From Thermodesulfobacteriota bacterium (GTDB taxonomy: Bacteria; Desulfobacterota; BSN033; UBA1163), in contig JASEHH010000028.1 of assembly GCA_030017685.1 (NCBI GenBank), positions 1 through 37,225 on the forward strand: DNA of 37,225 bases, written 5' to 3'. The notes under the pieces were generated by a model that was given only the letters and a program-made list of their open reading frames with translations, was not told the origin of the DNA and made no database searches. Within the stretch, counting starts at the first letter, position 1. Each line of letters starts with the position of its first letter. A program made the position numbers and the translations under genes. This document shows, piece after piece, positions 1 through 37,225 of the stretch.

Positions 1-56
1 TGGAAACCCAAAAAGATAACGTCATTATATCACTTTATTTAATACGTTCACTATAG
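1..56 (+). pseudogene. C-terminal tail of a probable IS1380-like transposase (partial, runs off the left edge)
   Basis: Bases 4-55 match, inverted and with a single difference at base 29, the last 52 bases of the window. In both places one frame reads as the end of a protein, TQKDNVI(I/M)SLYLIRSL, closed by TAG here (54-56) and by TAA at the right edge. The conserved end of the reading frame and its place next to the element's terminal region in the right copy suggest a transposase C terminus. Here the tail is not followed by the element's end but joins directly to a PIN-domain gene, so this copy is broken. Too little is present to assign a family from protein alone; IS1380 is inferred from the terminal repeats. 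Confidence 0.4.
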
Positions 57-427
57 ACACCCATACTTTTCTCTGGTGGATTACAGATGATCCGAAATTG
101 TCTTTGCGTGTCCGGGGAATTATAAGCGATGGGGAAAATGTAATCTTTATCAGTGCAGTCACGGGGTGGGAGATTGCCATTAAGGCTCAAATCGGGAGGC
201 TTAAATTGCCTGATAAACCTCAACGTTTTATTCTCGAACAATTGAAAATCAATGGTATGAAAAGCTTACCGATTGAAATGAGACATGCCCTCCACATTTC
301 AACCCTGCCCATTCACCACCAAGATCCTTTTGATCGCATGTTGATAGCCCAGGCTCAGATGGAAGAATTGCCAGTTCTCTCCGCTGATCCGGAGATCGGA
401 AAATATGAAGTGACGATTATCTGGTGA
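56..427 (+). pseudogene. VapC-type PIN-domain toxin, 5'-truncated
   Basis: From base 56 the frame reads DTHTFLWW, the usual start of the PIN core (normally preceded by a Met and a few hydrophobic residues). It continues through SAVTGWEIAIK (conserved acidic residue in WE), HHQDPFDRMLIAQA and LSADPEI. PIN proteins are Mg-dependent ribonucleases, usually the toxin of a VapBC pair, and the acidic catalytic positions are all kept. Only the first few residues and the start codon are missing: the upstream frame runs into mobile-element sequence and reaches a stop at 17-19 without ATG, GTG or TTG. A TTG at 98 would lose the first catalytic Asp. No antitoxin gene is visible upstream. I read it as a toxin gene beheaded by the mobile element, or an assembly join at a repeat. 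Confidence 0.7.
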
Positions 428-734
428 ATCAACCCTCTGAATTCCTCAATTCCCAATTCCTGAACTCCTCAACACCCCATCTCCTGATCTCCCTATCCCC
501 CATCTCTCCAATATCATTTCTTCGAAGGGGTGAGGAAGATTCCACAGGGTTGCGGAATATCCCACTAATAAGTTGCCATTTTCACAAAAATCAAAAATTA
601 ATGGTCTAAAAAGCTTCTTTCTTTTTTCTCTAACTTATTGAATTCAAATTAACTTTTCGTCAATCCTCCAAATTTTTTAATTCTGAAAAATCGGAAGTTC
701 TTTGGAATGAAAATTGCTTTGTTACTAATTTCAA
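428..734. other. Non-coding stretch, pyrimidine-rich
   Basis: No credible gene. The first 100 bases are C/T-rich with short imperfect direct repeats of the AATTCCT/AACTCCT type (about 438-500). The rest becomes AT-rich up to the MITE. A 61-codon frame at 424-609 has low-complexity composition and no ribosome binding site, and is not called. Confidence 0.6.
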
Positions 735-960
735 CCTGAATCATGCGTGAAAAAGGTATTGCATTGATGTTTGGCCCAGATAAAACGGCACATTAAAGAC
801 ATTTTAGGCATTGGTCCTTAACCTAATTAAAAAGTAGGTTAAAGGACAGCCCAAAATGGAGGTTTTCTTACTTCTGTTCTTACAATTATTTGCAGTGCTA
901 CGTTGATAAAGGTAACGAACACACAACAAGCTGTCTAATAGTTATCACGCAGGATTCAGG
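735..960. mobile_element. 226-bp MITE with 16-bp terminal inverted repeats, IS1380-like
   Basis: The ends are CCTGAATCATGCGTGA (735-750) and the complement of CCTGAATCCTGCGTGA (945-960), matching at 15 of 16 positions. TTCAA occurs immediately outside both ends (730-734 and 961-965), a clean 5-bp target-site duplication. There is no coding capacity. Bases 824-960 (137 bp) appear identical, inverted, to 37039-37175, where the homology continues into a transposase tail. Here it stops at 824, so the element is 89 bp of the left end of an insertion sequence joined to 137 bp of its right end by internal deletion, across a shared TA. A hairpin, GTCCTTAACCTA against TAGGTTAAAGGAC (about 815-847), now spans the join. 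From family knowledge, the CCT-starting ends and 4-5 bp duplications resemble IS1380 (compare ISEcp1). Confidence 0.85.
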
Positions 961-1213
961 TTCAATTCTATACATACAGTAACAAATTCATTTAATTAAA
1001 CATGAAAACTTAGGTTCAAAAAACAGAAGTTACTTACCTTGTTGGCAATCCTTTTTTTAATGATTTGGTTAAACTCAAGGGGGCTCAAGATTTAATAGAT
1101 CATAGACTTTTTTGGATGGACGCTGTGAGGAAAATTCTTTTAATATGTGTTTTTTCCCGAAGTACAGGATCATTTAAAATTTACACCCATGGAAAAGATA
1201 AGGAGGGAAAATC

Positions 1214-2131
1214 ATGAGGAAGAATTTGTTAATTTTAATCCCCCTTTTATTTGCCTTTCTTTTTATTATCCATATCTTGGACAATGCAAAAGGAAGTACA
1301 AATTATGTCGGGTCTGAGGTCTGCAAGGGGTGCCATGAGGAATCCTATTCCAGTTATGCAAAATCGATACATGCCAAGAAAGCCATAGCAGGCTCCCCAG
1401 CAAACAGGGGAGGATGTGAGTCATGCCACGGCCCTGGCGCCCAGCATGCTGAAAAAGGCGGAGGAAAAGGCGGGGACATTTTTGGTTTTGGTAAAAAGGT
1501 GAGCGGAAAAGAAAAATACTCAAAATGTCTTACCTGTCATGGGGAGTCAAAGCATGTTGTCATGTGGGATGCGAGCAAGCACCGGTCTGCCGATGTCTCC
1601 TGTGACACCTGCCATTCCGTCCATTCAACGAAGGAGAAGAATTTAAAGGCTAAAGAGCCTGAACTATGTTACAGCTGCCACTTAGATATAAAAGTTAAAT
1701 CCAATAAACAGTCCCGCCATCCTGTCAAAGAGGGAAAGATAAAGTGTAACGACTGCCACAACTCCCACGGCGCTTTCGGCAAAAAGGCAGTGAAGGCCGA
1801 TTCCGTCAATGAACTCTGCTACAAATGCCACTCAGAAAAAAGGGGTCCCTTCATGTGGGAACACGCTCCGGTTGAAGAGAATTGCTTGAATTGCCATGAC
1901 GCCCACGGTAGTAATCATTCGAAACTCCTGACCCGAAAAATGCCACAGCTCTGTCAGAGTTGTCATGACTGGAGTAGGCATCCCGGAACCATCTATACAT
2001 CATTTGAAACCTTCCGGGGTACGGCTACGTCAGGTAAAAACAGGATGTTTGCGAGATCCTGTTTAAATTGCCATCAAAATGTCCATGGAAGCAATGGTCC
2101 TTCCACGAGAGGGAAGAGATTTGTGAGATAG
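1214..2131 (+). CDS. DmsE/MtrA-family decaheme c-type cytochrome
   Basis: 305 residues with an N-terminal hydrophobic signal segment (about 1-27) followed by exactly ten CXXCH haem-binding motifs (CKGCH, CESCH, CLTCH, CDTCH, CYSCH, CNDCH, CYKCH, CLNCH, CQSCH, CLNCH). The closing CLNCHQNVHGSN is characteristic of the DmsE/MtrA/PioA family. These periplasmic cytochromes insert into an MtrB-type barrel and carry electrons across the outer membrane, either to an extracellular reductase or from an extracellular donor. A strong AAGGAGG site lies at about 1199-1205. The gene is followed 11 bp later by the barrel partner, so the two form an operon ending at the hairpin near 4263. No outer-surface cytochrome (MtrC/OmcA) or DMSO-reductase subunit lies beside it, so the direction and partner of electron flow are unknown. 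Confidence 0.93.
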   Translation: MRKNLLILIPLLFAFLFIIHILDNAKGSTNYVGSEVCKGCHEESYSSYAKSIHAKKAIAGSPANRGGCESCHGPGAQHAEKGGGKGGDIFGFGKKVSGKEKYSKCLTCHGESKHVVMWDASKHRSADVSCDTCHSVHSTKEKNLKAKEPELCYSCHLDIKVKSNKQSRHPVKEGKIKCNDCHNSHGAFGKKAVKADSVNELCYKCHSEKRGPFMWEHAPVEENCLNCHDAHGSNHSKLLTRKMPQLCQSCHDWSRHPGTIYTSFETFRGTATSGKNRMFARSCLNCHQNVHGSNGPSTRGKRFVR

Positions 2132-2142
2132 GAGACGAGATC

Positions 2143-4254
2143 ATGAGATCAAAGATAATCATATTGATAGGGATTTTGAGTATTTTATCAGGATTCACTG
2201 CTTATGCAGAGGAAAGGGGATTGGAGGGCAGCATTACGCTTACCGGCAGGATCAGCAATATCGCCGGGAATAAGGCAAAATTTAACGAATACAGGGATCT
2301 CCGTGATGGAGGTGGGGTTTACAGCCGGATACGCCTCAATTACGACAAGGAAAAATATTTTCTGGATTTAAAAACGGACGACATAGGATATGATACTCAG
2401 TCTTATCGCCTGGGAGGGGGGCTCTGGGGGAAATTCAACGCCTATCTCTATTACTATGAAATTCCCCACAACCTCACCTTTGATGCTTTAAGCTTCTATA
2501 CAGGGGTGGGTTCTGAAAACCTAACCTATCCGACACATCCGCCCAGCACCAATACCCTTTCCTGGGACAGATTTGATTATTCAACGGAGAGGAGGAGGTT
2601 AGGGGGCGGGTTGGGCCTCGATTGGCTAAAGCCTTTTTACCTCGACTTTTCGGTCCAGAGGGAGGAAAAGGAGGGCATCAAACCGGCCGGGGTGGCTGGG
2701 GCCGGTGGAGGAAACATCGCAGTGGAACTATCTGAACCGGTTGATTACAAAACCGATACGATAACAATCGAGGCGGGATACTCTAAAAATCCCCTCTTAT
2801 TATCCCTGAGTCTCAATTATAGCCAGTTCAATAACAGCAGCAACAATCTCTTCTTCCGTAACCCGTTCAGTGCCAATACTGCCTCTGGGACTGACTTTTT
2901 AACTCTTCCCCCTGATAATGATTATTACAAGATCGCTTTCAAGGGATCTTACAGACTCCCGCTCCAGAGCAGGGTGATCGTCAATCTTGCCACCTCCCGC
3001 GCGAAGTCCGAAGAAACTCTTTTCTCCTTTCGGAATGCCAATGTGGCAGGCGGGAGAACTCCCATTACCCTGAACGATCCGGAATTTGACGGGAAGGTGG
3101 ATACGAGAAACTACTCTTTTATGCTGACCTCCAACCCTGTCTCCTTCCTCGATGGCAAGATATTTTTCAAACACTACGAAAAGGACAACAAGTCAGACGA
3201 GATCATCACGACCGACGGTGCCAGCACCTACACCAATCATATCTTCGAATACAAGAAAAATACCTATGGTGCAGAGCTTGGCCTCAGACTCCCAGCAAAA
3301 TTCTATCTCAGTACCGGCTACAGTTTTGTCAAGACAAAAAGGGAGCGGCCGGACTTGCCTGAAAACAAGGATGATCTCTTCAATGTGGACTTGAGATGGA
3401 GCGGCCTCGATTTTATGGTTGCCAAGGTGGGGTATGAGGGATTGTACAGGGATGCGAAATTCGAGGCGTCAACCGATCCCAACAACATCGAGACCTATGT
3501 GAGGCGCTTCGATGCAGCGGCAAAGAACAGGAACACTTACAAGGCTTCTGTGGATGTCTCCCCGATAGAAAGCCTCAACTTTAGCCTCGGATATCAGTTT
3601 AAAAAGACGAATTACAAAGACGTCATCCTCGGGCTTCAGAATGAAAAGAGCAACCAGTTTCTTATCGACGGAGACTATACCATTGGTAAATTCATGAAGA
3701 TATTCAGCTACCTTGCTTTTGAAAATATTAAAAGTACTCAATTCCAGAGGCAGTTTGTACCTCCTCCGCCCGCAAATGCAGCCGATCCATCTATCGCTCC
3801 GACTTCATCAAACTTCAACTGGGATGTCAAACAGAAGGACAGGGAGTTTGACTACGGGATCGGAACAGAAATTTATCTCATTCCCAAGAAATTGACATTG
3901 TCCTTCCAGCATGATTATGTCCGGTCGAACGGGTCCGCTGACTTCACCTATTACCTCGGGGCAGTCGCATTGCCCGCTGGAAGGACCCAGGACAACATAG
4001 ATATCTCCAACTGGGATGATTACAGGCTGAGAGCCTATCTGGTCAAGGCAACCTACAATCTGACCAAGAACATCTCTTTCACTGCTGGGGGTGCCTACGA
4101 AAAATACAGATATAAGGATGCTCAGGTGGATGGATACCAGTATGTTAATACTATTCCCGGCACAGGGAGCAACTCGGCCTATCTGACAGGGGCTTACAAA
4201 AATCCTTCCTATAGTGGGGGGGTTGTATTCTTGGGCGCGAGTTATAAGTTCTGA
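2143..4254 (+). CDS. MtrB/PioB-family decaheme-associated outer-membrane beta-barrel
   Basis: About 703 residues: a short signal peptide ending near AYA-EE, then a long run of alternating-hydrophobicity strands rich in Tyr, Phe, Asn and Asp, ending in SYKF with the terminal Phe expected of outer-membrane barrels. MtrB-type proteins form a large barrel that sheathes the decaheme cytochrome and conducts electrons across the outer membrane. The frame is open back to 2068 inside the cytochrome gene, but I chose ATG 2143 because it has GGAGACGAG just upstream, gives a proper signal peptide and avoids a 63-base overlap. The N-terminal CXXC found in the Shewanella protein is absent. Family assignment rests on length, barrel texture and the decaheme neighbour. 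Confidence 0.88.
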   Translation: MRSKIIILIGILSILSGFTAYAEERGLEGSITLTGRISNIAGNKAKFNEYRDLRDGGGVYSRIRLNYDKEKYFLDLKTDDIGYDTQSYRLGGGLWGKFNAYLYYYEIPHNLTFDALSFYTGVGSENLTYPTHPPSTNTLSWDRFDYSTERRRLGGGLGLDWLKPFYLDFSVQREEKEGIKPAGVAGAGGGNIAVELSEPVDYKTDTITIEAGYSKNPLLLSLSLNYSQFNNSSNNLFFRNPFSANTASGTDFLTLPPDNDYYKIAFKGSYRLPLQSRVIVNLATSRAKSEETLFSFRNANVAGGRTPITLNDPEFDGKVDTRNYSFMLTSNPVSFLDGKIFFKHYEKDNKSDEIITTDGASTYTNHIFEYKKNTYGAELGLRLPAKFYLSTGYSFVKTKRERPDLPENKDDLFNVDLRWSGLDFMVAKVGYEGLYRDAKFEASTDPNNIETYVRRFDAAAKNRNTYKASVDVSPIESLNFSLGYQFKKTNYKDVILGLQNEKSNQFLIDGDYTIGKFMKIFSYLAFENIKSTQFQRQFVPPPPANAADPSIAPTSSNFNWDVKQKDREFDYGIGTEIYLIPKKLTLSFQHDYVRSNGSADFTYYLGAVALPAGRTQDNIDISNWDDYRLRAYLVKATYNLTKNISFTAGGAYEKYRYKDAQVDGYQYVNTIPGTGSNSAYLTGAYKNPSYSGGVVFLGASYKF

Positions 4255-4262
4255 TCCTCTCT

Positions 4263-4304
4263 TCTGGAAGCCCTGCCTCTTGAGGGGGCTTCCAGACCTT
4301 TTTT
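4263..4304 (+). terminator. Rho-independent terminator of the cytochrome/porin operon
   Basis: Perfect 11-bp stem: TCTGGAAGCCC (4263-4273) pairs with GGGCTTCCAGA (4286-4296) around a 12-base loop. A six-T run follows at 4299-4304. It lies 8 bp after the barrel stop codon. Confidence 0.88.
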
Positions 4305-4346
4305 GAGTTACATTCCCCCCAACCCATTCAACATTCCTCAATGCCT

Positions 4347-4445
4347 TTACTTCTCTTCATTAATCTGAAGGGTGAGAGGGTCAATCACTACGCCATAATC
4401 CTCTTTTGCCTTCTCAATGGAGACGAAACCATTACGGACATCTTT
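4347..4445 (-). pseudogene. Relic of the C terminus of a hydantoinase-B (HyuB)-like protein
   Basis: On the minus strand, between a stop at 4446-4448 and a stop at 4347-4349, 32 codons read KDVRNGFVSIEKAKEDYG and then VVIDP. This matches the well-known ending of HyuB and acetone/acetophenone-carboxylase-type subunits (DVRxGxVSxExAxxDYGVVID). No start codon or convincing in-frame upstream body is present. The sequence further upstream (about 4449-4600) is open only in short frames that do not obviously continue the protein. I therefore interpret it as the decayed end of a once-complete gene. Recognition is from motif memory. Confidence 0.55.
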
Positions 4446-4623
4446 TCAGCCCGTGTCCGTGTCCTTGGTCCGGACGGGAAGTATCAGTGGCATGTTGAAT
4501 TTCCGAAAGATTTCGGTTTCTTCTCGGATCTGGCGATCGTTTTATCACTGCCTTTGATTTTTGGACATTTCCGTGGTAATAATTGAATATGGGTTGATTG
4601 AAATTGAAAAGGGAGGGACGGGT

Positions 4624-4860
4624 ATGAAGTGCTATGTCTGTGCGAAGCAGGGAGTGGATGAGGAGGCCGTGGCCATCTGCATCGTCTGCGGGATGGGGCT
4701 CTGCCTGGGGCATGCCTTTAAGGAAGACTTACTGGTGAGAGATGTCGTTGACTGGGGATTTGGAGAGGAGAAAATTACCTATCCCAGGACGCTTCCTCGT
4801 TTCATCTGTGCGGAATGCAAACTGGCTATTGAGCAGAGGAAGAAGGGATCCCAAAAGTGA
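4624..4860 (+). CDS. DUF2180-family small Cys-rich protein
   Basis: 78 residues beginning MKCYVCAKQG, then AICIVCGMGLCLGHA and, near the end, FICAECKLAIEQRKK. The four CxxC-type pairs plus a His suggest two zinc-binding treble-clef or ribbon units. The pattern matches DUF2180, a family of unknown function known from archaea and some anaerobic bacteria. The frame is open back to 4561, but ATG 4624 is preceded by GGGAGGGACGG and starts exactly at the family-like MKCYVC, so I chose it. No operon partner is obvious: the response regulator follows after 115 bp. Confidence 0.7.
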   Translation: MKCYVCAKQGVDEEAVAICIVCGMGLCLGHAFKEDLLVRDVVDWGFGEEKITYPRTLPRFICAECKLAIEQRKKGSQK

Positions 4861-4975
4861 CTAAAGTTTAAAGTGAGCTAAAGTGACTTAAGTTTTAAGA
4901 TGCAAGATACCAGATTCAGGATTTAGGATCATAATAAAGGTTGTTTTTTGCCCATAAATTGCTGATAATCTATCT

Positions 4976-5341
4976 ATGAAGAAGATCTTAGTTGTGGAGG
5001 ATGAGGAGGGTCTGAGGCTTCTCTATGAGGAGGAGCTGGCGGCGGAAGGCTACGAGGTCATCACCGCCCGAAACGGGAAAGAGGCCATCCAGAAATTGGA
5101 GGAGGAGAAACCTGATCTGATCATCCTTGACATCGTCATGCCTGTGATGGATGGAATGGAGGCTCTTGGCCGGATCGTCGGAAAGGACAGGAAAATCCCC
5201 ATCATTCTCAATAGTTCTTACTCCGGGTATCGCGAGGACTTCATGAGCTGGGTGGCGGACGCCTATGTGACGAAGTCGAGCGATCTCGAAGAGCTGAAAG
5301 CGAAGGTGAAAGAGCTGCTGGAGAAAGGCAAAGCCAGATGA
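4976..5341 (+). CDS. Single-domain response regulator (CheY-like receiver)
   Basis: 121 residues forming only a receiver domain. The acidic pair is in VVEDEEG (about 7-10), the phosphorylatable Asp in LDIVMP (about 52), and the switch Ser in LNSSYSG (about 79-80). The usual conserved Lys is in VTKSSD (about 99). There is no output domain, so it must act through protein contacts, phosphorelay or competition. No histidine kinase is in the window. Its TGA overlaps the ATG of the next gene, glgC, in an ATGA junction, indicating translational coupling and suggesting a link to glycogen or ADP-glucose metabolism, though the pairing may only be organisational. Confidence 0.92.
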   Translation: MKKILVVEDEEGLRLLYEEELAAEGYEVITARNGKEAIQKLEEEKPDLIILDIVMPVMDGMEALGRIVGKDRKIPIILNSSYSGYREDFMSWVADAYVTKSSDLEELKAKVKELLEKGKAR

Positions 5342-6543
5342 AGAAGGTCGTTACCATGCTCCTCGCAGGGGGAAGAGGCGAGAGGCTCTATCCCCTTACA
5401 CGGGATCGAGCTAAACCGGCTGTCCCTTTTGGCGCCATCTACCGGATCATCGACTTCACCCTTTCCAATTGTATCAACTCAGAGATCAGACACATCTATA
5501 TCCTCACCCAATATAAATCGACCTCACTACATCGCCACATCCAATTGGGTTGGAACATTCTCTCCACCGCCCTGGGGGAATTCATAGAGGTTATTCCGGC
5601 CCAACAGAGAATCGATGAGCACTGGTATCAGGGAACGGCAGATGCCATCTTTCAGAATATCTATACCTTGCAGCACGAAAAGCCGGATCTCGTCCTCATC
5701 CTCTCCGGCGATCACATCTATAAGATGGACTACCGGAAGATGATCGCCTCTCACCTGGAGAAGGGAGCGGATTTAACCGTGGCCTCCATCCGGATGGATC
5801 GAAGTTTGTCAAAAGAGTTTGGCGTCATGGAAGTGGACAGGGAGGGGCGGATCAAGGGATTTCAGGAGAAACCTGAAGAACCCAGGACCATTCCCGGAGA
5901 CCCGGAGGGGATCCTGGCATCGATGGGGATCTATATCTTCAATACGGAGATCCTGGTGAGACGATTGATCGAAAATGCCCGGTCCGATTCAAGCCATGAT
6001 TTTGGCAAAGATATCATTCCTGCGATGATTAGAAAAGATCGCGTCTTTAATTTTGATTTCAGACAGGGCGATTGCGGAGGAATGGGATACTGGAAGGATG
6101 TCGGGACGATCGATGCCTATTACGAAGCCAACATGGACCTTGTCGCTGTGATCCCTCAGCTTAACCTCTACGATCCGGAATGGCCCATCCTTGCCCATCA
6201 ACCGCCCTATCCGCCGGCCAAGACCGTCCTGCTGGAAGAAGGAAGGGTTGGCACAGCTCTCAACTCCATCCTCTCCCATGGCTCGATCATCAGCGGAGGC
6301 AGTGTGAAGCGATCGATCCTCTCGCCGAGGGTGAAAGTCCACAGTTACGCCGAGGTTGAAGATTCCATCCTCCTGTCTGGAGTAGATGTGGGCAGGCACG
6401 CAAAGATCCGTAGGACAATTATTGACAGGGACGTTCAGATCCCCGAAGGGATGGAGATCGGTTATGATCTGGAGAAAGATGCAAAACGATTTACAGTGAC
6501 CGCCTCAGACATTGTTGTGGTTCCCAAGTGGATCAAACTTTGA
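5338..6543 (+). CDS. glgC: Glucose-1-phosphate adenylyltransferase (ADP-glucose pyrophosphorylase)
   Basis: 401 residues, normal length for GlgC. The N-terminal nucleotidyltransferase signature MLLAGGRGERLYPLT and RAKPAVPFG are present, with FTLSNCINS, LSGDHIYKMDY (metal-binding Asp) and the glucose-1-phosphate region GYWKDVGTIDAYYEANMDL. The C-terminal third is a left-handed beta-helix (SIISGGSVKRSILSPRVKV). It makes ADP-glucose from ATP and glucose-1-phosphate for glycogen synthesis and is usually allosterically controlled by glycolytic intermediates. Its start overlaps the preceding response regulator by 4 bp. No glycogen synthase or branching enzyme is adjacent. Confidence 0.95.
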   Translation: MKKVVTMLLAGGRGERLYPLTRDRAKPAVPFGAIYRIIDFTLSNCINSEIRHIYILTQYKSTSLHRHIQLGWNILSTALGEFIEVIPAQQRIDEHWYQGTADAIFQNIYTLQHEKPDLVLILSGDHIYKMDYRKMIASHLEKGADLTVASIRMDRSLSKEFGVMEVDREGRIKGFQEKPEEPRTIPGDPEGILASMGIYIFNTEILVRRLIENARSDSSHDFGKDIIPAMIRKDRVFNFDFRQGDCGGMGYWKDVGTIDAYYEANMDLVAVIPQLNLYDPEWPILAHQPPYPPAKTVLLEEGRVGTALNSILSHGSIISGGSVKRSILSPRVKVHSYAEVEDSILLSGVDVGRHAKIRRTIIDRDVQIPEGMEIGYDLEKDAKRFTVTASDIVVVPKWIKL

Positions 6544-6643
6544 GCAAACTAATGGGAAGAATGGAATGGTGGAATAATGGAGTATTGGGGAACAAAACAG
6601 GCGGACTTGATCATGTTTTTTGCTTCTATTCCCAATATTCCAA

Positions 6644-6823
6644 TTAACCCCCCAGCTCCAGGATGTCGGAGATGTTGATCTCCAGCATCTTCACCGAGGC
6701 GAGGATTCGGCTTGCATTTCGGTCGACCGCTTGAATCCCGCCGGAAAGCTCTTTCAATTCAAGAGCAGCCTTCTTAATCTTCTTGATTCGAGCATCCATC
6801 TTTTTTAGTTTCATTCGGTTCAA
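6644..6823 (-). CDS. Small predicted helical protein downstream of the PaaK-like gene
   Basis: A 59-residue frame starting at TTG 6823, with AGGAGG at 6830-6835 exactly 6 bases upstream. The in-frame ATG at 6814 lies about 15 bases from that site, too far, so TTG is the better start. The protein is lysine-rich at its N terminus (KLKKMDARIKKIKKAALEL) and heptad-like throughout (LKELSGGI, ASRILASVKMLEINISDILEL), suggesting a helical hairpin or short coiled coil. It begins 16 bp after the ligase stop on the same strand and so shares its operon. No family recognised. The consensus ribosome binding site is the main support. Confidence 0.6.
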   Translation of the reverse strand: MNRMKLKKMDARIKKIKKAALELKELSGGIQAVDRNASRILASVKMLEINISDILELGG

Positions 6824-6839
6824 TGAAAACCTCCTTTTA

Positions 6840-8189
6840 TTAGCTTATTTTTCTCAAATCCTTAAACCGCTTGGCCTTCACTTCATAGCGGGGCAGAGAG
6901 TTAAAAGGATGGACCTCAATGTTGTAACCGAGGTTTGTTTTTAACCGGAGCTGATCTCTTAATTGGTTGAGGATTGCTTCGCGATTTCCCTCTGCATCCG
7001 GCAACAGTTCGATCTTTAATGTGATGTCGTCGAGATCGCCCTTCTTTATAACCAGGACCTCAAATTCGTTGCCCAGGCCCTTGATGGAGCGGACCACCTC
7101 TTCAATGGCAGAGGGAGCAATGAGGACACCTTTGATCTTGGTGATATCGTCTGCCCTTCCAACCACACCTCCTCTCATGAGGCGGAACGTCCTTCCACAG
7201 GGACAGGGGTCCTTCGACCATTCCGCCACATCCTTCGAGTCGAAACGGATGCAGGGCTGAGCGATACGGTCCAGCGCGGTGATGACGATTTTTCCTTTTC
7301 TGCCCGGTTCTTCGATGATCTCCCCTGTTTCGATATCCTCCAGTTGGGTGAGAAAAAGCGCTTCATTCACATGGAGACCACCGGGTTGGGCCATGCATTC
7401 GAAACCCCATGCGCCAATCTCTGTTGCACCTATATGATCATAGACCTTGGCTCCCCAGGCCTCTTCCATTCTCTGTTTGGTGGATGGAATGCTTGCTCCT
7501 GGCTCGCCCGCACAGGTAATCTTCCGGATGGTGAGATCCTTTGCTGGATCGATTCCCAATTTCTTTCTGGCTGTATCCGCCATTCCAAGCACATAGGTGG
7601 GTGTGGCCATCATGGCCGTGGCTTTAAGCTCCTGGATCTTCAAGAGACGGGCCTCCGTATCGAGCACTCCTCCTGGCACGACTTCGCAGCCGATCTTCTC
7701 CGCGGCATAATGGCCTGCCCAGAAGGCGACAAAGATATTGTAGCCGAACGGTAGGAAGACCCGATCTGTATTCCTGTACCCCTGAGCATAAAGCAGGTAA
7801 GCCCAGGATTCCGCCCACCACTCCCAGTCCTGCCAGGTATCGGGTTGATAGACAGGGGTTCCTGTGGTTCCACTGGTCTGCCGGAATTCGGTGACTTCTT
7901 CCAGCGGAACGCAGAGGGCATCTCCGTATGGGAAGGGGTCCTTTCTCTGAATATCCCGCATCATCGCCTTTTCTACCTTTGGAACCCTGGCCACATCCTC
8001 ATAGGATTTGATATCCCCGGGTTCAAGGCCGGCCTCCTGATAGAGTTTCCGGTGAAACTTAGAGCGCTCATAGGCCCACTGGACAATCTTCTTGAATTTC
8101 CTGAGTTGAAGTTCCCTCATCTTCTCAAACGGAAGGGTTTCAACAATGGGATTCCAGTAGTTTTCAAACCCCTTTTTGCTAATTTTCAT
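6840..8189 (-). CDS. Phenylacetate-CoA ligase (PaaK)-family AMP-dependent ligase
   Basis: About 449 residues, typical for PaaK. The ATP/AMP-binding loop TSGTTGTPV, the adenylate motif YDHIGATEIGAWGFEC, the hinge VVGRADDITKIKG and the C-terminal Lys-containing RYEVKAKRF region are all visible. Such enzymes activate aryl or aryl-acetic acids to CoA thioesters through an acyl-adenylate. A Cys cluster (DPCPCGRTF) near the end is common in the family. Two Met codons are possible: ATG 8195 lies 1 base from the GGAG motif, while ATG 8189 lies 7 bases away and is preferred. A small helical protein follows in the same operon. The substrate cannot be read from sequence. Confidence 0.88.
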   Translation of the reverse strand: MKISKKGFENYWNPIVETLPFEKMRELQLRKFKKIVQWAYERSKFHRKLYQEAGLEPGDIKSYEDVARVPKVEKAMMRDIQRKDPFPYGDALCVPLEEVTEFRQTSGTTGTPVYQPDTWQDWEWWAESWAYLLYAQGYRNTDRVFLPFGYNIFVAFWAGHYAAEKIGCEVVPGGVLDTEARLLKIQELKATAMMATPTYVLGMADTARKKLGIDPAKDLTIRKITCAGEPGASIPSTKQRMEEAWGAKVYDHIGATEIGAWGFECMAQPGGLHVNEALFLTQLEDIETGEIIEEPGRKGKIVITALDRIAQPCIRFDSKDVAEWSKDPCPCGRTFRLMRGGVVGRADDITKIKGVLIAPSAIEEVVRSIKGLGNEFEVLVIKKGDLDDITLKIELLPDAEGNREAILNQLRDQLRLKTNLGYNIEVHPFNSLPRYEVKAKRFKDLRKIS

Positions 8190-8523
8190 TTTCATTCTCC
8201 TTTGTTCGGTTGACCATCTTTTCTCAAGGCTGGCAGAATTTTAAGAAGCCAACCATTTTTTGTCAATCCCTAATTTTTCTGGTTCTTTAGGGGTTGGAGT
8301 GGGTAGAGAGGGTTTCACAGAGATAACTCAATTCCGTTCACCCTGAGCCTGTCCTTCGACTTCGCTCAGGACAGGCTTGTCGAAGCATGAACAGTTCAAT
8401 TATATCACCCTTCGAGAGCCTCAGGGCGATCGGTATAACATTACCCGCTGAAGAATCGGACGCCCATTTTTCTATTGAAAATCTTAGAAGAAGACGATAT
8501 TTTATTCATAAGGAGGAGCTGAA
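8190..8523. other. Intergenic region with a REP-like hairpin
   Basis: Holds the divergent upstream regions of the ligase (-) and the proteasome-fold gene (+), and no gene. At 8346-8377 there is a perfect 10-bp stem, AGCCTGTCCT/AGGACAGGCT, with a 12-base loop, embedded in a sequence of the type CCCTGAG...CTTCGACTTCGCTCAGG. The same TTCGA/CCTGAG vocabulary recurs at 18820-18960, so this is a dispersed repetitive extragenic palindrome of the genome. A 78-codon frame at 8387-8623 overlaps the better-supported gene and is rejected. Confidence 0.65.
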
Positions 8524-9150
8524 ATGTCGCAGATCATCGTTGCACAAAACATTTACGGAATCATTTTGGCCGCTGAGAACCGGGCCATCCAGTTGGATGA
8601 AAAAGGAGAAGAGATTCACTTAAAAGTGGACCGCATCATCCCGATCGCCACCCATTGTGGACTTCTGGTCACCGGAGCAGCCGAAGGAACAGATATGGGG
8701 AAGGCCTTGAGGGATTTCATACGGGAAGAGAGAATGACCGATGTTCAGGACATCTATGGGGCAAGCCTCGCTTTTCTCTCGACAGAATATGAGCAATTTA
8801 TGAGGAAGAAGTGCGAATTGCTGCCCATTGATCCCATCCATCAGGTCTCTTTTATCCTGGCCGGAAAGACGGAAAAAGATAGAGAAATGCCATTTCGTCT
8901 TTACTTTCTCTGGACAAAGAAGAAACTTCCACGGCTCGATGGAGACGAGATCTCATATGCCTTCTCCATTCCGAGGAGAATGGGCCTGGAGTTTCAGTTA
9001 AATAAGATGGCCAAGGAGAACGCTCCTCTTAAAGACATTTTAAAGAAGATGAAAGAGGCAATGGAGCAGTTAAAGGGGCGGGGAGAAGTGAACGGGCCGT
9101 TTTCCTTTGGAACGATCACTGAAGAAGGGGTTCAATTGCTGAGTCCCTGA
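8524..9150 (+). CDS. Proteasome-fold (Ntn-hydrolase-like) protein of unknown function
   Basis: 208 residues. The first 70 resemble a 20S proteasome or HslV subunit: strand YGIILAAENRA, a second strand with KVDRIIPIATHCGLLVTGAAEGTD, then helix MGKALRDFIREE. The N-terminal catalytic Thr, Ser or Cys expected after processing is not evident (the protein starts MSQIIVAQN), so it may be inactive, a structural homologue, or processed differently. AAGGAGGAG sits 7-8 bases before ATG 8524. The last 19 bases overlap the convergent histone-deacetylase-like gene. Fold assignment is by eye. Confidence 0.5.
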   Translation: MSQIIVAQNIYGIILAAENRAIQLDEKGEEIHLKVDRIIPIATHCGLLVTGAAEGTDMGKALRDFIREERMTDVQDIYGASLAFLSTEYEQFMRKKCELLPIDPIHQVSFILAGKTEKDREMPFRLYFLWTKKKLPRLDGDEISYAFSIPRRMGLEFQLNKMAKENAPLKDILKKMKEAMEQLKGRGEVNGPFSFGTITEEGVQLLSP

Positions 9151-9887
9151 AGGAAGCTTTTAAGATTTCTTCCGAGGACCGAATGGTTGTAACCTCCTTC
9201 GAGCACGCCAAACCTTCTTCCCTGGCATCGTTCGAAGGAGGTCTCTTTTACCCACCTTCCAATCGAGAGATAATCCTCTGTCTTTAACAGACCTCCCCAG
9301 TCCTCTTCATGACGATCAAATCCTGCCGAGACACCGATGATATCGAAAGGTTTGTCCGTCTGAAGGGATGTTTGAACCTCGTTCAAAAAGGACTGTCGGT
9401 TTGTGCCTTCGGGATGGAAGTAGCTCACCTCTTTGGAACCACTGAACGTATTCGCTGTTCCATCCCCATAGTGAAGGTCGAAATCGAGAATCAGGGCGCT
9501 CTTGATCTTTCCTTCACTAAGAAGCTTCTTGATGGCAATGGCAATGTTATTAAAGTAACAGAAACCCCAGCAGGAATGGGGGCTGGTATGATGCCCCGGC
9601 GGTCGGATCAATCCAAAAGCGGGTTCACCCCCACAACTTAATTCTCCTGCAAGAATGGCTCCCCCTGCTGAAAGAAGACCGATCTCATAGACCAAAGGAT
9701 CGCCTTTGACGGATTGGATGTGCTGTCTTCCGTGAACCCTCTCCAGATCCCTTTCCATGGCGGGTTGGGGCTCGATCAATTCATATTTCCCTTCGAGGGC
9801 CTTGACCATCGGCTCCATCCTTCCCGCAGCCGCCGCCGGATCGGAGGTATAGACTTCATAAAATCGTGGATGGAATATAACCTTCAT
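9132..9887 (-). CDS. Histone deacetylase / acetoin-utilisation (AcuC)-family metal-dependent deacetylase
   Basis: 251 residues with the arginase-deacetylase signatures in order: RPPGHHTSPHSCWGFCYFNN (tandem His of the charge relay), ALILDFDLHYGDGT (zinc-ligand Asp and His), and SAGFDRHEEDWGG (second zinc Asp). GVLEGGYN closes the active site near the C terminus. These enzymes remove acetyl groups from lysine or small amines with Zn or Fe; bacterial substrates include acetyl-CoA synthetase and acetylpolyamines. At 251 residues it is shorter than the usual 300-370, with trimmed N-terminal and loop regions but a complete active site. GGAG precedes ATG 9887. Its end overlaps the convergent proteasome-fold gene by 19 bp. 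Confidence 0.88.
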   Translation of the reverse strand: MKVIFHPRFYEVYTSDPAAAAGRMEPMVKALEGKYELIEPQPAMERDLERVHGRQHIQSVKGDPLVYEIGLLSAGGAILAGELSCGGEPAFGLIRPPGHHTSPHSCWGFCYFNNIAIAIKKLLSEGKIKSALILDFDLHYGDGTANTFSGSKEVSYFHPEGTNRQSFLNEVQTSLQTDKPFDIIGVSAGFDRHEEDWGGLLKTEDYLSIGRWVKETSFERCQGRRFGVLEGGYNHSVLGRNLKSFLQGLSN

Positions 9888-10026
9888 CTGATACTCCTTC
9901 TCTTTGCAGGATTAAATCGCCTTATTTTATCACATGATCAGCAAGAATGGGTAAAATTATTGCGCCAGTTCTAACGGTATTGTATAGTGGGTTTCAATTG
10001 TCATTTCTTTTAAAGAAAGGTCGTCA

Positions 10027-10710
10027 ATGGGAACAATCATAAACGCCATTGCTATCATTATCGGGGGGGCACTGGGATTATTATTTCGAAAGGGGTTTCC
10101 GGAGAGGATTGCCCAGACGACCCTGCAGGTTTTGGGCCTCTTTACGATGGTCATCGGGGTGAGCATGGCCATCCAGGGGCGGGAGTTCATTATGATTCTG
10201 ATCAGCCTGGTGGCAGGAGCCGTTCTGGGAGAATGGGCAAATATTGAAGGCCGCCTTGAAAGATTTGGAGGCTGGTTGGAAAAACGGTTCCATGTCACAG
10301 AGGGTAGCCCTGCCAAAGGGTTTATCTATGCGAGTCTGCTCTTCTGCGTGGGATCGATGGCGATCGTTGGCAGTATTACCGATGGACTGAAAGGTGATCG
10401 TTCGATCTTGGTGACCAAAGCCGTGATGGACGGCATTATCTCCATTCCCTTTGCGGCGAGCATGGGGTTTGGCGTTCTGGGTTCTGCCCTACCCGTCCTA
10501 TTTTATCAGGGTGGGATCACGCTTCTTGCCTCGAAACTTCAATCGCTCTTCACTCCGGAAATGATCCGGGAACTCACCTCAGTCGGTGGAGTGATTGTGA
10601 TGGGGATTGGCATCAATATTCTCGGTTTGCAAAAGATCAGGGTAGGTAATTTGGTCCCCGCCCTCCTCCTGATCATTCTGCTTTTCTACGTGAAAACCCT
10701 TTTCGGTTAG
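10027..10710 (+). CDS. DUF554 (YdfK-like) integral membrane protein
   Basis: 227 residues with about six to seven hydrophobic segments. It opens MGTIINAIAIIIGGALGLLFRKG and later has CVGSMAIVGSITDGLKGD, then VVMGIGINILGLQKIRVGN before a final hydrophobic segment; this matches the DUF554 family. Function is unknown. An AGAAAGG motif precedes ATG 10027. It is convergent with the EamA transporter, whose stop is only 5 bp away, and no clear terminator separates them. Confidence 0.87.
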   Translation: MGTIINAIAIIIGGALGLLFRKGFPERIAQTTLQVLGLFTMVIGVSMAIQGREFIMILISLVAGAVLGEWANIEGRLERFGGWLEKRFHVTEGSPAKGFIYASLLFCVGSMAIVGSITDGLKGDRSILVTKAVMDGIISIPFAASMGFGVLGSALPVLFYQGGITLLASKLQSLFTPEMIRELTSVGGVIVMGIGINILGLQKIRVGNLVPALLLIILLFYVKTLFG

Positions 10711-10715
10711 ACTTA

Positions 10716-11597
10716 TTATCTTGCCAGACCGATGAGCACAAGTCCGAGGGTGAGGATGAGGGCTCCGGTGATCCGGGTTTTCCAGTCACTTTCCTTCAAC
10801 AGGACGATTCCCATGACCGCGCCGAAGAGGGCTCCTGCCTGTCGGAAAGCCACCACATAACTGACCTTGCTCATTGTCATGGCCATGAGGACGAGGAGGT
10901 AAGCCGCATTCTGGAGGAGGGAGATGATAAGGATCTCCTTCTTCGATTGCCTCCAGATCTTCCAGAGAGGGTTTTCTTTCCGCAGAGCCAAATAAAGCCC
11001 TGTATAAATTGCCATCGAGAGGTTGATCAGCCAGAGGTAAAAAACAGGGTGAATGATCTGAACTCCCACTTTATCAATGACGGAATAAATCGAACTGGCA
11101 ATGGCTGCAGAGAAGGCCAGGAGGTATGACCGGGAAATGAGCCGATGAGACTGTGAAAGGATATTATTTAAGTGAAAATCTTTCAGGGAGATGATGTAGA
11201 TACCGGCCATCACCAAGCCAATCCCCAACATCCCTCTCGGAGAGAGGACCTCTCCGATAAAGAAGATGGCCCAGATCTGGGTGAACAGCGGGGCGGAGCG
11301 GGAGATGGGATAGACCAGGGAGAGATCTCCAACCCGATAAGCCTCAATCAGGCAGATGAAATAGATCGTTTCGAAAAAGCCTGATAGGATGACGATCCAC
11401 CAGAGTTTCGGCGGAGGGGTGAGGAATAAAGAGGGAAAGACACCGAAACCAATGAAGAAGGGGAGATAAAAAAGGACCCCCCATAGGAAGACCCAGAAAA
11501 AAAATTCCACGGGGAAGTTCCCCCTCTTGGTGAAGAAATTCCATGAGGAGTGGATGAGCGCTGAAATCAGGACGAGAATGATGCTGAGGGGAGTCAA
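10716..11597 (-). CDS. EamA/DMT-family inner-membrane transporter
   Basis: 293 residues with about ten transmembrane helices arranged as two EamA repeats. Repeat 1 contains the region around SLVYPISRSAPLFTQIWAIFFIGE; repeat 2 contains AMTMSKVSYVVAFRQAGALFGAVMGIVLLKE. Members export or import small metabolites such as amino acids; specificity is not predictable. Its start overlaps the end of the Nudix gene by 4 bp, so the two are translationally coupled on the minus strand. Confidence 0.88.
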   Translation of the reverse strand: MTPLSIILVLISALIHSSWNFFTKRGNFPVEFFFWVFLWGVLFYLPFFIGFGVFPSLFLTPPPKLWWIVILSGFFETIYFICLIEAYRVGDLSLVYPISRSAPLFTQIWAIFFIGEVLSPRGMLGIGLVMAGIYIISLKDFHLNNILSQSHRLISRSYLLAFSAAIASSIYSVIDKVGVQIIHPVFYLWLINLSMAIYTGLYLALRKENPLWKIWRQSKKEILIISLLQNAAYLLVLMAMTMSKVSYVVAFRQAGALFGAVMGIVLLKESDWKTRITGALILTLGLVLIGLAR

Positions 11598-12151
11598 GGC
11601 TTTTTCAATCCTTCCGGGTACTGAAGAAAGTAATGGGTGAAGGCGGTGATCACAATGGCATGGTCGATCTTTCCAATTCGAATTAACTCCGGAATTTCGG
11701 AAAGAGGGATGAGGACGACGTCGATATCTTCTGTCTGATCGGGTTTGGGATCAGCGACCTTCCTGATATCTCGAGCGAGAAATGTGTAACAGCGATTATT
11801 GAAAAGCGCCGGATTGGGATTCACGACCCCGACTTTCAGCCATTTCTTTGCCTGATAACCTGTTTCCTCTAATAATTCCCGCGCCGCTGCTTTTTTAGGA
11901 GTATCCTTAGAGTCCACCAGGCCTCCGGGTATCTCCAGGGTCACCTTTCCGGAGCCATGGCGGTACTGTCTCACCATGACCACCTGATGATCAGAGGTGA
12001 GGGGAATGATATTGACCCAGTTGTTCGATTCAATGATGTAGAAGTCATGATCGAGGCTCGTCCGTGGCGAGCGAACGACATCCGTGCGTACGGAGAAAAC
12101 ACGATAGGACTGGGTGGATCGAGTTCGAATCTTTGGCCACGGCTTGATCAT
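11594..12151 (-). CDS. Nudix hydrolase, ADP-ribose pyrophosphatase type
   Basis: 185 residues with a near-canonical Nudix box (GLVDSKDTPKKAAARELLEETGY): Asp replaces the first Glu, while the REx2EE metal-binding core is intact. The preceding MVRQYRHGSGKVTLEIPGG is typical of the ADP-ribose-pyrophosphatase group, which hydrolyses ADP-ribose to AMP and ribose-5-phosphate. GGAG lies 8 bases before ATG 12151. It overlaps the EamA gene downstream and is divergent from the FadR-type regulator, sharing a 151-bp upstream region. The exact substrate is inferred from the group only. Confidence 0.88.
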   Translation of the reverse strand: MIKPWPKIRTRSTQSYRVFSVRTDVVRSPRTSLDHDFYIIESNNWVNIIPLTSDHQVVMVRQYRHGSGKVTLEIPGGLVDSKDTPKKAAARELLEETGYQAKKWLKVGVVNPNPALFNNRCYTFLARDIRKVADPKPDQTEDIDVVLIPLSEIPELIRIGKIDHAIVITAFTHYFLQYPEGLKKP

Positions 12152-12251
12152 TGCGGGTCTCCTTTTCTAATAGGAATGCCATTCGGAAGGACTCCATTCT
12201 ATTTGGAGTGAGGCAATTTGTCAAATCCACACATTTTCCACACATTTTCGC

Positions 12252-12301
12252 TTGACAAGCCCTTTTAAAATTGGTAATAGGACAGATGTCATACCAATTT
12301 T
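12252..12301 (+). promoter_or_regulatory. Sigma-70-like promoter overlapped by a palindromic operator of the FadR/GntR regulator
   Basis: TTGACA at 12252-12257 is followed after 17 bp by TAATAG at 12275-12280, a near-consensus promoter. A perfect 10-bp inverted repeat, AAAATTGGTA (12267-12276) and TACCAATTTT (12292-12301), is separated by 15 bp. Its left arm enters the -10 hexamer and its right arm ends just before the start codon at 12303. TGGT/ACCA half-sites are typical of FadR-subfamily GntR regulators, so autorepression is likely. The same TTG could be read as a start codon 17 codons upstream, but this promoter argues against it. Confidence 0.75.
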
Positions 12302-12302
12302 T

Positions 12303-13022
12303 ATGAACCCCTTTCGACCGGTCAAAAGCCGAAAAATCTCAGAGCGAATCGTCCAGCAGATCAAAGGTGCAATCCTTCGGGGAGCCATGAAACCAGGGGA
12401 TAGGCTTCCTCCGGAGCGGGAACTGGTGGAACGTTTCCGGGCCAGCCGGATCTCCGTTCGAGAAGCTCTTAAAAATCTGGAGACCTCCGGCCTTCTGCAT
12501 ATCAAGCCGGGATCCGGGGTCTTTGTCGCCGAGGTCAACTCACGGCCCATGAGCGAATCCCTCGCCTCCATGCTCCGCATCAAGAAGGTATCCATGAACG
12601 AGCTGACCGAAGCACGAATGATCCTTGAACCGAACATTGCAAGGTTAGCCTGTGAACGAATGAACCCGGAAGACCTTCAAAGACTAAAGGGGAATATTGA
12701 GGAGGCTCTTGCCATTATCAAATCGAATGTTTCAGCGAGGGTGAAGAACATAGAATTTCATTCCCTCCTTGCTGAATCGACTCGGAATGCAGTCCTCGCC
12801 CTAACGATGAAGACCGTGCTCGACGTTCTGAAAGATATGTCTTCTGGGATCGTGGATAATTCACCGAAAAATATCGAAATCGCCTCCCATACGGTGAGGC
12901 ACCACAGAAAGATTCTGAAGGCACTGAAAGAGAAGGATGCTCAAAAGGTTTATGAATTGATGCGAAAACACATTCATCAGATTCAGGGAAGTTTGAAGAA
13001 AGCCGAAACCGATCATCAATAA
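12303..13022 (+). CDS. FadR-subfamily GntR transcriptional regulator
   Basis: 239 residues. The N-terminal winged helix has the GntR signature (IVQQIKGAILRGAMKPGDRL, PPERELVERF, SRISVREALKNLE, LLHIKPGSGVFV). The C-terminal helical FCD domain contains EARMILEPNIARLA, EFHSLLAES and HTVRHHRKILKAL, whose Asp/His residues usually bind a metal and a carboxylate ligand. I chose ATG 12303 because the longer frame from TTG 12252 would translate through the promoter. The transcript would then have a very short leader and no clear Shine-Dalgarno site. It directly precedes the TRAP/enzyme modules, so it most likely senses an organic acid and controls their expression. Confidence 0.92.
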   Translation: MNPFRPVKSRKISERIVQQIKGAILRGAMKPGDRLPPERELVERFRASRISVREALKNLETSGLLHIKPGSGVFVAEVNSRPMSESLASMLRIKKVSMNELTEARMILEPNIARLACERMNPEDLQRLKGNIEEALAIIKSNVSARVKNIEFHSLLAESTRNAVLALTMKTVLDVLKDMSSGIVDNSPKNIEIASHTVRHHRKILKALKEKDAQKVYELMRKHIHQIQGSLKKAETDHQ

Positions 13023-13057
13023 CCATGGAGGGGGGAGTGGGTCCCCCAAACCCATGG
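13023..13057 (+). other. Intercistronic hairpin after the regulator
   Basis: CCATGG at 13023-13028 pairs with CCATGG at 13052-13057, and a G-run at 13030-13035 pairs with CCCCC at 13043-13047, making a strong two-part stem. No T-run follows, so it is not a classical terminator. It could stabilise or segment the transcript between the low-copy regulator and the highly expressed binding protein. Confidence 0.5.
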
Positions 13058-13086
13058 GAAAGCACTCAAGAAAAGGAGGGTGAAAG

Positions 13087-14067
13087 ATGAAATGGACAAA
13101 GCCTATTCTTTTAGTAGTAGGAATCTTCGCTTTGATCGCAACCATTCCACCAACGACACTTCGGGCAGCATCCGAACTTATCCCGCTCTATACTCCCCCC
13201 GTTGGTGGTACTGCCTATGTTCTCGGAGCAGGGGTGGTCAGTGTGACAAACAAGAATCTGCCTGACGCCAATCTCGTGCATGAGGCTTCAACGGGAACCA
13301 TGGATATGGTGAGGCGCATGATGGCACGGGATGCTGCGAAAAAGCCTGCCTTTGCCATCTTCGGAACTCCGGATGCCGCGGATGCCTATAAGGGCTTGGG
13401 GGTGTTTGCTGGAAAACCATTTACAAATCTTAGGGGGATCGTTTTTGTTAACGCTTCTGATATGTATTTAGTAGTTCCCAGCAAATCCCCGATCAAATCC
13501 TTTGCTGATGTAAAGGGCAAGCGTATTGGCATTGGAGGTCCGGGGAGTACGGTTGCCAATAGCGCTCTTCGGTTCCTCGAAGCTTCCGGTGTGGCGAAGG
13601 ATGATTTCAAACCCTACTACTACACCTACAGGGAGAGTGTCGAAGGGATACAAGATGGAAGTCTCGACGGTGGTTTCGTTGGAGGAGGGTATCCCATTGC
13701 CATTTATACCGAACTTGCTCTGAGACACGATGTCCGGATTGTCCCGATAGACGAAACAGTCCTGAAGAAGGTGGTGGCTGAGCATCCATCCTATTATGGG
13801 ACTGTGGTCAAAGCCAAATCCTATAAGGGCTTGGAGCAGGACACCCTCATCTATGGGTTTGCCACTGCCCTCTTTACCCTTTCAAACGTAAGCACCGATT
13901 ATGTCTACGCACTTCTCAAGAACCTCTTCGATCGTAAGGCAGATTACTATGCCATCCACCGATCGGCAAGGGATATGACGGCTGAAGATGCAATGAAGGG
14001 GATTTCAGTGCCCTTCCATCTCGGAGCAGAGAAATACCTTAAAGAGATCGGTGCGATGAAGAAGTGA
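13087..14067 (+). CDS. TAXI-family TRAP transporter solute-binding protein (module 1)
   Basis: 326 residues with a signal peptide (hydrophobic core about 6-22, likely cleavage after LRA near 27). The mature part has the TAXI-like opening PPVGGTAYVLGAG, then DVKGKRIGIGGPGSTVANSA and GSLDGGFVGGGYPIAIYTEL. TAXI proteins capture a substrate in the periplasm and deliver it to a fused TRAP permease; known or suspected ligands include glutamate-like and aromatic acids. AAGGAGGG lies 7 bases before ATG 13087. The permease follows 22 bp downstream. Compared with the TAXI gene at 19246, it is divergent in sequence, so the two modules probably take up different compounds. Confidence 0.9.
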   Translation: MKWTKPILLVVGIFALIATIPPTTLRAASELIPLYTPPVGGTAYVLGAGVVSVTNKNLPDANLVHEASTGTMDMVRRMMARDAAKKPAFAIFGTPDAADAYKGLGVFAGKPFTNLRGIVFVNASDMYLVVPSKSPIKSFADVKGKRIGIGGPGSTVANSALRFLEASGVAKDDFKPYYYTYRESVEGIQDGSLDGGFVGGGYPIAIYTELALRHDVRIVPIDETVLKKVVAEHPSYYGTVVKAKSYKGLEQDTLIYGFATALFTLSNVSTDYVYALLKNLFDRKADYYAIHRSARDMTAEDAMKGISVPFHLGAEKYLKEIGAMKK

Positions 14068-14089
14068 AGGGGAAACGTGTCCGATTATA

Positions 14090-16030
14090 ATGAAACCTGA
14101 TCAGGAGATTGGTTCCACTCCCAAGGAAGAGGCAAAGAAATGGGGAGTCCGTCGCATTCTCATCTTTGCGATTGCCCTCGCAATGGCGCTCTTCCATATG
14201 TATACCGCTGGTGTCCGTCAGCTACCAGGGGTTCAACAGCGGACCATCCATCTCTCCTTTGCTCTTGGCCTTATCTTTCTACTCTTCCCCTTTAAGTCAA
14301 GGAGCGAGGAAACGGGGGAGGGCAAGGCCACTGACGAGCACCGGCCAATCACAGCCATTGACATTGTTTTCCTTCTGCTTTCTTTATTCATCGGCCTTTA
14401 CGTCTTTTTCGACTATGAGAACATCAGTTTTCGCACCGGGATTCCGAATACCCTCGATTCCTTCTGCAGCCTTTTAGCCATCCTCTTGGTGCTTGAAGCA
14501 ACGCGGCGAGTCATCGGATGGGCCATTGTGATCATCTGCTTCATCGGATTTCTCTATCTGGCTTTTGGGGATCACCTTCCTTTCTATCTGGCCCATACGG
14601 GCTTCACCTTCGAACAGGTCATCAATTTTTTATTTTTCAGCACCGACGGAATCCTCGGGCCTGCACTGGCAGTCTCAGCCACGGTCATCGTCGTTTTCAT
14701 CATTTTCGGTGCGTTTCTGCAGGTCTCCGGAACAGGACCTCTCTTCATGGACACGGGGATGGCACTCTTCGGGAGGTACAGGGGCGGACCGGCAAAGGCG
14801 GCTGTCCTGGGAAGCTGCCTCTTCGGAATGATCACAGGGAGTCAGGTGGCCAACGTGGCAGCCGTGGGTGTCTTTACGATTCCCCTCATGAAGAAGGCGG
14901 GATACAAGCCGGAGATGGCCGGGGCCATAGAGGCTGTTGGATCAACAGGCTCCATGATCATGCCTCCGGTCATGGGTGCAGCCGCCTTTATTATTCCTGA
15001 AATGATCGGTGGGACTTACCTGGATGTGGTGAGGGCAGCCATCATCCCTGGCCTCCTCTTCTATGTAGCGCTTTATATGGTCGTTGAGTTGCAGGCGGTC
15101 AAGCTGGGGCTCCGGGGATTTTCAAAGCCTGAGCTTCCAACCCTGATGACCCTTTTCAGAGAAAAAGGGCATATGCTCATCCCTATCCTGGTTCTCATCT
15201 ATTTCCTTGTTATCAGAGCAAGCACGCCACCGAGGGCTGCCTTCTGGGGTGTGATTTTCTGTATCCTTACGAGCATGCTACGCCGGGGGACAAGGATGGG
15301 CTTTCGAGAGATCGTCTCCGCTCTCGAAAAGGGCGCAAAAGGAACCCTCATCGTGGCGGCCTGCTGCGCTTCTGCCGGCATCATCACAGGGGCGATCAGC
15401 ATGGCAGGCCTGGGCGAGCGTTTTTCAGACATCCTCATTACCCTTGCCGGGGGGAGTATCATTCTCCTCCTTGTTCTGACGATGATTGCATCCATTATCC
15501 TCGGACTTCCCCTTCCGCCAGTAACGTGTTATCTGATTCTGGCCGTACTGGCAGCGCCTGCGCTCATCAAAGCCGGAATCCATCCAATGGCAGCGCACCT
15601 CTTCGTCTTCTTCTTCGGAACCCTGGGCAATATTAGTCCCCCTGTTGCTCCGACCTCCTTTGCAGCGGCAGGCATAGCAGGATCGGATCCTGTGAGGACA
15701 ACAAACCTCGCCTTCCTGGTTTCCTTGCCGGTATGGTTAGTCCCCTATCTCTTTGTCTACAGCACAGAGATCCTGCTTATGGGTCAATTGGAAATGATTC
15801 TTCTCAGGGTATTGACATCCTTTATTGCTATCAGCTGTATGGCGGTTGCATTTCAGGGATATCTGTTGAAGGCAATGGGATGGATTCTACGTTTAGGGTT
15901 TTTGGCCGCTGGGCTTTTATTGATTTACCCCTATTGGGTAACAGATATTATTGGTTACTTATTGATCGGAATACTTATCCTCATCCACGTGATTGCCTCA
16001 CGTGGACCAAGAGGTGTTCCATATGAGTGA
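14090..16030 (+). CDS. Fused TRAP transporter permease, DctQ-DctM type (module 1)
   Basis: 646 residues, strongly hydrophobic, with an N-terminal four-helix DctQ-like part (about 1-150) and a DctM-like part. The latter contains the family motifs GGPAKAAVLGSCLFGMITGSQVANVAAVGVFTIPLMKK (14790-14896) and EAVGSTGSMIMPPVMGAAAF. Near 480-530 are the second-repeat features GLPLPPVTCYLILA and FGTLGNISPPVAPTSFAAAG. It imports the cargo of the TAXI protein using an ion gradient. No strong ribosome binding site lies close to ATG 14090 (GAAGGGG is about 15 bases away), which suggests coupling to the upstream gene. Confidence 0.92.
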   Translation: MKPDQEIGSTPKEEAKKWGVRRILIFAIALAMALFHMYTAGVRQLPGVQQRTIHLSFALGLIFLLFPFKSRSEETGEGKATDEHRPITAIDIVFLLLSLFIGLYVFFDYENISFRTGIPNTLDSFCSLLAILLVLEATRRVIGWAIVIICFIGFLYLAFGDHLPFYLAHTGFTFEQVINFLFFSTDGILGPALAVSATVIVVFIIFGAFLQVSGTGPLFMDTGMALFGRYRGGPAKAAVLGSCLFGMITGSQVANVAAVGVFTIPLMKKAGYKPEMAGAIEAVGSTGSMIMPPVMGAAAFIIPEMIGGTYLDVVRAAIIPGLLFYVALYMVVELQAVKLGLRGFSKPELPTLMTLFREKGHMLIPILVLIYFLVIRASTPPRAAFWGVIFCILTSMLRRGTRMGFREIVSALEKGAKGTLIVAACCASAGIITGAISMAGLGERFSDILITLAGGSIILLLVLTMIASIILGLPLPPVTCYLILAVLAAPALIKAGIHPMAAHLFVFFFGTLGNISPPVAPTSFAAAGIAGSDPVRTTNLAFLVSLPVWLVPYLFVYSTEILLMGQLEMILLRVLTSFIAISCMAVAFQGYLLKAMGWILRLGFLAAGLLLIYPYWVTDIIGYLLIGILILIHVIASRGPRGVPYE

Positions 16031-16064
16031 GACATCGGTAAGTTGAGATGATGGAGGTTCAATC

Positions 16065-17069
16065 ATGAAAATCATTGATATTCATAACCATCTTTACCCT
16101 AAGGAATGGATGGATTATCTCGAAGGGAGAGAGGGTTCTACAACGTTGAAGCGAACAGGGCCAGGGGAGATGCTCTTCTATTACAAAGGGGCGCGGCTGG
16201 CCACTGTGAATAGGGCGGGGCACTATGATCCTGAGGCCCGGTTGAAGGACCTGGATGAATATGGAATCGATATCCAGATCATGAGCCTCACGACGCCCAG
16301 CGTAGAACTCATATCGAGAAGAGAAGGTGTGACCTGGGCAAAGAAGGTGAATGACTACTATGCCGCCGTGTGCGAAAAGTATAGAGGTCGCCTCTATTCA
16401 TATGCGACCCTTCCTTTTCAAGATGTGAAAGAATCTGTAAAAGAGCTCGAGCGGTCCTACAGAGAGCTCGGCGCAAAGGGAGTGACCCTCTTTTCAAATA
16501 TCAAAGGCATGCCGATCTACTCGCCGAAATTATTTCCGATCTATGAAGCGGCTGAGGCTTACGGGATACCCATCTTCATACACCCTGCTCCTCCCCTCAC
16601 AACCGAGGTGATGAAGAAGGTCCAAATGCCCCTCTCCCTTTTCGGCTTTATCCTCGATACGACCATGGCCGTTACAGGGCTCATCTTCCAGGGTGTGCTT
16701 GAAAGATTTCCTCAATTGAAGATCATCCATGCCCATCTCGGTGGCGTTTTCCCCTATCTGGTGGGAAGAATTGAAGACTGCTTTAGGACTTATTCAAAGG
16801 AATATGGTTTCTCTCTGGAAAGGACGCCCCTGGAGTATTACAAGAGGAACGTCTATATCGATGCGATCTCTTTTTATCTTCCAGCCATGAAATGTGCTCT
16901 GGAGTTTGTGGGGCCTGACCATATGCTCGTCGGTACGGATTATGCTCATCCCATCGGAGGACCGGAAAAGGTCATTGGTTTCATTAAGAGCTTGGGTCTT
17001 TCGGAAGAGGATACTGAAAAGATTTTCTGGAAGAACGCCACCCAACTCTTCAAACTTGATCAATGGTAA
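16065..17069 (+). CDS. Amidohydrolase-superfamily protein, ACMSD/gamma-resorcylate decarboxylase type (module 1)
   Basis: 334 residues. The metal-site residues are all visible: H7 and H9 in DIHNHLYP, H173 in FIHPAPP, H222/H224 in IIHAHLGG and D292 in VGTDYAHP. In the ACMSD-like branch these enzymes usually catalyse non-oxidative decarboxylation of aromatic or dienyl acids, though some are hydrolases. AGGAGG-like TGGAGG precedes ATG 16065. It sits between a TRAP permease and an AprA-like flavoprotein, suggesting that the imported compound is an aromatic-type carboxylate. A related protein, lacking the first His, is encoded at 22148. Confidence 0.88.
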   Translation: MKIIDIHNHLYPKEWMDYLEGREGSTTLKRTGPGEMLFYYKGARLATVNRAGHYDPEARLKDLDEYGIDIQIMSLTTPSVELISRREGVTWAKKVNDYYAAVCEKYRGRLYSYATLPFQDVKESVKELERSYRELGAKGVTLFSNIKGMPIYSPKLFPIYEAAEAYGIPIFIHPAPPLTTEVMKKVQMPLSLFGFILDTTMAVTGLIFQGVLERFPQLKIIHAHLGGVFPYLVGRIEDCFRTYSKEYGFSLERTPLEYYKRNVYIDAISFYLPAMKCALEFVGPDHMLVGTDYAHPIGGPEKVIGFIKSLGLSEEDTEKIFWKNATQLFKLDQW

Positions 17070-17087
17070 AGGAGTGTGTGATCTGAA

Positions 17088-18785
17088 ATGGCAAAGAATC
17101 TTGAAAAATTGGGGGTAACCTTTGAAACAGATGTCCTGATTGTAGGAGGTGGTTTAGCCGGGAACAATGCAGCGATAGCGGCTCTGGAGAAGGGAGCCCG
17201 GGTGCTCATTGCCGACAAAAGTTCGCTATATCGATGTGGCGCCATCGCCGGTGGCGTAGATCATTTCATGGCTTATCTAGGCACGGATACATGGGATACC
17301 CAAGAAGCCTATCTGGAGTGGGTGGGCAGGATAGCCAGGGGCGTGGTCAATCTCAGCGTCCAGAATGCCGTGTTCTGCAAGGAATTGGATGCAGCCATTG
17401 AAAGGATGGACAGGATCGGATGTACACTCAAACAACCTGACGGGAACTTTTTCCGAACCCAGTCCTTGGGTCAGCCTGGCCCTTATTTCATCAATTTCAA
17501 TGGAAAGCAACTGAAACCCCTTCTTGCCAAAGAAGCGCTGCGCCTTGGCGCGGAAGTGCTGGAAAAATGTTCCATCTCAGGGCTCCTCACCGAAGGAGAA
17601 AATGTGACCGGTGCAGTAGGGTTCAATATCCGGAACGGAAATTTTTACATCATTAAAGCAAAAGCCATTGTCCTTGCCACAGGGAACACTAACCGATTGT
17701 TCGAGAACCCTTCCGGGCTCCCATTTAACACCTGGCAATGTCCGGCCAATACCGGAGCAGCTCAAACCATGGCTTATGAAGTGGGAGCGAAACTTGCCAA
17801 TATGGAATTCGTACGGATCACCGTGGTTCCAAGAGGTTTCAGCGCAGCCGGTTTGAACGCCTTGACAGGAATGGGTGGAAAATTTGTGAACGCCTCCGGG
17901 GAAGAATTCATGTCAAGATACCATCCTTCAGGGAATAGATCTCCCCGTTATAAACTGGTAGAAGGAGTGATGAAGGAGCTCTATGAAGGGAGGGGGCCGG
18001 TCTACATTGACTGCCGCCATCTTTCTCAAAGTGATCTTGATCATTTAAAAAGGACTTTGGGCTATGATAAAGATACGCTTCCAGATTTTATCGAGCAGAA
18101 GGGAGTTGATCTTGGAAAGGACCTTCTCGAAATCATGCCCTCTGAAGGGATGCAGGCAGGACCATCGGAAGTTTGTGGAAGCGGGATTTTAATAGATGAA
18201 AAAACAGCTTCGACTGCTCCTGGACTCTTCGCAGCAGGAGACTGTGCCGATCAGATGAGGTGTGTCCACATCTGCACCACAGGTGGATATCTTGCAGGAA
18301 AGATGGCAGCAGAATTTGCCATGGGGTCTGGAAAAGAGCCGAAATTGCTTCTGCCTCAGATTAGAGAATTGAGGAAGAAGGCTTTTGCTCCCATGAGGAC
18401 TTCGGGAACGATTTCCTACCGTAAAGTTGAGGATACATTAAGAAAGATGCTCTGGCAGAATGCAGGACCTGCACGGAATGAAAGGAGCCTCCAGGTGGCT
18501 CTTGAGAAATTAGAGGAGTTGAGTCAATGTTTCAAAGAGATAAGGGCCAAGAACTATCATGAATTGATGCGCGTGCACGAAACCCATCAAATCTTAGAGG
18601 TTGCCAAGATGATGTGCACCGCTGCTCTGGCGAGGAAGGAGACCCGATTTGGCGTCTATCATCACAGGACAGATTATCCGGAGGTAGATGAAGAATATGA
18701 GGGCCAAATCGTGTTATGGAAAACGGAGCAGGGGATGAAGACTGCCTTCAAAAAGTTAGATTACGATAAGATCCCTCTTTCCTAA
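17088..18785 (+). CDS. AprA-like FAD-dependent oxidoreductase (fumarate reductase/APS reductase flavoprotein superfamily)
   Basis: 565 residues. The FAD dinucleotide fold is DVLIVGGGLAGNNAA (G20, G22, G25) with D43 ending the second strand; the C-terminal FAD contact is GLFAAGDCAD. The middle (TGAAQTMAYEVGAKLANMEF, MPSEGMQAGP, HICTTGGYLAGK) resembles adenylylsulfate-reductase subunit A and its relatives of unknown substrate. A two-cluster ferredoxin resembling AprB is encoded 230 bp downstream, so the pair may form an AprBA-like heterodimer, but in normal AprBA the B gene comes first. The stop codon TAA lies inside an inverted repeat that begins at 18782, so the last residues may have been altered by that insertion. 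The reaction is unknown; sulfate reduction is not implied, since sat and qmo genes are absent here. Confidence 0.85.
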   Translation: MAKNLEKLGVTFETDVLIVGGGLAGNNAAIAALEKGARVLIADKSSLYRCGAIAGGVDHFMAYLGTDTWDTQEAYLEWVGRIARGVVNLSVQNAVFCKELDAAIERMDRIGCTLKQPDGNFFRTQSLGQPGPYFINFNGKQLKPLLAKEALRLGAEVLEKCSISGLLTEGENVTGAVGFNIRNGNFYIIKAKAIVLATGNTNRLFENPSGLPFNTWQCPANTGAAQTMAYEVGAKLANMEFVRITVVPRGFSAAGLNALTGMGGKFVNASGEEFMSRYHPSGNRSPRYKLVEGVMKELYEGRGPVYIDCRHLSQSDLDHLKRTLGYDKDTLPDFIEQKGVDLGKDLLEIMPSEGMQAGPSEVCGSGILIDEKTASTAPGLFAAGDCADQMRCVHICTTGGYLAGKMAAEFAMGSGKEPKLLLPQIRELRKKAFAPMRTSGTISYRKVEDTLRKMLWQNAGPARNERSLQVALEKLEELSQCFKEIRAKNYHELMRVHETHQILEVAKMMCTAALARKETRFGVYHHRTDYPEVDEEYEGQIVLWKTEQGMKTAFKKLDYDKIPLS

Positions 18786-18982
18786 GAGACTGTGTCGTTA
18801 GTCCGTTCATGGTTCGACAGAGTCTGTCCTGAGCGAACCGTTCACCCTTCGAGAACCTCAGGGCGAACGGTGAGTCGAAGGGCTCACCACGAGCGGACCA
18901 CGGCACGTTAAAAATCAATTACTTAGCCGTTCGTCCTGAGCGTGTCGAAGGGCGAATGGTGAATTACGACACAGTTTCTTAG
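18782..18982. repeat. 201-bp palindrome-rich repeat with 17-bp terminal inverted repeats
   Basis: CTAAGAGACTGTGTCGT at 18782-18798 is the complement, with one mismatch, of 18966-18982. Inside are several REP-like units of the TTCGACAG...CTGTCCTGAGCGAA and CCCTTCGAGAACCTCAGGGCGAACGG type, sharing vocabulary with the hairpin at 8346-8377. The structure looks like a small non-autonomous element or REPIN. No convincing target duplication is seen. The left end supplies the stop codon of the flavoprotein gene, and the element separates it from its ferredoxin partner. Confidence 0.75.
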
Positions 18983-19015
18983 GGGGGAGAGATTTTTGAA
19001 TAGGAGAGGCGAACG

Positions 19016-19222
19016 ATGCCACCCGTGATAGATGTGAATAAGTGTAATGGGTGTGGAATTTGTGATTTTCATTGTCCGTTAGATGTGATACATTTTGGCG
19101 AGGGTCAGAGGTTTCCTGTGGTCAAGTATCCCGATGAATGCTGGCATTGCGGGTCTTGTCGTCTCGACTGCCCAGTGGAGGCCATAACAATCCGTTTTGG
19201 TCCTGAAATGCTCTATCTCTAA
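19016..19222 (+). CDS. AprB-like 2[4Fe-4S] ferredoxin
   Basis: 68 residues with two cluster motifs: C10-X2-C13-X2-C16-X3-C20-P and C42-X2-C45-X2-C48-X3-C52-P. The second is preceded by YPDECWHCGSC, a phrase typical of the beta subunit of APS reductase and its flavoprotein-linked relatives. It lacks the long AprB C-terminal tail. AGGAGAGG lies 7 bases before ATG 19016. It probably shuttles electrons to or from the flavoprotein at 17088, from which it is separated by a repeat element. The next gene, a TAXI protein, starts 23 bp later. Confidence 0.88.
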   Translation: MPPVIDVNKCNGCGICDFHCPLDVIHFGEGQRFPVVKYPDECWHCGSCRLDCPVEAITIRFGPEMLYL

Positions 19223-19245
19223 ATAAAGGGAAAGGAGGTTTTTAA

Positions 19246-20178
19246 ATGAAGATCCATTATTTTCTTCTAACGATGGTGATTGTTCTAATGGGGGCTTTCT
19301 CAGCCCAGGCCGTCACCCAACTCCACATGGGGACCGCTTCTGTTGGTGGAACATTCCATAGTGCTGGACTGGCCGTGGCTCAGTGTTTAAACAAATTCTT
19401 ACCGGAAGTGAATGTGACCGCAGAAATCACGGCCGGGACGATCGAAAATTTGCGGCTACTGGATGATCGTAAGATCCAATTGGCTGTCGTCACCCCTCAG
19501 GTGGCCTTTCAGGCACTGAAAGGAGACCCCCCCTGGAAGAAAAAGATCGAGTTCAGCATTCTGACGCGGCTGATTCCCAATTCCAATAGTTACGTCGTCC
19601 TGAGTGGTTCCGGAATCAAGAGTCTTTCCGATTTGAAAGGGAAACGGGTCAATGTCGGTCCTGCAGGTGGAGGACTGGAGCCGAATGCCAAGGCCATCCT
19701 CGAGGCTTATGGATTAACCTATAAAGACTTCACGCCCCTCTTCCTTGGTATTGGTGCGGGAGCGGATGCCTTGAAGGATAAAAAGGTAGACGCGGCCATC
19801 ACGACCATCCCCATTATCCATGAGCTCCAAGCCACCGCGAAGATTGACATCCTCTTTATGGAGGAGAAGGTTATTGATGCGATGATCGCAAAACATCCCT
19901 ATTACGGGAAACAGCGGGTTCCGGCCAATACCTTCAAAGAGGTTCCCCAGGAGGTGGTCGTCCCCGATTTTGGAATGCAGCTCGCTGTCCGAAGCGATGC
20001 CGATCCCGAACTCGTCTACAGGTTGACCAAGACACTTATGGAGAATGTGAAATCCCTGGGAGAAGCTTACGGACCGATGAAAATGATCACCCCTGATTGG
20101 GCCGCCACAAAACTTGCCAATCCTTATCATCCCGGCGCAATCAAATACTTCAAAGAGAAGAAAGTTTGGAACGATTGA
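19246..20178 (+). CDS. TAXI-family TRAP transporter solute-binding protein (module 2)
   Basis: 310 residues with a clear signal peptide (cleavage after SAQA, about residue 22). The mature protein has the TAXI hallmark LHMGTASVGGTFHSAGLAVA, then NLRLLDDRKIQLAVVTPQVAF, the ligand-domain motif SLSDLKGKRVNVGPAGGG and AGADALKDKKVDAAITT. It binds an organic acid in the periplasm for the permease at 20222. AAAGGAGG lies about 7-8 bases before ATG 19246. It is a closer match to canonical TAXI than the module 1 protein. Confidence 0.93.
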   Translation: MKIHYFLLTMVIVLMGAFSAQAVTQLHMGTASVGGTFHSAGLAVAQCLNKFLPEVNVTAEITAGTIENLRLLDDRKIQLAVVTPQVAFQALKGDPPWKKKIEFSILTRLIPNSNSYVVLSGSGIKSLSDLKGKRVNVGPAGGGLEPNAKAILEAYGLTYKDFTPLFLGIGAGADALKDKKVDAAITTIPIIHELQATAKIDILFMEEKVIDAMIAKHPYYGKQRVPANTFKEVPQEVVVPDFGMQLAVRSDADPELVYRLTKTLMENVKSLGEAYGPMKMITPDWAATKLANPYHPGAIKYFKEKKVWND

Positions 20179-20221
20179 GATGACGAAGAGAATACCGTTT
20201 TTTTAAGGGAGGATAGGGAAA

Positions 20222-22135
20222 TTGGAAAAGACGCCGGATCGGGAGGGAATGGCCGCTCCTCTCCTTCGATCCTCTTTGCGAAAAAGAGCATCCACTGTAG
20301 TCGCTGTCTCTCTCACCCTCTATACGGTGGTGAATGCTTCCACTTTTCTATTGGAGCCTTTAAGACAACTGGCCATCTTTCTCAGCCTTTCCCTCTCCCT
20401 CTCCTTTATTCTTTACCCCTTTATCCCGAACTCTTCCTCCGGTTGGATTTTAATTCTCGATCTTCTCTTCGCTGCTTTGAGTGGCCTCATCGGTATTTAT
20501 ATTACGGCCGATTATTGGGAACTGATCTTTCGTGTGGGGGCACCCACGGGAGGAGATCTCTGGATCAGCCTCATTGCCGTCCTTCTCGTTCTGGAGGCCA
20601 CTCGGAGAACCGTGGGGAAACCTTTGGTCGTCATCAATATCGTCTTTTTACTCTATGCCTTTTTCGGACACCTCCTCCCTCCCCCTCTTTCCCATGGTGG
20701 ATATGATCTGGAGCGGATAGCCACAACCCTGGCTCTGACCCAGAACGGGATATTCGGGGTTGCCCTTACGGTCATGTTCGATTACATCTATCTCTTTGTC
20801 GTTTTTGGGATCATCTATGCCGCTTCCGGAGGAACGGAGTTCATCCTTGATCTGGCTCGATCTCTCTTCGGCCGCTTGACCGGCGGACCGGCAAAAATTT
20901 CCGTCCTCTCCAGTGCCCTCTTCGGTACCATCTCGGGAAGCGCTGTGGCCAATGTAACGGTGGATGGAATCTTCACTATTCCGATGATGAAGAGAGCAGG
21001 ATTTGAACCCCATGTGGCAGGGGCCATCGAAGCCGTCACCTCCACGGGTGGAGCTCTCATGCCACCCGTCATGGGCGCCGCTGCTTTCATCATGGCAGAA
21101 TATCTGGGAATTCCCTATATCTCCATCTGCAAAGCCGCCATCTTTCCAGCCCTTCTCTATTATTTTGCCCTATTTGGCATCATCCATTTTTACGCAAAAA
21201 AGAATGATCTCCGTGGTCTCCCAAAAGAGGAATTACCTTCTTTCTTAAGCGTCATGAGAGAGAAATGGACTTTTTCCATCCCCATCCTTTCCCTGATTCT
21301 CCTGATGGCAAAGGGATTTACACCAACCAAGGCCGTGCTCTATACCATTCTGATCATCCTGATTCTCAGCGCTTTTTCCAGAACCACAAGAATCGGGATC
21401 AGAAAGGGAATGCTTCTTTCCGAAGTATCGGCAAAGAGTGCCCTTCTCGTCTGCACTGCCTGCGCCAGTGCAGGCATTATTATCGGGATCGTTCTCCTGA
21501 CCGGTTTGGGATCGAAACTGGCTGATTTCGTTCTCTACGCTTCCGGAGATCGATTGGGATTGGCTCTTCCTTTCATCATGATCGCTTCCCTTATTTTAGG
21601 GATGGGCTTGCCCACGGTGGTTTGCTACGTATTGCTTGCAGCAACAGTCGCCTCTCCCTTAATTAAGATGGGTGTCCTTCCCTTGGCCGCTCATCTCTTT
21701 ATCTTCTACTTCGGCATGCTCTGTATGGTGACGCCTCCTGTGGGATTTGCCTTCTATGCAAGTTCAGCCATTGCAAATTCCGACCCCATGAAAACAGGAT
21801 GGACCGCCTTTAAATTCGCCCTGGCAGGTTTTATTCTCCCCTATATGTTCATTTTCTATCCCTCTTTATTACTCATAGGATCGCTTTCGGAGATTCTATT
21901 GGCCACCCTCCCGGCCGTCATCGGGACCCTTTTATTAAGCATCGGGATAGTGGGTTTCTTCAAAAAGGAAATCGGATGGCTGGGAAGAGGACTCCTGATC
22001 ATTGGAGCGGTTCTCTTGATCCATCCTGGAATGACAACCAGCCTGATCGGAATAGGATTGGGGGGGCTTGTGCTGATCCCTCAATACAGGAAGGGAAAAC
22101 GCCTTTCTTTTTTTAATCGCAAAATCCAAACCTAA
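20222..22135 (+). CDS. Fused TRAP transporter permease, DctQ-DctM type (module 2)
   Basis: 637 residues, polytopic. It shares with the module 1 permease the motifs TGGPAKISVLSSALFGTISG, SAVANVTVDGIFTIPMMKRA and GALMPPVMGAAAFIMAE, plus the second-repeat GMGLPTVVCYVLLAATVASP and FYFGMLCMVTPPVGFAFYA. The N-terminal part carries the DctQ-equivalent helices. The start is TTG 20222 with AAGGGAGG about 8 bases upstream; no ATG is better placed. It imports the ligand of the TAXI protein encoded 43 bp upstream and precedes an amidohydrolase by 12 bp, indicating one operon. Confidence 0.92.
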   Translation: MEKTPDREGMAAPLLRSSLRKRASTVVAVSLTLYTVVNASTFLLEPLRQLAIFLSLSLSLSFILYPFIPNSSSGWILILDLLFAALSGLIGIYITADYWELIFRVGAPTGGDLWISLIAVLLVLEATRRTVGKPLVVINIVFLLYAFFGHLLPPPLSHGGYDLERIATTLALTQNGIFGVALTVMFDYIYLFVVFGIIYAASGGTEFILDLARSLFGRLTGGPAKISVLSSALFGTISGSAVANVTVDGIFTIPMMKRAGFEPHVAGAIEAVTSTGGALMPPVMGAAAFIMAEYLGIPYISICKAAIFPALLYYFALFGIIHFYAKKNDLRGLPKEELPSFLSVMREKWTFSIPILSLILLMAKGFTPTKAVLYTILIILILSAFSRTTRIGIRKGMLLSEVSAKSALLVCTACASAGIIIGIVLLTGLGSKLADFVLYASGDRLGLALPFIMIASLILGMGLPTVVCYVLLAATVASPLIKMGVLPLAAHLFIFYFGMLCMVTPPVGFAFYASSAIANSDPMKTGWTAFKFALAGFILPYMFIFYPSLLLIGSLSEILLATLPAVIGTLLLSIGIVGFFKKEIGWLGRGLLIIGAVLLIHPGMTTSLIGIGLGGLVLIPQYRKGKRLSFFNRKIQT

Positions 22136-22147
22136 AGGAGCTTCATC

Positions 22148-23152
22148 ATGAAGATCGATATCTTTGCTCACATCTTTCCAAAGAAGTACTTCGATCGGAT
22201 GATCGAGGTTGCACCGAACGCTAAGGATATGCATAAACGAGTCAGAAGCGTTCCCTGCATTGTGGACCTCGATGAACGGTTCAGAATCATGGATCAATTC
22301 GATGAATATGTTCAAGTGATCTGTCTTGGTTCTCCTCCGATTGAAGTCTTTGGTCCACCGCCCATATCCACGGAGATGGCTAAGTTGGCCAATAACGGGA
22401 TGGCCGAGCTCGTCCAGAAATACCCTGATCGTTTTCCCGGATTCATTGCTTCGTTGCCAATGAACGACCCCGAAGGGCTCCTGGCTGAGGCAGATCGGGC
22501 TATTAGGGATCTTGGGGCTGTAGGGGTTCAAATATTTACAAATGTGTTGGGACGACCTCTGACCCGGCCTGAAACCATGCCGATCTTTGACCTCATGTCT
22601 GAACTGGACCGTCCCATCTGGATGCACCCGGCCCGAGGAGCCGATTTCCCCGATTACAAAGAGGAGCCTAAAAGCCATTACGAGATCTGGTGGACGTTTG
22701 GTTGGCCCTATGAAACGAGCGTTGCCATGGCGCATCTCGTCTTTTCAGGCCTCTTTGACCGGCATCCCGATATTAAAATCATTACCCATCATCTGGGTGG
22801 GATGATCCCATATTTTGAAGGGCGGGTGGGCCCGGGCTGGGATCAACTGGGCACCCGGACCTCTGATGAAGACTATACCCTTTTGCTGAAGAAGTTAAAG
22901 AGACGCCCCTTGGACTACTTCCGGCTCTTCTATGCAGACACGGCTGTTTTTGGGACAAGGGAAGCGACCATTTGCGGGTTGAAATTCTTCGGATCAGATA
23001 GAACCCTATTCGGATCGGATATGCCCTTTGATCCTGAAAAAGGGTCGGCTTATATCCGGTGGACAATAGAAATCATCGAGAGTTTGGAGATCAGTCAGGC
23101 AGAGCGCCATGCGATTTTTGAGGGCAATGCGAGGCGACTGATGAAACTGTAG
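22148..23152 (+). CDS. Amidohydrolase-superfamily protein with an altered metal motif (module 2)
   Basis: 334 residues, the same length and architecture as the module 1 protein. The expected HxH at the first strand reads F6-A-H8 (MKIDIFAHIFP), so the first metal-ligand His is replaced by Phe. The other ligands remain: H160 in IWMHPARG, H214/H215 in IITHHLGG and D291 in LFGSDMPFDP. ACMSD-type decarboxylases normally use the HxH pair, so metal binding may be changed or the protein may act as a hydratase-like or ligand-binding relative. AAAGGAG precedes ATG 22148. It lies between the TRAP permease and the RdhA-like gene. Confidence 0.87.
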   Translation: MKIDIFAHIFPKKYFDRMIEVAPNAKDMHKRVRSVPCIVDLDERFRIMDQFDEYVQVICLGSPPIEVFGPPPISTEMAKLANNGMAELVQKYPDRFPGFIASLPMNDPEGLLAEADRAIRDLGAVGVQIFTNVLGRPLTRPETMPIFDLMSELDRPIWMHPARGADFPDYKEEPKSHYEIWWTFGWPYETSVAMAHLVFSGLFDRHPDIKIITHHLGGMIPYFEGRVGPGWDQLGTRTSDEDYTLLLKKLKRRPLDYFRLFYADTAVFGTREATICGLKFFGSDRTLFGSDMPFDPEKGSAYIRWTIEIIESLEISQAERHAIFEGNARRLMKL

Positions 23153-23188
23153 TCCCCCATCTATCAGATCCATCATCAGGAGGATCTC

Positions 23189-24334
23189 ATGAGTGGCTAT
23201 CACAAGCGCGATTTCGAGACTTTTCCTGTTCACACATTAAAAAGGGTGGACCGTCCCACCACTCTCATTTTAGACGACCAGGTCAAAAGAGTGGATGAGC
23301 GGGAGAGCGGGTTTAACAAAGCCGTCCGCGGAGATTACGGTCCGGTGCTTCAGAGGGAAAGACAACGATTCGTGGTTAAACATCCTATTTCCGGCGCCCT
23401 TTCGTGGATGACAGCACATTTGAAAGGTGTCGTGGATGGGTTGGTTGCAGTGCAAAAAGCCCCACTCCCGGAGGATCCTGTTCTCTTATCCCGCCATATT
23501 AAGGAACTGGCTTACTTCCTCAGGGCGGATGCTGTGGGGATCTGCAAACTTCCTCCCTATGCGGTTTACACGAATAGTTTTCCGGATGGTCAGCCGATCG
23601 AATTAAACCACCAATACGCTATCGGCATCCTGATCGATCAGGACTGGAGAACCGCAGAGGCATTCAACGGCCATGACTGGATCAGCAATTCGATGAGCTT
23701 TCTGGCCTACTCCACATCGGCCTTTATCGCCTGTATCATTGCGGACTACATTCGCAGGCTTGGCTTTCCTGCAAGGGCCCACCACGCAAGAAATTATCAG
23801 GTCGTTGTTCCCCCCATCCTCCTCTGGGCAGGATTGGGGGAGATGTGTCGGATTGGTGACTGTGTACTTCACCCTTTCTTAGGACCACGGTTTAAGGCAG
23901 CCGTCGTCACCACGGACTTACCTCTTGCGACGGACAAACCCATTGACTTTGGATTGCAGGATTTTTGCTCCAAATGTAAAAAATGTGCCCTGGAATGCCC
24001 CTCCGGTGCCCTCAGTCTGGGTGATAAGGTGATGTTTAATGGTTACGAACGTTGGCCTTCGGATGTTGAGAAGTGCACTAAGATGCGGGTTGGGAATCCG
24101 AAAGGGTCAGGATGCGGAACCTGCATCAAGGTCTGTCCAGCAAACAAGCCTTACACCCTTTTTCACCGAGCCGTCGGTTGGGCAGTGCGTAACTCTTCTC
24201 TGGCAAGAAGTATTGCTGTCCGGGCAGATGATCTCATAGGATACGGAAAACCAAAACCTGAAAAGAAATGGTGGTTCGACCTGGAAGAGGTGGATGGAGT
24301 GCTACTGATCCCTACCAAAGGAGGTGATCGATGA
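23189..24334 (+). CDS. Reductive dehalogenase (RdhA)-like iron-sulfur protein, cytoplasmic
   Basis: 381 residues. The C-terminal half carries the RdhA signature: a core including AAVVTTDLPLATDKPIDFG, then C260-X2-C263-X2-C266-X3-C270-P and a second cluster with C296, C309, C312 and C316-P. The region before it (ARAHHARNYQVVVPPILLWA, GLGEMCRIG) matches the nitroreductase-like cobalamin-binding core shared by RdhA and QueG. There is no twin-arginine signal and no small RdhB-type anchor gene nearby, so it is probably soluble and cytoplasmic. Family members remove halogens using a corrinoid; other uses of this fold are known (QueG reduces epoxyqueuosine). CAGGAGG precedes ATG 23189. Its TRAP/amidohydrolase setting suggests the substrate is an imported organic acid. 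Confidence 0.82.
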   Translation: MSGYHKRDFETFPVHTLKRVDRPTTLILDDQVKRVDERESGFNKAVRGDYGPVLQRERQRFVVKHPISGALSWMTAHLKGVVDGLVAVQKAPLPEDPVLLSRHIKELAYFLRADAVGICKLPPYAVYTNSFPDGQPIELNHQYAIGILIDQDWRTAEAFNGHDWISNSMSFLAYSTSAFIACIIADYIRRLGFPARAHHARNYQVVVPPILLWAGLGEMCRIGDCVLHPFLGPRFKAAVVTTDLPLATDKPIDFGLQDFCSKCKKCALECPSGALSLGDKVMFNGYERWPSDVEKCTKMRVGNPKGSGCGTCIKVCPANKPYTLFHRAVGWAVRNSSLARSIAVRADDLIGYGKPKPEKKWWFDLEEVDGVLLIPTKGGDR

Positions 24335-24348
24335 TAACACTGATCTTC

Positions 24349-24378
24349 TTGGAATTATTTTAATCAATCAAATACATT
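24349..24378 (+). promoter_or_regulatory. Candidate promoter for module 3
   Basis: TTGGAA (24349-24354) and TACATT (24373-24378) are separated by 18 AT-rich bases, in the only gap (63 bp) between modules 2 and 3. The -10 match is moderate. No terminator hairpin was seen in the gap, so read-through from module 2 is equally possible. Confidence 0.35.
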
Positions 24379-24397
24379 ATACGAGGGAGGGAGGAAG

Positions 24398-25420
24398 ATG
24401 AAAAAAAGAATTTTCCTATTGGCGATGGCTTTATTTTTAGTTTTTATCTTTGCTACAGGGAAGTTTTCTTATGCCCAGGCTGTGAAGCCTATCGAATTGA
24501 AACTATCCCATTTTATGTCACCTATGCATAACCTACACGTGGATGTGCTCGCCCCCTTCGCTAAGGAGGTTGAGGAGCGAACCAAGGGAAGGGTTAAAGT
24601 AACCATCTATCCTGGAGAAGCCTTAGGGAAGGCGAAGGATCACTACGATATGACGATGCACGGGATTACCGATCTCGCTTTATTCATCCACGGATATACC
24701 GCTGGCCGATTTCCGCTTACCTCTGTAATAGAACTTCCTATTAACGTCCCTTCAGCGAAAGTTGGCAGTCGAGTCATCTGGGAACTCTATGATAAATATC
24801 TGGAGCAGGAATATCCTGGCATCAAACTTCTAACACTTTGGACTCATGGACCCGGTCATCTCCATATGACAAAAAAACCTGTCACTAAGTTAGAAGATAT
24901 CAAAGGGTTAAGGATAAGGATCCCTGGTCCCTTACAGACAGCCCTTCTTAGAGAATTAGGGGTCTCCCCGCTCACCATCCCCATTCCTGAAGTCTATGAT
25001 GCCCTTCAACGGGGAATGGCAGAAGGCGCTGTGGTTCCCTTCTCTGTTATTATAGATTTTAAACTTTATGAATTGACGAGGTACCACACCCTTTCGAATC
25101 TTTATGTCATGAGCATGGGTTTTGCGATAAACCCAAAGACCTGGAATGGTCTTTCACCAGACATACAAAAGATCATCGAAGAGCTTTGCGGTTCTCGTAT
25201 GTCAGAGACTGCTGGTGCCTCCTATGATAAATATGATTCATTAGGGATGGAGGCTGCGAAAAAAGTGAAGGCAGAAATTCTCTCGCTTTCATCAGAGGAG
25301 AAGAAAAGATGGGCCGATCAGATCAAACCTCTGAATGGTAAATGGATCGCGGATATGGAAGCAAAGGGACTCCCCGGGAAAAAGATCTTTGATGATGCTC
25401 GTCTGCTTTTGGAAAAATAA
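24398..25420 (+). CDS. DctP-family TRAP transporter solute-binding protein (module 3)
   Basis: 340 residues with a signal peptide (cleavage after SYAQA, near 27). The family features are present: LKLSHFMSPMHNLHVDVLAPFA at the start of the mature protein, the ligand-binding Arg in LEDIKGLRIRIPGP, and ALQRGMAEGAVVP. DctP proteins bind carboxylates, including sugar acids and aromatic acids, through that Arg. GAGGGAGGAAG precedes ATG 24398. Its two permease subunits lie about 3.7 kb downstream, after three enzyme genes, an uncommon arrangement. Confidence 0.93.
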   Translation: MKKRIFLLAMALFLVFIFATGKFSYAQAVKPIELKLSHFMSPMHNLHVDVLAPFAKEVEERTKGRVKVTIYPGEALGKAKDHYDMTMHGITDLALFIHGYTAGRFPLTSVIELPINVPSAKVGSRVIWELYDKYLEQEYPGIKLLTLWTHGPGHLHMTKKPVTKLEDIKGLRIRIPGPLQTALLRELGVSPLTIPIPEVYDALQRGMAEGAVVPFSVIIDFKLYELTRYHTLSNLYVMSMGFAINPKTWNGLSPDIQKIIEELCGSRMSETAGASYDKYDSLGMEAAKKVKAEILSLSSEEKKRWADQIKPLNGKWIADMEAKGLPGKKIFDDARLLLEK

Positions 25421-25449
25421 ACCAGGGTTAGGGATGGCAGGGAATTAGA

Positions 25450-26466
25450 ATGGATCATGCCGATTTGAGTAAAAAAATTGTTACATTTAAGAAAGTCATA
25501 GCCTTGGAAGAGGTTGAGGAAGTCCCTGCCATCCCTTCCGTGAGTGGTTGGGTTGCAAAATTCTCAGGGGTTCCTCTAAAAGAACTTCTTTTTAGTCCGG
25601 AGGCCTTTGTCAAGGCCCAAATCAATGCCCAGAAAGAAATTGGATACGACGCCCTCTTCGCTTACCTTGATGCTCTTTATATCCCAGAGGCATTCGGATG
25701 TCCCCTTGTTTTCCGTTCTTCAGGGGCGGATGTTTCTCCAATGGAAATCAAGAATGAAGCGGATGTAAGGGCACTTCCTAAGGTGGACATCCGAAAAGAT
25801 GGAAGACTTCCCATCCTATTGAGCGTTGCAGAACAACTCGTCCGATTCCCTGAAAGAGAAGTTCCCGTATTGGGCCTTGTGGAGGGTCCTTTTACCACCT
25901 CTTCTCGAATCCTCGGTGCAGAGAAGATGATGAGGGGCCTGATCAAGGATAGTCCAATGGTTGAGGGGATGATAGATAAGGCCGGCTACCTCCTTTCCGA
26001 TTTCGGCCATGCCCTTACAGAGATTGGAATCGATGGATTGATCATCGCAGACCCTGTGAGTTCTTCGACCATGATCTCTCCGAAAATCTACCGTCAATTT
26101 GTCCTTCCCCATCTTCAACGTTTGATTAAAGGCCTGGAGATTCCTGTCATCCTCCATGTCTGCGGAAATACGGAGCCCATTCTCAACTTGATGGCAGAGA
26201 CCGGAGCGAGAATCTTAAGCCTTGATCAGTGTATGGACCTCACCCTGGCAAAGGAAACCGTGGCTGGTCGCTGTGGGATCGGAGGAAATGTCGACCCAAT
26301 GGTCCTCCTTTTTGGGACACCCGAAGATGTGAAACGAGAGACCTTGAGATCTCTTAAACAGGGAGGTAAAAAGGGATTTATTCTCATGGCTGGATGTGCT
26401 GTGTCCCCTGGAACACCGATGAAGAATTTGAAGACGATGATTGAGGTGGCGAGATGCCCATCCTGA
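25450..26466 (+). CDS. Uroporphyrinogen-decarboxylase-family protein, MtaA-like methyltransferase type (module 3)
   Basis: 338 residues. The zinc site of the methylcobalamin:thiol methyltransferase branch is visible: H236-x-C238 in ILHVCGNTEP and C316 in LMAGCAVSPGTP. True HemD/HemE-type decarboxylases lack this H-x-C...C set, so a C1-transfer role (MtaA/MtbA/CmuA branch) is more likely. In that branch the protein moves a methyl group from a corrinoid protein to a thiol or other acceptor. No corrinoid-binding protein gene is adjacent. The ribosome binding site is weak. The end overlaps the molybdopterin gene by 13 bp, implying coupled expression. Confidence 0.85.
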   Translation: MDHADLSKKIVTFKKVIALEEVEEVPAIPSVSGWVAKFSGVPLKELLFSPEAFVKAQINAQKEIGYDALFAYLDALYIPEAFGCPLVFRSSGADVSPMEIKNEADVRALPKVDIRKDGRLPILLSVAEQLVRFPEREVPVLGLVEGPFTTSSRILGAEKMMRGLIKDSPMVEGMIDKAGYLLSDFGHALTEIGIDGLIIADPVSSSTMISPKIYRQFVLPHLQRLIKGLEIPVILHVCGNTEPILNLMAETGARILSLDQCMDLTLAKETVAGRCGIGGNVDPMVLLFGTPEDVKRETLRSLKQGGKKGFILMAGCAVSPGTPMKNLKTMIEVARCPS

Positions 26467-28529
26467 AGACCTTTTGTTCAATCTGTAACCCCCATAGTCA
26501 TTGTGGCATCAATGCCCGTGTGGAAAATGGACGACTGATTGAAGTGGAAGGGATGTTAGAACATCCTGCCAATGAAGGAACCCTGTGCGCTAAAGGGGCG
26601 GCAAGCGTCCAGTATGTTTATGCAAAAAATCGGTTGAAATACCCAATGATTCAGAGGGGAGAAAGGGGAAGCAAGAATTGGGAGCGGATCTCTTGGGAAG
26701 AGGCCCTCTCTGTGATCGCCTCCAGACTGATTGAGATTCGAGATCAATATGGTCCGGAGTCAGTCATTTTTTATGCAGGTTATCCAAAATGGTTTCGGCC
26801 CTTTCTTCAGCGTCTTGCCCACGGCTTTGGTTCACCCAATTATGCTACGGAATCGAGTGTCTGTTCCTCCTCACCGACCGTTGCAGGGAAACTGACTTTT
26901 GGTTATTTCGGCCGTCCCGACCTCACCAGAACGCGGTGTCTTCTCAACTGGTCTTCAAATCCCTTCTATACGAATTCCACTTTGACCCGATCACTTCTTG
27001 ATCTAAGGGAGAAGGGGGTTAAGTTCATCGCGGTGGACCCCAGGGTTTCTGCGTTTGCAGAAAAGGCTGACCTCCATCTTCAACTAAGGCCTGGAACGGA
27101 TGGGGCATTAGCGCTGGGGATGATTCGCGTCTTGATCGAAGAAAAACTCTATGACCGAGACTTCGTAGAGAAGTGGACCGTGGGTTTTGACGAATTGTGT
27201 CAATATTTAGAGGAACACCCATTGGAATGGGCGGAAAGAATCACAGGGGTCCCGAAGGAGAAAATTCGAGAGGCGGCGAGGCTCTATGGCATGACAAAGC
27301 CCGCAGCCTTGATGACCAGCGCTTCTTCCACTACCCACCACCTCAACGGTTTTCAAAACCACAGGGCCATTCTTCTCTTGCCAGGGTTAACCGGCAACTT
27401 CGATATTCCTGGTGGTAACTGGGTGGAACCGATCACCTATCTCTATACGAATAGTGGTGCACCTACGAATGAAGAGGAGATACGTCTTGTTAAGAAATTG
27501 AAAGAGTTTCCTCCCCGGATTGGTGAGGATCGTTTCCCGATCTGGTGTCGTTACTACACTCCTGAGGCTCATTCCATGGCCATTCCTTTTCAAATCAAAT
27601 CTGGGAAACCTTATCCACTGAAGGCCTTCATCGGTTTTGGCCTCAATTACCGTATGTGGCCAGGATCAGATTTTTTTAAAGAATCCCTTTTGAGCCTCGA
27701 CTTTCTGGTGAACACCGATCTTTTCTTTACCGACACCTGTCAATGGATGGACTTAGTTCTGCCTGCAGCAACATCTTTTGAACGAACAGAACTGAAGCAT
27801 TGGAATTCCAAATATCTGATGTTGACGTCACCTGTGATCGACCCTGTTGAAGAATCTCGTTCGGATGTTGAGATCATTTTCGACATGGCCAGACATTTAG
27901 GCCTGGGAAACCTCTTCTGGAATGGAGACTTTGATGCTGCCATCGATGAACTGATGGCACCCTCTAATTATACCGCCGAAGAACTTCGAAAGCGTCCAAT
28001 GGGAACTTATGTCCGTCATCCTTTGAAGCCAGGATACAAAAAGTATGAAAAGTCAGGTTTTCCTACCCCTTCTGGCAAGATGGAGATCACTTCAACCATT
28101 TTGAAGGAAGCAGGATTTGATGCCCTCCCTGTCTATAGGGAACCACGGCATCCTTCTCTCTCCAAAGATCCTTCCAATTATCCTCTGATACTCAATACAG
28201 GCTCTCGACTTCCAATGTTTATACATTCGGAAATGCACAATGTCCCTTGGTGTGAGGAATTGAGAAAGGATCCCCTTTTGGACATGAATCCTTCTGATGC
28301 CTCAGAGCGTGACATCGGGCCTGATGACTGGGTTTGGCTGGAAACTCCCAGAGGAAAGATTCGCGTCAGAGCCAACCTCACCCAGACGGTCCTTCCAGGG
28401 GTTGTCCATATGGCGCATGGTCTTCAGGAACCAGATGTAAATCTTCTGATCGAACCGGATTATCTCGATCCCATCTCCGGATTCCCAGGGTTTAAATCAT
28501 TAAGGTGCCAAGTGACAAAGGCAGATTAA
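26454..28529 (+). CDS. Molybdopterin (bis-MGD) oxidoreductase, DMSO-reductase family (module 3)
   Basis: 691 residues. The N-terminal [4Fe-4S] site is C8-X2-C11-X5-C17-X27-C45, followed by the MGD-binding domains. C137 in YATESSVCSSSP is placed like the Mo/W-ligating Cys of the polysulfide-reductase group. LNTGSRLPMFIHSEMHNVPW and the final barrel domain (DWVWLETPRGKIRVRAN) are typical of the family. There is no twin-arginine signal, so the enzyme should be cytoplasmic, unlike respiratory PsrA or DmsA. A four-cluster ferredoxin subunit follows 4 bp later; no membrane anchor gene follows. The reaction could be reduction, hydroxyl transfer (transhydroxylase-like) or hydration. It starts inside the UroD-like gene. 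Confidence 0.88.
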   Translation: MPILKTFCSICNPHSHCGINARVENGRLIEVEGMLEHPANEGTLCAKGAASVQYVYAKNRLKYPMIQRGERGSKNWERISWEEALSVIASRLIEIRDQYGPESVIFYAGYPKWFRPFLQRLAHGFGSPNYATESSVCSSSPTVAGKLTFGYFGRPDLTRTRCLLNWSSNPFYTNSTLTRSLLDLREKGVKFIAVDPRVSAFAEKADLHLQLRPGTDGALALGMIRVLIEEKLYDRDFVEKWTVGFDELCQYLEEHPLEWAERITGVPKEKIREAARLYGMTKPAALMTSASSTTHHLNGFQNHRAILLLPGLTGNFDIPGGNWVEPITYLYTNSGAPTNEEEIRLVKKLKEFPPRIGEDRFPIWCRYYTPEAHSMAIPFQIKSGKPYPLKAFIGFGLNYRMWPGSDFFKESLLSLDFLVNTDLFFTDTCQWMDLVLPAATSFERTELKHWNSKYLMLTSPVIDPVEESRSDVEIIFDMARHLGLGNLFWNGDFDAAIDELMAPSNYTAEELRKRPMGTYVRHPLKPGYKKYEKSGFPTPSGKMEITSTILKEAGFDALPVYREPRHPSLSKDPSNYPLILNTGSRLPMFIHSEMHNVPWCEELRKDPLLDMNPSDASERDIGPDDWVWLETPRGKIRVRANLTQTVLPGVVHMAHGLQEPDVNLLIEPDYLDPISGFPGFKSLRCQVTKAD

Positions 28530-28533
28530 ATAA

Positions 28534-29061
28534 ATGGAAAAATCGATGCAAAAGGGATTTTATCTTGATCTCACTCGTTGCACTTCTTGCTATGCCTGTG
28601 TGGTAGCCTGTAAGGCCCATCATGCCATTCAAGAAGAGACGGTCTATTGGCGAAGGGTATTGACTCTGGAGGGAGGGGCATATCCCAATGTCCGTGTGGC
28701 AAATCTTTCACTCTCATGCTTACATTGTGCCATTCCTGCTTGTAGAGTGGTCTGTCCCACCAAAGCGATTTATAAACGAAGGGAAGATGGTTTGGTTTTA
28801 GTGGATCCGAATTTTTGTATCGGGTGCAAAATGTGTTTAATGGTTTGTCCGTTTGGTGTCCCACAGTTTGGCAGGAATGGAAAGATGCAGAAATGCAATT
28901 TCTGCTTGGACCGATTGGAGAATGGACTGAATCCAGCCTGCATAAGTATCTGCCCTGCCAGAGCACTCCATGCAGGGTCAATAGATGAACTTTCATTGCT
29001 GGCTGCTCGAAAATCGGCCCGCCAACTCATCCGAAGCACAGATCCATCTTTTTTCATTTAA
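28534..29061 (+). CDS. Four-cluster 4Fe-4S electron-transfer subunit (DmsB/PsrB type, module 3)
   Basis: 175 residues with Cys motifs for four [4Fe-4S] clusters: CTSCYACVVAC (from C16), CLHCAIPACRVVCP, CIGCKMCLMVCP and CNFCLDRLENGLNPACISICP. This is the standard beta subunit that wires molybdopterin catalytic subunits to an electron carrier. It begins 4 bp after the catalytic gene. Two Met starts are possible (28534 and 28546); the first lacks a good Shine-Dalgarno site, as does the second, so coupling to the upstream gene is likely. With no NrfD/DmsC-like anchor present, the partner is probably a soluble carrier. Confidence 0.92.
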   Translation: MEKSMQKGFYLDLTRCTSCYACVVACKAHHAIQEETVYWRRVLTLEGGAYPNVRVANLSLSCLHCAIPACRVVCPTKAIYKRREDGLVLVDPNFCIGCKMCLMVCPFGVPQFGRNGKMQKCNFCLDRLENGLNPACISICPARALHAGSIDELSLLAARKSARQLIRSTDPSFFI

Positions 29062-29127
29062 CTTCCTTCAGACACAAAAAGGGGATTTCTTGGGAAGCTT
29101 AAATTCAAAACAGAAAAGGATCGATCA

Positions 29128-29586
29128 ATGGAGAGAATATTTTCTATCATCAAAAGTTTAAGTCGGTTGATGTATTGGATTGCTGGTATCGCCCTTACCT
29201 CCATTGTGTTTCTGACAGTCGCGGATGTTATCCTGAGAAGGTTCAAGATGCCGATCGATTGGACTTACGAGGTTGTCGTCCTACTCGGTGCAATTGCTAT
29301 CGGGTTTTCCATTCCTCAAACCACATTAGACAAAGGACACGTCCTGATGGAATTCCTTACTGAAAGACTTCCCCCAGGATGGCAAAGGATGTTCAGCGCC
29401 CTTACTCGATTTCTTGGAATGGCGATATTTGCCGTCTTCGGCTGGAGAATCTTCTCCTATGGGAATAACCTCTTGAGATCTGGAGAAGTCTCTCCGGTTC
29501 TTCAGATGCCGACCTATCCTGTCGCCTATGGCATCGGAGTTTGCTGTTTTGTTGTGGGTCTGGTCCTTTTCTATGACCTGTTGTAA
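29128..29586 (+). CDS. TRAP transporter small permease, DctQ (module 3)
   Basis: 152 residues with four hydrophobic helices. The DctQ signature is in TVADVILRRFKMPIDWTYE, followed by a second conserved stretch, LDKGHVLMEFLTERLPP. It forms the four-helix small subunit that pairs with DctM in the inner membrane. AAAAGG lies about 9 bases before ATG 29128. DctM begins 20 bp after its stop. Confidence 0.9.
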   Translation: MERIFSIIKSLSRLMYWIAGIALTSIVFLTVADVILRRFKMPIDWTYEVVVLLGAIAIGFSIPQTTLDKGHVLMEFLTERLPPGWQRMFSALTRFLGMAIFAVFGWRIFSYGNNLLRSGEVSPVLQMPTYPVAYGIGVCCFVVGLVLFYDLL

Positions 29587-29606
29587 AAAATAAAGGGGGT
29601 GAAAGC

Positions 29607-30908
29607 TTGAGTATAACCACCATTGGCCTTTTGATCATTTTATTGTTATTTGTATTTTTTCTTATGGGCTTGGAAATCGGTTTTTCAATGGCTCTGGCAG
29701 GCTTTATCGGATATGCTGCGATTGTCAATATTGAAGCGGCGCTGAATCTTGTAGCCATGGATATCTTCACCGTCTTCTCATCATACGGTTTCCTTGTCAT
29801 ACCTTTATTTGTACTCATGGGCCAAATCGGAGCAAGCGCTGGAATCTCAAAAAGCCTTTATTATTCCGCTTATAAATTTATCGGCCATGTTCCTGGCGGA
29901 CTTGCCTTAGGGACAGTAGCAGCTGCTACTGCCTTCAAAGCCATCTGCGGATCATCCCCTGCCACAGCGGCCACCTTTGCCACAATCGCTGTGCCCGAAA
30001 TGGATAGATATGGTTATGATAAAAGGGTTTCATGTGGAACGGTTGCAACCGTGGGGACTTTGGGAGTTATCATTCCTCCGAGTGTCACTCTGATTATATA
30101 TGGAATTCTGACACAGACATCTATTGGCAAATTGTTCTTAGCAGGAATCATTCCAGGTCTTATGATCGCATTTTCTTTTATAGTCACCCTGTATGGTTGG
30201 TGTAAAATAAACCCAAAAATGGGGCCAAGGGGTGAGAAATCCACATGGAGAGAGAGGTTTGCATCTCTCCCCCCTGTGTCGGGTGTTATTGTCGTCTTTT
30301 TTTTAGTTGTAGGTGGTCTGATGAAGGGATTTTTCATGCCGACAGAGGCTGGAAGCGTAGGGGCCTTTGCGGTACTCGTTCTCGCGGTCGCTAAGAGGGA
30401 TATCAATTTGAAAGGCTTTATCAAATCGGTTATGGATTCTCTGCGTATCGCCTGCATGATTTTAATGCTCCTTGCAGGAGCAACAATCCTCGGCCATTTT
30501 TTTGCAGTCACAAAGATGCCCTACATCCTTGCAGAGTGGCTGGGTGCTCTTCCGGTTCACCGAAATATCATTATCATCATCATTATCTTTGCCATTCTCA
30601 TTGGGGGTTCCTTCATTGAAGATCTGGCATTCGCCATTCTTGCCATCCCGGTCTTCCTGCCACTCGTCTTGAAGTTGGGTTTTGATCCGGTTTGGTTTGG
30701 CGTGATCGTCTGTGCCACCTGCATGATCGGGATTATCCTCCCTCCCATGGCCATCAATGTTTTTGTGGTATCAGGCATCACGAAAGTACCCATCGGGACG
30801 ATTTACAAAGGGATCTATCCATTTATTGTGGGCATGGCTATATGTCTGTTGATTCTTGTGCTCTTCCCTCAGATTTCGCTTTGGCTTCCGAATATGTTAA
30901 TGAAATGA
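29607..30908 (+). CDS. TRAP transporter large permease, DctM (module 3)
   Basis: 433 residues, about twelve helices. Motifs include IPLFVLMGQIGASAGIS, the conserved AICGSSPATAATFATIAVPEM and LGVIIPPSVTLIIYGILTQ in the first half, and MPTEAGSVGAFAVLVL. The second half has CMIGIILPPMAINVFVVSG. It is the transport subunit for the DctP protein encoded at 24398. The start is TTG 29607 with AAGGGGGTG upstream; no nearby ATG keeps the N-terminal helix intact. Confidence 0.93.
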   Translation: MSITTIGLLIILLLFVFFLMGLEIGFSMALAGFIGYAAIVNIEAALNLVAMDIFTVFSSYGFLVIPLFVLMGQIGASAGISKSLYYSAYKFIGHVPGGLALGTVAAATAFKAICGSSPATAATFATIAVPEMDRYGYDKRVSCGTVATVGTLGVIIPPSVTLIIYGILTQTSIGKLFLAGIIPGLMIAFSFIVTLYGWCKINPKMGPRGEKSTWRERFASLPPVSGVIVVFFLVVGGLMKGFFMPTEAGSVGAFAVLVLAVAKRDINLKGFIKSVMDSLRIACMILMLLAGATILGHFFAVTKMPYILAEWLGALPVHRNIIIIIIIFAILIGGSFIEDLAFAILAIPVFLPLVLKLGFDPVWFGVIVCATCMIGIILPPMAINVFVVSGITKVPIGTIYKGIYPFIVGMAICLLILVLFPQISLWLPNMLMK

Positions 30909-30918
30909 CCAGAAACCT

Positions 30919-31863
30919 ATGGAATCCAGAGAGAACCATCAGCTTCTCATCTACCATACCGATGCCAAACTCTATGAAGCTATTCTTTTGAAAAGATTGC
31001 CTCATCTCGAAATCCATTCTGCTGAGCGACCCGAAGAGGCATCCGGTTTTATCGAGGAAGCCGAGATCATCCTCTCATGGAAAATCCCCGATGAATTGCT
31101 GAAGCGAGCCAGACACCTCCAGTGGTTTTCCTCAACCGCCGCAGGAAACGAACACCTCGTCAAGAACCCCCATCTCCCCGAATCGGTCGTTTTTACCAGG
31201 GCAACGGTTTACGGAGAGATGATGGCAGAGTATGTCTTTGCCTACCTCCTCTATTTTGCCAGAGACCTGTCAAAATATTTTTTGGATCAGCGGCAGAAGA
31301 TTTGGGAACAGAGACGACCGGAGCGCCTGAGGGGGAAGGTGTTGGGCATCCTGGGGCTTGGCTCGGTTGGCAAAGAGATTGCCAGACGGGGGAAACAGTT
31401 CGGGATGGATGTCCTCGGCCTGAAGCGGACTCCTGAAGCTGTGGAAGACGTGGATCAGGTTTTTGGTCACGAAGATATCAGGAGGATGATTCCCCAGGTG
31501 GATTACCTCATCAATACCCTTCCACTCACCGAAGAGACCTATCATCTCTTAAGAGAAGAGGAACTCTCTCGGTTAAAAGAGGAGGCTATCTTCTTCAATA
31601 TCGGCAGAGGAAAGACCGTTGACGAAAAAGCCCTAGTTCAGGTTCTAAAGGGTAAAAATATTCGAGCAGTCCTCGATGTCTTTGAGGAGGAGCCCCTCTC
31701 CCCTGAAAGCGAACTCTGGAATCTAGAGAATGTAATCATCACCCCCCATGTCTCAGGCATCAATATTCCAGAGGAGATCTGTGAAGAATTCGTTAGGAAT
31801 TATGAGCGATGGGTCAAAGGCCAACCCCTGACCGGCCTGGTGGACAGAAGCAAGGGATATTGA
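30919..31863 (+). CDS. D-2-hydroxyacid dehydrogenase, NAD(P)-dependent
   Basis: 314 residues. The Rossmann motif is GILGLGSVGKEIARR. The catalytic triad of the family is visible: Arg in FFNIGRGKTVDE, Glu in FEEEPLSPES and His in TPHVSG. These enzymes reduce 2-oxoacids to D-2-hydroxyacids or the reverse. It begins 10 bp after dctM and ends the long + strand run, so it is probably the last gene of module 3. No ribosome binding site is clear. Confidence 0.9.
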   Translation: MESRENHQLLIYHTDAKLYEAILLKRLPHLEIHSAERPEEASGFIEEAEIILSWKIPDELLKRARHLQWFSSTAAGNEHLVKNPHLPESVVFTRATVYGEMMAEYVFAYLLYFARDLSKYFLDQRQKIWEQRRPERLRGKVLGILGLGSVGKEIARRGKQFGMDVLGLKRTPEAVEDVDQVFGHEDIRRMIPQVDYLINTLPLTEETYHLLREEELSRLKEEAIFFNIGRGKTVDEKALVQVLKGKNIRAVLDVFEEEPLSPESELWNLENVIITPHVSGINIPEEICEEFVRNYERWVKGQPLTGLVDRSKGY

Positions 31864-31936
31864 TCATAGGTAACCCCAATTTCGCCAAATTCCAAAAAAC
31901 GAAGGAGTGCCTGGAATTTGTAATTTATTGAAGGGT

Positions 31937-31957
31937 ATGCTATTATTTTGATAGCAT
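31937..31957 (+). promoter_or_regulatory. Palindromic operator of the VapBC pair
   Basis: ATGCTAT (31937-31943) and ATAGCAT (31951-31957) form a perfect 7-bp inverted repeat with a 7-base spacer, ending 13 bp before the antitoxin start. A poor -35-like TTGAAG lies at about 31929. Antitoxins with a ribbon-helix-helix domain bind such repeats and autoregulate. Confidence 0.6.
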
Positions 31958-31970
31958 GGAGGGTAAGAGC

Positions 31971-32207
31971 ATGGCTAATGTATTAATTAGAAATGTTCCC
32001 GATGAGGTTTTGAACATGATCAAAGATGTGGCTAAGCGCCGCAACAGGTCGCTCCAGCAGGAGCTCCGGGAGGCGCTGGAAACTATGGCAAATCAATCTT
32101 CACCTGACATCTTCCGGAAAGCGACCGAACTGAAGGAAAAGCTGAGAAAGAAATCCGTTCGATTCACGGACAGCGCCGAATTATTGAGAGAGGACAGAGC
32201 CAGGTGA
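31971..32207 (+). CDS. VapB/FitA-type ribbon-helix-helix antitoxin
   Basis: 78 residues. The N terminus ANVLIRNVPDEVLNMIKDVAKRRNRSLQQELREALE is the ribbon-helix-helix DNA-binding fold of FitA-type antitoxins. The C-terminal tail (KSVRFTDSAELLREDRAR) would wrap the toxin. I chose ATG 31971 because GGAGG (31958-31962) is 8 bases upstream, whereas ATG 31956 would make that site part of the protein. Its TGA overlaps the toxin GTG by 4 bp. Confidence 0.87.
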   Translation: MANVLIRNVPDEVLNMIKDVAKRRNRSLQQELREALETMANQSSPDIFRKATELKEKLRKKSVRFTDSAELLREDRAR

Positions 32208-32638
32208 ACCTTGTTATCGATGCAAGTGTTCTGATCAAGTTTTATATTCCTGAAATTCTATCTGACAGAGCCCAACACTTGCTCGACTCCGTCAGGCAGG
32301 GTGAGGTTACGTTGCTTGCACCAGATTTAGTCTATTCCGAGGCGGGGAATATTCTCTGGAAAAAACATCATTTGAAGGAGCTCGCTCGCTCTGAGGTTGA
32401 AGAGATTTCGGGCGCCATTGTTTTACTCCCATTGAGAGTAGAATCCTCTAAAGGGCTATTGCCGTTGGCGGTGCATATCGGGATGGCCTATGGAATCACT
32501 GTTTATGATGCCATGTATGTCACCCTGTCAAGGATCCATGAAACAAGGATGATGACCGCAGACAGGAAACTTTTTGAAAGATTGGCTAAGACCAATTTGA
32601 AAAAATATGTGGCGTGGCTTGGTGGCGCTGAACGGTAA
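32204..32638 (+). CDS. VapC-type PIN-domain toxin
   Basis: 144 residues, complete. The four acidic PIN residues are D6 (VIDASVLIKFY), E46 (LVYSEAGNIL), D102 (VYDAMYV) and D120 (MMTADRKL). It is an Mg-dependent RNase, usually acting on tRNA or rRNA, neutralised by the antitoxin encoded just upstream. The start is GTG 32204, in a GTGA overlap with the antitoxin. It is intact, unlike the unrelated PIN gene at 56-427. Confidence 0.9.
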   Translation: MNLVIDASVLIKFYIPEILSDRAQHLLDSVRQGEVTLLAPDLVYSEAGNILWKKHHLKELARSEVEEISGAIVLLPLRVESSKGLLPLAVHIGMAYGITVYDAMYVTLSRIHETRMMTADRKLFERLAKTNLKKYVAWLGGAER

Positions 32639-32681
32639 ACTGATTAGAGAATGGTTAAGAATAGACATTAAGGAGGATGTT

Positions 32682-33776
32682 ATGGGACATATCGCAGGAA
32701 AAGAAGAGATCTTGAAACAGTTGCGGAAGAGGCTTCATCAGAACCCGGTTGGACTTCCGGAGCACACCTCGGTCTATGAAATTTTATCGATCTTGTTTAA
32801 TGATAGAGAGGCTGAGGTGGGGACTAAATTTCCGCCCGGTCTGGTGACCATTGAAGAGCTTCAGAAGGTGACAGGGATCGAGAACGTGGAATTAGAGGGT
32901 ATTTTGAAAGGAATGCTGAAGAAAGGTCTGGTCGTCTCTTCGGTAAAGGACGGAAAGGTTCGATACCTGCTTTCCCCAGGGTTGACAGGTTTTTTTGAGT
33001 TCACCTTTATGCGGACCGACGGTTCACTTCCTCTAAAACGACTGGCAGAATTGATGCGGACATACCGAAACACACCGGAATTCATCCAGGAATTTGCCTC
33101 CCCCGGAACGAGCAGAGGGAAAGCCTATGTCTACAGCGGTGTCCTGCCGAAAGTGAAAAGCGAAATCCTGCGGTTTGACGAGGCGGCAGAGCATATCAAA
33201 AAGGCAGGCCGTGGAAGTCTGGGGAAATGTTATTGTCGCCATGAGGCATGGCATCTTGGTAAAAATTGCTCTGCACCTATTGATGATATCTGCATGAGCC
33301 TTGGGAATGCCTCTGATTTCTTAGTCGAGCAGGGATTTGCGAGAAGGGCATCGGTTGATGAACTCCTGAGCGCCCTAAAGAAGACAGAAGATTTGGGATT
33401 GGTCCATATCGGTGATAATGTCCAGGACCAGACCACCTTTATCTGTAACTGTTGTGGGTGTTGTTGTGGTTTTCTTGAAGGCATTACCAAACACCATCTG
33501 AAGCATGCTGTGACAACCACCAATTACATTGCCAAACTCGATCCTGAGGCATGTAATGGATGTGAAATATGTGTGGATCACTGTCAGATCAAGGCCATTA
33601 AGATGGAAGGGGATTACCCTGTTGTGGATGGTGAGTTTTGCATCGGATGCGGTGTCTGTGCCCACTTCTGTTCGACCGAGGCGATGAAGATGGAGGAGAG
33701 GGAGAAGAAGGTTATTCCACCCAAGAATTACAAAGATCTCATGATCCGTTTGATGAAAGAAAAGGGACGAATATAA
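32682..33776 (+). CDS. Cys-rich 4Fe-4S protein with N-terminal winged-helix-like region
   Basis: 364 residues from ATG 32682, chosen for AAGGAGG 6 bases upstream; the frame is open to 32607 but that would overlap vapC. Residues 1-110 (EILSILFNDR, VTIEELQKVTG, LEGILKGMLKKGLVV) look like a winged-helix unit, here perhaps an interaction domain. The middle has KCYCRHEAWHLGKNC and a dense cysteine motif, ICNCCGCCCGFLEG. Two classical ferredoxin motifs follow, CNGCEICVDHC and CIGCGVCAHFC. The family is common in sulfate-reducing and syntrophic deltaproteobacteria but has no known reaction that I can state. It may be an electron hub or redox sensor; it is not obviously part of the neighbouring modules. 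Confidence 0.78.
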   Translation: MGHIAGKEEILKQLRKRLHQNPVGLPEHTSVYEILSILFNDREAEVGTKFPPGLVTIEELQKVTGIENVELEGILKGMLKKGLVVSSVKDGKVRYLLSPGLTGFFEFTFMRTDGSLPLKRLAELMRTYRNTPEFIQEFASPGTSRGKAYVYSGVLPKVKSEILRFDEAAEHIKKAGRGSLGKCYCRHEAWHLGKNCSAPIDDICMSLGNASDFLVEQGFARRASVDELLSALKKTEDLGLVHIGDNVQDQTTFICNCCGCCCGFLEGITKHHLKHAVTTTNYIAKLDPEACNGCEICVDHCQIKAIKMEGDYPVVDGEFCIGCGVCAHFCSTEAMKMEEREKKVIPPKNYKDLMIRLMKEKGRI

Positions 33777-33917
33777 AGAGGTCCTACCAAAATGGTCATC
33801 CTAAACTTGATTCAGGATCTCAGCGAATGGTTGGCGTAAAGTGGATAGGCTATTTTCAAAAAGTTACTAATCCCCTTTTTTATTTACATAATTCCATCTT
33901 TCTGATATATTTAAATT

Positions 33918-34130
33918 ATGAATTTACTTGATTCTGCTAAGGTTAAGAGGGACGCTTTCATCGTCAGGTCTTTCTTTGAAGAGTCTGACGAGAAATCCTA
34001 TTGGTTTTCAAAGACTCCCTATGAACGTCTGGCCGCCGTAGAATTTATGCGGCAGATCATCTATGGCTACGATCCATCTACCACCCGACTTCAAAGAGTT
34101 TTTGAAATTACTCAACGCACAACAGGTTGA
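33918..34130 (+). CDS. Small protein overlapping a nucleotidyltransferase gene, probable partner
   Basis: 70 residues. It contains FVRSFF-like and YWFSKTPYERLAAVEFMRQI plus YGYDPSTTRLQRVFE, a phrase I recognise as recurring upstream of small nucleotidyltransferases in many bacteria. The overlap of 68 bp with the following gene (34063) implies co-translation. A toxin-antitoxin-like pairing is an inference from arrangement. The upstream region is AT-rich and lacks a strong ribosome binding site. Confidence 0.65.
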   Translation: MNLLDSAKVKRDAFIVRSFFEESDEKSYWFSKTPYERLAAVEFMRQIIYGYDPSTTRLQRVFEITQRTTG

Positions 34131-34512
34131 GTATCTGTTAATCGGTGGTTATGCTGTGGGCTATTATGGCTATCCACGTGCTACCGCTGATATGGATCTT
34201 TGGATCGCGATGAATCCGCAAAATGCTGAAAAGGTCGTAGCCATCTTGAAGAATTTTGGATTTGATGTGCCTGATTTATCGATGGAAGTATTTGTGAAGC
34301 CAAACCAGATCATTCGGATGGGTGTGCCACCGGTCAGGATTGAGATTATGACAACCATTTCAGGAGTAAGCTTTGAGGAGTGCTATCCTGAACGGGTGAA
34401 GGACGAACTCGACGGAGTTGAAGTGAATCTCATTAGCCTAAGGCATCTTAAGATCAACAAGAAGGCCTTCGGCAGACACAAGGACTTGAACGATCTGGAG
34501 AATCTTCCTTAA
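34063..34512 (+). CDS. Small nucleotidyltransferase (DUF6036/AbiEii-like)
   Basis: 149 residues. The nucleotidyltransferase core is YLLIGGYAVGYYGYPRATADMDLWI, with GG and the DxD metal pair (DMDLW). The third acidic position is probably in VRIEIMTT. Related proteins act as nucleotidyltransferase toxins (AbiEii, MenT) or have unknown roles. The C terminus LRHLKINKKAFGRHKDLNDLE is typical of this group. It overlaps the small upstream gene by 68 bp. Confidence 0.78.
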   Translation: MATIHLPPDFKEFLKLLNAQQVEYLLIGGYAVGYYGYPRATADMDLWIAMNPQNAEKVVAILKNFGFDVPDLSMEVFVKPNQIIRMGVPPVRIEIMTTISGVSFEECYPERVKDELDGVEVNLISLRHLKINKKAFGRHKDLNDLENLP

Positions 34513-35063
34513 CAGGAAACATTTCAACCTCAGGAACTTGCAAATCTCTGCATGGCGAAATCCCCCCTATTTTCCTGGTTAAATATAAATAATTTATCGC
34601 CATACCGTATAGGCTCCATCTCCAACCTTTTGACCTTCGGACATATTGGAATATCCCGGAATAACTCATGAACCGAACAGTTTCCCTATTTTAGGGACCC
34701 CGTAAAAGCCCTCTACAGGGTGTTACTTCCTGAAGTCCTGATTTTTGAAAATCTCGCCTCCATGCAACATTTCAGGTAGTAATAGACAGGCTCAGTTTAA
34801 GGTTTTGATATCTCTTCCATATCGCAACCTTTTGGAAGGTGCGGATAGTGGCAAGCTATTCTCGCTTTTAGGAGTCCAAAAGCACCCTCAACATATTAGG
34901 ATTGTTTTGTTACTGACTTCTTCCAAAAAGTTTCGATTGAACAATTTCCATAGAATGTGTATATTCCAATTAGTTATCGAGAGCATGAATAGGGAAGAGT
35001 GGTTGCCAAGGTCGACAAATTTCAATAACAACCCTTCTTTTGATGCAATCATATAAAAATAAA
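34513..35063. other. Non-coding stretch between the nucleotidyltransferase and TPR genes
   Basis: About 550 bp with no gene I can support. A 103-codon frame from TTG 34745 to 35056 has no ribosome binding site and no recognisable features. The sequence is AT-rich and may be degraded gene remnants. Confidence 0.55.
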
Positions 35064-35803
35064 TGTTAGGGCGAAATCATTATGAAGAAACCTAATAGAT
35101 ACCGCTCCTTCTCTGTGTCAATAACTCGGGATTCAGGCCTGAAGACACTGCGAATAAAGTATGCTCGTGCCGCTCCGGAGAAACGGAGAATAGCAGCGCA
35201 GTGGGAATACGACTCATCCATGGCGTCCGACCTCTTCAGTATAGCCCTTCTCAAATCGGGGACCGGGGCGCTGCCGAAACCTAAATGGCCTCCTGGATTC
35301 CTTGCACTGGCCATCGACCCACTGTTCGCTCCCGCGCTCCTGACTGTGGGCTCTTTGGAATACCAGCATGGCCTTGTCAAAGAAGCAATGGAGCTGTTTC
35401 TCACACTCACCAAGCTACCAGAAAATGAAGAAGATCTTGCGGAGATCATAGACAAAGCCGGTAATTTTCTGTTGGACCATGAGGACTTCAAGAACGCGCT
35501 TGAGCTCTACCTTTCGGCCGAAAGAGCATATCCGACCCAAGCTCTTCATTACATTGGATCGGGATATTGCTTCTACAAGCTCGGAAATATCGAGGAGTCT
35601 ATCCGCAAGGAACGGAGAGCTGCTGAACTGGAACCAAACAACTACTTTCATCTCAACGATCTCGGGTTCTCTCTTCTCGAAGCGGGCCTCTTCGAAGAGG
35701 CAGAAACCGTGCTCAAACGATCGATCAGTCTGGCACCGCCAGAATATGAGTGCGCCCGGAACAACTTGGAGATACTTTACGAAAGACAAAAGGCGCCCTA
35801 ACA
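35064..35803. repeat. Perfect inverted decamer bracketing the TPR gene (cassette-like)
   Basis: TGTTAGGGCG (35064-35073) lies 8 bp before the TPR start, and its exact complement CGCCCTAACA (35794-35803) contains the TPR stop codon TAA. GTTAGGG/CCCTAAC with a stop codon inside the second arm is how integron gene cassettes look. No matching second core site was found within 200 bp on either side, so a true attC is not established. Confidence 0.4.
35082..35801 (+). CDS. Tetratricopeptide-repeat protein
   Basis: 239 residues. The second half has helical TPR-like repeats: ALLTVGSLEYQHGLVKEAMELF, FKNALELYLSAERAYPTQAL, HYIGSGYCFYKLGNIEESIR and HLNDLGFSLLEAGLFEEAET. The first 60 residues are basic and not recognised. 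TPR proteins usually mediate protein contacts; the partner is unknown. The gene sits alone between non-coding stretches, bracketed by an inverted decamer. No signal peptide is evident. Confidence 0.75.
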   Translation: MKKPNRYRSFSVSITRDSGLKTLRIKYARAAPEKRRIAAQWEYDSSMASDLFSIALLKSGTGALPKPKWPPGFLALAIDPLFAPALLTVGSLEYQHGLVKEAMELFLTLTKLPENEEDLAEIIDKAGNFLLDHEDFKNALELYLSAERAYPTQALHYIGSGYCFYKLGNIEESIRKERRAAELEPNNYFHLNDLGFSLLEAGLFEEAETVLKRSISLAPPEYECARNNLEILYERQKAP

Positions 35804-36023
35804 AAGTGCAGGGGCACGACTCGCATCGCCCGGTAAACTTGTTCAGTGCCGTTTTGTAAAGCAGGTGTTCTATCAGTCGTTTGTTGCCGTCTATTATGAT
35901 TTTGCGCTGCAAGAGGCTTATCTTGGCCATTTTCATTGAGAGAGATGAGAGAGGGCGGAATATGGAAAATGGAATCGCAAAGGAGCAACCCTCAGCGACG
36001 TAACGGCCCAGACGGAATATGGA

Positions 36024-36239
36024 GTGAATCGGGACTTCATTGTGAAGGGCATCCGAGCCGGCAAGTTGGAATACCGCGATGAGGCGATATGGAGCAATCC
36101 GTATCTTAGGGCTGGCTATGTTCGAACCTGTAAAGGTCGGGATTTGATGCGACGGATACTGGAAAACCAGGCGATATCATCTTATATGTTACCTGAATTG
36201 CGCGATTTTCTTGAATCTTACCGTAGGGCAACCCTTTAG
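36024..36239 (+). CDS. Small protein of unknown function, possibly 5'-eroded
   Basis: 71 residues from GTG 36024. The opening VNRDFIVKGIRAGKLEYRDEAIWSNPYLR looks like the second helix and wing of a small excisionase- or HTH-like protein. The frame is open upstream to a stop at 35946-35948, and the added residues (KGATLSDVTAQTEYG) look like the missing first helix of such a fold, but there is no ATG, GTG or TTG there. An ATG at 35962 is in another frame that ends in TAA after 13 codons. This suggests a frameshifted or eroded gene. The stop codon lies in the loop-proximal part of a hairpin (36228-36245). Confidence 0.4.
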   Translation: MNRDFIVKGIRAGKLEYRDEAIWSNPYLRAGYVRTCKGRDLMRRILENQAISSYMLPELRDFLESYRRATL

Positions 36240-36245
36240 GGTTGC
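36228..36245 (+). terminator. Short hairpin at the end of the 36024 gene
   Basis: GCAACCC (36228-36234) pairs perfectly with GGGTTGC (36239-36245) around a TTTA loop. Only a weak T tract follows, so termination is possible rather than shown. Confidence 0.4.
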
Positions 36246-36268
36246 TTAATTCAAGGCTGAAGCCCCAC

Positions 36269-36289
36269 AAATTACCAAACCGGTAATTT
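36269..36289. promoter_or_regulatory. Palindrome upstream of the AT-rich 36396 gene
   Basis: AAATTACC (36269-36276) and GGTAATTT (36282-36289) form a perfect 8-bp inverted repeat with a 5-base spacer, in the 156-bp gap before the gene. Could be an operator or a weak terminator; nothing distinguishes these. Confidence 0.35.
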
Positions 36290-36395
36290 AAAAATGCAGG
36301 TTGAACCCTATGGCCACTATTTCTTTTTAAAAGAATCGCTCAATTTAGGTGTTAATAAGTTCTGTCACAATTTTAGATTCTTGGAGAAATAATAC

Positions 36396-37037
36396 ATGGT
36401 AACCTGTTGGTATTGTAAAACGAAAAAAGGGAAGAGGTATTGTGCCCCAATTGATAATCTTCTTTGCCCAAGTTGCTGTGGTGAGAACAGACTTAAAAAG
36501 ATAGACTGCATTGAAGATTGTAGATACCTTGAAGGTGTTACATTCCAAAAGAAGCGGGATGATGAAAAAGCATTTTCAAAGTTAATGGAAAGTGTTCCGC
36601 ATAGTCAATACGATGATATTTTTCATGAACCAGGAGTAGCATTAATGGCGGGAGAAATTGAAACCTTTGTCCGCGATATTTATATGGCGGGGAATATTCG
36701 CATTACCGATAAGATAGTATATGAATCCTATAATCTAATTTACAAGATTTACTTTGACAATCAATCTCCAGAAGAACACATAGATGAGTTAACTCAAGAA
36801 TTGTTGAAACTATATTCGAATCATATAAGCATATGGGAATTCAATATGGAAAGAAATAAAATTGGCCAAGTATTTTTGCGCTTAATGATTTCAGTAAAAA
36901 AAATGAGTGGAGGCAGATTTGGAGAATTTGGTTATTTAAATTATCTAAAAAACAACTTGGGAAATATGAATTCTAGAGGGCAATTCATAGCCGAAGATAA
37001 GTTTGGAAATAAAATATTGCGCAATTATAAATATTAA
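36396..37037 (+). CDS. Protein of unknown function with N-terminal Cys motif, AT-rich
   Basis: 213 residues. The N terminus has paired cysteines, CWYCKTKKGKRYC (3-15), then CPSCC and CIEDC, consistent with a zinc-binding domain of about 45 residues. The remainder is helical and contains FHEPGVALMAGEIETFVRDI and YFDNQSPEEHIDELTQELLK; no family recognised. Base composition is clearly lower in GC than the catabolic region, and the gene stops one base before the mobile element at 37039, both signs of recent acquisition. No strong ribosome binding site; GGAG lies 14 bases upstream. Confidence 0.7.
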   Translation: MVTCWYCKTKKGKRYCAPIDNLLCPSCCGENRLKKIDCIEDCRYLEGVTFQKKRDDEKAFSKLMESVPHSQYDDIFHEPGVALMAGEIETFVRDIYMAGNIRITDKIVYESYNLIYKIYFDNQSPEEHIDELTQELLKLYSNHISIWEFNMERNKIGQVFLRLMISVKKMSGGRFGEFGYLNYLKNNLGNMNSRGQFIAEDKFGNKILRNYKY

Positions 37038-37038
37038 A

Positions 37039-37225
37039 CCTGAATCCTGCGTGATAACTATTAGACAGCTTGTTGTGTGTTCGTTACCTTTATCAACGTA
37101 GCACTGCAAATAATTGTAAGAACAGAAGTAAGAAAACCTCCATTTTGGGCTGTCCTTTAACCTACTTTTTAATTATAGTGAACGTATTAAATAAAGTGAC
37201 ATAATGACGTTATCTTTTTGGGTTT
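37039..37225 (-). mobile_element. Right end of an IS1380-like insertion sequence (partial, runs off the window)
   Basis: Begins with the terminal repeat CCTGAATCCTGCGTGA (37039-37054). Its first 137 bases appear identical, inverted, to the MITE right half (824-960), and its last 52 match the left window edge with one difference. Read on the minus strand, it contains the end of a reading frame (stop 37173-37175) followed by a 134-base untranslated end. The flank at 37034-37038 is TTAAA; the other flank is outside the window. Confidence 0.75.
37173..37225 (-). CDS. Transposase C terminus (partial, continues beyond the window)
   Basis: Sixteen codons, TQKDNVIMSLYLIRSL, then TAA, on the minus strand inside the insertion-sequence end. 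The left window edge encodes the same ending with a single conservative change (I for M). Only position in the element and conservation support the call; the family is inferred from the terminal repeats. Confidence 0.4.
   Translation of the reverse strand, partial: TQKDNVIMSLYLIRSL

Follow-up and report, generated by a model that had tools for sequence, protein, structure and literature searches.

We identified a seventeen-gene island, encoded entirely on the + strand at positions 12252-31863, in a 37,225-nucleotide stretch of DNA (hereafter the window, meaning the whole stretch analysed) from an uncultured, apparently anaerobic bacterium. The island begins with a GntR/FCD regulator and encodes three TRAP importers, two of the TAXI type with fused permeases and one of the DctPQM type, along with several enzymes, including a short reductive dehalogenase (RdhA). 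We read it as a layered catabolic island for the cytoplasmic, non-respiratory dehalogenation of imported, presumably ortho-halogenated hydroxyaromatic acids, and we consider this reading, with the working proposed below, slightly better than an even bet.

Gene content of the island

The features are listed with their scores and, where shown, curated cut-offs.

12252..13022, +, GntR/FCD (FadR-subfamily) regulator (PF00392, 75.5 bits; FCD domain PF07729, 84.6 bits, cut-off 24.3)
13087..14067, +, TAXI-type TRAP binding protein 1 (TIGR02122, 205 bits, cut-off 84)
14090..16030, +, fused TRAP permease 1 (TIGR02123, 632 bits, cut-off 321)
16065..17069, +, AH1, Amidohydro_2 protein of the ACMSD/gamma-resorcylate decarboxylase superfamily (PF04909, 132.9 bits)
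17088..18785, +, AprA/FrdA-like flavoprotein (aprA model, 160 bits, cut-off 642)
18783..18982, no strand, dispersed repeat of about 200 bp between the AprA-like and ferredoxin genes
19016..19222, +, two-cluster ferredoxin, 68 aa (Fer4, 44.3 bits)
19246..20178, +, TAXI-type TRAP binding protein 2 (TIGR02122, 231 bits, cut-off 84)
20222..22135, +, fused TRAP permease 2 (TIGR02123, 620 bits, cut-off 321)
22148..23152, +, AH2, Amidohydro_2 protein (PF04909, 141.4 bits)
23189..24334, +, RdhA, short NpRdhA-type reductive dehalogenase (TIGR02486, 189.5 bits, cut-off 160.4)
24398..25420, +, DctP-type TRAP binding protein (PF03480, 169 bits; NF037995, 125 bits, cut-off 50)
25450..26466, +, UroD-superfamily MtaA/CmuA-like methyltransferase (TIGR01463, 188 bits, cut-off 235)
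26454..28529, +, molybdopterin oxidoreductase (Mo-enzyme), DMSO-reductase family (PF00384, 141; PF01568, 77; PF04879, 46 bits)
28534..29061, +, DmsB-like Fe-S subunit (TIGR02951, 166.6 bits, cut-off 214)
29128..29586, +, DctQ small permease (PF04290, 73.9 bits)
29607..30908, +, DctM large permease (TIGR00786, 317 bits, cut-off 268)
30919..31863, +, D-2-hydroxyacid dehydrogenase (PF02826, 174.9 bits)

A preliminary description of this DNA had placed the named genes, the two TAXI systems, the DctPQM system and the FadR-type regulator correctly in position and strand. Both TAXI copies pair a TIGR02122 binding protein with a TIGR02123 fused permease above the cut-offs, and DctP, DctQ and DctM lie in one cluster, as in a DctPQM-TRAP system. 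AH1 and AH2 exceed the PF04909 cut-off (26.4 bits), and the Amidohydro_2 domain is thus present in both. Labels with scores below a curated cut-off are kept as "-like" (AprA, AprB, MtaA/CmuA and DmsB); the Mo-enzyme is below the cut-off for all NCBIfam models shown.

The 17 neighboring genes are separated by at most 66 nt, except that the AprA-like gene and the ferredoxin gene lie 230 nt apart; most of this interval is the dispersed repeat. This repeat ends in imperfect terminal inverted repeats (18/22 nt match; borders set by eye), has 66 matching pieces in its own genome, own copy counted, and occupies the same place in G003 (97%; G numbers denote compared genomes). Shuffled sequence gave about as many promoter-like sites (21.8, against 19 observed) and slightly fewer terminator-like sites (23.6, sd 5.2, against 30 observed); a single long transcript across the island is possible. 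No UbiD was present among the 30 window proteins scanned, nor a corrinoid protein among those scanned, and no activator was seen in the window; the whole genome encodes RACo activators and a corrinoid protein. The window also encodes a multihaem cytochrome and an MtrB/PioB porin. Five of the seven same-genus records found are titled Deltaproteobacteria.

A short reductive dehalogenase without a Tat motif

RdhA is a member of TIGR02486 (189.5 vs. 160.35 bits), and its relatives in G193, G357:C35, G007:C40, and G159 likewise exceed the cut-off. It matches NpRdhA (4RAS) with 430 bits over query residues 11-378, and NpRdhA is also the best match of its predicted fold (TM 0.75; moderate model confidence, pLDDT 67.6). 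The cluster motifs CXXCXXCXXXCP and CXXCXXXCP are located at residues 260 and 309, and S170, Y174, K236, and R300 align with S422, Y426, K488, and R552 of NpRdhA, which are named as catalytic residues in the accessible part of PMC7565698. The cysteines of both motifs and all four residues are invariant in 22/22 aligned sequences, an alignment that left out G005 (truncated) and G008. The duplicated cobalamin-binding domain, given as a feature of NpRdhA-type catabolic RdhA in an excerpt of PMC10463259, is missing, as query residue 11 aligns with NpRdhA position 260. RdhA has no fused PDOR domain and no adjacent ferredoxin reductase; the only ferredoxin is the 68-aa protein four genes upstream, which in other genomes accompanies the AprA-like gene.

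RdhA could be the terminal reductase of organohalide respiration, as its TIGR02486 membership and the multihaem cytochrome and porin of the window would allow. However, the RR.F.K (Tat) motif is absent from its sequence, AH2 lies 36 nt before it and DctP 63 nt after it, with no RdhB gene beside it, and its closest solved relatives are catabolic, which makes a respiratory role very unlikely. RdhA is probably a working cytoplasmic dehalogenase, and this Tat-less, NpRdhA-type protein speaks for the proposal of the preliminary description that organic acids, in our view probably aromatic ones, are taken up and reductively processed in the cytoplasm. The catabolic RdhAs characterized so far act on ortho-halogenated phenols, according to the excerpt of PMC10463259, and an ortho-halophenol is a fairly probable substrate here.

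Of the 395 genomes in the phylum draw, 17 carry RdhA (E<=1e-60), as does one Acidobacteria record; the RdhA ortholog is missing in all seven other same-family genomes. Fourteen loci lie outside the genus: in three, DctP lies at most 2 kb away and a GntR/FCD gene separates it from RdhA, three have an adjacent CoA ligase, two an adjacent aldehyde-ferredoxin-oxidoreductase-type gene, and four (G116, G160, G357:C54, and G238) neither importer nor ligase beside RdhA. The DctP/FCD and CoA ligase settings are spread over three other families. RdhA-DctP clustering (3/13 lineages, p about 0.004) was estimated post hoc with the data already seen, and DctP genes are frequent, with 4-22 copies in each of 13 genomes.

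The two TAXI units and their enzymes

The best solved relative of AH1 is ACMSD (157.8 bits), and its N-terminal motif is H-x-H. The best solved relative of AH2 is the uncharacterized 3IJ6 (168 bits), and its motif is F-x-H, not H-x-H, with the first metal-ligand His absent. An N-terminal H-x-H or E-x-H is metal-binding in ACMSD/gamma-RSD-type decarboxylases. The chances that AH1 is a decarboxylase are about even.

The AprA-like protein has the MtPAPSR alpha subunit as its best solved relative (220 bits). By sequence, it was rejected as an APS reductase: the aprA (160 vs. 642 bits) and aprB (41 vs. 136 bits) scores are both below cut-off. The residues that we take to form the AprA active site are mostly lost in its alignment. 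Among its seven other loci (E<=1e-100), all have importer genes in the cluster, six an Amidohydro_2-type gene and five a ferredoxin adjoining the AprA-like gene; this ferredoxin is likely the partner of the AprA-like protein. Five of the six genomes with the AprA-like gene also carry RdhA, compared with 17/395 overall (Fisher 4.6e-7, relatedness of genomes uncorrected); in G045 the AprA-like cluster and RdhA are on separate contigs, and in G193 a distance of 36 kb lies between them.

The order binding protein, permease, amidohydrolase, and redox protein does recur in the run of genes, and had been taken to suggest a block duplicated in place and then re-tooled. However, TAXI1/TAXI2, permease1/permease2, and AH1/AH2 are only 29%, 41%, and 30% identical, and for each of these proteins a closer relative, at 64-84%, exists in another genus or family. 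Among the relatives are a 71% relative of TAXI binding protein 1 in G193 and 80% and 78% relatives of TAXI binding protein 2 and permease 2 in G015; AH2 has relatives at 62-84% in G045, G368, G002, and G015. RdhA also stands at the same site without a preceding TAXI unit in the five genomes where this is visible. Only a deep, pre-genus duplication would remain, and duplication in place is extremely improbable.

In G002, the AH2 relative shares a cluster with a TAXI system, a pair of UbiD genes and a PaaK-type ligase; the cluster is headed by a 58% relative of the regulator that is cut by the contig end. This cluster and the RdhA relatives near DctP/FCD genes or CoA ligases speak for the suggested aromatic-acid theme, as does the TAXI-TRAP system described as a phthalate importer in the part of PMC13040137 available.

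The UroD/Mo-enzyme unit

The UroD-type protein scores below the TIGR01463 cut-off (188.3 vs. 235.4 bits), as do its relatives in G159 and G316 (174.6 and 176.5 bits), and matches the methylcobalamin:CoM methyltransferase 4AY7 with 130.6 bits. It contains the H-x-C and distal Cys pattern (H236, C238, and C316), the zinc ligands of the MtaA/CmuA family. Acetylene hydratase is the best solved relative of the Mo-enzyme (263 bits). The UroD-type gene (E<=1e-80) was found in 4/395 genomes of three lineages, with Mo-enzyme and DctP genes near each. The UroD-type, Mo-enzyme and DctP genes cluster closely in two further families, in one case with an RdhA: in G159, they are near an RdhA above the TIGR02486 cut-off. 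In G159 and G316 they are on mixed strands, and therefore do not form one operon there.

Substrate demethylation by the UroD-type protein is less likely than not. It may instead serve the corrinoid of RdhA, like RdhV of Desulfitobacterium hafniense: RdhU, RdhV, and RdhW resemble a corrinoid protein, UroD, and MeTr, and are induced by organohalide respiration, as stated in the accessible sections of PMC9888536, and UroD stands two genes after RdhA here and near RdhA in G159. However, G316 has UroD, Mo-enzyme, DctPQM, and RACo, yet is outside the 17 RdhA genomes (E<=1e-60; G316 presumed in the draw), and six same-genus genomes have the dehydrogenase next after RdhA with no UroD, so corrinoid service is doubtful.

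Arrangement in related genomes

The complete arrangement is present in only two of ten same-genus genomes, this one and G003, although its sub-blocks recur. Absence from related genomes, which the preliminary description had named as a refutation, is thus observed in part. RdhA is missing in one of the nine other same-genus genomes. The dehydrogenase directly follows RdhA in six of these nine (G001, G002, G004, G005, G008, and G009), or six of the eight that bear RdhA, and the order in G007 is RdhA-DctP-DctQ-DctM-dehydrogenase. In G001, G004, G007, G008, and G009, the five same-genus genomes whose upstream sequence can be seen, RdhA follows the NUDIX gene and no TAXI unit intervenes; in another genus, TAXI2-permease2-AH2 occurs without RdhA. 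Both findings run contrary to the three-module borders drawn initially. In two genomes of another family, AH1, the AprA-like protein, ferredoxin, and AH2 stand behind a single TAXI system.

The most widely shared core at the site is RdhA and the D-2-hydroxyacid dehydrogenase. DctPQM is nested within this pair, the UroD/Mo-enzyme/Fe-S unit is nested within the importer genes, and the two TAXI units with AH1, the AprA-like protein, ferredoxin, and AH2 stand in front of RdhA. The island is thus very probably a set of nested cassettes layered around RdhA, and we infer that these were gained rather than lost.

Such cassettes might be unrelated ones with different substrates, collected by insertion and co-oriented by chance. 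The full island in 2/10 same-genus genomes means that the modules need not share one substrate; the separation of the AprA-like cluster from RdhA in G045 and G193 and the dispersed repeat within the run point the same way. Against this stand the short gaps (at most 66 nt bar the repeat), the single strand and the one regulator, the sharing of genomes by AprA-like and RdhA genes far above expectation, and the recurrence elsewhere of RdhA with DctP and of UroD with Mo-enzyme, DctP, and RdhA. Chance collection is rather unlikely.

Proposed pathway and its meaning

We propose the following working for the layered catabolic island. The importers would bring in substituted hydroxyaromatic acids, from which AH1, and perhaps AH2, may remove a carboxyl group, or to which they may add one. 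The AprA-like flavoprotein and its ferredoxin would carry out a reductive step, and RdhA would act in the cytoplasm, taking off a halogen ortho to a phenolic OH; its electrons would come from ferredoxin-level donors and not a membrane chain. The UroD-type protein may demethylate the substrate or serve corrinoid methyl transfer, and the dehydrogenase would interconvert 2-oxo and 2-hydroxy acid side chains. The substrates, the direction of each reaction, co-transcription and the electron donor are what we infer.

More speculatively, the single-domain NpRdhA-like clade may represent cytoplasmic, non-respiratory dehalogenation as one anaerobic step, fed by TRAP importers, through which Deltaproteobacteria-type bacteria break down natural halogenated aromatic acids; the island would add demethylation (UroD/Mo-enzyme unit) and decarboxylation (AH1/AH2 and AprA-like) of the same compound class. 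Candidates might be chlorinated methoxybenzoates of fungal origin or acids from the breakdown of halotyrosine. In the portions of the literature available, those catabolic, non-respiratory dehalogenases that have been assayed or structurally solved come from oxygen-tolerant or aerobic settings. If the short clade in anaerobe-type lineages acts as proposed, anoxic halogen removal need not equal respiration, and the locus offers testable partners in its importer, regulator, and D-2-hydroxyacid dehydrogenase.

Comparison with known systems

Like NpRdhA (Nitratireductor pacificus), BhbA, and JtRdhA, RdhA has the same catalytic residues, two 4Fe-4S motifs and no Tat motif, and is 44% identical to NpRdhA in the fold alignment. 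Unlike that type, it has 381 aa rather than about 700, without the duplicated N-terminal cobalamin-type domain, a reductase domain or an adjacent ferredoxin reductase; its hosts are anaerobe-type MAGs, its setting includes TRAP genes, and a D-2-hydroxyacid dehydrogenase gene accompanies it in the genus.

The UroD-type protein shares MtaA-like sequence and the H-x-C and Cys pattern with MtaA/CmuA/MtsA-type methyltransferases and mlp clusters (PMC10418091), but is located near a Mo-enzyme and DctPQM, and the window showed neither a corrinoid protein nor an activator; TRAP and molybdopterin are not mentioned in the main text of PMC10418091. A UroD-type gene in an rdh neighborhood recalls RdhU/RdhV/RdhW of D. 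hafniense DCB-2, as far as the accessible sections of PMC9888536 describe them, but no corrinoid or MeTr gene was seen beside UroD here. The AprA-like protein shares its sequence family and a ferredoxin-type partner with APS/PAPS reductases (AprA and MtPAPSR), whereas its gene is linked to amidohydrolases and importers and scores are below the aprA and aprB cut-offs.

The denitrifier TAXI-TRAP and UbiD phthalate clusters, as given in part of PMC13040137, likewise place a TAXI importer beside aromatic-acid decarboxylation genes, as in G002, whereas the window has Amidohydro_2 proteins and the AprA-like pair and no UbiD among the 30 proteins scanned. For the Tat-less RdhAs of Deltaproteobacteria and marine sediment bins, intracellular dehalogenation has already been suggested, and the available parts of PMC6299228 and PMC12090745 do not describe a catabolic-operon setting. 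Set beside the present clade by description only, these proteins are likewise predicted to be cytoplasmic and belong to anaerobes.

Gene content of the island

The island consists of a GntR/FCD regulator gene and sixteen further genes on one strand. They belong to the families named in the preliminary description, and all three transporters are complete.

12252–31863, plus strand: island, with the regulator at 12252
13087–31863, plus strand: the sixteen genes
23189–24334, plus strand: RdhA, an NpRdhA-type reductive dehalogenase

The RdhA label is firm, with a score above the family cut-off; the AprA/AprB, MtaA/CmuA, DmsB and Mo-enzyme (molybdopterin oxidoreductase) labels denote resemblance only. 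APS reduction by the AprA-like pair was rejected on the basis of profile scores and alignment. Intergenic gaps are at most 66 nt, with one exception: the AprA-like and ferredoxin genes are 230 nt apart, and most of this stretch is a dispersed repeat. This MITE- or REP-like repeat (18783–18982; about 200 bp, imperfect terminal inverted repeats) has 66 matching pieces in the window's own genome, its own copy counted, and occurs at the equivalent place in the same-genus genome G003. The window gave no Rfam match at gathering thresholds and none in a tRNA scan. At 1214–4254, genes for a multihaem cytochrome c and then for an MtrB/PioB-type outer-membrane porin suggest extracellular electron transfer.

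The RdhA site and probable layered assembly

An RdhA ortholog (84–93%) is present in 8 of the 9 other same-genus genomes (G001–G009) and in none of seven other same-family genomes; it was not found in G006, which is 88% complete. The site is fixed within the genus. A divergent NUDIX gene precedes RdhA wherever upstream sequence is visible, and a D-2-hydroxyacid dehydrogenase and a 389-aa Fe-S protein are encoded on the 3' side. The dehydrogenase gene directly follows RdhA in six genomes (G001, G002, G004, G005, G008, and G009), DctP, DctQ, and DctM lie between the two in G007, and the entire window arrangement is present in G003. RdhA had been described as a member of the second TAXI module; we rejected this assignment because RdhA occupies the same site without TAXI genes upstream in G001, G004, G007, G008, and G009 (G002 and G005, whose contigs end at or just before RdhA, were left out of this count), and TAXI2-permease2-AH2 occurs without RdhA in G015, outside the genus. 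A small antitoxin-like ORF and a PIN-domain gene (31956–32638) separate the dehydrogenase and Fe-S protein genes in the window; the pair is at the same place in G004 and G002 and absent from it in G001, G005, G008, and G009 (tblastn).

Three nested insertions explain the window arrangement. The TAXI units would have entered between NUDIX and RdhA, the DctPQM importer genes between RdhA and the dehydrogenase gene, and the UroD (MtaA/CmuA-like methyltransferase), Mo-enzyme, and DmsB-like genes between DctP and DctQ. Gain of cassettes is simpler than their loss in other lineages because the full form is seen in two close relatives only.

Separate histories of the TAXI units

The suggestion that a TAXI-amidohydrolase-redox block was duplicated and re-tooled is contradicted by the trees of the TAXI, permease, and Amidohydro_2 (AH) proteins, and was rejected. 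Each window copy joins relatives from other genomes and not the other copy: TAXI1, permease1, and AH1 group with G193, and TAXI2, permease2, and AH2 with G015, AH2 also with G002. The order in G193 is AprA-like, ferredoxin, TAXI1, permease1, and AH1, and a 9.8-kb contig of G015 carries TAXI2, permease2, and AH2 (78–84%) without AprA-like or RdhA genes. G045 and G368 share a row of GntR, TAXI, permease, AH2 (62–63%), AprA-like (66–67%), ferredoxin, AH1 (57–60%), and Mo-enzyme-like genes, and in G002 a GntR gene heads a cluster that holds AH2, a TAXI system, a PaaK-type ligase, and two UbiD genes.

At E ≤ 1e-100 there are seven AprA-like loci besides that of the window, and the cluster includes importer genes at every one (TAXI at four, TctC/TctA at two, and a fused permease at the contig edge at one). 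An Amidohydro_2-type gene is present at six, the exception being G357:C115. Ferredoxin is present at five; none was seen at G000:C142, a locus of the window's own genome, and at G357:C139 the contig ends within the cluster. By these recurring contents, AH1, AprA-like, and ferredoxin belong together as a set, to which AH2 is added in one family, and each TAXI unit of the window has a history of its own.

A second cluster in G007 (L080, contig C40, 1–9341) contains AprA-like (29%), ferredoxin, AMP-binding ligase, DctP, DctM, and RdhA genes, the last above the family cut-off and 35% to the window RdhA; it is a looser form of the AprA-like/importer/RdhA association. One row in G004 (L081, contig C5, 4158–12476), labeled by BLAST and by eye, holds Mo-enzyme-like, Amidohydro_2-like, peptidase-like, D-2-hydroxyacid dehydrogenase (37%), and Tct-like transporter genes.

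RdhA neighborhoods outside the genus

At E ≤ 1e-60, RdhA is present in 17 of the 395 genomes drawn from the phylum. These genomes hold 21 RdhA loci, 14 of which are outside the genus. Neighboring genes were labeled by BLAST against the window proteins and reading of N-termini, and some loci were profile-scanned. DctP lies within 2 kb of RdhA at three outside loci (G357:C35, G333, and G216), where a GntR/FCD gene (Pfam) separates the two in every case, and at about 3–5 kb at two more (G315 and G357:C7). Genomes have 4–22 DctP genes, and the chance of one within 2 kb is about 2.5%. With the loci collapsed to 13 lineages, one of them the window's genus, three show this clustering and p is about 0.004, a rough value set after the data had been seen; the Fisher and binomial figures either ignore relatedness or come from tests set in this way. 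A CoA ligase gene adjoins RdhA at G304, G357:C22, and G315, and an aldehyde-ferredoxin-oxidoreductase-type gene at G045 and G357:C7. TctC/TctA genes are upstream of RdhA in G193, with one other gene between. No importer, ligase, or aldehyde-ferredoxin-oxidoreductase-type neighbor was seen in G116, G160, G357:C54, or G238.

The PaaK-type ligase at 6840–8195 was rejected as a specific partner, as nearly all genomes searched have such a ligase. Because it is found at 69% or more in 9 of 10 genomes, the window's own counted (exception G003, 47%), its proximity to RdhA or AprA-like genes carries little weight; the exception is G304, where a second copy lies 37 bp from RdhA.

We slightly favor a role of the island in importing substituted hydroxyaromatic acids and processing them in the cytoplasm, one of the steps being dehalogenation. 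As the strongest rival, the site may be a landing place for unrelated cassettes, which we consider rather unlikely.

Comparison of RdhA and UroD with known systems

RdhA aligns with NpRdhA at 430 bits (query residues 11–378). The best structural matches of its AlphaFold model, which is of moderate confidence (pLDDT 67.6, pTM 0.73), are NpRdhA structures, followed by PceA. Unlike NpRdhA, it has no duplicated N-terminal domain. NpRdhA residues S422, Y426, K488, R552, A419, and M423, named in PMC7565698, were mapped by alignment. The first four correspond to S170, Y174, K236, and R300, invariant in 22 of 22 aligned RdhA sequences (truncated G005, G008, and relatives below about 41% left out). At the positions of A419 and M423, RdhA has Asn and Phe, so its pocket differs from that of NpRdhA.

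No Tat motif was found in RdhA and no RdhB gene lies beside it, the direct neighbors being AH2 and DctP. A respiratory role is unlikely, as the neighboring genes and the missing Tat motif speak against it. Of 35 deltaproteobacterial RdhA genes in one study, 16 encode a Tat signal and 26 have an RdhB gene nearby (PMC6299228); in another, 9 of 88 expressed RdhA genes had incomplete or missing Tat motifs, and intracellular activity was suggested (PMC12090745). Cytoplasmic RdhAs in bacteria of this kind have already been proposed, and the idea is not new.

UroD was found at E ≤ 1e-80 in 4 of 395 genomes, including those of the window and G003. G159 has, within 10 kb, genes for an acyl-CoA synthetase, RdhA (33% identity, above the TIGR02486 cut-off), DctP (38%), Mo-enzyme (34%), and UroD (42%). 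In G316, UroD (63%) is accompanied by Mo-enzyme, two DctPQM sets, and, between these sets, a RACo activator (for corrinoid proteins). These genes are on mixed strands in both. The window's own genome has two RACo genes. One of them is at a locus (L133, G000:C153) that also holds two UroD-like genes and the gene of a B12-binding corrinoid protein and that looks like a corrinoid methyltransferase cluster. The window UroD scores closest to the MtaA/CmuA group in profile searches and has an H-x-C and distal Cys pattern. The pattern is as in MtaA-type S-methyltransferases (PMC10418091), and the superfamily includes aromatic O-demethylases, which do not necessarily carry zinc (PMC13222342). UroD may demethylate a methoxyaromatic compound or, by analogy, provide corrinoid service to RdhA, for which RdhU/V/W are the comparison system (PMC9888536).

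In the open-access literature searched, no paper was recognized as describing this gene combination. Each part of the island is in a known family or close to one. Within the literature searched, the new elements are the layered island, the short single-domain RdhA clade, and the repeated association of this clade with DctP importers, FCD-type regulators, and CoA ligases.
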